Positions 1 through 64,000 of a DNA stretch of 64,000 bases are shown in pieces. Numbering within the stretch: the first letter of the stretch is position 1; every line of letters begins with the position of its first letter. Position numbers and translations under genes: made by a program. This DNA is from Stentor roeselii (lineage: Eukaryota > Ciliophora > Heterotrichea > Heterotrichida > Stentoridae). The stretch spans positions 1-64,000 of the forward strand of contig RSEH01000242.1 of NCBI GenBank assembly GCA_006503475.1. Reading direction: 5' to 3'. The notes under the pieces are model-generated. The model saw only the letters and a list, made by a program, of their open reading frames with translations. It ran no database searches and was not told the origin of the DNA.

Positions 1-77
1 AATGCTTTACTAGCTAAACTTAAATCACTATCATGAAGCAAATAAAATCAGGAAAAAGCTCCTGAGCGTGATTAAGA
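1..77. repeat. left copy of a perfect 77-bp inverted repeat
   Basis: Bases 1-77 are the exact reverse complement of 34065-34141 (77 of 77). Identity stops at base 78, and the outer end is cut by the window edge, so the full length is unknown. The block holds a small perfect hairpin (CAGGA, loop AAAAGC, TCCTG) near 49-64. It lies in non-coding DNA downstream of the kinase at 192. It could be an end of a mobile element, a conserved non-coding RNA, or a recent segmental copy. Confidence 0.9.
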
Positions 78-191
78 TATTATAACATGTTAAATAGAGT
101 AATTGAGAAATTTTTAAAAAATAATGGTTCTGCAGGTGAATCAAAAATAAAAGGAGGTAATAGGCTTTCAAGATAATCTTAGATTAATTAA

Positions 192-1847
192 TCAAGCTGC
201 AATCATCTGGGATGGAAGAAATTCTAATAAATCCTTAAAATTCGGTCGTTGTCTGTAGTTTACTTCCAAGCACATTGAGACAATTTCTGCGAACCACTTG
301 ATCTTAAACCCCTGGATTTTTTTTTTCCTGGTCAGGAACTGTCGTGGGTCGTTGTAAGTCAGAGCTTCTCTGGTGTACATCTGAAAAAGAGTAACTCCGA
401 AAGAATAAACATCAATTTTACTTCTTCGATACCGTCCAGCCATTCCCAACATGACCTTATCTTGAATTTCAGGTGCCATATACCTAAAAGTTCCACCAAC
501 ATCACCCTGAGTAGTAGTAGCTTCTCTAGATTGTTCAAGTGTTGATACATTGAAATCAGCAATAACGAGTTCTCCTTTCTGATTATAGTAAATATTTTCA
601 GGTTTGATATCCTGATGATAAATCTTAGGGTTTTGTTGAGTCATAATAACAAAGCCTTCAATCAACCTTCTAGTCGCACAAGCCAATTCATCTTCCGAAA
701 ACTCTTTCTTAGCCCTTCTCATCGATTCAATCTTCTGATCTAGAGTCAAAGGACAAAACTCCATCACAATTCCCAATTCAAACACATCTTCACCCCCTTC
801 TTCAAATTTCGAAAAAAACCTTCCATAAAACTTCAAAAACGGTCCTTTAAGTGTAGACAACAACCGAAGTATCTCGATTTCCTTTTCAAATCTCTTTAAC
901 GTCCCTTGTGAAAAAGACTTATAAGTCTTAACCGCGACCAGTTCTTCAGTATTCATGATTTTCGCTGAATGAACAGAAACTGTATAAGACTCGTCCTTTA
1001 ACTTGACATCTCGAGTGTAGATCAATTGATGACCTCTCAGTTGATTCGACGTCAAAACCACTTCACTTTCAGGAGCTGGCTTTAAAATCGCTGAATTTTC
1101 GGTGATTCCGTAAGTCAATGCGAATTTTTCAAATCTCAGCTGGAGACTTGCTGGGACTCCTACTTCTTGAATCACGCCTAAAATTCTACTGATTCCTTGA
1201 AGAGTCTTCGCGTTGATTAAAGATGAGATTAAGTATAAGGCTGAATCGATTATCATCACTTTTAGGTCTTCGAAAGGAAAGTTCAATGATAGAAAGTCGT
1301 TAATGATAATCATTAAAAATTTTATATCTTCTTCTTTCGCTTTTTCTGTTAGGGAAAAAATTAGTTCTGAAATTTTTGAGGATAACCAACAAAAAAGACC
1401 TGAAATGTCGAAATTAAAGTTTTTTTTTAAATCAGTTAAAATGTCTGCATATTTTCGATGGGTTTGAAGGTCTTTTGTGTTGTTGATACTTTTGAATAAC
1501 TGGTTTTCGAATTCACCTAGAACGAATTTCAGGTTAAAAAAAGGGTTTTTTGTAAGGATTTTTATATTTTCGATGATAGATCTGCTGGTCTCTGGAGTGA
1601 TCTCTGAGTTTAACTGGGTGTTAAGGATTAATGAATAAAGAAGGTCTAGAAAGGATGATTTTAGTTCAGGTTTTTCCTCAAGGTAAAAAGAAACAGGACC
1701 CAGCATTGAGGACAACTGCTCCAGGCTCAGGGTGTAAGGCGATGAAAGCAGCTGATCAAGAAGATTAATCTTCGGAAGGTCCAACTGAACTTGCAGTTTT
1801 CGATGAAGGAAGAAAGAAATAAAGTTCTTTAATGATGAGCTATCCAT
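192..1847 (-). CDS. divergent protein kinase with long helical N-terminus
   Basis: 551 aa, no intron needed. Residues 1-270 are predicted helical and have no family I recognise. Residues 275-545 are a protein kinase domain: the ATP-site lysine in VAVK (K307), the alpha-C glutamate near 323-325, catalytic loop HQDIKPEN (411-418), metal site DFN (431-433) and GTFRYMAPE (452-460). HQD replaces HRD and DFN replaces DFG, and no clear glycine-rich loop is seen. The ATP lysine and both catalytic aspartates are kept, so it may still be active. The start codon sits in TTATAAATGG. The substrate is unknown and it looks lineage-specific. Confidence 0.85.
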   Translation of the reverse strand: MDSSSLKNFISFFLHRKLQVQLDLPKINLLDQLLSSPYTLSLEQLSSMLGPVSFYLEEKPELKSSFLDLLYSLILNTQLNSEITPETSRSIIENIKILTKNPFFNLKFVLGEFENQLFKSINNTKDLQTHRKYADILTDLKKNFNFDISGLFCWLSSKISELIFSLTEKAKEEDIKFLMIIINDFLSLNFPFEDLKVMIIDSALYLISSLINAKTLQGISRILGVIQEVGVPASLQLRFEKFALTYGITENSAILKPAPESEVVLTSNQLRGHQLIYTRDVKLKDESYTVSVHSAKIMNTEELVAVKTYKSFSQGTLKRFEKEIEILRLLSTLKGPFLKFYGRFFSKFEEGGEDVFELGIVMEFCPLTLDQKIESMRRAKKEFSEDELACATRRLIEGFVIMTQQNPKIYHQDIKPENIYYNQKGELVIADFNVSTLEQSREATTTQGDVGGTFRYMAPEIQDKVMLGMAGRYRRSKIDVYSFGVTLFQMYTREALTYNDPRQFLTRKKKIQGFKIKWFAEIVSMCLEVNYRQRPNFKDLLEFLPSQMIAA

Positions 1848-1902
1848 TTATAAACAAATCACTAAAAATCACTCAATATCTAAACATCTTCTAAAGAATA
1901 TC

Positions 1903-2652
1903 CTAAAAATGTAAAGATATTATGAAATAAGTAATATTTATCCTCAACATAATCGCCAGGACTCCAAAAGACATGATCCCAACAATAGGAACAAGAAAAT
2001 ATTCAGTATTTTTCAAGAATGGAATCGCGCTGAATCCTTTACTTGTGATGAAGAAATAGTAACTTAGTGCTGAACAGTTCAAAAATGAAGAAAGGACTAC
2101 AGTCAGAAAATGATCGACTAGAAGGACTGGCAATAAAAAATACTGCAAAACATAACAAATCAAAAAAACAGGTAAAAATGAATTGCAGTGAACGTCGAAG
2201 CAGTAAAGCCATTCGACTTTTCCAGAAGCTCCTGAATATTTACTTTCTTCATTTTTTAAGTGATTTTCTATGATCAAGCTGAATGTTTCCTACAAGTTTA
2301 CATAAGATACTAAGAGACCAAGTCCTAGAAAATGAATGATAATGCTGTAAAATAAGGCTTTTAGTAGACCGAATGCTCCTTCTCTTTGTGGATGTTACTG
2401 AGTCAGTGCTACTGCGTATGCTAATGAAGTGATTGCAAGACCAACAAGCAACATCACCGGGAACGCAGGATCATCTCTAGCCCAATGATTCTTAATGCCT
2501 ATCTAAAACTCACTTTTCCTCATTTCAGTAGTTTTCACTAGTTTATAAGGTGAGAAACAAATAAAAATCATCTGACAAAAGGTAGAATTGATATCCATCT
2601 GCCTCATGTTCCTGGCCCTGCGGAAATAGCTCCGATACCAGCTTTCCGGCAT
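1903..2652 (-). CDS. UNC50: UNC-50 family Golgi membrane protein, 3 introns
   Basis: Four exons joined over 15-nt introns at 2499-2513, 2384-2398 and 2279-2293 give 234 aa. Recognisable UNC-50/GMH1 blocks follow in order: PESWYRSYFRRARNMRQMD, KNHWARDDPAF, VEWLYCFDVHCNSF and GFSAIPFLKNT. Several hydrophobic segments fit the multi-pass family, which resides in the Golgi and helps traffic receptors such as nicotinic receptors in animals. I chose the ATG at 2652 because it begins the conserved PESW block and follows TATAAT directly. An in-frame ATG at 2703 would run into the divergent gene at 2680. Without the introns only scattered fragments are open. Confidence 0.92.
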
Positions 2653-2679
2653 ATTATAAAGCGAATAACTCGTTAAACA

Positions 2680-3375
2680 ATGGAAAATTCGATGCCCAGC
2701 CACATATCAGAGCTCGTGCGAGCTTTAGCGAGCACAAAAGACACGATAAACGTCCTTCTATCTTACACAGACCTCTTCATTTCCGACCCTTACCTGCACT
2801 CTTTATACATCGAAATGAATTACAATCCACATACAGGGACTTTCGATCATCCTCTCGACCAAGGCAAAGTAATAAAAAAACTATTTGACGAGTACTCTGG
2901 TCTCAAAATTCCTCTAAAAAGAACCCTTTCAGATTCAGACTCTTTCGACAAACCCAGAAATGCCAAAGGACTTAAAATTCTTAGCGCCCGGGTAAAAAGT
3001 ATCTTGATGGGAAAAAAACTCGGATCTTATCGGCAAGTGGCTCAAGAACTTATCAAAGATTTAAACATTGTTAATAAAGCCGAGGAAAAAAATATATTGA
3101 GAAGGGTCTACGACGCGCTTAATGTTCTAATCGCTGCTGGTGTCGTGGTTAAACAAGGAAAAGACTACTGCTGGAAATCTCTAAGTAAAGAAAATCAAGT
3201 AACCCTTAAATGCAAAGAGTTAAAAATCACTGGAAAATGTCTCAGCGAGTCTCTTTCTTCAAGAATTTTAACAATAAGTTCAAACAGTTCAAGTCAGGTC
3301 CTAATTGAAAAGTTTGAAGCGAAGGTTTGTCTGAAGTTCTCAGAAAGTGTGAATGTTTTAGGACATTCGGTTTAA
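2680..3375 (+). CDS. TFDP: DP-type (E2F partner) transcription factor
   Basis: 231 aa. Residues about 97-168 form a DP/E2F winged helix with the signature RRVYDALNVLIAAGVV, closer to DP (RRVYDALNVLMA) than to E2F. DP proteins pair with E2F to switch on S-phase genes. Here the region after the winged helix is only about 60 residues, so the dimerisation part is short or divergent. It is divergent with UNC-50, with 27 nt between start codons, and convergent with the WD40 gene, with 19 nt between stops. An E2F-type protein binding as a homodimer cannot be excluded. Confidence 0.82.
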   Translation: MENSMPSHISELVRALASTKDTINVLLSYTDLFISDPYLHSLYIEMNYNPHTGTFDHPLDQGKVIKKLFDEYSGLKIPLKRTLSDSDSFDKPRNAKGLKILSARVKSILMGKKLGSYRQVAQELIKDLNIVNKAEEKNILRRVYDALNVLIAAGVVVKQGKDYCWKSLSKENQVTLKCKELKITGKCLSESLSSRILTISSNSSSQVLIEKFEAKVCLKFSESVNVLGHSV

Positions 3376-3394
3376 TTTTAACTGTTAAACTATT

Positions 3395-4684
3395 CTACTC
3401 GTTATTATTTTCTTCAGGTACTTCTTCAATTCTCAGGCCGAGTTCAGGGTACTGTTCAAAAATCGCTTTTCCATCCATATAATAAAAGTCATGGTCGACA
3501 TTTCCAGTGATGAGACTTATGAACTTAACCCAACCATCACGAAAAGCACAGACAAGATAATGTTTATCATTTGTAATAGTCGCTATTGTTAAGTTTAAGT
3601 TTCCAATAGTCCCTTTCAAGGCGAGGTTATCAACATCGAACCTTTTAATAGTCCTTTCTCCAGAAACTGCATAAATTTCATCATTTTCTTCATCAATGGC
3701 GAGTGCAGTGATGATTTCATTTCCAGTGTAAATCTTTTTAACGACTTTGATTTTCATAACGTCGTAACACTTAAGAAACCTTTTCACGTCAGTGAAGTAC
3801 AAAAAGGTTCCTTTGGAATTCAAGACCATTGAAAAAATCTTGTATTTGAAGTTTGATATTTGTGACCTCAACCTTGCTTGCTTGTAGTCCCAAACACCGA
3901 TTATCCCGTCGAAAGAAGCTGAGTAAAGAGTTTGCATATCGCAAGCAAGGGCTGAGACTGCTTTAATGTGAAAACTTAACTCTTCGATTTTACTCTTAGT
4001 CTTAATGTTCCATATCACGATTTTTCCATTTGCTGCTCCAGAAAAGCCGAAAGAATTATCAGGGTTTATTGAAAGACTGATGAATGAAGTCTCTTGAACT
4101 GTCTTGTTCATATGAATTTTTAAGTTATCGTTAGTGTTGAAAACAGCGAAAGTGCCACCTGATGAAATACAGAGTAAAAGTGAGGAGTCAGGTGAAAAAA
4201 GAACTCCTGTAGCACTTCCATTGCCTGGAGAACGAGTCTCTATATAATCACCTGACTCGCTGGATAAAAAGAAAACATTTCCATCATCTTGCGCCATTGC
4301 AACGTATTCTCCATTACTTGAAGCGGCAAGTGACCAGACCTGAGATGTGCAGTCTATTTGCCAATCTCGGGAATTTTTAGTTAAGTTGAACTTGGTTAAA
4401 TATTGATTCTCGGCGATGTAGACTGATTGGCCCATTGAAGCTATGGCGCTTATTGGAGTTTTGTGAGGAGAAAAGTCCAAACCTATTGATTTTAACATTT
4501 CTTCGTCTTGCTCTGCATCAGTTTTTTTTGAGTCAGTCAGATGAATGTTTTTTATTGGGTGGCTCTGGGAACTGCCTGATTCTTGCATGTGCAAAAGTAA
4601 GTCTTTTTCACAGAAATTGATTGAAGCATCACATTCACATATGTAAACTGCTGGCTCAGGACATTTTGAGCATACTTCAGTCAT
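3395..4684 (-). CDS. B-box zinc finger / WD40-repeat protein
   Basis: 429 aa, single exon. Residues 1-48 carry paired Cys and His (CSKCPEP, CECDA, FCEKD, LLLHM, SHPIKNIH) like a B-box finger. Residues about 75-410 hold WD40-type blades (for example GKIVIWNIKTKS, GIIGVWDYKQA, ERTIKRFDVDN). This combination of an N-terminal B-box-like finger with a beta-propeller is common among ciliate scaffold proteins of unknown role. No catalytic motif is present. The start lacks the TATAA element seen at many neighbours. Confidence 0.8.
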   Translation of the reverse strand: MTEVCSKCPEPAVYICECDASINFCEKDLLLHMQESGSSQSHPIKNIHLTDSKKTDAEQDEEMLKSIGLDFSPHKTPISAIASMGQSVYIAENQYLTKFNLTKNSRDWQIDCTSQVWSLAASSNGEYVAMAQDDGNVFFLSSESGDYIETRSPGNGSATGVLFSPDSSLLLCISSGGTFAVFNTNDNLKIHMNKTVQETSFISLSINPDNSFGFSGAANGKIVIWNIKTKSKIEELSFHIKAVSALACDMQTLYSASFDGIIGVWDYKQARLRSQISNFKYKIFSMVLNSKGTFLYFTDVKRFLKCYDVMKIKVVKKIYTGNEIITALAIDEENDEIYAVSGERTIKRFDVDNLALKGTIGNLNLTIATITNDKHYLVCAFRDGWVKFISLITGNVDHDFYYMDGKAIFEQYPELGLRIEEVPEENNNE

Positions 4685-5075
4685 TGTTTCTAGGATTATA
4701 GAATATGGATGTGAGAAATTGGGCGAATTAAGGAATTTTTGGAGATTCTTAGAATTTTTAGTTTTAGGGGTAATTGAAATTTAAAGTTTTAAGGGTTTTT
4801 GTCGGTGAAGATATTGTTAGGTAAGAAAATTATTAGAATTCTATAAATTCATTGAAAAAAAATCAAAAAATATTTTCTATATTTTAATCCTACTCTAAAT
4901 AACAATAAAAAATTCTTAAATAAGCTCAAAAAAAATCTTCAATATTTTATCCTATTCTAAATAACAATAAAAAATTCTTAAAGAAGCTTAAAACTCTTCT
5001 ATCTTCCAGGTTTATTCAAATCAATCAAATTCAACTATACCTCAACATTCTTCTAATAATTAAATTTATTTCAAC
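4685..5075. other. AT-rich spacer between divergent genes
   Basis: This 391-bp stretch lies between the start codons of the WD40 gene and the CFAP97-like gene. Its left half is G/T-rich and its right half A/C-rich on the + strand, with the change near 4840. The right half carries two tandem copies of a 62-bp unit. I see no ORF and no RNA gene. Confidence 0.7.
4879..4990. repeat. two tandem copies of a 62-63 bp unit
   Basis: Copy 1 begins at 4879 and copy 2 at 4942. The shared core is TCTAAATAACAATAAAAAAT followed by TCTTAAA and AAGCT. The copies differ at only a few positions. They lie upstream of the CFAP97-like gene, so both promoter and 5' leader DNA may be affected. Confidence 0.85.
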
Positions 5076-5645
5076 ATGTTCAGACCATCATCAACAAAGA
5101 ACTCCTCGCGAGACTTAATCATGGAGCACTCAATCCACAAGAAGCGTTTATCAAGAATCTCATCACGAATCAACAACCAGTCACCAAAACGAATGAAGCA
5201 CGTTGCCGAGAACTCAAAAGGAAGATACCTCGAACTAAGCAAGAAAAACCTCATCCAAACCTCAAACCGCATCCTTGTCGACAAACTTTTAAAAGTAACA
5301 TCAAGAGAAAACTCAGTTCAAAGACCAAGAAAAAACACTGCGCCACCTAACAGACTAAAAAAATTACAAGAAATCGTCAGGATAACCAATGAAAATTTTA
5401 GAATTTTAAACAAAATCAAAACAAGCAGGCCTTATTACAGCTGTGAAAAAATGAGAAAAGATTACGACTTTAAGAAAAATTTGAAGAAAATGATTTCTCA
5501 AAATGCTGGAAGGGTTCCGAAAATCTTGAATTTTACTCAGGTTGTTTTTGAGAATGGACTTGATGCCACTCGGTCAGTGAAGAATTTAAAAATGACTTAT
5601 GGGCCGGGTAGTGATTTGGAGTATATCGAGTATAATGATTGTTAA
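5076..5645 (+). CDS. CFAP97 / hemingway-like ciliary protein
   Basis: 189 aa, very basic. Two blocks match the CFAP97D1/hemingway pattern: residues about 22-70 (HKKRLSRISSRINNQSPKR, later NRILVDKLLKV) and about 90-130 (LKKLQEIVRITNENFRILNK followed by PYYSCEKMRKDYD). In animals the family is needed for motile cilia and sperm flagella. The length matches the short CFAP97D members rather than the long CFAP97. The assignment comes from remembered family patterns, so a profile search would settle it. The last residues are Asp-Cys. Confidence 0.72.
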   Translation: MFRPSSTKNSSRDLIMEHSIHKKRLSRISSRINNQSPKRMKHVAENSKGRYLELSKKNLIQTSNRILVDKLLKVTSRENSVQRPRKNTAPPNRLKKLQEIVRITNENFRILNKIKTSRPYYSCEKMRKDYDFKKNLKKMISQNAGRVPKILNFTQVVFENGLDATRSVKNLKMTYGPGSDLEYIEYNDC

Positions 5646-5707
5646 ATTTTTAGTCAATGAAAATTTAAAGAATGAGGTAAAATTTTATCCGAAGCTATCA
5701 TTATCTA

Positions 5708-6517
5708 TTACTCAACTCTTCCTATACTTTCCCTTTCTCTTATCACTTTTTCTTTAAAGCTAATCTCATTCAGAACGTCTTTAAGTAACGCGAAGTCTCT
5801 TTCCTTTTCAACAAGTGCAGGGACTGTTCTGCACGTTTGAATAACTTGAAGTGGTTTACTTCCTACAAAGTTCATGCAACTTCTCTTAAGGCTCCATTCC
5901 GCGTTTTCAATAATTTTTATCATATAAGCAATTTCTTGTTTAGCCACATCTTGTCTATTCGCAGATTCCTCAACAGTCTTAACAGTAGCAAAGTTCAAAC
6001 TTTCTTGATTTTGACATGACCAGAATAAAAATTTAGTCACAAGTTTAAAAATGATTTTATTGTGCCCATCATAAAGTAAGTCAATAGTGTGAATAATATC
6101 ATTTCCTCCTTTCTTACTTTCCGTCTTCACAGCAAAGCACATCGCATAGCTACGATCAGAAGTTTCTTTAATATAAACAGAAGAAATCGCATTCTTGTAA
6201 AAAGAATTGCAATAGTCCTCAAAAAGCTGCAGTCCTTTCAACTCCAGATCACGAAGAGACTTTGAAGGTGTCGGTCCTTGGATCGAAGGAAGGTACAAGT
6301 TAGAAAAAGGTGACCGAAAAGCATTAGAGTGAGAATTAAATTCACAACAAATAAAAGCCTTTTGCGATTCAGGACATTTTTCTATTTTAAGTCTATAAAC
6401 AAGTGCCTTTTGAATATTTTCTGCTTTTTCAGGAGGGACAATTGAAATCAGGTCATTTTGGATGTCTTCTGGAATGAAAACCTTTTTCATCAGGTTTTGT
6501 ATGGCAGAGGGTTCCAT
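5708..6517 (-). CDS. CAPZB: F-actin-capping protein subunit beta
   Basis: 269 aa, near the usual 270-300. The conserved stretch FICCEFNSHSNAFRSPFSN matches the CapZ-beta block LLCDYNRDGDSYRSPWSN, and AISSVYIKE matches GVSSVYLWD. CapZ alpha/beta heterodimers cap actin barbed ends. The C-terminal tail that contacts actin is present but divergent (LNEISFKEKVIRERES). The alpha subunit is also in this window at 56063. The start is TTATAAATGG and only 8 nt separate it from the start codon of the divergent gene at 6526. Confidence 0.93.
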   Translation of the reverse strand: MEPSAIQNLMKKVFIPEDIQNDLISIVPPEKAENIQKALVYRLKIEKCPESQKAFICCEFNSHSNAFRSPFSNLYLPSIQGPTPSKSLRDLELKGLQLFEDYCNSFYKNAISSVYIKETSDRSYAMCFAVKTESKKGGNDIIHTIDLLYDGHNKIIFKLVTKFLFWSCQNQESLNFATVKTVEESANRQDVAKQEIAYMIKIIENAEWSLKRSCMNFVGSKPLQVIQTCRTVPALVEKERDFALLKDVLNEISFKEKVIRERESIGRVE

Positions 6518-6525
6518 TTATAATA
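6518..6525. promoter_or_regulatory. 8-nt bidirectional start region
   Basis: The whole space between the CapZ-beta ATG (minus) and the ATG at 6526 (plus) is TTATAATA. Read on the minus strand it makes TTATAAATGG, and on the plus strand TTATAATAATG. Any 5' leader of either gene must lie inside the other's coding sequence. Confidence 0.75.
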
Positions 6526-7068
6526 ATGAAGTTTTTTTTTCATCGAGTTCTTGATACAGTTGATAAGTCGATTCCTTATTTGAGCATTTTTTTGTTTTAT
6601 TTGTTGTCAGTCGGGCCAGGCATCGGCTTTTTTCCCAGCGCTTATCAGGACATGAGAAGGATTTTTGTTAGAGAACTTAAAGAAGGCGCCATTCGTGACT
6701 GGCTCTCGAAGGACTGGCTGAAGGATATCATTTGGGATCAGGTTGTTTTTAATAATCCCATTATTCCTGATTGGGCTCCTGGCATGTTTGTGAATTTAAA
6801 GAAAAATCCTTATGTTCAGAGACAAATTGAAGTTCTTATGCAGGGCCTGGATACTAAGGATCTTAATGAGAAATGTTATGATGCTGTTAGGAAAAATAAG
6901 AAAAGATTTAATTTTTTTTTTTGGAAGAAGGTTAGAGAACTGAACCTCGAATTCGAGGTAAAAAATCGTCTACTCACTTCAAACACTCTAAAAAACGTAA
7001 TATCCAAAAACCAAAAAAAAAAAGGTCACGCCGACGTAGTCGAAATCTCAAAAAGCCTTCAAAACTAA
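6526..7068 (+). CDS. unknown protein with N-terminal membrane segment
   Basis: 180 aa. Residues about 15-36 are hydrophobic (YLSIFLFYLLSVGPGIGFF) and the rest is charged and basic, so a single-pass or inner-membrane-type protein is likely. Conserved-looking blocks are WDQVVFNNPIIPDWAPGMF and LNEKCYDAVRKN. I do not recognise the family; a mitochondrial inner-membrane role is only a guess. Base composition switches abruptly from G/T-ending to A/C-ending codons near 6945, inside the gene. It is convergent with the next gene, with 20 nt between stops. Confidence 0.7.
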   Translation: MKFFFHRVLDTVDKSIPYLSIFLFYLLSVGPGIGFFPSAYQDMRRIFVRELKEGAIRDWLSKDWLKDIIWDQVVFNNPIIPDWAPGMFVNLKKNPYVQRQIEVLMQGLDTKDLNEKCYDAVRKNKKRFNFFFWKKVRELNLEFEVKNRLLTSNTLKNVISKNQKKKGHADVVEISKSLQN

Positions 7069-7088
7069 TCCATTAACTTAAAAAAAAA

Positions 7089-8456
7089 TTAAGTACATTC
7101 AGGCATCTGTTCAAAGGCAAGAAGTTTTTCCTCATGTTTCGGTGACCACAAGTCATTAACCATATCCCTATTCAAAGTAAGATTTTTCTTCATATTCTGA
7201 CTCGTCTTTTTCTTCCCAATCTGCAGCAAAGTGCTTCTTTCTTCAGGTGTTAAGTCCCTAAGATAAAGTTCCATAACCCTACAAAAATGTTCCAAATTCA
7301 AATCCAAGTTAAGCAAAACCAATTCATCTAAAAAAGGTTTCAAAATTCTCTGAATAACTTTCGGTAACTTCAAACTTTGAACAGTAACTTTGTTAATCTC
7401 TTGTCGGTCATTCGGGTTAAGATTCTCGAAAAGCTGGACAAATCGAATCGTTTTGATTCGATTGATGATTTTATCAGTCTGTTCATTTGAAAGTTTTACT
7501 TTCCTGTCGTTACTTTGAGACCTGTTGACCCTTTTTTTAACGGTACGAGTTGCAAGTCCAGGAGACCTAAACCTGGAGTTGCTTTTTCTGCCTTGTTCTT
7601 TAAGGTCCAGGTAATGTTGTAGGTGTTTTCGTGAGTTTAAAACTTTTTGTGAGAAATTCGGAGAACTTGATAGAAATTTTTCAGGAGTTCCTTGATTTGA
7701 AAGTGAATTTCTGGACTTATTGTATAAAACATGGCATCTGTCAAGGTTCTTACCTTGAGGCTCATCTGAAGAGATCAGGCTGAGTCTTTCCATTTTCTTT
7801 TCTTGAGTGATACTTGGCTTGAAAGTCGTTTCTTTCATCAGGTCTTTTTGGATCTTTTCTCGAATATCACTGATTTTTTTCTCGTATTGCTCTTTATGAA
7901 GAAGAGCTTCGTTGTAAAGTCGTTCACCCGTGTTTCTTCTCAAGGAATTCCTGGAAAAATTCGTGAAATCCATTGAATTTCTTTCTAGTCTTGACCTGCC
8001 TTCTCGGTTTTCTTTTTCTGGTCTTTTTTCTGAGTCTTTGAAGGACTTTTCACCCGGTTCGAAGGGTTTTGAAGAGAAAGGATCTTGTTTTGATGGAAAA
8101 GGGACGGGCTTGGAGGAGGTTTGGTCTGGTTTGCTTTGGAATGGCTCGGATTTTAAGCTTTTTTCAGCTTTTTCTGAGTTTTCGCCGAGTTTTGAAGTTT
8201 CTACGACGGGTCTTACACGTAGATGGTCTTTTATTACTTCGACTATCACCTTTTCGGCTTCGGGATTTAACTTGTGCTTTCTGCAGAACTCTTTTGCTAT
8301 AAATTTTGGAGTGTCGTGCTCGCGGATTGTCAGCTCGTCTGTTTTACCGTTGCCGATGCTGATGGTGATGATCAGGATTTCTCGCCCGTGGCTTTCGATT
8401 GAGTTGTATACCGAGTTTTCACTGCCATCTATGCTTGAAATATCGAGGAATTCCAT
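7089..8456 (-). CDS. ubiquitin-like-domain protein with disordered basic middle
   Basis: 455 aa. Residues about 26-80 resemble a beta-grasp domain (EILIITISIGNGKTDELTIR then AKEFCRKHKLNPEAEKVIVE), a layout seen at the N-terminus of many ciliate proteins. Residues 90-330 are low-complexity and rich in Ser/Lys, with a coiled segment (LHKEQYEKKISDIREKIQKD) and the phrase TTFKPSIT typical of ciliate cytoskeletal proteins. Residues 335-430 are helical. No enzyme motif is seen. The start is GATAAATGG. Exact function unknown. Confidence 0.75.
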   Translation of the reverse strand: MEFLDISSIDGSENSVYNSIESHGREILIITISIGNGKTDELTIREHDTPKFIAKEFCRKHKLNPEAEKVIVEVIKDHLRVRPVVETSKLGENSEKAEKSLKSEPFQSKPDQTSSKPVPFPSKQDPFSSKPFEPGEKSFKDSEKRPEKENREGRSRLERNSMDFTNFSRNSLRRNTGERLYNEALLHKEQYEKKISDIREKIQKDLMKETTFKPSITQEKKMERLSLISSDEPQGKNLDRCHVLYNKSRNSLSNQGTPEKFLSSSPNFSQKVLNSRKHLQHYLDLKEQGRKSNSRFRSPGLATRTVKKRVNRSQSNDRKVKLSNEQTDKIINRIKTIRFVQLFENLNPNDRQEINKVTVQSLKLPKVIQRILKPFLDELVLLNLDLNLEHFCRVMELYLRDLTPEERSTLLQIGKKKTSQNMKKNLTLNRDMVNDLWSPKHEEKLLAFEQMPECT

Positions 8457-8566
8457 TTATCCAAGAATTTTTGAATTTTAAGAGATGAATGAAAACTTTT
8501 CCACCTAGCTCTTGACCTAAATTTCAAATGCTTCAATTTCTTAATATAACTAATTTAAACTTATAA

Positions 8567-8887
8567 ATGGAAGGAAGCAGGAGCCAACTTTGGAGCCTTA
8601 TAGAGCAAATCACCGGCCAGATATATGAACTTCAACAACAAGAAGGAGAATCAAATCAAGAACTAGAAGAACTAGCTGAAAAACTACAGAGGTTACTTGT
8701 AATCCACAAGAAATATAACGAAATGGAAAAAGACTCAAATATAAAATTACTTGCTTTGATGAGAGAGCGAAACTTATACCTCGAAAAATGCAGAAAAATA
8801 GAAAGTCTTGGACAAAGCATGAACTGGCAAAATCCAGTAATGGCTAAAGTCCTGGGAATTCTCTATCAAAACTCAGAGGACGGGTAA
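8567..8887 (+). CDS. small coiled-coil protein
   Basis: 106 aa with no recognised family. Residues 5-85 are strongly helical with heptad-like Leu spacing (LEELAEKLQRLLVIHKKYNE). The start lies in TTATAAATGG, which supports the gene being real despite its size. It is convergent with the EF-hand gene, 16 nt between stops, and divergent from the ubiquitin-like gene by 110 nt. Likely a structural or adaptor protein. Confidence 0.7.
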   Translation: MEGSRSQLWSLIEQITGQIYELQQQEGESNQELEELAEKLQRLLVIHKKYNEMEKDSNIKLLALMRERNLYLEKCRKIESLGQSMNWQNPVMAKVLGILYQNSEDG

Positions 8888-8903
8888 TAAAGATCTAATC
8901 TAG

Positions 8904-9629
8904 TTAAAACGTAAGTCCTTTGGTCATTTCATACAAAGTGACTCTGATACTGGAGCTTCTCAGGATTCTCTCTAAAGAATCACTAGAAGAAACCTTTGCA
9001 ACGAATTCGTCACTTGACAGGGCATCAGCGGATCCAATGAGTTTTTCAACAACGATATCAACAAACTTGGAACTTTCCTTTTCAATGCTTTCGATATAGT
9101 CGTCAAGTTCCTCCTTTGGAAGAGTGTCTTCATTTTTATCTTCTTCGTCAAGTCTTAGGGCAATTAAAGGAATTAGTTTGAGACTGATATGAACCATTTC
9201 TTCAATCATCTTTTTTAATTCACTCTTGTCGAACTTCTCGTTTGCGTCACTGTCGAAATGATTGAATAAAATCCTCGCCTTGGTTTTGCTGTCGTCTGTT
9301 CCGAGCAAGATGGAGCAAAGACTTAGTTTTGAGATGTCGTAAAGCTTGGTCTCGTTTTTTAGCTTGTCGAGAAACTTGTATACTTGAGTGTCTGGGTCTG
9401 TGAAGACTTGAGGGTCAAGGTCTAAGACACCTAATGATTTCTTCAGCTGGGCAACGCTGAGTCTTCCAGAAACGCCATGGGACTTGAATGTCATGTCCAA
9501 GTCTTTCGCTGACTTTTGACTGAACGGAATCGACGCTTCAGCTTTTTCAATGATTTTTTCTTGTCTCGGAGGTTCAATCTTGGGTTTGACGCTCGGAGCT
9601 TTGCGATTCCCTGCCTGACAACAGCCCAT
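8904..9629 (-). CDS. N-myristoylated EF-hand-type protein (MGCC start)
   Basis: 241 aa from the ATG at 9629. The open frame continues upstream only to a TTG; the ATG within CTATAAATATGG is the natural start and yields MGCCQAGNRK, a Gly2 myristoylation site with two palmitoylatable cysteines. One good EF-hand loop is visible, DSDANEKFDKSE near residues 117-128. The other hands are degenerate. The overall plan resembles recoverin/calcineurin-B-like Ca sensors held at a membrane, though no closer class is clear. The upstream same-strand oligopeptidase stops just 15 nt before this start. Confidence 0.82.
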   Translation of the reverse strand: MGCCQAGNRKAPSVKPKIEPPRQEKIIEKAEASIPFSQKSAKDLDMTFKSHGVSGRLSVAQLKKSLGVLDLDPQVFTDPDTQVYKFLDKLKNETKLYDISKLSLCSILLGTDDSKTKARILFNHFDSDANEKFDKSELKKMIEEMVHISLKLIPLIALRLDEEDKNEDTLPKEELDDYIESIEKESSKFVDIVVEKLIGSADALSSDEFVAKVSSSDSLERILRSSSIRVTLYEMTKGLTF

Positions 9630-9644
9630 ATTTATAGCCAAGAG

Positions 9645-11732
9645 CTAGACTTCAGGTTTATTTAAAGTCTTATTAAGGAATCCCCAAAGAATTGCTTCAC
9701 TTTGCAAGTCTCCCTGACCGAAGTGTCCCCCTTGAGTGGTTTGCAAGGCGATATTTTGCATGCAGAGTTCAGGTCCATCTCTTTTAAGAGCTTTCGCCCT
9801 GATGCGCTGAAGATATTTTAAAATACTTGGAAATGAGACCCTGGAGTCATTTTCACTTCCAGTGATTAAAAGCGGAGGGTACCTGCAGTGATGTAGGTTG
9901 TCGTAAGGACTGTAACCCCTGATTTCGTCGAAGATTTTTTCTGACTATTTTTTTGTTACCTTTAAAGGGTCGCCCCACTCGTCGCGGTCAGTCACTGATA
10001 AGGGCAGGTCAGGGTTCAACATTTCGGATAATGGGTCGACGAATGGCACTTCTAAGACCATCGCTGCGAAAAGATCTGGCTTCATGTTCATCACTTGAGC
10101 CATTAGAAGACCTCCTGCTGAGCAGCCGTAACCTGCTAAAAGATGTTTTCTTGTGAAATTTTCTTTTAGTAGGAAATAAGCGCATGCGATTAGGTCTTCG
10201 AAACTTCGGAATTTGTTTTCTTTGGTTGCGGATTTGTGCCATGTTAGACCTCCTTCGCCTTCTCCTCGAACGTGTGAAGTTACGATTGTCCAGCCTTGAT
10301 CTACTGCGACGGCTTCTGAATACTTGAAGCTATGATCAGTTTTCTGTCCATAAGCCCCATACCCTTTAAGTAAAACTCGATTTTTTCCATCTTTAACCAT
10401 ATCCTTATGCGAAACGACAGTGATTGGGATGAGAGTTCCATCAAAACTCGGAGCTAAAAACCTTGAACTTTTAACATTTTCAAGTCTTAAAGGTTGTCCA
10501 GTGATTCTCTTTTTATTGATGATTTTAAGAACCTTAGTATCAAAATTATAGCAAAGTGTATCTTCATAAACACTGGGAGAAGAGTAAATAAAAGTAAATT
10601 CATTCGAAGAGTAGTCAAGGTTAGACCCTGGCTGAATAGAGAAGCTTTTGCAATTATAAGGCAAGGGAAGGTCATTAACCTGCAGGGTGTTAATATCAAA
10701 CAGTTTGATAACAGGCACTCCATTGCACCTTGTGTAAATCACAATATTATTTTCATACATATCAAGTTCATCAATCAAAAAATCTCCTTCCAAAACAACC
10801 TCAGCTTGATTTATAGACCCTTTCACAGAAAACCTAAGAAGTCTAAACTCATCCGAGTCTCGATTCGTGATAACATAAAAAAATCCTTTATTATGTTCCA
10901 GAAAATAACGAGTTCCAATTTTCTTGCTGATAATTTTCACAGGTTTCGGAGCAACTCTATCAACATACCAAATTTCACTAGTAGACCTTGAAGTGCTGTA
11001 AAAAATCGTAAACTTCTTATCTTTAGTTTCATTCAATTCAAGAAAAAAAGCTTCATCATCTTCTTTCAACACATTAATTTCCTGCTTGCCAGGTAAAGTC
11101 CTCATTTTAATCTAAATCTTTCTTACTTCCGCAGGTCTATTGTTCTTATCAGGAACTGTGTAATAATAAAACGACCCGTCTTTACTCCACACGGCACTCG
11201 AAGCAAGAGGTACTAAATCCTATTTTTCTTTTACAATTATCCTGTTTCGACTCACGTCCTTCACAAAAAGACTGGGCCGGTCATTAGAAGCCAAGTCGAC
11301 AATAGCAATAATTTTATCTTCCTTGTCACTAATGCGAATAATAGGAGTCCCAATTGACTGTTGCCCAACATGTGAAAGTTTTCGAAATTCCTGAAGTTCA
11401 GTCAAACAAAAAACCTGTTCTTGTCGTTCAGGACTTGATCGAGATATAGTGAAAGGTGGCTCTTGTGAAGAAAAATAAGTAAATGACCCGATTTTTTCCC
11501 CTGGGTTTAAACCTTGTTCCATATGTCGCGAGTTGAGGTTCTTTAGAAAAGACTCATATTCGAACTGAATCGATTTCAGAAGTTTTGAAAAGTTTTCCTT
11601 TTCACGTGCAAGGATTTGTTTCTAAGTAAAAATCACAGAAATTAATTGATCTGAACGAGTGATGAACCAGTTCTCATCGATTCTTACCCGTTTGTGAATG
11701 TGTTGAACTGCAGAGGATAGACGAGCAGACAT
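9645..11732 (-). CDS. OPB: oligopeptidase B (S9A serine peptidase), 4 introns
   Basis: Five exons joined over 15-nt introns at 11622-11636, 11220-11234, 11112-11126 and 9945-9959 give 675 aa. The C-terminal alpha/beta-hydrolase domain shows nucleophile Ser in GCSAGGLLMAQVMNMKPD, Asp in TGSENDSRV and His in QGGHFGQGD. LPLSVTDRDEWGDP and EVPFVDPLSEML are typical of oligopeptidase B rather than prolyl oligopeptidase. The N-terminal half is the beta-propeller that limits substrates to short peptides, cut after Arg/Lys. A further GT...AG 15-mer (gtaagaatcgatgag) lies in exon 1; using it would only remove five residues. Divergent start is 10 nt from the next gene. Confidence 0.9.
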
Positions 11733-11742
11733 AATACTTACA
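11733..11742. promoter_or_regulatory. 10-nt bidirectional start region
   Basis: Only AATACTTACA separates the oligopeptidase ATG (minus) from the first ATG of the secreted protein (plus). It lacks the TATAAA core seen at the 8-nt case. If the plus gene uses its second ATG at 11755 the gap is 22 nt. Confidence 0.6.
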
Positions 11743-12426
11743 ATGAATGAGAAAATGCTGGTTTTTATTGTTCTTTGTGCAGCGACTTGCCCGGAGTGGA
11801 CCTGCTCCTCGTTGAACTCGACGATCTGCGGAAAGCTTTACGGTTATCGCGTGTTGGCAAATGAAAAGTCTTGTCCTGTTGACCATTTCTGCAAGTTTTC
11901 TGATTTTTCCACTTGGTACTCTTTCCAACCACCGTCGTCGACCAGGTCCTTTAACTGCACTAGGCAGAATTATGGAGGATTTTCTTTGAAATCGTTGAAA
12001 AAAGGGAAGGATTTCTTTTGTGGATTTCGAAATCACGATGATGAACTTGCTTCAGGACTTCATCCGAAAGTTTGTACTCAGGATGAAGACTGTCTTACTA
12101 AAGGAGGCTGGACTTCTCAGTGCTTGTGTGGACTTGATGGACTTAAGTATTGCGTCGCTGAACTTGGGTCTAATGCTTATGATGAGTACTGGAAAAAATG
12201 CCTTGAACATGCAGGATCTGCTACTAATCCAAAGATTTCAAATGTGGAAAAAACGTATTGGGACTTTTACTCTGAAATTTATGTTCAGGTTGTTAGTGCA
12301 CCTCCTTGTTTAAAGGAATTGTTGTGGGAATTCAGGGTGTTAAAGGACTTGGATCGGTTTAGGATGGAAAGTTTTGGAAAGGTTAGGATCGGGTTTTTTA
12401 TTCTGGTAGTTTTATTTAATTTGTAG
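11743..12426 (+). CDS. secreted or surface-anchored Cys-rich protein
   Basis: 227 aa, or 223 if the second ATG (11755) is used. The N-terminus MLVFIVLCAATC is a signal peptide. The body has many cysteines in close groups (WTCSSLNSTICGK, CPVDHFCKF, CTQDEDCLTKGG, CLCGLDGLKYC), so an extracellular disulphide-rich fold is likely. The C-terminus ends in a hydrophobic run (GFFILVVLFNL) with no cytoplasmic tail, which fits a GPI-anchor signal. The CTQDEDC block resembles short Cys-rich surface repeats but I cannot name the family. NCT and NST sequons could be glycosylated. Confidence 0.78.
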   Translation: MNEKMLVFIVLCAATCPEWTCSSLNSTICGKLYGYRVLANEKSCPVDHFCKFSDFSTWYSFQPPSSTRSFNCTRQNYGGFSLKSLKKGKDFFCGFRNHDDELASGLHPKVCTQDEDCLTKGGWTSQCLCGLDGLKYCVAELGSNAYDEYWKKCLEHAGSATNPKISNVEKTYWDFYSEIYVQVVSAPPCLKELLWEFRVLKDLDRFRMESFGKVRIGFFILVVLFNL

Positions 12427-12651
12427 ATTTTTACAGGAACTTTAAGTTTTTTTCTTTGAATTTTTCAGGATTTTTTAGAGGAATATGAAAAATTCTTAAA
12501 ATTTTTCACAAAAGAAGTTTTAAATCCAGTTTCTTCCTTTTTAATCAAAAACCATTCAAAAAACCTAAATCCTTAAAAAGTCCAAAAGTTAAAATCCTCT
12601 AAAAATCAAGTCAAATCCCTTCAAACCCTTCCTGGATGGCTGATAATAAAA

Positions 12652-13083
12652 ATGGCTGCAGGCAAGCCGAGAGGTATTCGAGCAGGACGAAAACTGATGA
12701 AGCGACGACGAGAGCAAAGATGGGCTGACAAGTCCTACAAAAAGGCTCACTTGAGCTCTAAGTTCAAAAAGCCTTTCGCAGGAACCTCACACGCGAAGGG
12801 CATCGTAGTGGAAAAGTTGGGTATCGAGTCAAAGCAGCCCAACTCAGCAGTTCGTAAATGTGTCAGAGTCCTTCTCAAGAAAAACGGCAAAAAAATCGCA
12901 GCTTTCGTCCCGAACGACGGTTGTTTGAACTTCATTGATGAAAATGATGAAGTTTTAGTGGCTGGGTTCGGACGTAAAGGGCACGCTGTCGGTGATATTC
13001 CGGGTGTTAGGTTCAAAATCGTCAAAGTCAAGGGTGTCTCGCTCAAAGCTCTCTACTTGCATAAGAAGGAAAAACCTCGTTAA
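12652..13083 (+). CDS. RPS23: 40S ribosomal protein S23 (uS12)
   Basis: 143 aa, the eukaryotic length, single exon. [20 protein letters not shown] and [19 protein letters not shown] are near-invariant decoding-centre segments of uS12, with the hydroxylatable proline in [22 protein letters not shown] is also intact. The start follows GATAATAAAA. Codon use is richer in G/C third positions than its neighbours, as expected for a highly expressed gene. Confidence 0.99.
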
Positions 13084-13735
13084 GCTTATCTTAAGATTTT
13101 AATAGATTTGAAGGAATGAAAGTTTTTTTTAGGTTTTGTGGGAAGAAGGAGGGTTTTTATGATTTTTATTTAAATGTTGAAGGGTATTGACTTATTTTAA
13201 GTTTCATGTTTTTATGGCTTTTGAGGTTTTTGTTATCATTTTTTAGGATTTTTGGAGAGTTTGTTGTTATGAGTATTGGGAAATTTGGGAAGATTTAGTT
13301 GAGTTTAGGTTGAAAGGACTTGATGATTGAAAGAAGGAGATTCATTGTTATTTTATTTTAAGAACTTCAATGAAAGGAAATAAAAACTTGTAGAGTTTCT
13401 GAGAAACAACAGTAATATCTTATAGTCTTGATAAATAATGAATAAATACAAAAATTTATATTTTTTTCTTTCCACTGTGGTTCCAATCAATCATAATTCT
13501 TGAGAGTATAGTTTTCGAATAAATTCCTTGACTTAACCCAAAATTTTGGCCACTCAACTCTGAAAACTTTTCATCTATTGTAATTAAAGCGTCATGTTAT
13601 AAAAAAATTTTCTTTAAGCCGTTTCCGTAGAACAAAAACATTTTAAAAATTTTAAACAATCATCTTCTGGTTTTTTCCTGTATGTGAACAGGCGTAAATA
13701 ACTTCATAAGTGAACATATTAAATTATAATTAATC
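13084..13735. other. spacer after RPS23
   Basis: 652 bp. The first half (to about 13340) is G/T-rich and the second half A/T- then A/C-rich on the + strand. No ORF, tRNA or snRNA pattern was found. Confidence 0.6.
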
Positions 13736-14119
13736 ATGTCCAATACGAATAGATACCAAGACAAGCCAACATCCAAGTTTTCTATAACAGTCACTAACGA
13801 AGAAATGGACATCGCTAATATTTATGAAAGCATGAATGAAATACAAGACAGTCATCTCAGCTTATCAGCATCTTATAAGCCTCATTCAAGTTACCCTGAA
13901 ACCTACAAGTCACTGAAAAGAGCTCGAGTAGTTCCAAAGGAAATAAACAAGTTTGTCTCCCGAAGTTTCGAGGGAAACGAGCCTACTTTACCTCCTTTTT
14001 CACTGGCTAATCAAAATCGCTCCGCGATTTTGCCGTCAAATGTTTACCAAGAGTTAAAAATCAAGAGAAAACTCAATAAAAAGAAAAACTCTTGCACAGC
14101 TTCATGTCTGATTATATAA
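13736..14119 (+). CDS. small protein with C-terminal CaaX box (CLII)
   Basis: 127 aa, hydrophilic, family not recognised. It ends KKKNSCTASCLII: a CaaX prenylation box (Cys-Leu-Ile-Ile) with a second Cys four residues upstream and a polylysine stretch, together a typical plasma-membrane targeting tail like that of Ras-type proteins. There is no GTPase motif, so it is probably an adaptor or substrate. With X = Ile, geranylgeranylation or farnesylation is possible. The ATG follows AATTATAATTAATC. Confidence 0.65.
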   Translation: MSNTNRYQDKPTSKFSITVTNEEMDIANIYESMNEIQDSHLSLSASYKPHSSYPETYKSLKRARVVPKEINKFVSRSFEGNEPTLPPFSLANQNRSAILPSNVYQELKIKRKLNKKKNSCTASCLII

Positions 14120-14365
14120 TTTTTATAGAATTTAAGTTTTTTTGTTTTTTTCTGAAAAATTTTAACTTTTTCAGCACATCTTTGTTTAAACTGTTGAAAA
14201 AATTATTAGGTTGTGAAGATTGTAATGGAAATTTGGAAGTTTTTTCATAAGAAGTGAGTGATTTTAATTAAATTTTATTGCAAAAAAATCAGATATTTTA
14301 ATGTATTTGTGATTTTATAGAGAAAGGGTATTTTTTGAACAAGTTCTAAGTTAAACTAATTCCAA

Positions 14366-17300
14366 TTATTTTTGGGTTTTTTTGTTCTTATTAATAAAAT
14401 CAAGCAGTGATGAAGGGGAGGGAAGGATTTTACTATTCCAGTCCTGGATTTTGATTGGAAGCAATTTGATTTTTGTTGATTTTTCTATATACCTTATCAG
14501 AAACTTCACTGGAAGCATTATTTCTTGGGTTTGGTTTCGGTTAACGAATTCTTGCTCATCTAAAAAAATTATTCCACCTTTCGATTGATGCACTTGGTAA
14601 ATAATATCAGAAACGCTTTTTATGTAAATAAATGAAAACTTTTCATCAGATGAAAAAAACTCGAGGTCCAAATCTTGAAAAACTTGAGAACTGAAACTTT
14701 TTTTTATCTCGAAAAATAAATCATCATCTATTTTCTTGTGAATAAACGAGTTTATCCCTTCAATCGCATTTTCATCATTTTTCAGTAATTTGACTTTAAA
14801 AACAAAGTAAAACTTGATATCGTCCAGAAACTCTTTCATTGAATTTTTTATTTTATCACTTTCAAAAGAAGAAACTTCTTCAAGGCTCACTTTACGCGAT
14901 ACCAGAAATCGTTTCTCGTATTCCGTACGATATGAAAAAGGTTCAAAAAACTTGAAAATTCCATTAGTTTTAAGTGGATCTTCTCTATTTAACCTTTTTT
15001 CAAAAATATTTTTCAGTCTTTTTTCGAGCGCAACAGTGTTTCCATTGTAATCAGAAAATATTTCAAATGCGGAGAGGTTGATAAAGTCCTCATCACTCAA
15101 TTTTTCAAGTAAGTTCTTTTCCTTGATCATTTGAAAAACCTGGTCAAAGTTTTGATCGAAATTAGGAAAAAGTGAAAAACACTCTAACATTGGAGAGAAA
15201 AGCTTCAGACACTCATTTGGGCTGAGTTGATTCATCGATTCAAACAAATTTGTCATGAAATTCTTACTCGAAGTTCTTTTTTCTATCATTTCTTCCAAGA
15301 TTTTCACGTTTTTTTCAAGTGTATCCTGAGGATATGTGGGAAAAATTGGTGATATTTGAGTTTCATTTATTTTTTTAGTTTTTTTTAAGTTTTTTACCTG
15401 GTCTAAAGCTTGAGCGAGACCTTTTTCATCGATTTTCATTCGATTTTTTATCATTTCCTTGAAATTTTCCTCGATGCGGTGAATATCTCCAGCTAAAAAG
15501 TTGAGGTAGGCAGTAGAGTCGATTTCTAAGTTCCTAGTTTCAGCTAAAAACACGAATTTGTTTAAAATCTTCGAGTCAATATCAGGATTCAATTCTGGCT
15601 TAAACGTTAAATTCAAGGCAAGTCTTTGAATCTGACGTTTATCAACTCCAGCTTCAATAGAAACAAGAATACTTTTCAATAAAGCCTCTCCTCCAAGTGA
15701 AACATGACGAATGTTATTTAAAATCTTTTCAGTGACCAGAGGAACTTTCCCTAATTCAAAGCAAATTGCTAAAAAATAAGGAGAGTCCTGGTCAATAAGT
15801 TCAAAATTCACTGAATCTTTAGAAGCTCCTGAAGCCAGTAAGTAAAAAACAGCCTCTTGGAAATCATGAGAACGGACCAATGAACATTCTTGTCTCATTA
15901 AAAAATTCAGAAGATTTTGACTTATCTCAGCCCCTGGCTTGTAAATCCAGGCACATTTCGACATATCAAAAACGTTTTTCAGGTCAATTTCTACTTGAAA
16001 GTCCTGGACTTTCATTTCAGACCTGGTCCTTGAATAGAACTGAAAAACAAGAGGATGAGATGGATTCATCGACTTTATTAAAGAATTCAGTTCATTCGCT
16101 AAAATAATAACTTTCAAGTCGATCGACTCGTATGATTCCAGCTGGTAGTTAAAAATCGGCTCTTCTTGTAAAGTCAAAAGAACAGTCTCTTGAAGTTCTT
16201 TGATAAGCTCGATATAATTCTTGATTTCGCCAGAAGTGATTTTTTCGTAGAGTGCATTTAGAGTTGGCTCTAAAAGTTCGGAATTTTGAAGATGAGGTAA
16301 GAGAAAGATCTGAAATTTGCAGAGACTGTGGAAAAGTAGTTCATTTTTACAGTTGAAGACTCTTCGAATCAGACGTGGACAGTTCATGATAAAATCAGAA
16401 TAGTTCGACTTATGTGACTCATAAATCAAATCAATGATTTTTTCGTAATGAAAAGAACTTTTCGGAAATGTCCAGTCAATTCTAAGTAAAACTTACGCAT
16501 CAAGTATTGTTCTTGAAAAATTTTCATTTAAAACCCCAGCATCTCTGAAGCATTTAAAAATGGTTAGCAAGTGTTCATAATTAAAAGATTTGAAGTACTC
16601 AGTTGGGATCTCATCCAGTTTTAAAATCATATTTTTACCCAATTTATACCCAGATTGACACAAACTGAAAGTAAGGTAAAAGAAGTCCCCAGTCCAGTAG
16701 TTTCTTGCTTTCGTTTCAATGGATTTAAAAAGTCTGTCGATTTTTTCAGGGTTCTTAAAATATGAGTCTTTCGGAATGTTCATTAAAATGATTTTTATTT
16801 CTTTTTCATCTACTGGGTCTTCTCCCTTAATCAACTTTTCAAACATTTTCAATTGAATCATCTCCATTTCTTCAAGAGGCTCTCGAGAGGTAAAAAATTT
16901 CGCTTCATTGATTAAAAAGGCGATTTCAAAAGTATTTTCTGCCTCGATCAAGTTTAAAACTCTTGAAAATAAATCTTTGATGATGTTAATTTGGGCTGGG
17001 GAATGTTTTGCTGAGAATCTTTTATCAAAGCAATTGTGAATCGAGTTCATTGTCTGAAAAAACAAGGAAATCTCAGAAAAATTAGCCTTTTCTCTAAATT
17101 TCCAGAAGTAATTCCACAGTTCTTCTGTGTACAAGCCGATGTTCATGATGTAGCTCAAGTTTTCTTGGGTTATAACATTGAAAGGCTCTTTAAACTCCTT
17201 TAAAACATCTAAAAAAGTCTCCAAAGGGACCTCGTTTAAGTTATAGTTGCATGAAATAAGCATGTACAACAAGTTTTTCTTACTTTCTTGACGATCGTCC

Positions 17301-17587
17301 ATTTGTTGTTTCAAGATTTTCGCCAAGTGACTTGCTGGAAATACAATATTTTGAGAACTGTCACGTTTCAGGATCTCTTGACACAAGAAAATTCTAGGAA
17401 AGAACAAGGAATGAGAAGGTTTTTGATTGTCAGGTAATTCGTATTGGCGGATTTCATTTTCTTCTAAGATTTTAACTATTGCTTCTCGAGAGAGAGATCT
17501 GAAATACCCTAACTTTTTGGCTTCTTGCAAGAGTTGATGATAATTGTAATCTTGGAAGTACCTTAAGTAGGTCATTTTTCTCAGCAT
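14366..17587 (-). CDS. large helical protein, possibly FASTK/RAP-like, 1 intron
   Basis: Two exons joined at a 15-nt intron (16482-16496) give 1068 aa. Most is predicted helical and repeat-like, as in organelle RNA-binding helical-repeat proteins. The end (about residues 985-1060) has a RAP-like layout: IIFLDEQEFVNRNQTQ, VKFLIRYIEKSTKIKLLPIK, IQDWNSK. RAP domains close FASTK proteins, which handle mitochondrial RNA. This match is weak and pattern-based. The start follows TTTATAAAC, and its first codons and promoter are duplicated upstream. Confidence 0.7.
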
Positions 17588-17753
17588 GTTTATAAAGAAA
17601 TTAAATTTGATTAAAAGGAAGTTTTAATGATTTTCACGTTTTTATTAGAACTATTTAAAGATAGGTTATTTCTAAGCATGTTTATAAGGAAATTAATTTT
17701 GATAAATAGGAAGTTTTAAAGATTTTCACTTTTTATTAGAACTATTTAAAGGT
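17571..17753. repeat. tandem duplication of a promoter and start region, 92-bp period
   Basis: The segment from about 17571 (last codons before the minus ATG, the ATG itself, and TTTATAA) to 17662 is repeated at about 17663-17753. Both copies share GCATGTTTATAA, GAAATTAA, AGGAAGTTTTAA and TTTTTATTAGAACTATTTAAA. Copy 1 serves the minus gene (start 17587) and copy 2 abuts the plus gene (start 17769). A second, orphan ATG with TTATAAACATG therefore lies at 17678-17680 on the minus strand. Confidence 0.88.
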
Positions 17754-17768
17754 AATCGTTTGAATATA

Positions 17769-18023
17769 ATGTCTTTCTTTTTGTGTTGTTGTTCTAAGAA
17801 AAAAAACAAGGCAAACCTTGAAAAGGCTCCGAAGACCATCGTGAAGCAGACCATTTTGATGGGAAGGTCGAATACTTTAGAAGCTAAAATAAAGATTTTC
17901 CAACAAGACACTCAGCCGACAGAGGAATCTGAGAAAAGACCTATCAAGTTCAATACTCTAAAATCAATCAGATTTAGAAAGTCTCATCCTTTACAGAACT
18001 ATGTTTATCCTCGAGACATATGA
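17769..18023 (+). CDS. small membrane-anchored protein, N-terminal Cys cluster
   Basis: 84 aa from the ATG at 17769, which sits in GAATATAATG; the frame is open upstream only to a TTG. The N-terminus MSFFLCCCSKKKNK combines three adjacent Cys and a polylysine patch, the usual form of an S-palmitoylation plus basic-patch anchor. The remainder is basic and probably disordered. No family is recognised. It ends in TGA. The tandem promoter duplication lies immediately upstream. Confidence 0.68.
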   Translation: MSFFLCCCSKKKNKANLEKAPKTIVKQTILMGRSNTLEAKIKIFQQDTQPTEESEKRPIKFNTLKSIRFRKSHPLQNYVYPRDI

Positions 18024-18080
18024 AGTCTTATCTAACAAATCAAATCTCTATAGCCTTTCAATAACTCATTAAATAGCTAC

Positions 18081-18776
18081 CTAGTAAGTGACAGGTAAAA
18101 AGCTCTTCCTCAAGCTACCGTTTATTTTTTTCTTTGTTTTCTTCCCACGTGACTTTTTGCTTTGCTCGTAATTATCAAGTGCCAAATTCAGCTCTTCGAA
18201 TATTTCAACGGTTTTCTTGTCAAGTTCATCAATTTGCCTTTCCAGGTCTGCATTTTCATTGATCAACTTTTCGGCCTGACCTTTATTTATCGGTTTTCCT
18301 CGAGATTTCGAAGCTCCTTCACTTTTCGCGTAATAATTTGTGATTATTTCAAGTTCTGCCTGGTTCATTTTCAGAGATTTTACTTCGGAGTCCATGATTT
18401 TTAGCTCTTTTTGAGATTTTTCTTTTTCGGTTTTGTAGTTTTTTAGGAAAATATCGTAGGCTTCTTTGATTTTTGAAGAAGAAATGATTGAAGATAAGTA
18501 TTTTGCTTGTCGTGCTTTGATTAGGAGGTTGAATTTCTTGTTGATAGCTTTGAGTCCGAATTTAAAGGAGCTGATTTGAGGAGCTAAAAAATGAGAAGAG
18601 CCTGAAAGGAATTTCCAATGTTTTATTGATTTCAGTAAAGCCTTCATGTTGAGGTTTTTCATGATTTTGATCAAACAAGTGTAGTGTTTTTGCATGTTCA
18701 AGAAAGCGTATTGATACTTATACAAAAGTTTCATGGAGTCAGGGTCTTTATTCTGCATCACATCTGATTTTTCCAT
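18081..18776 (-). CDS. coiled-coil protein of unknown function
   Basis: 231 aa. Residues 15-115 are helical, with aromatic-rich segments (YKYQYAFLNMQKHYTCLIKI). Residues 115-215 form a charged coiled coil ending in a basic tail (KKSRGKKTKKKING). The start follows TTATAAACAATGG. No conserved domain is recognised. It is divergent with the next gene, 93 nt between starts. Confidence 0.68.
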   Translation of the reverse strand: MEKSDVMQNKDPDSMKLLYKYQYAFLNMQKHYTCLIKIMKNLNMKALLKSIKHWKFLSGSSHFLAPQISSFKFGLKAINKKFNLLIKARQAKYLSSIISSSKIKEAYDIFLKNYKTEKEKSQKELKIMDSEVKSLKMNQAELEIITNYYAKSEGASKSRGKPINKGQAEKLINENADLERQIDELDKKTVEIFEELNLALDNYEQSKKSRGKKTKKKINGSLRKSFLPVTY

Positions 18777-18869
18777 TGTTTATAAAAACTTCTAAAGTTA
18801 AAGTAATTCAACCTTTAATCCAATAAGAATTTTTCTACTCATCTAAAAATAAATATTGACTGGTTTATA

Positions 18870-19400
18870 ATGAAAGGCAAGACCTTTATCCCATCCCACG
18901 TCTTCAACGAGTTCTACGACGTAGACATCGGAAGTGACTTCACAACTTTCAAGTACCCGATAAAGAACAAGACAATAAAGAAGTTCAAAGTGAACACTCG
19001 TGAGTTCTCACCAGTAAGTTTTAATTAGATCAGGTATATGTGGAAGTCTTCCATTCCTGACACCTGGTTCAAACTTGCAGATCCTTCAAGGTTTTACAAC
19101 ATTCGAGTGGAAAGACTGAAAAATAAGAATACCCTGCAGTTTTTAGAAGAAACACAAAAGTATATTTACAATATACGCAAACCTCTTGCTCATACCCAGC
19201 CTCTCAATCGAAAGAAAAAATCAGAAAAAACGATGGAACATGATAGAGCACTTAATAGGGAAGTCAAAACTGCAGTCTCCACAACTCGTACACAGATAAA
19301 AAGGAATTTGCTTAGTGCTGATGCAAGCAAGAGTTCATTTTTAACTTCAACACGACAAGAGCTATTTCCTAAAGTGAGTTCTTTTGAAAGTTTTAAGTAA
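18870..19400 (+). CDS. unknown basic protein, 1 intron
   Basis: Exon 1 (18870-19013) begins at TTTATAATG and joins exon 2 over the 15-nt intron 19014-19028 (gtaagttttaattag), giving 171 aa. Exon 1 alone is too short to be noticed as an ORF. The protein starts MKGKTFIPSHVFNEFYDVD and has WKSSIPDTWFKLADPSRFYN in the middle, followed by a basic helix. The Trp/Pro-rich short motifs resemble ciliary microtubule-associated proteins, but I cannot assign a family. Confidence 0.72.
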
Positions 19401-19535
19401 CTTGAATCCATTTCTGAGTTTCAGAAACATTTTCCAATATTTTTCGTCGTTTTATAGTAGAAGTCTGAAGATAATCTTTTCAATATTAAAATTTCTTAAC
19501 TCCTCTCATAATTAACGCTTTTAATATAGCCCTAA

Positions 19536-19928
19536 ATGCATTCTCAGGATAAAAACAACGAAACATTCAGGGAGATTAAAAGAAACTTCTCAGTTAATAT
19601 CATTTCGACTGAAAATTGCGAGTCTACAGTCGAGCCTGGGCAGGTCAACCCGCCATTCTTTAGCTCTTTGGTTCCATTGCAGAAAAAACGATCTCACACT
19701 TATTCTACCAATGAAGAACTTTATAGTGAAAAGTTGAAGGCTTTGGGAAAAATCAAAGAACTTCAAAAAGCTGCATCGGAATTAAATAAAAGACTTTCTT
19801 TGCAAGATGTTGAACAACTTGCATTGGGAGATGATGAGTTTATTAAGAAAACTGGAGAAAAGTTGATGATTGCGAAGAGGAAAAGGGGAAGAGGATGTGA
19901 TTGTAATCAGTCTTGTTTTCTATTTTAA
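19536..19928 (+). CDS. small protein with C-terminal CFLF prenylation-type tail
   Basis: 130 aa. Residues 65-95 are a short coiled coil (LKALGKIKELQKAASELNKR). The C-terminus is KRKRGRGCDCNQSCFLF: a basic patch, three cysteines and a terminal Cys-Phe-Leu-Phe that fits the CaaX pattern. The same plan (short soluble body, basic patch, Cys tail) occurs at 13736 and 32901. It is likely tethered to a membrane; role unknown. Confidence 0.62.
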   Translation: MHSQDKNNETFREIKRNFSVNIISTENCESTVEPGQVNPPFFSSLVPLQKKRSHTYSTNEELYSEKLKALGKIKELQKAASELNKRLSLQDVEQLALGDDEFIKKTGEKLMIAKRKRGRGCDCNQSCFLF

Positions 19929-20189
19929 GGAATTTTAAATTGTGTTTAGATTGAGTGATGATGTTTTTGGAATAAAGTAAGGTTAATAGTATTATGTTTT
20001 AAGGGTTGATTTTACACTTTAATGATCTTTTAATATTAAAGTAATGATAAGATAGTAATTTACTATTGATTTATTATTTTTAGGTGAATATGTCGATTAT
20101 TGTGGTTTTTAACTCTTGAGAATTATTATTTAGAAATTTTTGGCTTGTTGGATGAACTTAAAATAAACCAATATGAAAAACTAGCTAAT

Positions 20190-21716
20190 TTATTCTAGAT
20201 TCAATTTCTTTAATTCTTGAATAAAAGTTCTCTTCAGACTACAAAGCTTTTCGAAGTTTTCTGTGTCTTTTAATCGAAAAGTCCTGTAAATTTGAATCGA
20301 ATGAACGATCATATCATAAGAATAAACTGAAAGAAGACAATAAATCTGTAAAAGGCAAGTCCAAACAAATGCTAGAATAAGCGAAAAAGTTGATATTAAA
20401 AATATCAAATAAACGAAAAAAGATAAGCCAACAACAATAGTTCCAATATATGCTGACCTCCATGTATTAAAACAATCAACAACTGTTTTTCTATACTGCA
20501 ACTTTTCCAAAACTTCCTTCTTGTGTAAAAAAACAAGCTTATTGATAAAAAAAGCACAAAAAAGCAAAAAGCTAATTCCGATCCCAAACTAAATAATCAT
20601 TACAATGAAAAACAAAACCACCCCCAAAAAAAAATTATACTGAAATTCCGTTTCCGTCACTTCATGAAGTGAATACTTGCTGACTCCAAGTTCCAAAGCT
20701 TTATTTTTAATAATTCTCATAAATTCTAAGAGTTCCTTTTCACATCCTTTTTCCTTTACTTGCTTCAAAATATTTCTGAGACATCGAATTTTTTCAGTAT
20801 TGAATTTTTTCATTCCATAAACTTTTCCTATAAAGTTAGCAAGTTCAACTTGTTCAAAAGTTTTCGCAGGAAGCATCACATTTTTTAACTCTTCAGTAAT
20901 TCTTTCAACAATCAAGCTATAAGCTTGTTCTCTGCTTAAATCTTTCACATTTGTATCAAACTGGAAGGCAGGGGCCAAGATCAGTTCAGTTTTATTTCTG
21001 AATTTTGTGGGTGATGAAATAAAATAAGAAAAACACTGAATGTGAGGGTTGATTCCTTTATTCAAGCATTGCAAGACCATAGAAGCGATTCCTCCTTTTA
21101 CTGAAATCATTTCAGGTTCTTCATGAGTTTCTCCTTCGGGAAAGAGGGAAATTGCGAAGTTATTTTGAAGGTGAGAAATAGAAGTTTCAAAGCATTTTGA
21201 GTTGTCTACCTTTGGGTAAATAGTGAACCAAGTGAAGTCTGGATGATTGAATTCTTTTTCAATGAAAAGTTTTGAGTCGGATTCGATTGACTTGACCTTT
21301 AGTTCAACTCCATTGATTACAATCATATAACCTTCTCGGACTTCAGTTTTGAAGAGAGTTCCTTTTCCGTTTACTTCTCTTTGGTTTATTGTGACCTCCC
21401 CAGTACCCACATATCTCTTGTCCATTGGCCGGTTTATTGGGATTGAATTTGAAATCCTCATAAAAAATCCTGCTAACTTTTGCTTGTAAGACTGACTTTC
21501 AATTACATGTGAAGATGTGATCATGAATATTTGACGAAAAGACTGAGTCTGAATATAAATCCCATCTAAAAAACAGTTAAAGTGAGTCCCACACAAAATC
21601 AAAGGGCCTTTCTCAAAGACATCCCCATTCTTCGAAAGTCCTCTCAATAAAAAAGAAGTGCTATACCTCAATAATGATTACCTGAAGATGATGATTGCGA
21701 TTTCATATAAAATCAT
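20190..21716 (-). CDS. glycerol-3-phosphate acyltransferase (GPT2/SCT1-like), 2 introns
   Basis: Three exons joined over 15-nt introns at 21667-21681 and 20589-20603 give 498 aa. The start at 21716 (MILYEIAIIIFRYSTSF) is the only one that keeps frame through the first intron. Acyltransferase motif I is GTHFNCFLDG (His plus Asp), and motif III is SLFPEGETHEEPEM followed by KGGIASM, as in fungal Sct1/Gpt2, which start glycerolipid synthesis at the ER. An insertion of about 80 residues between motifs I and III carries a small beta-rich segment (VTINQREVNGKG to FTIYPK), as in that subfamily. Two to three membrane segments follow, one spanning the second intron. Confidence 0.85.
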
Positions 21717-21892
21717 CGATTAATTATTTAAAAAATTGTCGAAGCTATTTCAGTATTACCAGTATTTTTAAAAATGTCAAATTTTATTAGAAAATTGTTG
21801 AAACCTGAAAAAACTCAAAAAAACCCTCAAAACTAAAAAAATCCATAATTCAACTCTTCCCATCCCTTAACCTTAATGAAAATTGACATAAC

Positions 21893-23800
21893 CTAATAAC
21901 TAGCAGTCTTAAAAGCTCCAGCAAGCCACTTCTTCGGGTTTTCTTCTCTAAACCTATGCAAATAAAACGGGTGTGCAGCAGAGTTAAACCCTTCAGGAAT
22001 AACATTACTAGGAGCAGTGAAAACTCTTTTAAAGTCTTTCTGTGAAATCCATCCCTTTTTAGCCTGAATGGCTTCAACCCTCACGATTTTATCAGGGTCG
22101 ACATATTGGCTTCCATCATTCCTGATAGTCGGCCCGTTGCTTGCGAAGTGTCCAGTTCGTGTTTTTTCGAAGGTGTTGGTCTGATGAGGTTTGAATTCTG
22201 AGTTAAACCTGCAGTATGGACGAGAACTTTCCACTACTTTCACAAGAGGCTTTTCGTAAAAGGCGAAATCGTTTTTGGTCAGAATCAGGTTGTTACCGTT
22301 CATTACTGTTCCTCGCTTTGGCATGTTTTGAACTGGGTACCCTGGGTGAAGCATTGCACGGATCTCTTTTTTACTCTTCCATGCTGTGGGTAAGGAATTT
22401 ATGTAGTCGTTGCCTAAGGTGTTTATGTACTCTGATTCTATTGGCTTTACGATTCGGTCGTCTATTATTGGATTGTCTTTTACTTTTAAAGCTTCTTTTT
22501 TGTGGAATTCGACTTTTTTGTTGGTTTTTTGTTTTTTCATGGTCGTCGAATAATCCGAGTAATCCGAAGAATCCTCAGACTCAAAACTTTCAGCCATTTT
22601 AAACTTTGTAGTATTTTTAAATCGAATAGCTTCCGAAGTAGTTGCATTAATCTTAACCGTCAAAGGTTCTCCTTTCCTCAACGAAAAAGCGAATCCCGAA
22701 TGTTTCGCTTCATTAAGTTTAAGTCCTAATTCAAACAAAGAAGCAGCACTAGAAGAGTTCCCAATATAATTTTGCCTCATTCCAACTCCAGTCTTGGTAA
22801 TAACAGCGAGTGGCAAATCAAATCTATCTTTTTCATTCTGAAACCGTTGCATCATATGCAATACAAAATTCTTCAAAACCGTAAAAGTAGCAGGATACTT
22901 ATTACTAATATGAAACTGCACAGCAACAGCATTACTATGAATAATAATCTGTGGTCCTCTCGGTGACTCAGCAATGACAGTATAAACATTTTCCTTCGAA
23001 GTGGCATTAATAGGGTGCACGTCCCACTTATTGATACTAATGACTAAGAACTCACTGAAGCCAAGTCCTTTAGAAAGCCAGTGTTGAACATATTGTTTAA
23101 AAATCCTGCAACGGTCCTCATTCGACTTTCCAATAAAAATTTCATTTGCACTGTCAACAGTTTTCGCCAAGTACTGCCTTGTCTTGAGCATCGCGGTGCT
23201 CGTTGTTGGGTTCTCCTGGGCTGACTTGTGATTATGTATCCCGGTGTTGGCCACAGGGTAAAACTCGTCTTTATGTGAATCGTAACAATAAATATCTCCT
23301 GTCGCATTGTCTAAAAACACGTCTCCTAAAGTTAACTTCTGTAACAAGGACTTGTCAATAGTTTGAATCAACTTCAAAGGCCCGCCATGTCCTTTGCCGT
23401 TGACAACTCTTTCAATGTTGAAGTTAGTAGCACATAAAAAAACCATCATCTGCATGGCGAAGGTGCAGGCGAAAAGGATCTTTTTAGTATTTTTACACAT
23501 TCGCAGAAGGATCAAGAACTTTCGCGCTTTCTTCAGCCAGGGCAGCATATTCGCGTCGCCGTCAATGAAGATAAAGTCGAGGTGGTCGAAAAGCTTTTCT
23601 GAGTCTTTGTTAGAGTAACCTGAAGCTGGTTCATATAAAAAAGTGTCGATCGAGTGACGGTCAACTTCGATGAACTCGATGTCTGACAAGTTGTACATCT
23701 TCTGGTAAGTAAAAGCCTCCAACACTGTTGATTTAAAAGAAAGATACGACCGTCGACCTTCTGATGACTCGGCAAAGCCGTTTACGATGAGGACTCGCAT
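21893..23800 (-). CDS. class I glutamine-amidotransferase-like protein, degenerate
   Basis: 635 aa. Residues 1-320 look like a class I amidotransferase fold: a first strand MRVLIVNGFAE, an elbow-like KKILFACTFAMQMMVF near 105-120 and a His segment AVAVQFHISNKYPATFTVLK near 290-315, matching the family's VQFHPE. The elbow is C-T-F-A-M-Q, one residue longer than the classic C-x-G-x-Q, and the Glu after QFH is missing, so activity is doubtful. Residues 400-635 are disordered and carry motifs common in axonemal proteins (YPVQNMPKRGTVMNGNN, RPYCRFNSEFKPHQ). Its start codon is 5 nt from the next gene's. Confidence 0.7.
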   Translation of the reverse strand: MRVLIVNGFAESSEGRRSYLSFKSTVLEAFTYQKMYNLSDIEFIEVDRHSIDTFLYEPASGYSNKDSEKLFDHLDFIFIDGDANMLPWLKKARKFLILLRMCKNTKKILFACTFAMQMMVFLCATNFNIERVVNGKGHGGPLKLIQTIDKSLLQKLTLGDVFLDNATGDIYCYDSHKDEFYPVANTGIHNHKSAQENPTTSTAMLKTRQYLAKTVDSANEIFIGKSNEDRCRIFKQYVQHWLSKGLGFSEFLVISINKWDVHPINATSKENVYTVIAESPRGPQIIIHSNAVAVQFHISNKYPATFTVLKNFVLHMMQRFQNEKDRFDLPLAVITKTGVGMRQNYIGNSSSAASLFELGLKLNEAKHSGFAFSLRKGEPLTVKINATTSEAIRFKNTTKFKMAESFESEDSSDYSDYSTTMKKQKTNKKVEFHKKEALKVKDNPIIDDRIVKPIESEYINTLGNDYINSLPTAWKSKKEIRAMLHPGYPVQNMPKRGTVMNGNNLILTKNDFAFYEKPLVKVVESSRPYCRFNSEFKPHQTNTFEKTRTGHFASNGPTIRNDGSQYVDPDKIVRVEAIQAKKGWISQKDFKRVFTAPSNVIPEGFNSAAHPFYLHRFREENPKKWLAGAFKTASY

Positions 23801-23805
23801 TATAT
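23801..23805. promoter_or_regulatory. 5-nt bidirectional start region
   Basis: Two divergent ATG codons (23798-23800 minus, 23806-23808 plus) are separated only by TATAT. The ten bases CATTATATAT plus GG read as an A/T-rich near-palindrome. No room exists for a conventional core promoter or 5' leader outside coding DNA. Confidence 0.75.
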
Positions 23806-24954
23806 ATGGAAAATCTGGTTGATAAGTTTAGAAAAATCTGCTGTTTGAGCATGCAGGAGCTGATAAGGCTTCATAAAATCTTCTGTCTTGCCCAACACCC
23901 GCTTTGGACACAAGTCGCTTCAAGGTTTTGGAAAAGACTTGCTAAGTACTGGAGTCCTGATGTGCAAGTTGCTAATAAGGACCAGTGGGAAGTGGTTTTT
24001 AAAGAGGTTCAAAATAAATTGTTGAGAAGTGACTTGATACCTGCCGGGTCGGTTTTTATTGATGAGAAGTATTTGATTGATTTGATGAATTACTATGGAA
24101 TTGAATGTTTTTATAGTGGAAATGCTTTGGATAGGGTTGCTTTTAATGCTGTTCTTGCTTTTGTTGTACTCAAGTTTGTACCTGTTTTAAGTGTTCATTT
24201 ACTTTGTGTCTTGGGTATCGCTTGTTTCAATTGTTTTGAATATGGAGTCAATTTGAATGATGGGATTTCACAGCATTTGCCTGTGGTAAGGGTGAGGGTT
24301 AAATAGGAAGAAAATGACTTTTTGATCTGGCTTTATAATAATTTCACCAAGTTGAATGATGTTAAGGATGGAGTTTTAGAGACTTGTGATGCTCTTAGAT
24401 TGAAGTTTGAGTTTAATGAAAAAATACCGGATAATAAAAAAGTTTTGTTGAATTGTCGGGAAACCTTCAACCGTCTTCTAAAATTAAAAAACTCAGAATT
24501 CAGAACCAAAAAAATCCACCCAATAGTAAAATCCGGAGAAAGACCCGAGTTAAACCGTCGAATCTTCCAAGCAAAATTTCCAATCCAAGGTAAGTCGATA
24601 AAGCTTCAAAGTCCTTCAGTAAGTAGACTAGGTCCAATAAAGGCAGGATACCTAAGTGTTGAGAAGCTTTCAACGAAAAAAGAGTGCCAGCCAGGTCTTC
24701 TAGAAACTTTGGTGGAGCAATATCGAAACATCTCAAACTGCGTGACTCCAGAGCCCCTATCGCCGCGAATATTCAAAGCAGACCCAGACAAATTCAAAGC
24801 AGACTCAGAAAAAAAAGATGCAAATGACTTACGTTTTTGTTCTCCTAAACTTTTAGGAAAAAGTCTAGAAGTACGTTTAAGTACACGAAATGAAAAAAGG
24901 TCCTCATCAACTAAGTCGATTCGGAGAATAAAGCGAAACCGCTTTAGAGACTAG
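23806..24954 (+). CDS. unknown membrane-associated protein, 1 intron
   Basis: Two exons joined over the intron 24292-24306 (gtgagggttaaatag) give 377 aa. Residues about 115-145 hold a hydrophobic hairpin (FNAVLAFVVLKFVPVLSVHL then LLCVLGIACF). The C-terminal 200 residues are basic and Ser/Pro-rich. An alternative start is the ATG at 23851. Codon third positions change sharply from G/T to A/C near 24475. No family recognised. The stop is 11 nt from the convergent gene's stop. Confidence 0.7.
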
Positions 24955-24965
24955 ATGTTAAATAA

Positions 24966-26285
24966 TTACAAGTTAAAACTAGCGAAGACCTCTCGAGATT
25001 TGAGACTTGGGTATAAAGAAACAATGCTTTCATTGTCTTTTTGGATCTTTAGAGCGTAGTCTTCTCCGAGATAAACAAAACTTCCGATTGGAAACTTGGC
25101 ATGTTTTAGAAAAGCGATTATTTGAAGGATTTCTTGGCCGAGTCTTTCCATGTTTTCAAACTCGCCTTCTATGTTTAGCTCGTCACTCGCTATAAGTTTC
25201 AACATCACATCTTCCCTTAGATGTATCAATTTCAAAATTTTCACAACCAAAGCACGTGCTCTAAAAAGTTCAATACAAAACCTCAATATTTTTTCCAATG
25301 ATTCTTCATTTTTCAAAGAAACTTGCATGAAATGTCTAGGTAACAAAAGTTCCGTCTTCAATTTTTCAAGAGTTTTTCCCGCTTTATCAAAAATCTCATC
25401 CAAAGAATAACTTGCCTTATTCAAAAGTATTTCCTCAACATCAGAATTACTGAAAAAATTATCTCCTGAAGGAAATTCCGCCTGTCCTCGAGCGACAAGC
25501 GAGTCAATGACAGACTTGCTCCAGTCAATATCCTGAACTTTCGCAGTAATTGGTCGATACTTTCCCTTCATAGCTGAAATAGGGCGACACTCAGGTTCAT
25601 GCGAGGCTTTTCGTGACTTATAAGCCGAAGCGACGCGGGTGCGTATTTGAACCGGTTCGACTGAAACTGAGTTTCTAGTCCTTTCTTCATTTATATGAAG
25701 TGCTTGCTTGATCAGGTTCGGGTCTTCTCGAAATTTATTCAAAAGACTAGTCCAGGTCTCCATATCTTGCCCGTCTTGATAGACCAAGTCACTGATGATG
25801 CTCGTATTTTTATTCAGTCTTTGTTTAGCTTTTAGAGAAAGTTTAGAGTTTTTTGAATATTTTGACTTTTCATTGGAAAACCTTTTTCTTGGAAGTTTTG
25901 AAAAAGCTTTCGGCTCTGGAGTGTCGAGTGATGGACGGACTGAAGGCTTTCCTGTGAACGTGTCTAGTTCTTCTATTGTTGCTGTGTCTAAAGGGTGCTT
26001 CACTGTGAATTTTTGCATGAACTTCGAGTGGGAATCTTGGGATTGGTGAAGTTTTGACTTCTCTGGTCGAAGGTCTTTTGGATTGCTTGGAGTCTGTTGG
26101 AGGATCTTGCTTATGTCATCGTTTAAGGATAGGTTTCTGTGCTTGAAGTGGGAAAGCTCTTTTTGGAGCTTTTGGATTTCTAGGTCTTTTTGTCGTAACT
26201 TCTCTAGAAGGGAAAGAACTGAAAAATCTGTCTGGCTTGATTGACTTTTGTGAACTTGGCTTGAAGAGGACTCTTCGGATTTCAT
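24966..26285 (-). CDS. coiled-coil protein of unknown function
   Basis: 439 aa. Residues 25-60 form a coiled coil (LLEKLRQKDLEIQKLQKELS). Residues 60-250 are Ser/Lys-rich and probably disordered. Residues 265-430 are helical and look like a compact domain (LEKILRFCIELFRARALVVK). It resembles many ciliate cytoskeletal or basal-body proteins, without a nameable family. The ATG follows AAATAATTTCAAA and has no TATAAATG element. Confidence 0.7.
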   Translation of the reverse strand: MKSEESSSSQVHKSQSSQTDFSVLSLLEKLRQKDLEIQKLQKELSHFKHRNLSLNDDISKILQQTPSNPKDLRPEKSKLHQSQDSHSKFMQKFTVKHPLDTATIEELDTFTGKPSVRPSLDTPEPKAFSKLPRKRFSNEKSKYSKNSKLSLKAKQRLNKNTSIISDLVYQDGQDMETWTSLLNKFREDPNLIKQALHINEERTRNSVSVEPVQIRTRVASAYKSRKASHEPECRPISAMKGKYRPITAKVQDIDWSKSVIDSLVARGQAEFPSGDNFFSNSDVEEILLNKASYSLDEIFDKAGKTLEKLKTELLLPRHFMQVSLKNEESLEKILRFCIELFRARALVVKILKLIHLREDVMLKLIASDELNIEGEFENMERLGQEILQIIAFLKHAKFPIGSFVYLGEDYALKIQKDNESIVSLYPSLKSREVFASFNL

Positions 26286-27099
26286 TTTGAAATTATTTAA
26301 ATGATTTGAGGGCAGGAAGATGGAGATGAGAAATTTTGGAGTTGGAGGGATTGGATGGGTTTTGGGTTTTTTTAGGTTTTATGAGTTTTGGAATTTTTTA
26401 GGAGATTTTTTATTATATGTTAGAGGGTAAAGGTTTTATAATGTATTGTAAGATTCAAAGAGTTGTTCTTTGGTTTTAATAGAATTATTGAGAAGTGATC
26501 ATGTTGATAATTATTGGAGGAAATTAGAAATTGCTTTTTGTTTTATCTAATGCAGTTTATTTATGTATTGAGATCATATTATTATCTTTAAAGCTTCAGC
26601 ATTGGTCTTTAGTTCTAGTTCTTCTTGTTTACATTCGAAGTTCTGTTTTAAAAATTGCAAGGCAATTTAATTTATCAATGATAATATAATTTTTTATACA
26701 ACTACTAAAAGATTCATCTCAGAGTTAGAGTATTTATGTAATAGTACTATCTAAATAGGAATGATTAATTATTCCATATATCACAAAGAAAGAGTAAATC
26801 ATTATGAGTATAAAACAAACAATTTATCTCTTGTAAACAATAATTTTATCATACAAAATCACAGAATAAAGCAACCTATTCATCTATTTCCTACCTAAAC
26901 TGCCATTCCACTATTCCAAAAATTCTCCACCCAAAAAAAAATTTCCAAAAAAATCCTCGAAAAAAATCCCTCAAAGATACCCTCTCCATCTCAACTACCT
27001 TCCCAAACCCCTTTAAAATCTCTTTCCCAATCAGAAAAAAGCTTCTATTATTTTTCATTTTCCTAAAAAAAACCAACAGTAAATTCAGTAATAAATAAA
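26286..27099. other. 814-bp spacer with composition switch
   Basis: The left part to about 26550 is strongly G/T-rich, the middle is plain A/T, and from about 26880 to 27090 it is A/C-rich on the + strand. An apparent minus-strand frame at 26891-27169 is a by-product of this A/C bias. No RNA gene was seen. Confidence 0.6.
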
Positions 27100-27669
27100 A
27101 TGCTAAGCCTCTTCTTGCTATTCCATTCGACATCAGGTTACTACGCTCCAGGAGCATGTCCAAACCCATCCCTTCAGGCGAATTTTAACCTAACCAACTA
27201 CCTGGGCCTGTGGTTTGACCTGGCTCACACGACAGACTTTTTCTGGGAGCTTGGTGGTGAATGCGACACAGCCCAATACTCGCCCTCATCAACGGCAGGT
27301 CAAATCGTTGTATTCAACTCAGAATACAAAAACAACGCATGGTCAAGCTACAAAGGATCAGCGAGTTGCCAGTCCTCATCGCCGGCTCACTGCGCAGTGA
27401 AGTTCTTCCCCTTGGCACCAGCAGGTGACTACCGAGTGGTTGAAACAGACTACACGAGTTACTCTTTAGTCTTCAGCTGCATGGCAAACGGTTCAGGTCA
27501 CGACATGTGGTTCTGGATTCTTGCACGAAAGCAAAATTTCGACCCAACTAGTTTAATTTCAACGGCAATGTCTTACGGATTCCCTCAATCTGAAGTGACG
27601 AAAACTATTCAAACAGGATGCCCGGCACCACCTAGTCCTCCTTCAAAAGACTTTTTAGCTAATTACTAA
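27100..27669 (+). CDS. secreted lipocalin (apolipoprotein D-like)
   Basis: 189 aa. A signal peptide (MLSLFLLFHSTSG) is followed by a lipocalin body. GACPNPSLQANFNLTNYLGLWFDLA matches the first structurally conserved region, with the Cys-Pro and Gly-x-Trp motifs. DYTSYSLVFSC matches the second, and DMWFWILARKQNFD the third, with its Arg. Paired Cys suggest two disulphides. The family carries small hydrophobic ligands outside the cell or in vesicles. The tail is short and Pro-rich. Confidence 0.85.
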   Translation: MLSLFLLFHSTSGYYAPGACPNPSLQANFNLTNYLGLWFDLAHTTDFFWELGGECDTAQYSPSSTAGQIVVFNSEYKNNAWSSYKGSASCQSSSPAHCAVKFFPLAPAGDYRVVETDYTSYSLVFSCMANGSGHDMWFWILARKQNFDPTSLISTAMSYGFPQSEVTKTIQTGCPAPPSPPSKDFLANY

Positions 27670-27717
27670 TTTTATCTTCAACATCAGATAATCTTTTAAA
27701 AACTATTCTAAGTAAAA

Positions 27718-28707
27718 ATGAGCCGGATTAGTTTATCAGTCGACAAAGAAGCTGACTCGATTCTTCTCAGCAACAGGAACAAGTTCAAAAAGATCTTCAA
27801 TAAACATCTGCCTAATCGTGAAGGTCGAATCACGATTCAGGAGTTTTTGAAGTTCTGCTCAAATGTGCGCATTTTGCAAGTAAGTCAAAATTAGGACCTG
27901 ATCTCGCCGATTGACTTGAAGAAGACTATTGCCCAACAGAATTTAAAGAGTTGTATCAATTATCTTGAGTTTGAAATGCTTGTCAAACAGATCGCTTTGC
28001 AAACTTTCAACAATACTGCGCCTTTGTATGACAAGTTAAGGATGTTGATGATTCATATCAGAAACTCTTGCAAAATGCATTATCAGGTCTCGCTTAATCA
28101 AAATTATAATAAAGAAGCTCTTGACTTTGAAACAATGCAGGAACCTGTTGAGATTGATGGACCTGCTGAAGAAGTACCGAAACCGGTTGAAGTCACTGAA
28201 AGGTTTTTACAGAATCGGTACTCGGGAATGACTTGCTTGATTTCTGGGAATAATTTTAATACTGCTACTAGTGTTTCACCTGTTAGGGATAATGATGCCA
28301 AGATTAAAGCTAGGTTTAGGAGCAAAAATGAAAAAAGTGTCAGCCCTAGTAATTCTATTGAGATATTGGAAAAAGCTTTGAATTATAAGTTTTCATTCAA
28401 GAGCAATAGAAACTCGAAAAATTTAAATGACCTGGCAAGACGAGTATCCGTATCCCCTTTTCGAAGTGTTTCCCCAGCAGACCTTCAACGTCTCACCGAG
28501 GTGAAAAAGTCATTCGAAAAATTTAAAACAACATTCAACACAGCCGTGAAAACCCCTCCAAAGTCCTTTACAACAAAGCGAATATCCGCTCAACTAAGTT
28601 ACATCCATAAAAAGCGTAAAAGCACATTCCAGAACAAATTCGTATTGAAGTTAATATTCAATTGCTGGAAAAATGCAGCCCAAAGCAAGCTCCTGCGGAC
28701 TGATTAA
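27718..28707 (+). CDS. EF-hand-like N-terminus, basic disordered tail, 1 intron
   Basis: Exon 1 (27718-27879) and exon 2 join over the 15-nt intron 27880-27894 (gtaagtcaaaattag), giving 324 aa. Residues 18-85 look like a pair of degenerate EF-hands (FKKIFNKHLPNREGRITIQE, then LNYLEFEMLVKQ-type spacing), a start common in ciliate cytoskeletal proteins. The rest is basic with repeated Ser-Pro sites (VSPVR, VSPSN, VSPFRSVSPAD), which could be targets of proline-directed kinases. Function unknown. Confidence 0.75.
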
Positions 28708-28739
28708 TCTAAATTTCCAAATTAATCTTTATTAACTAG

Positions 28740-30569
28740 CTACAACCCTTCGACATTTTCAGTCAAAATATTTCCAAGTCGCTGTCCAAGTCTTTTAAGT
28801 TCAACAGTCTGTTGAGCGATTTTGTCTCTGTTCTTATCAAGTTGATTGGCTAAGCTCTGCAATTTGCCTGTGGGAGTCCGTTTTCCTGCATTTCCTGGAT
28901 GTCTCACCGCGAAATTAATGGAAGGTAGTTCAGTTAAATTGGGAACTGATGATGATTGCATGAGTTTGCTCATGTTTTTCCCTCCCATCTGCGAGAGTTT
29001 CAAATTCAAGTTATTTTTTTCATCATCCAGTCTTTTAATAACCTGTAAAAGTTTCTGTCTTTCATTTCTAAGTTCATTGCAAGTTGCAATTAAAAATGCA
29101 TTTTCATGTTGTTTCTTGTGAATCGCTTGTGTTTTTTCCTTCTGATACTGTTTATTCTGCTTTTGTATCGAGTTGAGTCTTTCTTTGACAGACACATGGT
29201 ACTTTAAAATTTCTTTTTGCGAGCGCTGAAAGCTCGCTTCTGTGATAGTTTCTTTAACATCAGAATTTTTATCAAAGACCTGCAGGTCGACTTCATCAAT
29301 ATTAGCGCGTTTTATTTGTTTATCATAAAGTTCTTTCAAGGCAGGGACCAGACGGTCCTTTTCCGTGTTCCTGATCATTTGCGCGAGTTCTGACTGAAAC
29401 AAGTTCATTTTCCTTTTATTTTGAAAGATCTGAGCTCGAAGAGACTTGTTAAGTTCATCAACGGCTTTATTTTTATCTCTGAGTTTTCCAGCTTTTTCCT
29501 TTAACGAGTTCTTTTTGCTGAATTCATCAAGAAGTTCATTGTACATATCTCTGATACTTGCTTCTTTTTCCTTTATCTTATGGTCCAGAGGGTCTCTTTC
29601 TTCCTTCAAGGTGTTAATTTTCTGATTGAGCACAAAGTGAAAGTTAATCAAATGGATGTTAAAAGCCTTCAGTTCTTTTATCGTGTTTTCTTTTCTTTTA
29701 ATCACGTCATCCCTTTCTCTAATCTGCTCCTCAGTCTTACTAAGTTTATTTCGAAGTGATTCAAGTTCACTCTTGAGCCGGGTGTTGTTTTCTTCAAGTT
29801 TCGAGACTTCTCCTTGTTTTAATTCTTTTTCATCTTTAGTCTTAACTTTTATATCCTTCTGGTAAATGCGAAGCTTGTTGTATTCTTCAGTTTTTTCTTT
29901 TTCCTTTTTCAACTCGACACTTTTTTTTTCTTTGACTTGATGAACTTCTTTATCGTGTTCAGTTTCCAACTTGCTGAGATGACCTTCGTAGACTTCTGAG
30001 TCTTTTTGCATGATTTCAAGAAGTTTTTTATACTCGACTTGGATTTCAGAGAATTTTTTGTTGTAAGTCTCTGACAACTTTTTCATCTGGTCTTCGTGAT
30101 TTAAGACTACTCCTGTCAGCTCGTTGTGGAACTTTAGGTGCATCTCGTCGATGTCTTCTCGAAGACGGTAGTACCTGGAGTACTCTTCTTTCAAGGTACG
30201 GGAAAAACGATCTTCTCTTGATGAAAATTCTTTGAAATGATGGTCGTCTAATGATTTTAAGTCTGAAATTTGATTTTTTTCTTGAACTTGCTGGAAAGTT
30301 TTAAGAGTTTGAAGCTTTTCTTGTTCTTCTTGAAGGACTTCTGAGTTTGTTTTTTTTAGGTCTTCGATTTCTTGTTGGTAGGTTTTTTCTTTTGTACTTA
30401 GTTGAGAGAGTTTTTCGGATTTTAGCTTGGTTTTCTTCTTTTTTAGTAGTTTTATCTGTTCTTCGAGGGATTGGATTTCTGAGTTCTTTATTAGACGCAG
30501 TTGTGTCGGGTCGTCTGAGTCGAAGTGATGGATGTGAACTGGTAGCTTTTCTATTAAGTTGCTTTCCAT
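28740..30569 (-). CDS. long coiled coil resembling the C-terminal half of CFAP57
   Basis: 609 aa, nearly all coiled coil from residue 30 to 560. The block LINFHFVLNQKINTLKEERD, then MYNELLDEF and later YDKQIKRANIDEVDLQVFDK, follows the order seen in the CFAP57/WDR65 coiled-coil region (KFVLDYKIKELK; YVQRADMVEI). CFAP57 belongs to inner-arm dynein regulation in cilia and normally has an N-terminal WD40 propeller, which is absent here. Nothing upstream could supply it. It is either a stand-alone paralogue or a convergent coiled coil. A piece of its 5' end is duplicated at 31055. Confidence 0.68.
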   Translation of the reverse strand: MESNLIEKLPVHIHHFDSDDPTQLRLIKNSEIQSLEEQIKLLKKKKTKLKSEKLSQLSTKEKTYQQEIEDLKKTNSEVLQEEQEKLQTLKTFQQVQEKNQISDLKSLDDHHFKEFSSREDRFSRTLKEEYSRYYRLREDIDEMHLKFHNELTGVVLNHEDQMKKLSETYNKKFSEIQVEYKKLLEIMQKDSEVYEGHLSKLETEHDKEVHQVKEKKSVELKKEKEKTEEYNKLRIYQKDIKVKTKDEKELKQGEVSKLEENNTRLKSELESLRNKLSKTEEQIRERDDVIKRKENTIKELKAFNIHLINFHFVLNQKINTLKEERDPLDHKIKEKEASIRDMYNELLDEFSKKNSLKEKAGKLRDKNKAVDELNKSLRAQIFQNKRKMNLFQSELAQMIRNTEKDRLVPALKELYDKQIKRANIDEVDLQVFDKNSDVKETITEASFQRSQKEILKYHVSVKERLNSIQKQNKQYQKEKTQAIHKKQHENAFLIATCNELRNERQKLLQVIKRLDDEKNNLNLKLSQMGGKNMSKLMQSSSVPNLTELPSINFAVRHPGNAGKRTPTGKLQSLANQLDKNRDKIAQQTVELKRLGQRLGNILTENVEGL

Positions 30570-30740
30570 TTGGTTATTTGTTTTTGGCAGAAAATGAGAT
30601 AATGAGAAAAAGATTGAAAAATAGTTGCATGGTTTGGTAAAAGGATTTTTGGAAGAAGAAAGAATTTTTGGATTTAAGGATTGGCTAGTCTTAGTGGTTT
30701 AGGGTTATTATCAGGACTATAGTCAGAGATGATTAGAAAA
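30461..30740. repeat. source copy of a duplicated 5' flank
   Basis: It covers the first 36 codons of the CFAP57-like gene (minus strand) and about 170 bp upstream of it. It shares two exact 20-mers in the same order with 31055-31375: GATTGGATTTCTGAGTTCTT (30469 and 31063) and AAAAAGATTGAAAAATAGTT (30607 and 31212). A weaker match GTCAGAGAT-ATTA continues near 30722. Confidence 0.8.
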
Positions 30741-31167
30741 TGGTTAAGAGAAAATTGGACACCTAATGGTTAGACTAGAAAGAAGAGAATCATCATTATC
30801 ACCAAAATTTTTCTTAAACCTGGAATTTTAACTCATTATAATATCGAAGGAAAAAATATGCTTAAGAAGATGTTTTATCCAAAGAAAGTTTGAATTCAAT
30901 TCATTCCTTATTAAAGTTATTCAAAAGATGATGTTTAATTTCTTTAATTATCATAATTGTGTATTTGTTGATAATTCTTAAATATACTAAGGGTTTGTAT
31001 ACTCACTATCTTTGTAATTTAAAAAAATTTTAGTTCTTTTATCAATTTATTTGCTTTTCGGTGATTGGATTTCTGAGTTCTTCATCAGATGAAGCTATAA
31101 TGGCTATTTGAGTCTAAGTGGAGGATAAACTGGCAGCTCTCTTTTCATTTTCTTTCAATTCTTTATA
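30570..31167. other. spacer upstream of the CFAP57-like gene
   Basis: 598 bp holding the upstream part of the source repeat (to about 30740), then plain A/T-rich DNA, then the start of the duplicate copy from about 31055. No ORF or RNA gene was seen. Confidence 0.6.
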
Positions 31168-31375
31168 ATGTTTTATGGCAAAGGAGTAAAAAAAGAAGAG
31201 AAAAAGCAATCAAAAAGATTGAAAAATAGTTACAAAGATTTAGAGTTGAAAGAAAAAAGCAATTTTTTAATCAGACAGACTTTTATTAAAAAGAATCATA
31301 GAAATGATTATCACTCTTATTATTGGTTTGGTAAATATCATCAGAACTTGTCAGTCAGAGATAATTACAAAGATT
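31055..31375. repeat. diverged second copy of the 30461-30740 segment
   Basis: It is colinear with the source copy but scattered with substitutions and small insertions. The antisense frame of the CFAP57-like N-terminus is no longer open here. A plus-strand ORF starts inside it at 31168. Confidence 0.8.
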
Positions 31376-31602
31376 TCAAACGAAAAAACAATCAAAGTAA
31401 TACTTATAATAAATATAGAGAATATACACCTTTCCCAAAAAGGTTCGCAAAACTTGTCACTTTAACTCCTAAAGAAATCAAAATTGAAAAAAAATACTTT
31501 CCTGAAAAAGTGGTTTTTTACAAAGAAACTTCTAAATCAAGGTTTTTCTCATTAAAAGGTTTTCAAGTAGATGATGCTGAATTCCTCTCATTGTTTTCAT
31601 AA
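31168..31602 (+). CDS. small basic protein, candidate newly arisen gene
   Basis: 144 aa, very rich in Lys, Tyr and Asn, with no recognisable domain. The ATG is in TTTATAATG, the motif used by nearby genes. About the first 70 codons lie in DNA duplicated from the non-coding flank of the CFAP57-like gene, where the matching plus-strand sequence is not open. The second half (YTPFPKRFAKLVTLTPKEIK) looks more protein-like. Either a real gene acquired a duplicated promoter and 5' end, or this is a chance ORF. Confidence 0.45.
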   Translation: MFYGKGVKKEEKKQSKRLKNSYKDLELKEKSNFLIRQTFIKKNHRNDYHSYYWFGKYHQNLSVRDNYKDFKRKNNQSNTYNKYREYTPFPKRFAKLVTLTPKEIKIEKKYFPEKVVFYKETSKSRFFSLKGFQVDDAEFLSLFS

Positions 31603-32215
31603 TTCTAAAACTCTGCTCTTAATTTAAGAAAATCAACAAAACTTTAAATAATTAAAAAATATTGTGTCAAAAAATTGTTTTACCTCTAATCGTAAGTCAT
31701 AATATGGTATTCAATTATTTTATGAACATTCTACAGTTAATTATATGAAAAGCCCAGGATATTAAGAACTGACATAAATTTTATCAGAAATGGGTTGAAA
31801 AAGAAAGTGAAAAAGTAAAATCCTGATATTACTATGATTACTAAGAATTTTGTTATAAAGCATTCATAAAATTTGAAAATAGGTATTTAATAGATAATAT
31901 TATCTTAATTATCTCTTATAAAGATACAAATTTAAAGAACAAATTTCAAATTATTAAATTAAAGTATCATTTACAATAGCAAATAGACCATTTCTCAAAT
32001 GATTACAAACGCCGAACCTTACTACAACTAAAAAGAAAAAATAACCTTCAAATATTCGAAAATCTTTGAAAATCCATAATTTTAATTAAACTTAATGGTT
32101 ATAAGAATCTAGGAGTCATTATTATTACTTTAAACTTCACAGGGTTAAAATTTCAAGATTTAACTCCAATTCTAATATACCAATCATTTACATTAAAATA
32201 TTCAAAATACGATCC
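31603..32215. other. AT-rich spacer
   Basis: 613 bp between convergent stops, unusually long compared with the 10-25 bp typical elsewhere in the window. No frame, RNA or repeat was seen. Confidence 0.6.
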
Positions 32216-32890
32216 CTACTCACCCTCTTCCAATTTTTTCATACTAAGCCTCATAACATTCTTCAAAGAATTTCTAGGTTGAAACCCTTTCTTAATATTC
32301 ATTCTAATTTTCTGAAACTTTCTAGCAAAAACCTTAGAAGTACTTTTTAAAATCAATTCCTCTTTCGGATCTCCAGGTTGCATGATAGCATTCATCATCA
32401 TTTTCCTTCTATAGTTACTAACAACGACCTGAAAAGGAACAAACTCAGACTGAATTCCCATTTTTTTCTCAACAACATTTTGAAAAAGTTCATTCAAAGC
32501 TTTGACTTTCGGGTTTTTTTCCTTTAACAAGTTGCAAAATTCGTTGAATTCAATGTGCCCACTTCCGTCAATATCAACATCTTCAAAAATTTTCTTTGCC
32601 TGGACCTTATTTTCCGCGATTCCAAGAGTCATCATGGCTTCAATGATTTCTTCTAATTCTATTGACTTGCTCCCGTTGATGTCAATTGACAAGAAACAGT
32701 TTCGAAGGTTTTTTTTCTTTTCTTTTGTGAATTGGATGTATTGAGACTTTCCATGTCTTGAAAGCCATGATTCGGTTGAGGTTTGAAGCAGTTTTCTTTT
32801 CAGGTCTATTGATTTTCTTAGTCTCTTCAGTCGTGCCTCGGCTTCTTCTGTCTTTGCGAGAAGAAGTGGACGGTGGTTTTCACCTATCAT
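32216..32890 (-). CDS. two-EF-hand calcium-binding protein
   Basis: 224 aa. Two adjacent canonical EF-hand loops, DINGSKSIELEE (about residues 70-81) and DIDGSGHIEFNE (about 106-117), are flanked by good E and F helices. A basic helical tail (residues 135-224) follows, richer than in calmodulin, so a Ca-regulated adaptor is more likely than a calmodulin. The start codon lies 10 nt after the stop of the same-strand PP1-docking gene. Confidence 0.85.
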   Translation of the reverse strand: MIGENHRPLLLAKTEEAEARLKRLRKSIDLKRKLLQTSTESWLSRHGKSQYIQFTKEKKKNLRNCFLSIDINGSKSIELEEIIEAMMTLGIAENKVQAKKIFEDVDIDGSGHIEFNEFCNLLKEKNPKVKALNELFQNVVEKKMGIQSEFVPFQVVVSNYRRKMMMNAIMQPGDPKEELILKSTSKVFARKFQKIRMNIKKGFQPRNSLKNVMRLSMKKLEEGE

Positions 32891-32900
32891 TTTAGATTTA

Positions 32901-33203
32901 TTAAAATGTTATGCATGCACATGAACGGCCTTTTGGAGATGGAGCGTCTTCGTATTTTATTGGCTCGACTTCGAAGACTGTGCAGATTGGAAGGTTTTTG
33001 GATTTGTCGCTGAAGGTCACACGGGTCGATCTGTTTATAGTCCCAGTAGTCATCCTCTTAATAGGAACTTTAGATTCATTATTTTTTTTTCGATTTCCAA
33101 TAGTCAGTGACTTTTTCAGTATTCCCCTAGTTGGAGACCTATTCAATCCAAAATCATCAGGAGTACTGATCGACGAGTTTTCAATAGCGGAGGGTGGGTC
33201 CAT
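32901..33203 (-). CDS. small CaaX protein with PP1-docking motifs
   Basis: 100 aa. It has GILK at 27-30 and RVTF at 61-64, fitting the SILK ([GS]IL[RK]) and RVxF motifs that dock on protein phosphatase 1; SILK normally precedes RVxF, as here. It ends RSCACITF, a Cys-aa-X-type tail with a second nearby Cys. The rest is disordered and rich in Ser/Thr/Pro. I infer a membrane-tethered PP1 regulator or targeting subunit. Start: TTATAAATGG. Confidence 0.65.
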   Translation of the reverse strand: MDPPSAIENSSISTPDDFGLNRSPTRGILKKSLTIGNRKKNNESKVPIKRMTTGTINRSTRVTFSDKSKNLPICTVFEVEPIKYEDAPSPKGRSCACITF

Positions 33204-33262
33204 TTATAAGAAATCTAGTCGAAACCATATTCTTGGCATAATTTAAATATTTCAAGGGAATA

Positions 33263-33502
33263 ATGCAGCCAAAAATTGACTTCAGTCTGTAAGATCTAAG
33301 AAGGTTCAACTTTTTCAGATCTTGCTGCTCGAATTGTCGGGACGAAGAGCACGACTTCCAGTTTGAATTCAGTGAAAAGACTCCTACAAGGCCAAGAGCT
33401 GACTCTTCGATTCATCTGAAGGAAGGAATTCATTTAAAGACGATTAATACAATTAGTACTAATCGTGAGTCTGTTCTTGAAACGATATCAGAAGATTTTT
33501 AA
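33263..33502 (+). CDS. very small Cys-containing protein, 1 intron
   Basis: An ATG at 33263 opens an 8-codon exon; the 15-nt intron 33289-33303 (gtaagatctaagaag) joins it to a frame open to TAA at 33500-33502, giving 74 aa. The N-terminal part reads MQPKIDFSLFNFFRSCCSNC, a hydrophobic stretch followed by a Cys cluster that could be palmitoylated. The rest is acidic then Thr/Ser-rich. It is divergent from the PP1-docking gene with 59 nt between starts. The intron ends AAG, less usual than TAG, so this model needs RNA support. Confidence 0.5.
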
Positions 33503-35277
33503 GTAGATTAGGTAATAGTTAAGAGTTCTTAAGGGTTTGATTTTAAATTTAAGTTTTGAGGGAGATTGTTAGAGTTGATGGATTTTTTTTTTGAAATATT
33601 TGTGGATTGAGGAATGATTTTTATTGGAATATACTTTGAGGAGAATTAAAATAAGCAGATGGGTTTTATGATTTAATAAAGGATGTCATGAAAGATGTAA
33701 TGATTTGCTTAGAATGTAGAAGAATGCATCTTCATATTTTTATAAAAATTTTTATTGCATTTGACCTTGTCTCGATTTCATGTTTATTATGATCAGTTAA
33801 ATTGAAAAATTGATAGAAGTTCAAAGATAATATAATGTTCTAGAGTATTATTACGCAGTAATATTAATATAATCATTTAGATGTTTATTATAGAAATATA
33901 ACATATATAAAATAAATTGGATTATTTCTAGTAGTTTAAATCATATTGTGAATCTTTGCCGAAGATCGAAATTACACTCATGAAAAAGAAATAATATATA
34001 GCAAGTCATAGAAATGATCAAACTAATTTTATTCATTTGGGATACTGAGGTAGCTGAATGTTGTTCTTAATCACGCTCAGGAGCTTTTTCCTGATTTTAT
34101 TTGCTTCATGATAGTGATTTAAGTTTAGCTAGTAAAGCATTAATATAAGAAATAAATTCAGTATCTAAGGATATTTTTTCATCTTAAAGTAAAACTATAC
34201 GAGATGAAATTCTCTTGATGATTATTAATCATGGATTTTTCACAACAAATTTTTTATCATGAGTTAATTAGAATATAAATCCAATTCTTTGATTCTTTAA
34301 GGTTACAATCAAAATGAAGTTGAAGAATACTTTGATCGGCTTTGCAATGGAAGCACTTTGCAGAATAAATATTCTTTTTGGGAGAATAAGTAAAGTTTAA
34401 GAGTTATTAGCAATCATGATCCCCTTTATCTCAATAAAAATTAGTCTTATAACGTTTAATGTTTTCAGCGTCATACTAAAGAATTAATCACTTCCTTTAA
34501 TCTAGGATTGAAAAACTACTAAAAAATTGCTTGAATGATAACACTTAAGCAAAATTCTGATTTGATTTCTTGAAATTTATAGATATGTTCATCTCTTTAG
34601 GTAAAGAAATGCGATTTAAACTAATCATCAGTATTTATTTAATTAACTTAAGGAGTTGTGTAATGCAGTACCAATTCATAATAAATTATTCTCTTTAGCT
34701 GTCATAAATAGGTTACATAAATAAAAATAATTAAATTAATATTGAATTAGTTAAAGTCTGACAGAATATATCAATAGAAAGACTTATTTAGATGTCTTTA
34801 GGGAAGTGTATAAAGTTTAAAAGTGCAAAAGAATTTTAGAATAAATAAGGAAATATTTCCAGTCAGTAGAGGTAAGTGAAATAGCTCACAAGATTACTCT
34901 TTTGCAAATTTAATATTATAGCTCAGCTGAACTGTCTCAAATCTTAAAAAAAAATAGATTTTGTAGGGACAATAAGGTAATATAAGAGAATTACGTTACC
35001 TAAAGGATGCTAGAAAAGCAATAAGTCAACATGGAATAGTGTATTATGAAAGATAAAAATTTTTCAATACAAAGATAAGTGAGTATTATAGCATCTTTCG
35101 AATTTTTTGGCCTTCGATATGATATGGTGAATTTCCAAAAAGTTTTCTATTTGCCATCGATTCTTACAGTAAATTCATATCTGGTGTTGATAAACTAATC
35201 AGAAGCTTTTATAATAATGCTCTAGAGATTACATTCATTAATATTCAAAGCACTTTTAAAATAAAACTAAATTAAAA
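33503..35277. other. longest gene-free stretch, 1.78 kb, very AT-rich
   Basis: No open frame of useful length on either strand, no tRNA or snRNA pattern. The one clear element is the right copy of the 77-bp inverted repeat at 34065-34141. The composition is A/T without the G/T or A/C swings of other spacers. Confidence 0.7.
34065..34141. repeat. right copy of the 77-bp inverted repeat
   Basis: Exact reverse complement of window bases 1-77. The match ends at 34064, where the flanks diverge (GTTG against ATAT when aligned); the other end cannot be judged, as its partner leaves the window. It lies in the middle of gene-free DNA. Confidence 0.9.
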
Positions 35278-36465
35278 CTAATCAAATAGACGACGATAGC
35301 TACCTGTGTCGATTATTGTATGTTTAATAATGACTACGCACGCAACTATTAGCATTAAAGCGATAAAAATACCTGCAACAATAAGGGGAATAAGCCAATT
35401 GTTTCCAACATAATAATTATCCGAATAATCCTTATCATTATGAGAAATGAATAGTAAAGAATTATCAAGATCAAAAACTGAATAGAATTCATAAAAAAAA
35501 GGTAATCCAAAAATTATATTTCCATCAGTTAATTCTTCAAGCATTATATCACAACGAGCTCCATTATCAATCATAAAATTCTCAGACTGAATATCAAAAG
35601 TTACTTCATTTATTTTAAACTGTATAACAGGAAACTTTCTTGTTAAAAAACATCGGCAGCTGATTGGTTTCTTTGAATGATCGCAGTGTATTTTCTTAAA
35701 TCTAAGTGTACTGAAATATGTTGAAAAAATCTCACTTGGTAAGACCAGTTTACTTTCATTTAGACTGAAAACAGCATTATAATTATTTTCCGTAAAATAA
35801 GTACCTGAAACTCCTAACTCTTTCACATTAGCGACCCATTGACTATTAATAGCAGAAATACTAAAGTTTTTATATAACGAATATCCATTCAATAATTCAT
35901 ATAAATTATCTCCAATTCTCAACGAGCTATTTTGTCCAGTAGTGCCTAAAAATATTGAAAAAACTGAATTTCTGATTGAGTCTTGATTTTTCAAAGTTTC
36001 AATAAAAGTTGAATGTTGAGAAGATCTATCTCTTGGACCTAATCCAAATATTCCATCATTTGCTTTTTTATTATAACCTTTATCATTATTTGATAAAACA
36101 AATGCCTGATCATTAGCTTCTAATCTGCCTACAGTTATTGTTTCGGTTGAAAGACTTCCTTTTACTTTATAAGGTTTTACCCATGTTTCGATGTTAAGGT
36201 CTTTATAGGTACTGCTTTTTTTTGAGTCAAAATTTGAACTGATCCAAATGTAAGAGGTTTCAAATGAGGGTATAACTTTCATGGATTGTTTAGGTGTTCC
36301 AACTCCAATTGTCATTGAGATTTGATCGGATTTCTTATTTAAGGGTATTGAGACTAAATTTGATTTTGAAAGAGGATCTCTTTGATAGTCTTGTTCTAGG
36401 CCAGAATATTCTCCTTTTATTAGGCCCGAGCCAAGCGAAGGACCAAATAAAATGAATAAGAGCAT
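35278..36465 (-). CDS. membrane-anchored pepsin-fold protein lacking both catalytic Asp
   Basis: 395 aa: signal peptide (1-13), pepsin-like (A1) ectodomain, one membrane helix (about 354-378, WLIPLIVAGIFIALMLIVAC) and a short tail. Family landmarks are kept: IGVGTPKQSMKV, DGIFGLGPRDRSS and IIFGLPFFYEFYSVFD, the usual end of the fold. Where DTGSSNLW is expected there is SFETSYIW (about 67-74), and where DSGTS is expected there is SLNES (near 232). Both catalytic Asp are Ser, so it is a pseudoprotease, perhaps a peptide receptor. It is the host's own gene, not a retroelement protease. Confidence 0.8.
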   Translation of the reverse strand: MLLFILFGPSLGSGLIKGEYSGLEQDYQRDPLSKSNLVSIPLNKKSDQISMTIGVGTPKQSMKVIPSFETSYIWISSNFDSKKSSTYKDLNIETWVKPYKVKGSLSTETITVGRLEANDQAFVLSNNDKGYNKKANDGIFGLGPRDRSSQHSTFIETLKNQDSIRNSVFSIFLGTTGQNSSLRIGDNLYELLNGYSLYKNFSISAINSQWVANVKELGVSGTYFTENNYNAVFSLNESKLVLPSEIFSTYFSTLRFKKIHCDHSKKPISCRCFLTRKFPVIQFKINEVTFDIQSENFMIDNGARCDIMLEELTDGNIIFGLPFFYEFYSVFDLDNSLLFISHNDKDYSDNYYVGNNWLIPLIVAGIFIALMLIVACVVIIKHTIIDTGSYRRLFD

Positions 36466-37595
36466 TTATTAACATTCATTTTTAGCCTCTTGAATTTTCG
36501 TATTTTATCGGAATTTATCAGGAAAAAAAATTGAGAGGTAAATATGGAAGTTTAAATGATTTTTTTTAATTCTCATAATTTAGACTATTTCAACCTTATT
36601 CGAATGAAAAATCAGTTTAATTTAAATCTATAATTGTACTGAGACATAATCAATAATCAAATACAAGTTTTTCTAATGCATGGCTCTACGAAGGTGAAAT
36701 TTGCCTTATGTGCAAGATCATCATTTGATCTTTGTTTGATTTGTAAAAATTTATGCTGTTGTCCTCAAGCCGTGACGGTTTTGAAGAATATCTCACATTT
36801 TGATAGATGTCAGATAACTTTCAGATTTATTCGTAATTCAGCACTGGTCCTCCAAATATTCACTCAAATCATCATAACAAAATATTTTAACTTAGATATT
36901 TCACATGAAAGAAAGGTTGAGAAGGTTCTTCATTCAACTCTTTATACAAAGCCTTTGTAAATTTTCTCAAAAGTTTCAATCAATTTTAATCCGTATTAAA
37001 AACGAGTTAGACGTTAATGATTCAATTTCTGCACTTGTTCAAGACAAGTGGGAATAGAGCTATTACTCAAACCTTTATGAACTTAAGATCATTGAAAATA
37101 CTTCCGAAGGTAATTGGTGAATATCTGCTTTAAGAGTCACGTTTGAATCATACAATTGGCTCAAAAGATCAGATTCATTGAATATCTTAAAGAATGATTG
37201 CGAAACAGAGTTTTTGTTATTACTTCTTTTTACACTTATGATATTGAAAATGACCGTTATCAAATGTTATCAATGCTATATAAAAAAGTTTCAAATAACT
37301 GTATCTTTATAATTCGATATTTTTTTTACAGAATAATATATTTTTACCTGCATTAAATGGAATATTTCTTTGTAAAGTAATGCACCACTAGAAAAAAGAA
37401 TGTTTAAGAGAATTTGTGAGTATCTTGAATCTTATTTAATAATTTTAAAGCTATACAAATCAAATCACTTAAACAATTGATTACTAATATTCAAATTTTA
37501 ATTCTTGATAATTAAATCAATTTATATCAATTCTTATTTTAGCAAGTATCTATGCAGGATTGAACTATTATCATTTACTAATAGATGCTAAAATC
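36466..37595. other. 1.13-kb AT-rich spacer with two doubtful ORFs
   Basis: A plus-strand frame at 36676-36960 (94 aa, Cys-rich middle) and a minus-strand frame at 37075-37263 (62 aa) have no TATAAATG element, no domain and ordinary A/T composition. I cannot support either as a gene. Nothing else was recognised. Confidence 0.55.
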
Positions 37596-38546
37596 CTAGT
37601 CTATAAATTTCCCTGAAATATGCGCAAACTTATATTGCCGAGGCATATCAGAGTTTTTATCAAAATTCTCTGAAGGTTCACTAATGACTTGAAAATTTTT
37701 TTTATCATCTTCTGTTAACTCAAACTCTTTTTTCGGACTTTTGAACTCTTCATCTTTTCTATTCTTTTTCTTCCTACCAGGTGATGATGGATTTGACATT
37801 TCCTTTCTTTCTTTAATAATCCCAATCAATTCCTTTTCTTTTTCCTTGAAATCTTTTTATTTTTTACAATTTTCCTTCTCCTTAAGTTTTAACAGCAACA
37901 AATTATAAGTTTTTTCTGAATTTTCAACTAATTCTGTTTCTTTCAACAACTGCTCTTCATTACTTTTTAAAATTAAACTCAAATTCTCTACTTCAGCATA
38001 AACAGACTCAATTTCTTCACAAATTTCTTTGATTTTAGCTGAAAATGCCTGATTAATTTCTGCTATTTCTTCAGGTTCTTCGCAGTTCAGTTTAATATTT
38101 TCTTGTTTTCTTTCATTTAACTCGATTTCACAAGTTCTTTGATGACTGACTAAACTTTCCACTTGATTCTTCATTTCTTGATTTCTTACTTTTATTGTCG
38201 ACTCTGCTTCCTCAAGTAATTTTGTCAGATATGAATAATTTTCCTAAATCCTTATTACTTCAAGTGTTCTAATCTGAGAATGTAATCCAGAGTTTTTTTT
38301 CTTCATAATTTTAATCAATTCATTACTTTGTTCACTGATTTTTAAGAAATTTTCACGAAGTTCTTCTTTTTCTTGAGAGTTTTTTTTAGCAAGTCTTGGA
38401 AGTTCTTCAATAACAGCTGAATTGTTTTTGTCTTCAAGAAGTGCAAGTTCTTTTAAAAGAATTTCTTGAGTTTTTAGATAATCTTTTGTTTTTAGACCGA
38501 CTTCGATATCGACTGAAAGATGAAAAATTTTAAGAATGTCTGCCAT
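37596..38546 (-). CDS. coiled-coil protein, 2 introns
   Basis: Three exons joined over 15-nt introns at 38244-38258 and 37853-37867 give 306 aa. Residues 20-240 are almost continuous coiled coil (for example ENSEKTYNLLLLKLKEKEN), and the tail is basic with Ser-Pro sites (SNPSSPGRKKK). The start is TTATAAATGG and faces the BBIP1 start 97 nt away. No family is recognised. The shared promoter region with BBIP1 makes a ciliary or basal-body role plausible but unproven. Confidence 0.78.
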
Positions 38547-38643
38547 TTATAAGTAAATTTTTGATGTCTACTTCTTTGAATGATTAAATAACTGGCAAGT
38601 CTTCTTGGAATTCTTGATTTTTTGTTAGGTATTTTTGTTATAA

Positions 38644-38829
38644 ATGGATAAACAAAACTGGGTTCCAGAAGTAGCTCCTAAGGCAGGACTAGTCTTTTCA
38701 GAGAGAGGATTACTTACAGGTGTCATGTGCAAGCCTAAAGTAATGCCGATCAAATCAATGACCTTAGAACAAATCGAAGCAATGGAAAAAAAACTTCTTG
38801 AACAATTTTCAGTGATCAAGAAAGACTAA
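38644..38829 (+). CDS. BBIP1: BBSome-interacting protein 1 (BBIP1/BBS18)
   Basis: 61 aa, single exon, start TTATAAATGG. EVAPKAGLVFSERGLLTGVM and CKPKVMPIKSMTLEQIEAME align with human BBIP1 ([28 protein letters not shown]). BBIP1 is the smallest BBSome subunit, threading between BBS4 and BBS8 in the complex that moves membrane proteins in cilia. Such a short gene is easily missed, but the match is clear and covers nearly the whole protein. Confidence 0.9.
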   Translation: MDKQNWVPEVAPKAGLVFSERGLLTGVMCKPKVMPIKSMTLEQIEAMEKKLLEQFSVIKKD

Positions 38830-38905
38830 AATTTCTAAGTTTTAAAGAAAATTTCAATAAATCCTTTTACCAACCTTTTCATATAGTTACCTCTATTAAA
38901 AATAA

Positions 38906-39730
38906 ATGGAATCCAAGTCAAAAGATCTTCCAGGCTTTAAAATATTCACGATAATCACCACAACTCTATCATTTTTCATAGTAAACCTGGTATTTTTGCG
39001 AGATTCCTGGGAACGTCCAGAGCATTACCCTCTTCACTACTCAAAATTCTTCAGCATATTATACTCTAGCCTTTTCTTGATGTGGACTTGGGCATACCTA
39101 ATAACAGTCTCCTCAAACAGGTCAACTCCAAAGTCAGCAACAGTATTTCCAAAGTAGGTCCTTCGTTCCTCAGGCCGTTGTGAAAAATGTCGAATAAACA
39201 AGCCAGACCGAGCACATCACTGCTCATCTTGCGACATGTGCATTGAAAAAATGGACCATCATTGTGTTTGGACAGATCGATGCATTGGATATCATAACTA
39301 CAAATCTTTTCTTCTTTTTATTGGGTACTTGTCGATGGGTACTTTTGTTTATGATTATTTAGCAATTCGATTTTTGATCACTGGACAAGGAAATTTTAAT
39401 ATTTTCATTGTTGTTGTTATCTATATCGAAACTGCCATTGTTTTTTTAACTACTTTTCTGGCTAATAGTCTTCTTATCGCTCACTTGTTCATGGCCTGCA
39501 CAAATCTTAGTACAATTGAATATATGCAAGGAAAACCTTTTAGAATGTTTTGGAGTGAAAATAAAGATGCTGTAAATTTTAATTAGAAAAATATTCATGA
39601 TCTTGGAATTATTCAGAACCTTGTTCAGATCTTCGGACTTAACCCTTTTTTCTGGTTTATTCCTGGAAAAGTTGTGGAAAGGGAAGCAGGAATAATATTT
39701 CCAAGAGTGCCTGAAGTATTAAAAGTTTAA
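38906..39730 (+). CDS. DHHC palmitoyltransferase, 2 introns
   Basis: Three exons joined over introns 39143-39157 (gtatttccaaagtag) and 39572-39586 give 264 aa. Four membrane segments surround a Cys-rich domain: CEKCRINKPDRAHHCSSC then CIEKMDHHCVWTDRCIGYHN, with the DHHC active site. The end has the NPFFWFIPG-type block after KNIHDLGIIQN. The enzyme S-palmitoylates proteins; the window has several proteins with Cys-rich anchors, though no link is shown. Only 4 nt separate its stop from the first ATG of the TMEM222 gene. Confidence 0.92.
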
Positions 39731-39734
39731 TTTT

Positions 39735-40259
39735 ATGGTAGTTATAATGATTAACCCTGGAAATGAACGACCTGTTTCCCTGGTGAATGTTGAAAGAAAT
39801 CGATATCCGTATTGTTTAGTTTGGACTCCTCTGCCTTTAATCACTGCGCTTTTTCCTTTTATAGGTCATACTGGGATTTGCACGAGTTCTGGCGTCATTC
39901 ATGATTTTTCAGGGTCTTACACTGTTAGTGTTGATGATATGGGATTTGGTGACCCGACGAGGTATGTCCAACTTGATATCAGCGAAATTGATCAGGAAGA
40001 GTGGGATGACTGTGTAAGGGCTGGAGACTTGAAGTACAATACAAGGTGTCATAATTTGTTCTGTGATAACTGTCACAGTCACTGCGCTTATGTGCTGAAT
40101 AAAGCTAAGTATCAAGGAGGGAACTGGAATATGGTTTCTATTGCTTGGGTTATGTTTATCAAAGGAAAGTCTACAGGTTTTTTAGGGTTTTTAAAGACTT
40201 ATATCGGGTTCTTTGCTTTGGCTTCAGTTGTGTTTATTTTTATTTACAAGCCTTTTTAA
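39735..40259 (+). CDS. TMEM222: TMEM222 / DUF778 family membrane protein
   Basis: 174 aa, or 170 if the second ATG at 39747 (TTATAATG) is used, which fits the local start motif better. RYPYCLVWTPLPLITALFPF, GHTGICTSSGVIHDFSGSY and HNLFCDNCHSHCAYVLNKAK are the family's conserved blocks. The role is poorly known; a papain-like (LRAT/NlpC-type) fold has been suggested for relatives, and I see the Cys/His-rich CDNCHSH motif. Two hydrophobic C-terminal segments are present. Confidence 0.9.
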   Translation: MVVIMINPGNERPVSLVNVERNRYPYCLVWTPLPLITALFPFIGHTGICTSSGVIHDFSGSYTVSVDDMGFGDPTRYVQLDISEIDQEEWDDCVRAGDLKYNTRCHNLFCDNCHSHCAYVLNKAKYQGGNWNMVSIAWVMFIKGKSTGFLGFLKTYIGFFALASVVFIFIYKPF

Positions 40260-40299
40260 TAACTGAATAAGTGTTATTTGGTTATAGTTTAAATAATTT

Positions 40300-41220
40300 T
40301 TAAATTGCTTGGGTCCAGGTCACTGTTTGGGTCTCATCCACTTCAAATTCAGGAACATCTTCAAAGGGCCAGATCGATGATCTTATCGAGCAAAGATTCA
40401 TATTCACAAGTTGAGAAATCGCGCAGTATTCAACAGGTCCTTCTTTAAACTCTTGCCCGAAAACCAAGAAATTTTCAGTCCTTGCCCAACTTTTCATGAA
40501 AATATCAGAATCATCAAGAACATCTCCTTTAAACTTATGAACAAATTTTAAACTTTCCTTGACACTTTCAGCAGTTTCCAAATAGTCCAAATCCCATTTT
40601 GCTCTATTTTTCACGATCTTCTCAATAGAGCCATTTCCATAATTTTTTGTAAGCATTGAGAGTTGAGAGTTGATTTCTTTGATCATTACTTGTTTATGCT
40701 TCTCGATTTCAGAGTCTTCATGAGGAAAGTAAGAAGAAAGACCATCGTTGTACTCAAAAAGCATTAGTTTGAAACTTGGAAATTTTAGCATTTCTAAATT
40801 TTTCATTAAAAACTGAGATCGAGATTTTAACAAAGTTTTTAATGGGTCTAGTCCTCGCATCATTTTTTCAATCATTTTTTGCTGGTTTTTTGCAAGATTT
40901 TCTAGTTCATGGTATTTTAAATTTTGGTATTTGTCTGAAAAAATGTGAGGAACTGGACGTGATGTTAGAAGTTGATATGAAAGTGAAGAGATTTCGCTTG
41001 ATATTGATTTTAGATTTTTCTTTACTTTGAAAGCTTCGATTATACCTGATGAATCAAGGTAATTGTAAAGTAAATGAGTTAATTTTACTAGATTTTCTCG
41101 GGATTTTGAATCGAATTCTTCGAAGTCTTCCTCGCTCAGCTGAATTATTAAACTTGCGATGTTTTGGAAGTTATTTTCGTTGATTTCAGTGATCTTGAGC
41201 ATTTTCTGTATCTTTGACAT
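40300..41220 (-). CDS. helical protein of unknown function
   Basis: 306 aa, mostly helical, no membrane segment. Notable pieces are LTHLLYNYLDSSG, the Met/Lys-rich QQKMIEKMMRGLDPLKTLLK, and a C-terminal block ending WPFEDVPEFEVDETQTVTW. The last 40 residues are beta-like and acidic. I cannot place it in a family. It is convergent with the TMEM222 gene, 40 nt between stops. Confidence 0.68.
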   Translation of the reverse strand: MSKIQKMLKITEINENNFQNIASLIIQLSEEDFEEFDSKSRENLVKLTHLLYNYLDSSGIIEAFKVKKNLKSISSEISSLSYQLLTSRPVPHIFSDKYQNLKYHELENLAKNQQKMIEKMMRGLDPLKTLLKSRSQFLMKNLEMLKFPSFKLMLFEYNDGLSSYFPHEDSEIEKHKQVMIKEINSQLSMLTKNYGNGSIEKIVKNRAKWDLDYLETAESVKESLKFVHKFKGDVLDDSDIFMKSWARTENFLVFGQEFKEGPVEYCAISQLVNMNLCSIRSSIWPFEDVPEFEVDETQTVTWTQAI

Positions 41221-41949
41221 AGTAAATTATATGATTAGATTTAGGTAGATAAAAATTAATTAGAAATTTCTTTAGGGATCTATATTAGTTAATTATTTTA
41301 GTTTCTGATGTTATAGTCGCAATTCTTAATCAAGTTTTCTTTCTTAAAATATATCGTTTTTGGATGTTGTTGAATTAATTGATTCTGGTAAGATGTTTTT
41401 CTATCAGATATTAAAAGTATGAGTGTATTTTTTAGATTTATTATTATTTGATAATGATAAAAATATTAATAATCGATTTGTGTTATATTTTAAGACAAAA
41501 TATTAAAGCATTTGATAGTTTTCGAATTTAAAATAGTTTTATAATGGACTTTAATGAATTTAGGAGCTTAATCATTGAAGAATTGTTTTAGGAGTTGATC
41601 TTTTGATTTCTTAAAGTCTGGTTTAATAATTTTAAATTTGCAGTAGTTCTTAAAAATTTTCAAAGATATAAAACATGCAATCTTATTAACTATAAGAAAT
41701 AGAATATATAATAAATGATTGGCATAATAAGTAAATCTGGTCTCCATACTATAACATAAACTACAGATTTATGAAAACTTTTTAATTCTATCAACGACAA
41801 TCAGCTAAAATCATTTAGATATATTTATGCATTTCTTTAAATATTGGTTAAGTATAAAATTTTTTAATGTTAATATATTAAATATGATCTATACTAACTT
41901 AGATGTACAATTGACTAATAGACCATAAATCTTTATTATGAGGTTTTGA
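41221..41949. other. AT-rich spacer
   Basis: 729 bp, high A/T with no frame, repeat or RNA gene that I can support. Confidence 0.6.
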
Positions 41950-43251
41950 TTAAAGGAATTTATTAAATAATGTTTCAGATTTTTTCCCCGATCTTGATTT
42001 AAGAGGCATTGTATCAAAAGTGCAAGTATCATTTAAAGCATCATTAACAATAACATAAAGCCAAGTCTCTGATAAGTCAAAGTTCAATAAACCATACCAT
42101 ACATACTCAGTCAAACGATCAAGAAACATCGAGTTCTTGTTTTTAGTGATATCTTTCGCGAGCTCTTTTGGAAAAGACTTCCAAATCTCTTCAATTCTAA
42201 AAATAATTATCTCGTCTTCGACCAATAGCTCAAGCCATTCACCTTCAGAATTCAAGTCAACGATGCTAAAGTAAATTGAATCAGCGAAATCATCTTGCCA
42301 TAGTCTTTCCTCTTCAACACTTTCTTCTACGATTTCTTTGATTGGAAGAAGTTTAGCGTTGTCTTTCATTATCTCCAATGATATCAGCTCTAAATTAAAA
42401 TCATTAAGAAGTCTGGAAAGTTCTTGAGAGAGAATTTCAGAGAGGATTTGGTCTTTTATCTCTGAATAAGCTGCTTCGGATTCTTCATCGAATGCGATTT
42501 GAACTACTTTTGGTGTGATCGTATCAACAATTTCATTCACTAACTTGAATAAAAGTTTGCTCGAAAACAAAGAAAGATAAGCACAAATCAATTCTTCAAT
42601 ACAAATTTCAACTAAACCCTCAAAACATTCTTTAAAGTAATCTTCCAAAACCAAACAAAATATTTCTTTGCTGAATTTTCCTATTTGAGTCAATTTTTCT
42701 TCACTATCCGATTCAGAACTTATATCAGAAATAACTACAACACTACTTGATTCATCACAAGACTGGTCTAAATTTACAAGAATTAACGAGTTTTTTTGAC
42801 TTCCAATCGACATTGACTGAGTTTTATGATGATTCATTCCTCTTGGTGCTAAAAGATTCGGATTTTGAAGAGGACTTGAAATTTCTTTGTTAAGATACGA
42901 TTTCTTTAAAGAATTTTGATAAGAAATTTCGATTGAATGTTGAAATCCTAAAGCTTGATAACTAAAACTCGCTATTTTTCCACTATTCAGCAAAATCGAA
43001 GGTTTTTTACTCACAGGGGTCGGTCTACTTGACTTAAAAGTTGTCTTAATTGACTTTTTGAATGAAGGTAACTTTGCAAGTGAATTGGTTTTTGAGTGAG
43101 TTTTGGTCTTGTAAGTTAAGTCAAGTGATAACTTTTGAACTGATTTTTGTGACTTGAAGGACTGGTTTGGGACTGGGAAAGAAGGAATTCTTGAATGTGT
43201 TGAAGGACTTGGAAGAGCTTTCTTTGAGGGTAACTTAGGAAGAGAAGCCAT
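41950..43251 (-). CDS. unknown protein, basic N-terminus and acidic helical C-terminus
   Basis: 433 aa. Residues 1-160 are basic and Ser/Lys-rich with Pro-rich turns, likely disordered. Residues 190-415 are helical and acidic (EDYFKECFEGLVEICIEELI; EEIWKSFPKELAKDITKNKN). The split between a basic tail and an acidic domain suits a microtubule- or basal-body-associated protein, but this is only by analogy. Low identity to anything I know. The start lacks TATAAATG. Confidence 0.68.
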   Translation of the reverse strand: MASLPKLPSKKALPSPSTHSRIPSFPVPNQSFKSQKSVQKLSLDLTYKTKTHSKTNSLAKLPSFKKSIKTTFKSSRPTPVSKKPSILLNSGKIASFSYQALGFQHSIEISYQNSLKKSYLNKEISSPLQNPNLLAPRGMNHHKTQSMSIGSQKNSLILVNLDQSCDESSSVVVISDISSESDSEEKLTQIGKFSKEIFCLVLEDYFKECFEGLVEICIEELICAYLSLFSSKLLFKLVNEIVDTITPKVVQIAFDEESEAAYSEIKDQILSEILSQELSRLLNDFNLELISLEIMKDNAKLLPIKEIVEESVEEERLWQDDFADSIYFSIVDLNSEGEWLELLVEDEIIIFRIEEIWKSFPKELAKDITKNKNSMFLDRLTEYVWYGLLNFDLSETWLYVIVNDALNDTCTFDTMPLKSRSGKKSETLFNKFL

Positions 43252-43458
43252 GATCTTTATTAGATTTATTTTAGAATAATGATGAAACTTTACTGATTTT
43301 ACTTAAATTAAAATTTTTAACATCCTGAGTCATTAATATCAGCACAATTTAAAAAGATTTTTTAGAATAAACAACTTTTTTCTAAATTTCACTAAAATCT
43401 TAGAAATTCAAGAATTTTTATAAGAAATTCTCTAATTTTCACTTTAATAAACTGCTAA

Positions 43459-45339
43459 ATGCAAGAATCAAGATCTTTGTTTTATCGAGAATTAGAAGGT
43501 GGATTGTTGGTCTATGATTCTCATTCGCGAACTCCAGATGAGCCAGAAGCGATTTCACGTCCACCTAGAGTTTCTCTAACAGCTGAAAAACTGACTATTC
43601 TTGCTACAGGAGATCTTCACGGTAAATAATTAATAGATCGCTTGCAATTCTTGGGAATGTCTACATACCCAAGGTTCAAATTCATTGACAAAGAATATAC
43701 TTTGGTGTACCCTTCAGAAAATACTTTGAAGTTCAATAGTTCTTTTGAATCAGGAAACCTTTCGAAAGCGGTGAAGGTTAATGAAAATGAATACGATCTT
43801 TACCTTGAATATGATACTGAAACTCAGGGGTATACTCAATGGTTTTACTTTTCGGTGAAAAGTTATAAGGCCAAGCATTCTGTCAAATTCAATATCCTGA
43901 ACATGTCAAAACCAAATTCTTTATTCACAAAAGGTCTCCAGCCTCTTTATTTTTCAAGCAAAACCAGTAAAAATTGGCAAAGGGGAGGTTCAGAAATCTC
44001 TTATCTAAGCAACTCAATCCCAAGAAAAACAATAACCCCAGGCCAGCCCACTACTTACTTCACCCTTTCCTTCACCTTCACATTTACCCATTCAGACGAA
44101 AGAGTATTTTTCGCTCAAAGTTACCCTTACACCTACAACCAACTAACCAATTACCTTCAAGAGATAAGAATCACATCCAAATTAATTCTAAAAGTTTCAA
44201 ATCTATGTAAAACCTTAGCAGGAAACGACTGTCCTTTAGTAACAATCACAGAAAACATAGACCAATACGAAGAAACTAAAAAAAATGACAGAAAAGTCGT
44301 TTTTATCACAAGTCGAGTTCATCCAGGAGAAACGAATTCTTCTTACGTCGTGAAAGGAATCATTGACTATCTCCTCACAAATACGAAAGAAGCGAAAAGT
44401 CTTCGAAAAAAATTTGTATTTAAAATCGTTCCAATGTTAAACCCTGATGGAGTAATTTATGGAAATTATCGATGCTCTTTACTTGGAGTTGATTTGAACC
44501 GTCGTTGGAAAAACCCGAATTTGATTCTGCATCCAACTATTTACCACACCAAACAATTAATTACTTCTCTGCATAAAACAAATGGAATCTTTTTCTATTG
44601 TGACATTCATGGACATTCAAGGAAACAAGGCTCTTTTATTTACGGTTGTCGGAAAAAACCTGCATCTTTCATTGAAAATAAAGAAAATATCCTTGTTAAA
44701 CTCTTTCCTCTTATCATGGCAAGCAGGTATAACAATTTTGATTATTCAAGTTGCAGGTTCGCAATTGAAAAATGTAAAGAATCGACTGCTCGTGTAGTTC
44801 TTTTTAAAGAACTTGGAATTATCTGGAGCTTTACTTTAGAAAACTCTTTCTTGGGATTGAACTGCGAATATGATCAGCCAAGTCTTCAAGAAATCGGGTA
44901 CAGTGTTTGTAATGTACTTTGGTTTTGTAGGTCGTGGAAAAAGATTAAAAAGGGAACTGAACAGATTTTTAGAAATTTATGCTCTTCTGATAAGGCTTCT
45001 GTCAACTTGAATGAGGCCATTGAAAGTATTTCTCCTGGAATTATTGACCAGATTTATTCTGAGAAGGATTTTGATGGGTCTGATCCTGAGTCTGATTGTG
45101 AAAGAAAAAGTCTGTGGGCTAAGGGGCAGGATTTAAAAGTTATCATTAGGAAAAGACCTCAGAAGAGCTCACAAAATATTATCAGGCTTCCATCGAAATC
45201 TCCTGCTAGTCAAATTGTTTCTGTTATTAGATCGATTTCTGTGAGTAAGGCTGCTCGACAGCCTGGTCTGACTTTAAAAGATAAAAACGGGTCATTTAAA
45301 AGAATCAAGATTTTTCATAAAACTATTAGTAACAAGTAA
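43459..45339 (+). CDS. cytosolic carboxypeptidase (CCP/AGBL, M14) tubulin deglutamylase
   Basis: Two exons over intron 43622-43636 (gtaaataattaatag) give 621 aa. Zinc ligands are His and Glu in TSRVHPGETNSSYV and His in YCDIHGHSRKQGSF; the catalytic Glu is in SFTLENSFLG. LNPDGVIYGNYRCSLLGVDL and NRRW are family marks. The N-terminal beta domain (ESGNLSKAVKVNENEYDLYL) is specific to CCPs, which trim glutamates from tubulin tails in cilia. The subtype is not clear. The C-terminal 120 residues are basic and disordered. Confidence 0.92.
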
Positions 45340-45987
45340 TGAAATATTAAATGGGCTCTGCCAACTCGAAAGGCACTGAAAGTTTTCTATAATAGTTAAA
45401 AACCTTAATTCGCCAGAAAATTTCCACAAAAAAAACGAGTATTCTCAAGTGATCTAAGACGAAAAAAATACAAATCTCGTAAATAAGACACTTTCAAAGA
45501 AATATCTGATTAAAAGAAATAAGCCAATAACACTAAAAGTGTAATTCTTTCAAAAGTTTCCACATCATAGAAGATTTTAACAGTCATCCTGAAAACCCAT
45601 AAAGTCAGTCTTAACCTTAAAAAAACCACCAACTGAAAAGCCGAATTTTTCTGTATTTGAAAAAATATTCAAATTTTATTTAAACTCTAATACAAGAAAT
45701 GAAAAATTGGAAAGTAATTGAATTATCAATGATGTCCTGATGAACTTCAAGAGCCTTAGTTATGGTTGAATCGATGAATGAATTAATATTAATAAAGGAT
45801 TTCTAAGAATTGTTGAAGTTTCAATTTTTTTCTCTGGTTTTGCATCATTTAGTGGATTTTCGCCATAATTACTCTAAATCGGAAAAATATTTGAGATTAA
45901 TTATCTAATTTTCCATATTATTTTATGTCCCGGCCCCGTATTGAATAATTAGTTTAGATTAGGCTTGCAGGCTTCCATTTTATATTA
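45340..45987. other. spacer
   Basis: 648 bp. The first half is A/C-rich and could be decayed coding DNA, but no frame holds together. A short C/G patch (CCCGGCCCCG) near 45928 stands out from the A/T background. No RNA gene was recognised. Confidence 0.5.
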
Positions 45988-46230
45988 ATGCGTAACCAGA
46001 ACAATCAAGAGCTCCACTCCCTCAAAGGAAGACATGGAAGCCATCACAAAAAAATAAGGAAATTTGAAGTCCTTCTCAAATATAATTCATTATTTCATCA
46101 GAAACACCTTCAAAATAAGGACTTGTCACTCACCTCTTCTAAGAATTTTACAAGTTCTATCAATAAAAAAGACTTATCGAAAACTCTCCTGGCTTATTAT
46201 TCAGTAAATTCAAATTCTAATGATGTTTAA
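45988..46230 (+). CDS. possible small basic protein
   Basis: 80 aa beginning at TATATTAATG, rich in His, Lys, Ser and Asn, with no domain. The start context fits local genes loosely and composition is less A/T-rich than the flanks. It lies alone between two 650-bp spacers. It may be a chance ORF. Confidence 0.35.
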   Translation: MRNQNNQELHSLKGRHGSHHKKIRKFEVLLKYNSLFHQKHLQNKDLSLTSSKNFTSSINKKDLSKTLLAYYSVNSNSNDV

Positions 46231-46891
46231 ATAGATAATCTCTAGTTTAACTTTGTATTTTATTCAGAAAATCAGTATTTCATAATTCTTCTTCGAAAGT
46301 TTAAAAGGGTGAAGACTTAAAAAGAGTTTTGTTAAAATAAAGTATTTTGAAGGTTAGAAATTTCTATATTAAGCTATTTAAAAGTTATCTAATGCTTTAA
46401 AGTGTTTAACTAATTAACTAGTTGATGAATACAATTTAGTTAGAAATGGCTCTCATCTTCATTTTACTTAACCTTTGGAACTTGAAAGAAAAGAGTTCAT
46501 TATGTTTCATTGTAAAATAAGTTCATAAAAATGCTTTTATGCTTTTTTATTGTTTACCTTTGATTGGTTAATTTATGTCTTATAAATATAGGCTATCCTA
46601 TCTTTTGCAGTAAGTAATTAATATTTAAGATTTAATATAATATTTGAATATTTGATCAGGTTTGAAACAAATAATTTATGAACGTTTATTATAGTTCTAA
46701 ATCTATATCCATTGAGTTTAACACGATTTAACACCCTAATAAATCCCCTTAATCCTAATAATATACTCCAATAAATCTAATAATTTATCAATCAGATATT
46801 CCAGTCTCACCATAATCCTAAAAAACTTAAGCCTACTCTCATATTCTACTAAAAACTCTATATTTAATCTAGCATAAATATGCAATCATGA
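46231..46891. other. AT-rich spacer
   Basis: 661 bp. The part from about 46690 to 46870 turns A/C-rich on the + strand ahead of the next gene's 3' end. No gene or repeat was seen. Confidence 0.55.
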
Positions 46892-47653
46892 TTACATGAA
46901 CCCATTTCCTTTTTCAACAAAATTACAAGGAAAAGACCCGACACGATTCCCAATCCTTCCAATCCACCATCCACTCTTCTGTTTTTCAATAACTTCAATA
47001 ACTGCTCCACGATCAAATCTCAAGTCTCCATCCTAATTAAAATATACCATTTCTCCATGAAAATCATAAACCGCAGTAAGTCTCTCATGTTTTGTCCTTA
47101 CTTTGCATAAAGGATTCAAAGGATGAAGTTGATTTTCCAATTTCTTTTCTGATTCCTCTACTTTTACAAGATTTCCCCAAAGACTTATTTGCTCAATTTC
47201 ATTTTTGTATTCAATTCCAAGAACTGAAAATTCTTCAAGTTTACTTACAAGACAAGTCTTTACCTCCAAAACGATTTTATTCTTTAAAGTCGAAGCCAAC
47301 TTGGAGTAATCAAGAAAACTTTGAATTATTTTTATCAACAAAGTGACAAGTTCTTGATTTTGTGATTTGAGAACGTCGATTTTCTTTGAATACTCTGAAA
47401 TCGTCTCGTTGAGTTTTTCAATCTGCTTAGTAAGGTCCTCGATTTTCAGCCCTGAAAGACTTTCTTCACTTTTGAAATGATTACTTTTGTTGAAGCTTTT
47501 AAGTGTCTGGTATCGAGGATCTGTGGGAGACTTGTTTATTCTCGGTTTCGGGGAATGTGAGGCTTGAGTGAAAGAATTCAGGTTTTTCTGTTTAGAGTAA
47601 AGCAGACTTCGTTTACTAGAGGCAAGTCCATCAAAATTGGTTATTTTATTCAT
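46892..47653 (-). CDS. coiled-coil protein with C-terminal SH3 domain, 1 intron
   Basis: Two exons over intron 47033-47047 (gtatattttaattag) give 248 aa. Residues 70-175 are coiled coil (EDLTKQIEKLNETISEYSKK). Residues about 192-245 are an SH3 domain split by the intron: LTAVYDFHGEMDGDLRFDRG, IEVIEKQKSGWWIGR and GSFPCNFVE, with the ALYDY-, Trp-Trp and Pro-x-Asn peptide-binding residues all present. It should bind Pro-rich partners near membranes or actin. The upstream same-strand gene stops 9 nt before this start. Confidence 0.88.
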
Positions 47654-47662
47654 TTTAATAAA

Positions 47663-48805
47663 CTAGTTCTTTGTGATTGAACGTCTCAAGGTCGGAAGGT
47701 ATTTCTGAGGAAGGATCACATAAGGCAAGGTTTTTCTCGACTTTGAAATCGAATCTTTTAAAGTGCCCTGAACAGCTGGAAGTCGAAAAGTCGAGATAGT
47801 CTTCTTCACGATTTTCATTTCTTTCGTTAACATCTCATTATCAGGTGTCACTTTTCCAAGGATTCCCGCTTGATGACAGTTTATTTTAAACTTTTCCCTG
47901 GCAAGTATTTCAAAAAAGTCAGCATCAATATCAGAATCATCAGATTCAAGACTTTCTCTGCTATGTTCTTCACTTTCATAGCTGTTGTTGAGAACAGTAC
48001 TAAGCTGTTTTTTTAAAGTTTCTACTTTTGAGTCAGTATTGTTCCTAATCGACTTTCTATTCGATAAAGTGTTAGACCTTCGAAGTAAAGGCGAAATTTT
48101 TTTACCAAATGCAGACCTTTTTTCACCTTCTTCAAAAGATTCACTGCTGCTTAAAATAACTGTCTCGATTTTTTTATCTTTAGAAATTTTCACTTCTTTA
48201 GATGTTTTAATGTACTTCACCCAAAGATTTTTACTTGAGTCGCTGATAAAGTCAACTGTTATTTCTGATATCGGGTTCTGGTAGGACTTCAGAAGAACTG
48301 AAAGAATTAACTTTGATAAGGTTTTTGCCTGATTGCAAAGGTGAACATCTTTGCATTTAAGAAGACCCGCTGCACTGATTGAGAAAAATTTGTAAGAATA
48401 TTTGATTCCTCGGATGTGAAGATGAATTGAATAAAAAAGCTTTTCTTTACATCCTGGTTTCAAACGTTGAAGACAGAGAATCGAAGGAAGGGTCTTTCGT
48501 CCGTCTAGCATTTGTTTGATGTCTTGAGAACTTAAATCTCGCTGGTCTTTAAATGTGTAGGCAAGACATAAGCAGCTGTTTTGATCTCTGAAACTTGTGA
48601 ATTTTTCGAAGTCTTTTAGGAAATTTATTAGTAAGGTGTTAACACCTCCTAGTCTTGTTGTGCTCATCTCGATGTTGGAGAGGACTGAGTTTGAATAGCT
48701 TTTCTTGCAGGTACTGTTTGAAAAAAAGTAGGTGTGTAAAATCGGGAGTTTGTAGTTTGAGGAGGATAAGTGAGAAAGGATGGTCGAAAATTCTTTGATG
48801 TCCAT
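47663..48805 (-). CDS. unknown protein, Cys-rich front and basic disordered tail
   Basis: 380 aa. Residues 1-200 look folded (LPILHTYFFSNSTCKKSYSN; LCLAYTFKDQRDLSSQDIKQ; KYSYKFFSISAAGLLKCKDV), with about ten Cys. Residues 205-380 are Ser/Lys-rich with acidic patches (SEEHSRESLESDDSDIDADF). No family recognised. It precedes the SH3 gene by only 9 nt on the same strand. Confidence 0.68.
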   Translation of the reverse strand: MDIKEFSTILSHLSSSNYKLPILHTYFFSNSTCKKSYSNSVLSNIEMSTTRLGGVNTLLINFLKDFEKFTSFRDQNSCLCLAYTFKDQRDLSSQDIKQMLDGRKTLPSILCLQRLKPGCKEKLFYSIHLHIRGIKYSYKFFSISAAGLLKCKDVHLCNQAKTLSKLILSVLLKSYQNPISEITVDFISDSSKNLWVKYIKTSKEVKISKDKKIETVILSSSESFEEGEKRSAFGKKISPLLRRSNTLSNRKSIRNNTDSKVETLKKQLSTVLNNSYESEEHSRESLESDDSDIDADFFEILAREKFKINCHQAGILGKVTPDNEMLTKEMKIVKKTISTFRLPAVQGTLKDSISKSRKTLPYVILPQKYLPTLRRSITKN

Positions 48806-49240
48806 TTGAGTTTTATTAGTTAGAGTCAGGTTTAAATAAAAAAATTTATAAGATACAAAAATTAATACGGAAAGGACAGGCGAAAGAATTATGTTCAGTT
48901 AAAATTCAGATTTAAGACGAGTACCTCATTAAATATTCTTGAAAATGTCTCTTTTTTCAATGAAAATATTATTCCAAATACTTAAATTTCAAGAGATCTA
49001 TTCAGGGTATATTTAAAATCCTAATTAAATAACCTGAATCAATTTAAATCAGTAATCCCTTTCTTATCTTCTAATTGATTAAACAAAAGAAGTTAAATAA
49101 AACATTAATCCTCTGAATTTCCAATTCCCATCTGAATCCAATTACCACCTTCTATCTTTAAACCTGAAATAACATAAAAATTCTTCAAATTTAAAAAAAT
49201 TCAGTCCTCTAATACAACGACTCAGGAATATTCTAAATAA
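48806..49240. other. spacer between divergent genes
   Basis: 435 bp, A/T-rich and increasingly A/C-rich toward the right. No repeat or RNA gene seen. Confidence 0.55.
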
Positions 49241-52210
49241 ATGGATTTGTTTGGCAGGAAACAAATAGCAGTACTGGCTAAAGAACTGAATGATCTTCAT
49301 GGACAGAACCTAGATCTTGTCGAAGAACTTAAAAAACGGACGAAACACAGCCGGGACTTGGAAGGCCAACTGAATTCACTTAGATCAGCCTCTGCTCAAG
49401 CAAGTGCGGATCTAACAAAAAAAGTCGAAAGTCTTACGACAGAAGTTTCTGAAACCATCTCCAAGCTGAAAAAAGAGTCTGAACTCAAGGAAAAACTCGA
49501 AGTCAATATCAGGGACCTTAAAATTAGCAAGGAGAAGAAAGTCAAAGAATTGAATGATCTGAAGGAAACTTTTGATAAACAGAAAAGCTCATGGGAGACT
49601 CTTGAAAATCAGTTAAAAGCTAAAGCTGACGAAATAGCCAAGCTGAATGCTGAAAAAGGAACTTTCGACCACCAGCTCGAGACCAAAAACAAAGACATCA
49701 TCAAACTTAATTCCGAAAAGTCTGAACTTCAAGCAAAAGTCAAACAGATATCCGCAGAAGCCGCCAACGACAAAAAAAAGCTGAAAGATGCCGACCAAGA
49801 GGTAAAAAAGTCTCAAGACTTGAGGTCAAAGCTGGAAAATGAGAAAAAAGGACTGGTTGGTGAGAAAGCAAAATTAGAAAAAGACATCGAAAAGCTCAGA
49901 AACGACGCAAGTCAAGGAATAATCGCCGAAAAAGCTAAAATCGATGCACTTAACGCGAAAATCAATGACTTGGAATCAGTTTTAGCCAAACTCAGAGCCG
50001 AGCAAGGCGAAGAGCGAAAACTTTTTTCATCAAAAGAAAAAGACCTGGAAGCCAAAACAGAAAGCGAGAAGAAAAAAGTCTCAGAACTCACTAAAAAATT
50101 CGAAGACATCAAAAAAGAAAACGACTTTATCCAAGTAAAGCTTAAAGACTCAGAAAACGAAATCCAGAAGCTACTCAAACAACTTGACCAGGAAAAAAAT
50201 CAAGAAAAATCTGAAATTTTGCAATTTGAAAACACGAAAAAACAATTTGAAGAAGAAAGCAAAAAAGTTCATCAAGAATTAAATCATGTAAAAGATGAAA
50301 ACTCGAAAAAAGATTCTGTCATCAATGGACTTAAAAACGATGCTCAAAGTTTGGATCACAAGATTAAAACTTTAGAACAAGAAATCAAGTCTTTGAAAAA
50401 TGAAGCTGATAAACATGTCAAGGAAAGCTCTGAATTTGCTGAAGAAAGGAAAAAGTTGCAGGGAAAAGTTTTGGAATATGAGAAAGTACTTCAGGAAAAT
50501 AATGAATTGGCAAAAAAAATTGAAGAAATTCAAAAAGAAGAAAAAAATGTGGAAAGTGGATTAAGTCAGAAAGTTCATGAAAATGATGAAATTAAAAAGG
50601 AAAAAGATGCTCTTCTGAAAAGAGTTCATGAACTTGAAAATGCTGAGAAGGAAAATAATGAACTTAAGAAGAAATTGAAGGAATTGCAAGCTGCTGTTGA
50701 TCAAAAGAATGCACTTGAAGTTAGGGTTAAGGAACTTGAGGTGGTTTGTGCTGAACTTGATGCTCTTAAAGAAAAATTAAATAAATCTGATGGAGGAGCT
50801 GTTGATAAGGAAAATATTGAGAAACAGTTTAAAGAATTAAAGACTGCTTATGATGAAAAAGAAGCAATCTTAAAAAGTCAATCCGAGAAAATCCAAGATC
50901 TTTCAACCCAGTTATCAAATCTAACCGAAGAAAACAAATACGAGTATGATTTCATCATAAACATCGACAACTTCTTCGACATCGCCGACCTTTCAAAAGG
51001 CTGGGAGCTGTTAACCTACGACAAGTCAATAATCGACCACAAGCAAACAACAGTCTGCTGCATTTTAGGCCAGTTCGACCGAGGAAAAACCTTTTTGCTC
51101 GACAAGCTAACAATCAACAAGTTCGGTGCAGGTAAAAAGCTTGACACCTGCGGAATTTCCTTCAAAGACGCTTCAATAAAAGAGAAATTTGTCGTCTTCG
51201 CCGACACTCCAGGTTACAACAGTCCTCTTCACCCTTCATCCCACGACGCATCAGACAAAAAAATGACTGAAAACTTCATTCAAGACCTTTGCTATGACTT
51301 AGGCCAGTACTTTATAATCATAGTTCACGATTTTTCTTCAAAAGATCAAAAATTGATACAAAAACTAGAAAAAAGATTGAAAGACGAAAAAAAAATAAAA
51401 GAACCTTGCATTATCGTTGTTCATAACTTCAAACAAGTCACTTCTCAAGAACAACATGAAAGAGCTTGGCACAATCAAGTCATTTCCATGTTGAAAGACC
51501 TTCGATCTTCTGACCCTTTCAGCGAAAATGTGAAACTTTCAGTGAATGGCGAGAATCACTCAGTGACTCTTCAAATCTTCCGGACAAAGCGAGTGCTTCA
51601 TTGTTCTCTAGTCAACGACAGGAGTTCCTATGGTTCACATTTCAATTTATTTACTTTTGAGTATATTAAAAGTGTCTTGGCTTCAGGAAAAGTCGCTTCT
51701 CAAGAACTGCATATTTTAAATCAACTCAAAAAAACAGTTTCTAGTCTTATCGGGAACTTTGAAACACATCTCAAGCCTGTTGAAAGTGGACCTCATCAAC
51801 ATAATGGACAGAGATTCATCGTCGATATTTCAGGTGACTTGGAAATGTTCAAAAGTCACATCTTGAAATCAGCTAAATTGAATAATTTCACTCCAGCTGT
51901 TGATAGGTTTGAAGATGATAACAAATTCTTTGTTGTTCTTGATGTTCCTGGCGTTCCTCATGATGCAATTTCAGTCAGTTTAAAGGAAGGTTTCAATAGA
52001 ATTTCAGGAGTTAGGAAAGAAAATCCTGTTCCTGGGGGAAAAGAAAATGAGAGAAAATTCGGAGAGTTTTCTGTTGAAATCAAAATTCCTGAAGAATTCG
52101 AACCTGCTGCCCAACATAAGGTCTTGGAAAACGGAGTTCTTACTTTGACTTATGCGAAAAAAGGAGCCAAGGACGGGTCAAGTTCATCTTCGTCAAGTGA
52201 TGAAGAGTAG
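49241..52210 (+). CDS. coiled coil / GTPase / Hsp20-domain fusion protein
   Basis: 989 aa, single exon. Residues 20-560 are one long coiled coil rich in Lys/Glu. Residues about 566-850 are a GTPase-like domain: P-loop GQFDRGKT (610-617), G3 DTPG (655-658), and VVHNFKQ where NKxD is expected. Residues about 890-980 match a small heat-shock (alpha-crystallin) domain: FFVVLDVPGVPHDAISVSLK, KFGEFSVEIKIPEEF, and LENGVLTLTYAKKG. The last residues are a Ser/Asp/Glu tail. I know no named family with this order. A mechanochemical chaperone or filament protein is a guess. Start AATAAATGG. Confidence 0.82.
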   Translation: MDLFGRKQIAVLAKELNDLHGQNLDLVEELKKRTKHSRDLEGQLNSLRSASAQASADLTKKVESLTTEVSETISKLKKESELKEKLEVNIRDLKISKEKKVKELNDLKETFDKQKSSWETLENQLKAKADEIAKLNAEKGTFDHQLETKNKDIIKLNSEKSELQAKVKQISAEAANDKKKLKDADQEVKKSQDLRSKLENEKKGLVGEKAKLEKDIEKLRNDASQGIIAEKAKIDALNAKINDLESVLAKLRAEQGEERKLFSSKEKDLEAKTESEKKKVSELTKKFEDIKKENDFIQVKLKDSENEIQKLLKQLDQEKNQEKSEILQFENTKKQFEEESKKVHQELNHVKDENSKKDSVINGLKNDAQSLDHKIKTLEQEIKSLKNEADKHVKESSEFAEERKKLQGKVLEYEKVLQENNELAKKIEEIQKEEKNVESGLSQKVHENDEIKKEKDALLKRVHELENAEKENNELKKKLKELQAAVDQKNALEVRVKELEVVCAELDALKEKLNKSDGGAVDKENIEKQFKELKTAYDEKEAILKSQSEKIQDLSTQLSNLTEENKYEYDFIINIDNFFDIADLSKGWELLTYDKSIIDHKQTTVCCILGQFDRGKTFLLDKLTINKFGAGKKLDTCGISFKDASIKEKFVVFADTPGYNSPLHPSSHDASDKKMTENFIQDLCYDLGQYFIIIVHDFSSKDQKLIQKLEKRLKDEKKIKEPCIIVVHNFKQVTSQEQHERAWHNQVISMLKDLRSSDPFSENVKLSVNGENHSVTLQIFRTKRVLHCSLVNDRSSYGSHFNLFTFEYIKSVLASGKVASQELHILNQLKKTVSSLIGNFETHLKPVESGPHQHNGQRFIVDISGDLEMFKSHILKSAKLNNFTPAVDRFEDDNKFFVVLDVPGVPHDAISVSLKEGFNRISGVRKENPVPGGKENERKFGEFSVEIKIPEEFEPAAQHKVLENGVLTLTYAKKGAKDGSSSSSSSDEE

Positions 52211-52373
52211 CTAGTTAAGAGTTATCATCATGAATCCAATCTTCCCTAATCAACCCTCAAACTTCTTCTATAAAAAAAATTAAATCTCGAAATCCTCCCC
52301 TCTAACCACTCGGCACTCAACCCTCCTCATTCTCTCCATGATCTAAGATTTAAACCAAACAAACCTTCCATAA

Positions 52374-54569
52374 ATGTCTAAAGTTCCAGCAAAGTACCTG
52401 TTCGATTCACCCACAGTCCAAAAAGGTCTCGAGCCAGAAATAAAGCGAAACGATTTCACCTTCGAGAAAAAGCTGGGCGAAGGAGCTTTCGGCGAGGTGT
52501 GGAAAGTAGTTCACAAAATTTCCAAAAAGGTCTACGCGATGAAGCAAGTTCTCAAAGAAAAGGTTGCGAAAATGCTTCCTCAATTTAAACGTGAAGTATA
52601 CATTATGTATAACCTGAACCATCCCCACATAGTGAAAATCATGAACCACTTCGAAGACGACAGAAGTTTCTACCTCCTGATGGAATTCGCTGACGGGGGC
52701 AACCTTTATCATCGGCTTCATCGTCAGCGACAGTTTATTGAAGTAGAGGCTGCCCAGTACTTCCGTGAAATAGTCTTGGCTGTTGAGTACCTTCATAGTC
52801 ACAACCCTGCAATCATTCATCGAGACATAAAACCTGAAAATATTCTGATTGATTCCAATGGACGTGCAAAACTCACTGATTTCGGATGGTCGAATTACCA
52901 AAGTCAACAAGATGAAGCCCCCAGGAAGACCGTCTGTGGGACTTTGGAGTACTTGCCTCCTGAAATGATTGAAGAAAAAAGCCATGATACCACTGTTGAC
53001 ATCTGGTGTCTTGGAGTCCTTTTGTATGAAATGCTGGTCGGCTTCACTCCTTTCAAGTCGCAAACAAAGAAAAATATGTTGATGAATATTTCACAGAATA
53101 AACCGAAATTTCCTTTAAGCTTTCCTCCCCTTGCCAAGGAGTTAATTGTGAAGATGCTTGCGAAGGACTCGAAAGAAAGGATTAATATTACAATGGTGAA
53201 AAATGATAGATGGCTACAAGAAATGAAACCTTTTAAAGATACTATTTCTCAGAACTTGAACTTGATACCGCTGCCTAATTATCATGATAGTATTCCTCTT
53301 GAATTTAAGTGCTTTGATGTTGTTGGAAAAACTGAAGAAACTATGAATGAGTCTGAAGAATGCTCAAGTGATGACTTTGAACTCAGCTCTGATAATGGCT
53401 CGACTGATGAAAGTGAAAAAATTAGCACTGTGTTTTTAGAGGATATGGCATGTAAACAGAGTATTAGGATCATCAAGCAGGGAATACAAGAAACTCAAAA
53501 TTTATTGATCAAGTCTAAAGCAGAAGTTAATGATAAGGAATTGATTGCGAAGGAATATTCTACGGCCTTGGGAATTTTGGAAAGTAAGATACAGGCTAAG
53601 AAGAGAGAGCTCAATTATTTGATTAATAATGAAAAGGAATTATTGGCGCATATTTCGGATCAGGAAGTCCAGTTAACAGGAATGACTGCCCATAGTCTAG
53701 TCGAAGACATGATTTCCGACATCCACAAACTAAAGAAAAACCTATCAGACTACTCAATGGAGCATAACGTGCTCACTTTAAAAAAAGAAACAATAAAAAA
53801 AGAATACGCCAGTTACCTCGAACTCCACAACGAGAAAGAAAGCGACCTTCACAAGCTTCAACAACAATTACAAGATATAAAACAATCAATAACTCAAACC
53901 CTCAGACAAGGATCAACCAACAGTTTAGAACTTTCAATGCAAATGGACATAATTCAATCAAAAAAGGAAAACCACGAACAAATCACCAGAGCTTTCAGCG
54001 AAGAAGAACTTTCCATAGCCAAAGACATCAGAGACGTCGTCGGAAACCCAAGACTCTTCCAGTTCCTCAACGAAGAAGAAATTGAAGAGAAACTCGCGAA
54101 AATCGAGGAAAGAATAAACGAAAGGAAACAAAGTCTGACAGACTTGAAACTTGAATTTGAAACTAGAAAGATGACATTAAATCAGGACTTTAAAAAGAAA
54201 AAAGAAGAAATTCAAAATGAAGGGAAAAAAAGCTTGAAAGACTTTCAGACAGAGTCGAAAACCAGGCAAGATAAAGAGAAAAAAGAAGTCCAGGATCAAT
54301 TGAAGAGGGCGAGAGAACTTGAACATTCTTTTCAGTTACATGAAGGAGAACTAGGACAAGCTGCGAAGAAATTAGAGGTAAGAGAAAAGTAGAGACTTAA
54401 AGAAGAAAAGACCAAGTTGATGAATATTAAACAGATGAATATTATCAAAAAGATGAAAAATTCTCAGATTCTAGGACATATCAATGAGGAAATTGAAAAA
54501 ACCAAAGATGAGCTGAACCAGGTAAAGGTTTACTATTACTGCATGGAAAACGGCATAGAGATCGATTAA
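52374..54569 (+). CDS. Aurora-like kinase with long C-terminal coiled coil, 1 intron
   Basis: Two exons over intron 54378-54392 (gtaagagaaaagtag) give 726 aa. Kinase domain at 27-285: GEGAFGEV, K57, HRDIKPEN (149-156) and DFGWS (169-173). DFGWS and the activation loop RKTVCGTLEYLPPEM, with T186, are Aurora signatures. Residues 355-700 are coiled coil, far beyond the short tail of normal Auroras (300-400 aa). The middle (about 320-350) is Ser/Asp/Glu-rich. Aurora kinases control mitotic spindles and, in some protists, flagellar length. Start CATAAATG. Confidence 0.88.
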
Positions 54570-54582
54570 TTAATAACCTTAT

Positions 54583-55664
54583 TTATTCATTGACCTGTGT
54601 CTCCACTTCCTTCCATACATTTTCTAAGTAAAAATTACTGCAAGTACAACTGTCGTTATCGGTTTCACAGCTTGACATATTTCTTCATGTGTCGGTACAA
54701 TCCTTTCATATAGTCCAGGACTCAAAGGATTACAATCTCGATTAAGCCAAGGATCAAGTAAAATTTCATAAATCTTTGCCCTACTTTCAGGATTCTTATC
54801 CAGTAACTTCCTCAGCAAGCCTTCAAGTTCAGGGTTCAACTGATGCTCGAAATCCAGTCGAAACTCAGCAATACTCTCAAAAATCTGCAAAGTATTCAAA
54901 ACAGGAAAAGGAAGTTTTTTAAACACCAAGGCATACAAAATGAGTCCAAGTGCCCAGATATCAGCAGCTTTTCCTGAGAACTCTTTCCGATTCTCTCCAC
55001 AAGACTCAGGAGGGACAAAGTGAATAGTTCCAAGAGTTTTTTTCTGTTTGTCGCTATCTTGAAAAAAAGTAGCTTGTCCGAAATCTCCTATTTTAACAAG
55101 ATACGCGTCAGTCAATAGGATATTCTGAGGTTTCAAGTCGCGGTGAATAATATTGTGATAATGAAGATACTCTAAACCGCTGACCATGTCTCGAAAGAAC
55201 TTGCGGATTAGATGTTCAGGGATTGGGCTGTTGTTGTTCCAAGGACTGTAAAAAGATTGACTGTCTTCGTCCCATTCGAGTAGAGAGCCTTTGTGACAGT
55301 AAAACATTATCATGTACATCTTGTCGCACTCTTCGTCGTCGATGACTTCTCGAAGTTTTACGATGTTTTGATGTCGCAGCTTTTTCATTATTGCGATTTC
55401 TTGCGCGATGTCTTCAAGCGCGTTTTTCACGATCACTTTTCCTTCTGCGTTTCGGTGGATTTCACGTCTTCTACGAAGGTTTGCCTTGTTTATCACCTTC
55501 ACTGCGTAGAAACGACCGTTGAATGAACAGAGCTTTACTTTACCGTAAGTACCTTCACCGATTTTTCGAAGGAGGGTGTATTGGTTTACTGTTGGGTGCC
55601 CTTCGCTGTCTTGTCCGAAGGAGATGTTGCAAGTGATTATCGGACTCACTAGGTCATCTTCCAT
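54583..55664 (-). CDS. CaMKK/LKB1-upstream-type protein kinase, 1 intron
   Basis: 354 aa over intron 54624-54638. The kinase domain begins at 29 (QYTLLRKIGEGTYGKVKLC), with K56, HRDLKPQN (174-181) and DFGQA (194-198). A 20-residue insert between K56 and helix C (ANLRRRREIHRNAEGKVIVK) is the hallmark of CaMKK and of yeast Sak1/Elm1 relatives, which activate AMPK/CaMK-type kinases. No calmodulin-binding tail is evident. Active-looking. Convergent with the Aurora-like gene, 13 nt between stops. Confidence 0.87.
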
Positions 55665-56062
55665 TATGTTTATTTGAATTTACATTATTGAAGGGATTAT
55701 TGCTGACATTATCAGTATCCTAAAGTCTCAATTAAATCTTATACATTTAATGAAAAGTATCTTCCATCCATTTCATTTCAAAAATGAATTCACCAGTCCT
55801 CAACAATCAAAGTGAATATCTTCAATATCCTAAAAAAGTCTATATTCTCAAGAAAATAATTTTTGTAATGCCTAACTTTCTTACCAAAGTATTTTCAAAA
55901 GACCTAAAAACTCCAAAGAAAAAAAATCAAAACTAAAATTAAATTTATCAACTCAAAGCCAATCCAACATAAAAAAACTCCAAAATAATCACTTATCCCC
56001 TTCATCACCTCTAAAAAGCACCGAAAATTCTGCCAAATCAAAGTTTCTCCAACATCTTATAA
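55665..56062. other. spacer between divergent genes
   Basis: 398 bp, A/T with an A/C-rich right half. It holds the TTATAA element just before the capping-protein alpha ATG. Nothing else noted. Confidence 0.55.
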
Positions 56063-56845
56063 ATGGAACTCACAGAAGACAAAGGAAAAGTGATCCGATA
56101 CTTCCTGAAAAACACTCCAGTAGGTGAGCACAAAGAAGTAGTAAAAGACCTTGAAAAAATAATCGGAGAAGAAGCAGTGCGTTCAGAGGTCTTCGCAGAT
56201 TCTTTGCTGGAGCACCTCTCAGACCACGGTTCCGTGATTTCCCACGAAAACGTTCCCTTAATGCTGACGACTCTCGGGCGAAATGGATTCACGTTCTTTG
56301 ACCCGAAAGCTTCTTCGACGTTCGACGTAGACCCGTACACTGAAACAGTCTCTAACGTGGCACAAGTGCAATCCGGGACGTCCTTGTCACAGATGCTTCA
56401 AGAGAAACTCGATGCTTATCTGCATGCGCACTTTTCAGAAACCGCGCAAGGAAGAGTTTTCCAAAACGACGAAGGACTTTTCGTCATTATTTCATGTCCG
56501 AGTGTGAACTTGAGGAACATGTGGACCGGTGAATGGCTCAGCGAGTGGAAATTCGCAGACGGTACCTTAGAAGGCAAAGTCGAATTCCACGCTCATTACT
56601 TCGAAGAAGGAAACTTGAAGTGTGCCCAATCAAAGCAAGTGTCCAAATCAATCTCAGCAAGTTCCGAAGAAGAAGGGACAACTCAGATAATTAAAACGAT
56701 TCACGAAGCTGACAACCAGATCCAAATCGGTTTAAAAGACTTATACGAAAGTGTGCCTCAAGTAGTCTTCAAACGAATGCGACGTGCAATGCCAGTGACT
56801 CATCAGAAATTTGCTGACATGTACAGAACGAAGATGTTCAGCTAG
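56063..56845 (+). CDS. CAPZA: F-actin-capping protein subunit alpha
   Basis: 260 aa (family about 286). LKNTPVGEHKEVVKDLEKII matches the N-terminal THAPPGEFNEVFNDV block, NMWTGEWLSEWKF matches NFWNGRWRSEWKF, and VEFHAHYFEEGNL matches IQVHYYEDGNV. The C-terminal ALRRQLPVTRTK block is RMRRAMPVTHQKFADMY, so the actin-binding region is present. It is the partner of the beta subunit at 5708-6517. Start TTATAAATGG. G/C-rich codon use suggests high expression. Confidence 0.93.
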   Translation: MELTEDKGKVIRYFLKNTPVGEHKEVVKDLEKIIGEEAVRSEVFADSLLEHLSDHGSVISHENVPLMLTTLGRNGFTFFDPKASSTFDVDPYTETVSNVAQVQSGTSLSQMLQEKLDAYLHAHFSETAQGRVFQNDEGLFVIISCPSVNLRNMWTGEWLSEWKFADGTLEGKVEFHAHYFEEGNLKCAQSKQVSKSISASSEEEGTTQIIKTIHEADNQIQIGLKDLYESVPQVVFKRMRRAMPVTHQKFADMYRTKMFS

Positions 56846-56870
56846 TCTTAGTTAGTTACTATTTCTACAC

Positions 56871-59171
56871 CTAATTCCTTGAAAAGTTGAATTCAGCCAC
56901 TGAGTCACCCAGTTCTTCTTCATCATAATCCTCATCATCCACAATTTTATTGCTTGAAGCAACGACCGGCAGGTCCTCCGCAGGTTCCTCCCCAGTTTCA
57001 TCCAACTGAAGCCATTTATTCCCAAGTCTCGGAGGCTTGATCCTTTTATTCTCCAAGTCTTCCCAGTTGATATCCTTGAAAAAGATGTGATGCTTGACTT
57101 GGCTGATACTCGGTCTTTTTGTAGGGTCCTTATGCATCAATTTTCGCATTAAGTCCTGTGCTTCGGGTTTCACTGTTTTCGGGAACTGAAGCATTCCATT
57201 TTTGATGTTTCTGAAAAGTTCTTTGATGTTGTCAGAGTAAAAAGGAGGAAGTCCTGTGAGGAGTTCGTAGAGAATGGCGCCGATTCCATAGACGTCTGCT
57301 GGCTTCTCAGAACCTGACTTGGTCAGCATCTCTGGGGCCAGGTAGGCAGGCGACCCGCAGAAGGACATGGCGGGGTTCAGCGGGTTCACGTTTTCCTTGG
57401 CCAGGCCGAAATCGGCCAGGCGGATGTGCCCTGCTCGGTCAACGAGGATGTTCTCGGGCTTTAGGTCACGGTAGACGATGTCGAGAGAGTGAAGGTGCTC
57501 GACTGCTAAGATGGTCTCTGCTATGTAGAAACGCGCCACGGATTCTGCAAAACGACTTCTTTCGGATAAGTGAGTCATTAGGTCACCGTTAGGACATAGC
57601 TCGAGGACCATGTATAAGTTTTTAGGTGTCTGAAATGCGTAGCTCATCCTGATAATAAAAGGGTGTCTCAAGTACCTCAAAATCTTGCATTCCCCAATAG
57701 CATATTTAATCTGTTTCTGGTTAATCAAGAACTGCTTATTCAGCTGTTTTATAGCAAAGACTTGTTTGGTATCATTCTTAATCACCTTATAAACCTTTCC
57801 AAAACTTCCACTTCCCAGTTCAGTTAAAATAGTAAAACTTTTAAAGTTGACCTCATCTTTCTTTTTCTTTTGCACGAAGGTGCTTTTAATCATTAAAGCT
57901 TCTCTTATCTTTCTCTCCTCGTCGTCAGCCTTGGGCTCGACCTCGACATATCCTCGTTTAAGGACCTGGCAATAGTTGATGCCGCTTTGAAGACGATTGA
58001 TCCACTCATTTGTCAGTTCTGGCTCTAAAGTGTAAAACTTATAACTTCCCAGTTTTGAGTACAAAATAAAACACATCGCGTTCTTGTTGCCGTATTGAAG
58101 TCCTTTCGATGCTTTGATGTCCCAGATGTCGATTAGCTTCACTGAAAGCCATGGCTCTTCTTGCTTCATGAATGAGTCTTTGTCTTGGAAGACTTTCAGG
58201 TAGCCGTTGTCGTGGTCGATGTAGAGAAATACTAACTTGTCTTCTATCACAAGACTGCCTGTGTAGTAGACTTCACTTGAAAAGTTCAAGGCGCCTTTAG
58301 GGATGTTCTCGTTTATGCTCTGCAGCTCACGCTCACCCATATACTTAGGAATCAATTCAAAAATCTCTTGAGTCGAAGCAACCTGCAAAGGAATCATTCC
58401 AGCTCCATCTTCAATAGTCATACTTGCATTATTTTCAATAAGTACTTCCGCAATATTCGAATACCCTTTCCTACAAGCAATATGCAAGGCAGTTCCTTTG
58501 CCCCGTGTCATTTTATTAATCTGGATTCTTGGGTGTTTTAAAATAGCTTTAACACATTCAAAGTGTCCATTATTGACAGCAAGCATAAGAGGTGTAGAGT
58601 TTTCCTTGCTTTCCCTGTTACAAGCGCCATTTCTCGCAACGAACAACTGAACCATATTCGAGTGTCCAAGTTGGCAAGCATAATGAAGTGCAGTGCACCC
58701 GGTCGAGTCAGCAACACTGAACAAGTCTTCTTCCTCATCGACCACCTTCGTCGATTCTTCTCTTTCATAGTCCCCGATGACCTGCAGCACGCCACTCAAA
58801 ACTCCTGCCTGAATCTTCTCAACAAGCAGGCCGATCCAGTCCTTCGACGGCGCTTCTTGCTTCTGCTCCTTCATTTCTCGCATTGACTTCAACTTTCCCC
58901 TCACCTGGGCTTCGGCCTCGTCTTCTTGACGGAAGATGTCTAAGAAAAGAGCTGAGTTTTCGTTGATGCCCAAAGAGATTAATGTCGACTCGTCTGGAAG
59001 CAAGATTTCATTTCCGTCTTTGATTGCGAGAATACGGATCACGTTCGGTGGATGGGAAATCAGCGCGGATAGTCTTTCTTTCAGCGCGATTACTGTCACG
59101 TCTTGTGGCACTTCCACGGTTTGCTTCAGTGATTGACTTGATGAAGAAATATGCTTAAAGGTTAGCTGCAT
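56871..59171 (-). CDS. Ubl / ankyrin / PH / AGC-kinase multidomain protein
   Basis: 766 aa, single exon. N-terminus 1-82 looks ubiquitin-like (VTVIALKERLSALISHPPNV). Ankyrin repeats span about 155-290 (GCTALHYACQLGHSNMVQLF; NSTPLMLAVNNGHFECVKAI; KGTALHIACRKGYSNIAEVL). A PH-like domain is at 300-402 (YYTGSLVIEDKLVFLY to WINRLQSGI). The AGC kinase begins near 445: GSGSFGKVYKV, YRDLKPEN (about 564), DFG and CGSPAYLAPE; HRD is YRD, common in AGC kinases. The tail is acidic and lacks a clear hydrophobic motif. A membrane-recruited signalling kinase. Start TTATAAATG. Confidence 0.9.
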   Translation of the reverse strand: MQLTFKHISSSSQSLKQTVEVPQDVTVIALKERLSALISHPPNVIRILAIKDGNEILLPDESTLISLGINENSALFLDIFRQEDEAEAQVRGKLKSMREMKEQKQEAPSKDWIGLLVEKIQAGVLSGVLQVIGDYEREESTKVVDEEEDLFSVADSTGCTALHYACQLGHSNMVQLFVARNGACNRESKENSTPLMLAVNNGHFECVKAILKHPRIQINKMTRGKGTALHIACRKGYSNIAEVLIENNASMTIEDGAGMIPLQVASTQEIFELIPKYMGERELQSINENIPKGALNFSSEVYYTGSLVIEDKLVFLYIDHDNGYLKVFQDKDSFMKQEEPWLSVKLIDIWDIKASKGLQYGNKNAMCFILYSKLGSYKFYTLEPELTNEWINRLQSGINYCQVLKRGYVEVEPKADDEERKIREALMIKSTFVQKKKKDEVNFKSFTILTELGSGSFGKVYKVIKNDTKQVFAIKQLNKQFLINQKQIKYAIGECKILRYLRHPFIIRMSYAFQTPKNLYMVLELCPNGDLMTHLSERSRFAESVARFYIAETILAVEHLHSLDIVYRDLKPENILVDRAGHIRLADFGLAKENVNPLNPAMSFCGSPAYLAPEMLTKSGSEKPADVYGIGAILYELLTGLPPFYSDNIKELFRNIKNGMLQFPKTVKPEAQDLMRKLMHKDPTKRPSISQVKHHIFFKDINWEDLENKRIKPPRLGNKWLQLDETGEEPAEDLPVVASSNKIVDDEDYDEEELGDSVAEFNFSRN

Positions 59172-59608
59172 TTATAAACCATTAGTGGATTATTTAGAAA
59201 GGTGATTCGAACTTTAAGGATTTTAGGTTTTTTTTAGGATTATTGGCGAATGGTTATGGAGTGAGAAGTTGTAGAAGAAAGGGTTTATGAATTATTTATT
59301 TAGCGAGGATTTTTTTACTATGGAAAAATATTTTAGGTGATGAGGGTTTGGAGAAATGTTAAATTTGATTTACTGTTTAATAAGAAACAATTGTAACTGC
59401 GATAGTTAATCAATAATACTTAAGCTACTCAGTAATAAGTCTTTAATATAATTAATAAGTAAAGTAATGAGTTATAATAAAGTTACTTCCACACAAATAT
59501 ATTTCATATTCATCGATAAAATATTCTTGAACAATGACTTCATCAAATATCATCCCACTTTCTTCAAGACTCCAATAAATTATTTCTCTACAAGAGTAAA
59601 GGACTTAA
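59172..59608. other. spacer
   Basis: 437 bp, A/T-rich. A plus-strand frame at 59467-59760 overlaps the next gene antisense and has no domain, so I do not call it. No RNA gene seen. Confidence 0.55.
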
Positions 59609-60559
59609 CTATAATAAGTCTAAAGTTCTACGCATTGAATGCAATGTGTTTTGTAAAGACAACTTCGACGGACATCTCGGACTCTGAAACAAATTACTTC
59701 TCAAAAGTCTTTCACAAGCCAACTTATAAAGCGAAATCGCCGCATCTTCAGGAAGGTTAGTCTCATTCAAAACCTCATCAGAGTTCAAAGAAAAAGGACT
59801 GACCGAAGTATTCGACGCGGTTTCCGAGCAGATCGTATGAGACAAAGGCGCAAATCCAATCAAACTATGTTCTTTATTGCACATCTTCGTCGTCAGTTCA
59901 CAGTTCTTCGGGCTAAAGTTTTCCAGGACTTTGATCATCCCGAGGCAAACAATCGGCTCGTCATTCGCGAACAGTTCTCCATCGATTTTCACTGGTTCAG
60001 CCATTTCTATTGAACTAAGACGAGGTCGAGGCCCCAGGTCTTGTTCTTTGATTTCAGGAAGAAAGGAGTCGCTTAGGAATTCTGAGAAGACCTCGACGTG
60101 AAGGGTCTTCAGAAAAAGGTTTAAAGGATTTTTTGGCTCTTTTTCTACGAATTTTTCGTGTTTTTGCCAGGATTTCAAGGAAACAACGGTGAAGTTTGAA
60201 TCGAGGTTCGAAGAGTCTCTTGTTGGAATTTTTGTGGCTAGTTTTTGGATTTCTTTTAGAAAGGTTTCGCAGTCTGAGGGTGAATATGAATTCGAGTTTG
60301 AATGGGTTAGACGAAGTGTCCATTTTTCAAGCAAGAGAGGGTGGCAGCCTTCGATTGTTGTGAAGATTTCCAGGTATAGCGCTAGCGGTAAATGGTTTTC
60401 TAAGAATTTCCTTAAATGTTTTTGGACACCTACATCAATAAGTTCTAGTTTGTCAACCTTATCAGAAGCACCAGAGAGTCGGGTGTTGATCAAGACATCG
60501 AAAATTTGTTTGAGGAAAACTTGTGACTTGGCTGCCAGTTCCTCATCAACAGGATTCAT
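59609..60559 (-). CDS. possible Atg13-like HORMA protein
   Basis: 316 aa. Residues 5-150 may be a HORMA domain: LALYLEIFTTIEGCHPLLLE followed by KWTLRLTHSNSN is like the strand segment of Atg13 (LVLERWTL-type). The remainder is Ser-rich and flexible, as in Atg13, which scaffolds the Atg1 kinase for autophagy. The similarity is slight and from memory, so treat the name as a hypothesis. The start follows AATAAATATG. Confidence 0.55.
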   Translation of the reverse strand: MNPVDEELAAKSQVFLKQIFDVLINTRLSGASDKVDKLELIDVGVQKHLRKFLENHLPLALYLEIFTTIEGCHPLLLEKWTLRLTHSNSNSYSPSDCETFLKEIQKLATKIPTRDSSNLDSNFTVVSLKSWQKHEKFVEKEPKNPLNLFLKTLHVEVFSEFLSDSFLPEIKEQDLGPRPRLSSIEMAEPVKIDGELFANDEPIVCLGMIKVLENFSPKNCELTTKMCNKEHSLIGFAPLSHTICSETASNTSVSPFSLNSDEVLNETNLPEDAAISLYKLACERLLRSNLFQSPRCPSKLSLQNTLHSMRRTLDLL

Positions 60560-60680
60560 ATTTATTATCTCTCAACCAATACCGAACGATAAACCAGGAA
60601 ACTTCTAATCCCTAAGTTTTCGCCAAAACCATTGAAAATAATCAGAATTATAAGAATTTCTTCTCATCCCCCAATAATTT

Positions 60681-61427
60681 ATGGACCACTTCCTCATATG
60701 TGGAATTTGTGCAGAAAGCTACTCAGATTCAAGAATTCCGTTAGTTCTTCAATGCGGACACACTTTCTGTTCCTTCTGCCTTTCAATCATAAAAGAAAAT
60801 CGAATAGTATTGAAATGCCCGATCGACCGTTTGATTGAAGGTAGACCTCTGAATGAAATTAAGAGAAATATCTCGCTTTTAGAGATGGTTGAATTTCATT
60901 CTCAGAATTTAGTTGAAAAATGCAATGCTCATCATATGAAAAAAGCTAAGTTTATTTGCTTTGATTGCAGGTCTGCTTTTTGCACAAGGTGTGTCCAGAC
61001 CCATGTTTTTCATCGATGGACTCAGCTGGCAGGTGCTGAGCAGATTTTCAACTATTTTTCCCTTCGAAAGGAAAATTTATCACAAATCAGGGAAAAAATT
61101 CAGGAAAAAATCGAAAATTTCAGAAATTTAGAAGAAAAAGTCCTTCAAAAACAACAGAAAATGGTTGAAGAGGTAAAAAATAAGTTTTTGCAGAGGGAAT
61201 ATGAACTCAGGGCTGAAAAAGAAATGATTGTTCAAAGGATTTTTAATGAATGCTCAGAGAATGTCATGAATTTTCAAAGGTTTAGAATGATTATAAATGA
61301 CTGTGCTGAGAAAATCGATAATTTATTGAAATTAGAAACAGAAGATGTGCAGGGTGTTATTTTTTTTGAAGATGAATGTTCGCGAATAGAAAACACTTTA
61401 AAGTTGGTAGAATCAGCAGAAGTTTAG
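60681..61427 (+). CDS. RING / B-box / coiled-coil (TRIM-like) protein
   Basis: 248 aa. A RING at 7-49 uses C7, C10, C25, H27, C30, C33, C46 and D49, so Asp takes the last zinc position, as in other CPxDR RINGs. The B-box follows at about 80-115 (KCNAHHMKKAKFICFDCR, AFCTRC, THVFHRW), then a coiled coil (120-190). The RBCC order fits an E3 ubiquitin ligase. No C-terminal substrate domain is present. The reading frame ends normally. Confidence 0.88.
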   Translation: MDHFLICGICAESYSDSRIPLVLQCGHTFCSFCLSIIKENRIVLKCPIDRLIEGRPLNEIKRNISLLEMVEFHSQNLVEKCNAHHMKKAKFICFDCRSAFCTRCVQTHVFHRWTQLAGAEQIFNYFSLRKENLSQIREKIQEKIENFRNLEEKVLQKQQKMVEEVKNKFLQREYELRAEKEMIVQRIFNECSENVMNFQRFRMIINDCAEKIDNLLKLETEDVQGVIFFEDECSRIENTLKLVESAEV

Positions 61428-61510
61428 ATTGAGTAAGTTAATTTTTCATTAAGTAGAATCCAAGAAACACCCAATTATTGCCATCCGAGGTGAGTAAACA
61501 ACTGCCAAGA

Positions 61511-61900
61511 CCCTCTTATCCTTTTCTTATTCTTACCCCTTTCAAATCCCAAAAAAAAACTCTTCAAAATTCTCTCAAAACCTTCAAAAGTTCCTTAATA
61601 ACAATTAACTCAATTCGACCCCTCAAAAATAATAAACCCAGAGACACCTAATCCTTTTCTTATTCTTACCCTTCCAAATCCTAAAAACTCTTCAAACCCT
61701 CTCAGAACCTTCAAAAGTTCCTTAATAACAATTAACTCAATTCGACCCCTCATAAGTAATAAACCCAGAGACACCTAATCCTTCTCTTATTCTTACCCTT
61801 CCAAATCCTAAAAACTCTTCAAACCCTCTCAGAACCTTCAAAAGTTACTTAATTACAGTTAACTCTATTCGATTCCGCAAAAGTAATAAACCCAGAGACA
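61511..61900. repeat. three tandem copies of a gene 3' end, about 127-bp period
   Basis: Copies begin near 61511, 61647 and 61774. The third includes the last codons and stop of the kinase gene (stop at 61849, minus strand) and its start of 3' flank. Each copy reads ATCCTTTTCTTATTCTTACC or a close variant, then AAAACTCTTCAAA and AACCTTCAAAAGTT. Copies 2 and 3 are nearly identical; copy 1 is more diverged. Confidence 0.9.
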
Positions 61901-63093
61901 ATCTCCGATTCACACTTAAAAATATGTCTCGCAATCCAAGGATGGTTCAAAGCCTGCTCCGCATTCGGCCTTAAAGACGGGTTCTTCGCAAGCAAGCCTC
62001 TAACAAAATTAAGCGCAATAGGCGAAAAGTGTTTCCAGTCATTATTCTCAAAAGAAACTTCCCCTCTTTCATTTTTCTCGACGACTGAATTTAAATTCTT
62101 CCCAGCGAACGGAAGTTTTCCAGTCAAGGCAGCGTAACAAACGACCCCTGCACTGAAAACATCGATTTTCGAGTCGTAATGGCCTGCAGCGAAAATCTCA
62201 GGAGCCATGAAGCCAGGCGATCCACATTTAGCGAAATCGCAACTGTTAAAAGAGCAGGACAGTCCAAAGTCGATGATTTTTATTTCGAAGTTGTTGCTAT
62301 TCGAGCACATTAAAATATTTTCTAGTTTCAAATCACGATGAAGCAAGTCAATCATTGAAAAGTGTTGAAGGGCTTCAAAGATGTTCCGCATAAGTAAAGA
62401 ACACTCTTTTTCCCCTAACGTCTTGATTTTCTGAAGTCTTTGCAGAAGGTTCCCATGGGGCAGGTACTCCATGATCAAGATAATCAAGTCCTGGTCTTCA
62501 TAAACCCTGAAAAGTTGGACAGTGTGTTGAGAAGAGACTTTTCTCATTGATTTAATTTCATTTTTTAGTAGTTTTCGCTGGGTCGGCTCAGTCAGTTTTG
62601 ACTTTTCAATTCGCTTCGCAGCGTATTCAGCGCCTGTCAGCATGTCTTGACACACGCTCACCAGTCCAGATCGTCCATAGTCAATGTTTTTTATAATTAC
62701 ATAGTCCAGGTCGAAACCTGACATCAGTCCGAGACGGGAAAAATTTTCAAGCCATTTTTCAAGGTCTTCTTCGTTTTCGACGAAAAAGTCCTGGCTTCCG
62801 GAGAGTTTTTTTATGGTGAAGCCGAAGGTGCTGATGTCTGAGTCATCTTCGATGAAGCTTTCAATGATCGACCATGAGATCTTTGACTTGTAGATGAGAT
62901 TTTCAATTGGGTTGAAGTAAAGATAGCGATTATTTAGAAACATGTTCACGGATTCATGTTCAAAATTTGGACTTTTCAACTTTAATATGCCGTGCCAAAG
63001 AACTGGGAATGTTAAAGAGTTGGAATTCTGAAAGTCTTCATTTGTCCAAAAGGTTGGGGGTCGGGATTTAAGAGGACTGTCTAAGATTGACAT
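61849..63093 (-). CDS. PH-domain CAMK-type protein kinase
   Basis: 414 aa. A PH-like domain spans about 28-122 (VLWHGILKLKSPNFEHESVN to DLEKWLENFSRLG), as in ciliate PH-kinases and loosely like PKD. The kinase domain at about 130-395 has AAKRIEKSKL (the ATP lysine), HRDLKLEN, IDFGLSCSF and CGSPGFMAPE, all active-site residues intact. The last 30 residues (FKCESEIVSGFITFAESN) lie partly in the tandemly repeated 3' end. Substrate unknown. The start is ACATGTC, no TATAAATG. Confidence 0.85.
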   Translation of the reverse strand: MSILDSPLKSRPPTFWTNEDFQNSNSLTFPVLWHGILKLKSPNFEHESVNMFLNNRYLYFNPIENLIYKSKISWSIIESFIEDDSDISTFGFTIKKLSGSQDFFVENEEDLEKWLENFSRLGLMSGFDLDYVIIKNIDYGRSGLVSVCQDMLTGAEYAAKRIEKSKLTEPTQRKLLKNEIKSMRKVSSQHTVQLFRVYEDQDLIILIMEYLPHGNLLQRLQKIKTLGEKECSLLMRNIFEALQHFSMIDLLHRDLKLENILMCSNSNNFEIKIIDFGLSCSFNSCDFAKCGSPGFMAPEIFAAGHYDSKIDVFSAGVVCYAALTGKLPFAGKNLNSVVEKNERGEVSFENNDWKHFSPIALNFVRGLLAKNPSLRPNAEQALNHPWIARHIFKCESEIVSGFITFAESNRVNCN

Positions 63094-63672
63094 GTGTTAT
63101 GAATGGGTTTTTTATATTAATGTCTGTGGTTGAATAATGGATGGGATTCATTGATTTTCGATTTTTTTGAAATGATTTTATTTTTTACGATTTTGAAAAG
63201 TTTTAAATGGCTTTTGTTGGAGGAATTGATGAAGGAACCCTGGGCGGTTTTCAAGCTTTTTTTAAAAACAACTAAGTTTTGTCTATACTATTAAAAGATA
63301 TTGGGTGTTGAATACTTGCATTAATTTCTTTGAATGTATTCATCTGAAATTTCAACCTGGTGAATTCGTAGAGCAGATAAATACGTTATTATTATTAAAC
63401 TATTTTTTGTCAAATTAGAGAGATATTTGTTTTAACTAATAGAATATGGAGGAATGATAAGGATTTATAATCAAGAAGCACTGAGATGTAACATTTACAC
63501 TCTCAATAAAAATCTGTGGAAAGTGCCCAGAAATTACAAATAAAGACTTTACCAAGTCCTTCCAAGCAGAGCTATTCAGCCTAATTTTCTCTTTCAAATC
63601 TACCCTGCCTGATAATCGAAAACTCCATAAATCCCTGATACCTTCATCAACCTCCTGAAACCTCTACTTACA
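63094..63672. other. spacer
   Basis: 579 bp: G/T-rich to about 63240, then A/T, then A/C-rich from 63530 to the next stop codon. No gene or RNA recognised. Confidence 0.55.
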
Positions 63673-64000
63673 TTAAAAATTTAACATTTGAATAACCTGC
63701 TCCTTTTTGAGCCTTTCAGGTACCTCAAGTAGTGAAATCCTGCTATTGCCTGCAAGTTTTCCATTTAAAAACTCCACAAAATACAGCGAATCCACATCCT
63801 CATCACAACTCCAAGCGATTTCCTTTTCAACAAGATTTCCACAAGTCTTCCAGAACTCTTTTTCAGCAGTGACTGTGATAAACTCAAACAAGTCCAATTT
63901 CCCTTTTTCCCTCCAATACCCGCATTCAACGATTCTCTGAGCATCAGCAAGACTGATTTTGGGGAAATACTCAAAAACCTCTTGAACATCAAGAAATCCA
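63673..64000 (-). CDS. C-terminal part of a gene cut by the right edge
   Basis: At least 109 codons are open to the window edge, ending in TAA at 63673. Visible pieces are FLDVQEVFEYFPKISLADAQ, IVECGYWREKGKLDLFEFIT and FVEFLNGKLAGNSRISLLE. The pattern of alternating helices recalls a degenerate EF-hand pair (KLDLFEFITV, SLYFVEFLNG) but key acidic residues are missing. The N-terminus and true product are outside the window. Confidence 0.6.
   Translation of the reverse strand, partial: GFLDVQEVFEYFPKISLADAQRIVECGYWREKGKLDLFEFITVTAEKEFWKTCGNLVEKEIAWSCDEDVDSLYFVEFLNGKLAGNSRISLLEVPERLKKEQVIQMLNF

Follow-up and report, generated by a model that had tools for sequence, protein, structure and literature searches.

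A TTATAA element adjoining start codons in compact heterotrich-like ciliate DNA: a candidate initiator-type core promoter

Introduction

What does a TATA-like hexamer do when it directly adjoins the start codon, at gene after gene and on both strands? The question arises in the window studied here, that is, the whole stretch of 64,000 nt that was analysed. In a classical promoter the TATA box precedes the transcription start by 25-30 bp. The original prediction therefore offered three meanings for TTATAA at the ATG: a TATA box that places the transcription start inside the ORF, an initiator for nearly leaderless mRNAs, or an aid to translation. Among the literature matches listed, taken by title and the start of the abstract, none dealt with the core promoters of heterotrichs; this literature did not include the Stentor genome paper.

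Results

Genes, introns and genetic code of the window

Gene models were built without a promoter term and numbered 53. The eight shorter than 300 bp, including two of the sites listed below (17769 and 38644), were dropped before TATAA was counted, which left a set of 45 genes. A scan of fixed intron lengths gained 50.4 at length 15, where it placed 11 introns. Twenty other lengths were scanned, and only 17 (3.1) and 21 (20.5) brought a gain, with one intron each. A first intron model, in which no branch A was imposed, yielded 67 introns, a good part of which were doubtful; it gave way to the stricter model used here, which requires a branch A at position 10 and gives 30; the branch A at this position of the 15-mers is imposed by the model and hence is not an independent result. 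The 15-nt GT..AG introns are such as a heterotrich ciliate macronuclear genome has, and Stentor introns are described as 15-16 nt long, GT..AG, with the branch A at position 10 of 15-mers (PMC9505925). The standard genetic code fits the window with a score of 2963.9. Alternative codes were rejected: TGA as a sense codon scores lower (2960.0 or 2961.7) and TAA/TAG as Gln far worse (2625.9). When TGA is allowed as sense, the reading frames hold 4 TGA against 136 TGG codons. Stentor uses the standard code, and in Blepharisma UGA encodes Trp.

The genes are tightly packed. Several intergenic gaps measure 5-16 bp; divergent ATGs are separated by 5, 8 and 10 bp, and tandem genes by 9-16 bp. By its code, introns and gene gaps, the window is heterotrich-like ciliate macronuclear DNA of a compact genome. 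No tRNA was found in it, and an Rfam search at gathering thresholds gave no match. With capping protein alpha as query, a scan of viral_contigs found no relatives. The genome_contigs scan with one kinase returned one bacterial relative, which was left unused, and no ciliate sequence. The divergent partner genes 6526, 23806 and 11743 had no Pfam match.

TATAA is enriched directly before start codons

All 17 coordinates at which exact or near TTATAA had been predicted are ATGs preceded by the claimed TATA(A) bases, and all five coordinates given for a looser form (8456, 36465, 38906, 49241 and 52374) are ATGs with ATAA before them. Judged by eye, eight of the 17 carry exact TTATAA at -6..-1, five carry TATA directly before the ATG, and four have TATAA followed by 1-3 further bases. 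The sites are as follows.

1848..1853, minus strand: TTATAA at -6..-1 of the kinase gene start 1847
2654..2658, minus strand: TATAA at -6..-2 of start 2652
6518..6523, both strands: palindromic TTATAA common to two divergent starts, at -6..-1 of 6517 (minus, capping protein beta) and -8..-3 of 6526 (plus)
8561..8566, plus strand: TTATAA at -6..-1 of start 8567 (EB1-like C-terminal motif)
9632..9636, minus strand: TATAA at -7..-3 of start 9629, 15 bp past the stop codon of the upstream tandem gene
17590..17594, minus strand: TATAA at -7..-3 of start 17587
17765..17768, plus strand: TATA at -4..-1 of start 17769 (short model, not in the 45-gene counts)
18780..18784, minus strand: TATAA at -8..-4 of start 18776
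18866..18869, plus strand: TATA at -4..-1 of start 18870
23801..23805: 5-bp TATAT separating the divergent starts 23800 (minus) and 23806 (plus), with TATA directly before ATG on the minus side
31164..31167, plus strand: TATA at -4..-1 of start 31168
33204..33209, minus strand: TTATAA at -6..-1 of start 33203
38547..38552, minus strand: TTATAA at -6..-1 of start 38546
38638..38643, plus strand: TTATAA at -6..-1 of start 38644 (short model, not in the 45-gene counts)
39743..39746, plus strand: TATA at -4..-1 of start 39747 (in-frame alternative start 39735)
56057..56062, plus strand: TTATAA at -6..-1 of start 56063 (F-actin capping protein alpha)
59172..59177, minus strand: TTATAA at -6..-1 of start 59171 (ankyrin-repeat kinase)

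Sites missing from the earlier list are 6526 on the plus strand, which uses the 6517 element, and the weaker 13736 and 41220, with TATAA at -11.

The position-specific recurrence is real. TATAA begins at -10..-4 in 16 of the 45 gene starts. The corresponding figures are 14 of 373 for non-coding ATGs (Fisher p 1e-9) and 24 of 1821 for the other ATGs (p 3e-17). The 5-mers of highest z at -10..-4 in the 45-gene set are TTATA (14 genes, 1.46 expected) and TATAA (15, 1.90 expected), followed by ATAAA (20, 3.35 expected), and in 1000 dinucleotide shuffles no 5-mer there exceeded 13 genes. In the whole window TATAAATG occurs 10 times against 3.43 expected, a count that one of 100 shuffles attains, and eight of the ten copies are located on a modelled gene start. 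The element is not universal: TATAA lies within 12 bp of the ATG at 18 of the 45 starts and is absent there at the other 27. Its presence was not linked to gene layout (divergent in 11 of 18 genes with TATAA and 17 of 27 others) or to a short upstream gap (p 0.27).

Could the motif be a by-product of AT-rich intergenic DNA, combined with the choice of the first ATG after an in-frame TAA stop? The DNA upstream of the starts is indeed AT-rich, and 13 of the 45 starts have TAA at -3. Yet non-coding ATGs in like surroundings lack TATAA. Among ATGs with TAA at -3, TATAA is found at 7 of 13 gene starts, 0 of 16 non-coding ATGs and 2 of 43 overall, so that the in-frame-stop bias is insufficient as a cause. 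When register -5 is left out, the excess is smaller yet present (9/45 against 14/373, p 2e-4). The shuffles and the ATG controls likewise reject chance and AT-richness. This explanation is thus largely refuted, and we regard it as highly improbable. A footprint of ciliate DNA elimination as the source of the motif was set aside by reasoning only.

Register and contiguity

The TATAA peak stands at -5 and -4 from the ATG, with further copies at -7, -8 and -11, and A is favoured at -1 to -4. When columns were shuffled among genes, a mean of 6.9 genes carried TATAA, and none of 5000 shuffles got to the 18 observed. TATAA is therefore a contiguous motif beyond independent column preferences, and a pure base preference before the ATG is disfavoured. 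Outside registers -5/-4 contiguity is weak: the 7 of 45 genes with TATAA at -12..-6 are equalled in 322 of 5000 column shuffles. No TATAA excess exists at -60..-16 (7 occurrences across 45 genes), and therefore there is no conventional TATA box farther upstream. Nor can the element at the ATG be a classical TATA box, since RNA begun 25-30 bp downstream of it would be without the ATG. A blind EM motif search of -80..-1, a weak test with GC-rich seeds, returned loose patterns without positional preference and not TTATAA.

These same data bear on a role in translation, in which an AU-rich UUAUAA before the AUG would keep the start open or be read by the ribosome. The anchoring of the peak to the ATG at -5/-4, the preference for A at -1 to -4 and the strongest contiguity in registers -5/-4 are all as expected of such a signal, and a fixed-register RNA motif would pass the column-shuffle and register tests too. 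Base preferences alone do not suffice to make the motif, however, and some TATAA copies sit at -7, -8 and -11. We consider a translation-initiation signal unlikely.

TATAA-abutting ATGs as probable protein starts

Several of the ATGs that TATAA abuts look like real protein starts. The family match begins at residues 11 and 18 in the two F-actin capping subunits, the second residue is Glu or Asp at 15 of 45 starts, and the product of the 9629 gene begins with MGCC, which we take to be a lipid-anchor type N-terminus. A TATA box that places the transcription start inside the ORF, the first of the three meanings, is thus not supported. The motif had also been proposed as a guide to true starts. 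It serves as one in part: 2652, missed by the gene model, is in frame and upstream of the model's choice of 2607, and 39747 competes with 39735; at 9629 it is unneeded, as this is already the first ATG of the ORF.

Discussion

Of the three meanings the second is best supported, by where the motif sits, by its contiguity and by the spacing of 5-10 bp between divergent starts. We put it at about an even chance that TTATAA at the ATG is an initiator-type core promoter element of nearly leaderless mRNAs. TTATAA, or its looser form ATAAA, would here act as DNA: the RNA polymerase II machinery would bind it, RNA would begin inside it or a few bases away, and the resulting leader would be roughly 0-10 nt long. 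That transcription starts there, and what factor binds, we infer from sequence. The starts 6517 and 6526 are 8 bp apart and a single TTATAA adjoins both; since TTATAA reads the same on both strands, a single copy could serve two divergent genes. Where divergent ATGs are 5-10 bp apart and tandem genes are separated by 9-16 bp, a separate leader and promoter would not fit outside the neighbours' coding DNA. Counting against the initiator are the 27 starts that have no TATAA close by, the weak contiguity outside registers -5/-4, the blind motif search and the lack of a Pfam match for the divergent partners.

The element may instead lie within a short leader, with transcription starting 10-30 nt upstream. 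Such an arrangement has a precedent in Pseudokeronopsis, where an AT-rich 5' cis-element is situated between the transcription start and the ATG and is linked to active genes (PMC8899921), and it agrees with the Paramecium leader median of 19 nt (PMC5485702). The short leaders of some ciliates speak for the initiator too: besides Paramecium, leaders of 8-44 nt are given for 14 genes of Nyctotherus (PMC2633312), and Blepharisma untranslated regions are described as short (PMC9942806). Ciliates do not share this feature throughout, because the leaders of Tetrahymena are long (median 88 nt, as quoted in PMC5485702). Upstream ATGs in the window may be depleted to about -30, as one would expect if leaders reached as much as ~30 nt; with so few counts at -30..-1 (4 at non-coding positions, where composition predicts ~10, and 8 at all positions), this was dropped as a gauge of leader length. 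Against a short leader, each of the two leaders would run antisense to the coding start of the neighbouring gene wherever divergent ATGs are only 5-10 bp apart, and the register so near the ATG is left without a reason. We hold this arrangement to be unlikely.

In anatomy, the window TTATAA is similar to the AT-rich initiators known from Giardia, and it is also like the AT-rich 5' elements that spirotrich ciliates have. The transcription start of Giardia genes is set by AT-rich sequence around the ATG, with leaders that usually measure 1-10 nt (PMC1805757, PMC1872034). Giardia histone genes start at A triplets 1-27 nt before the ATG, and a motif further upstream is essential (PMC1872034). The Giardia initiator (and by inference that of Spironucleus) shares with the window AT-rich DNA at the ATG, a compact genome and the lack of an upstream TATA box; AT-rich sequence is likewise found here at many start codons, TATAA itself within 12 bp of 18 of 45. 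Giardia is, however, an unrelated diplomonad, and the TTATAA core is sharper. The TATA-box-like 5' motif of the ciliate Halteria grandinella is also AT-rich, positioned relative to the transcription start and the ATG, and accompanied by short leaders (PMC7858049). Most copies of it precede the transcription start by 13-25 bp, the ATG follows ~18 nt further on (PMC7858049), and the chromosomes carry single genes, whereas the window motif touches the ATG. The Pseudokeronopsis element, also AT-rich and from a ciliate (PMC8899921), differs as well. It is a loose WnAWTWn on nanochromosomes, whereas TTATAA lies in multi-gene DNA and is once common to two divergent genes. In vaccinia virus, TAAAT is fused to the ATG. 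The late-promoter initiators of vaccinia virus, TAAAT(G/A), and African swine fever virus, TATATA, are likewise short TA-rich elements that overlap the transcription start (PMC5294985). These belong to viral polymerases and viral genes, whereas the window is cellular, with spliceosomal introns.

Extended to heterotrichs at large, the initiator model is a possibility that we rate as less likely than not. The palindromic TTATAA fused to the ATG would be a combined TATA box and initiator, on which TBP or a relative positions RNA polymerase II, RNA starts on the element itself and mRNAs are almost leaderless; the symmetric element would fire both ways at divergent ATGs 5-10 bp apart. Heterotrich 3' untranslated regions, with medians of 21-23 nt, are the shortest in eukaryotes known to the authors of one survey (PMC4967479). 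Should 5' leaders be just as short and the core promoter lie right against the ATG, heterotrichs would illustrate how little sequence suffices for an RNA polymerase II promoter. They would also pose the question of how near-leaderless mRNAs get translated in a free-living cell, and the element would provide gene finders and reporter builders with a start signal.

Gene Content and Nature of the DNA

The genes of the window are eukaryotic. Pfam matches include several protein kinases, both F-actin capping subunits, WD40, E2F, RING/B-box, EF-hand, a cytosolic-carboxypeptidase-like protein, an aspartyl protease, a prolyl oligopeptidase, and a DHHC palmitoyltransferase. Our gene finder combines codon scores with start codons (ATG), stop codons, and short GT..AG introns, and it has no promoter term. 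Its final output comprises 53 genes, which cover ~80% of the window, with 30 introns, each 15 nt long; the gene finder imposes A at intron position 10, so this A is no independent finding. A separate scan, with a single fixed length per run and GTA..AG as the sole requirement, found a gain of 50.4 from 11 introns at length 15; of the 20 further lengths scanned, two gave a gain, 17 (3.1) and 21 (20.5), with one intron each. The prolyl oligopeptidase match scores 92.8 bits with the longest unspliced ORF and rises to 133.8 bits after splicing. The genetic code is standard; TGA is not read as sense and is the stop of only two of the 53 models, 192-1847 (-) and 17769-18023 (+). Stentor coeruleus is reported to have 15-16 nt introns and the standard code (PMC9505925, excerpt), and Blepharisma has introns of that size but reads UGA as tryptophan (PMC9942806, excerpt). 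From these features we conclude that this is heterotrich-like ciliate macronuclear DNA.

A Contiguous Element at Start Codons

The original prediction placed exact or near TTATAA, or a looser ATAAATG, at 22 ATGs, and all 22 coordinates check out. Statistics were computed on 45 gene starts, leaving out 8 models below 300 bp. With 2607 as the start of the gene that has a second in-frame start at 2652, TATAA begins at -5 in 7 genes, -4 in 4, -7 in 3, -11 in 2, and -8 in 1 (counted from the ATG); shifting to 2652 adds one more, at -6. With 2652 as the start, TATAA lies at -10..-4 of 16/45 gene starts vs. 14/373 non-coding ATGs and 24/1821 other ATGs. The top 5-mers were TTATA (14 vs. 1.46 expected), TATAA (15 vs. 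1.90), and ATAAA (20 vs. 3.35), while the highest count of any 5-mer in 1000 dinucleotide shuffles of each upstream region was at most 13. In the 34 longer genes ATAAA ranks first, followed by TTATA and TATAA. No TATA signal was found farther upstream of the gene starts, at -60..-16.

The element is a contiguous motif. When each column was permuted among genes, which preserves all per-position preferences, TATAA at -12..-4 occurred in a mean of 6.9 genes vs. 18 seen (reached in 0/5000 shuffles), and TTATAA in 3.2 vs. 15. Contiguity comes mainly from registers -5 and -4, whose counts were reached in 3/5000 and 55/5000 shuffles, and is weak at -12..-6 (7 vs. 3.7 expected; 322/5000).

The adjacent ATGs look used, because matches to the F-actin capping families begin at residues 11 and 18, the protein from 9629 begins MGCC, and the second residue is Glu or Asp in 15/45 gene starts. 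The original prediction also offered a TATA box that sets a start inside the ORF. We reject such a classical TATA box: RNA would begin within the ORF and the ATG would be lost, yet these ATGs look used. The capping subunit genes, 5708-6517 (-) and 56063-56845 (+), lie ~50 kb apart, and exact TTATAA precedes the ATG of both.

There is also a polar skew around gene starts. Sense-strand C exceeds G upstream of the 53 models (0.13-0.19 vs. 0.08-0.10 from -125 to -1), leveling by about -250. In genes of at least 600 bp, C likewise exceeds G at third positions over the first ~100 codons (0.23-0.25 vs. 0.16-0.20), an excess that is gone by codon ~180.

Gene Packing and Candidate Roles

Closely packed genes in the window
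23800/23806, divergent start codons, 5 bp apart
6517(-)/6526(+), divergent start codons, 8 bp apart
11732/11743, divergent start codons, 10 bp apart
47663/47653, 32901/32890, 9645/9629, and 39730/39747, tandem pairs, 9-16 bp from stop to next start

A single palindromic TTATAA at 6518-6523 is common to the 6517 and 6526 genes; no TATAA was found at the 11732/11743 pair. The partner proteins 6526, 23806, and 11743 had zero matches in the Pfam search, and their models are based on coding scores of 26.5, 46.7, and 31.7, respectively. Since the gaps in these tandem pairs are 9-16 bp, the upstream poly(A) site and the downstream start must nearly coincide or overlap. Genes with and without TATAA showed no difference in layout among the 45.

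Our preferred reading, which we put at about even odds, is that the element would be an initiator where transcription starts. Four points favor it: the contiguity of the motif, the lack of a TATA signal farther up, the spacing of 5-10 bp between some divergent starts, and the short leaders of Paramecium (a median of 19 nt; PMC5485702, excerpt) and Nyctotherus (8-44 nt; PMC2633312, excerpt). Against an initiator count the 27/45 genes without TATAA within 12 bp, the long leaders of Tetrahymena (median 88 nt, quoted in the excerpt of PMC5485702), and a hint of ATG avoidance up to about -30: upstream ATGs at -30..-1 number 4 in non-coding positions (~10 expected by our arithmetic) and 8 in all positions. 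That the element instead sits inside a short leader is less likely, and a translation signal slightly less likely again.

None of the matches listed was a heterotrich core promoter paper, judged by title and start of abstract. Excerpts describe, for Halteria, a TATA-box-like motif located mostly 13-25 bp upstream of the site where transcription starts (PMC7858049) and, for Pseudokeronopsis, an AT-rich element downstream of the transcription start and upstream of the ATG (PMC8899921). In Giardia, AT-rich DNA around the ATG sets transcription starts (PMC1805757, PMC1872034, excerpts); of the systems so described, it is nearest by anatomy to the element of the window, a candidate for the Giardia type.
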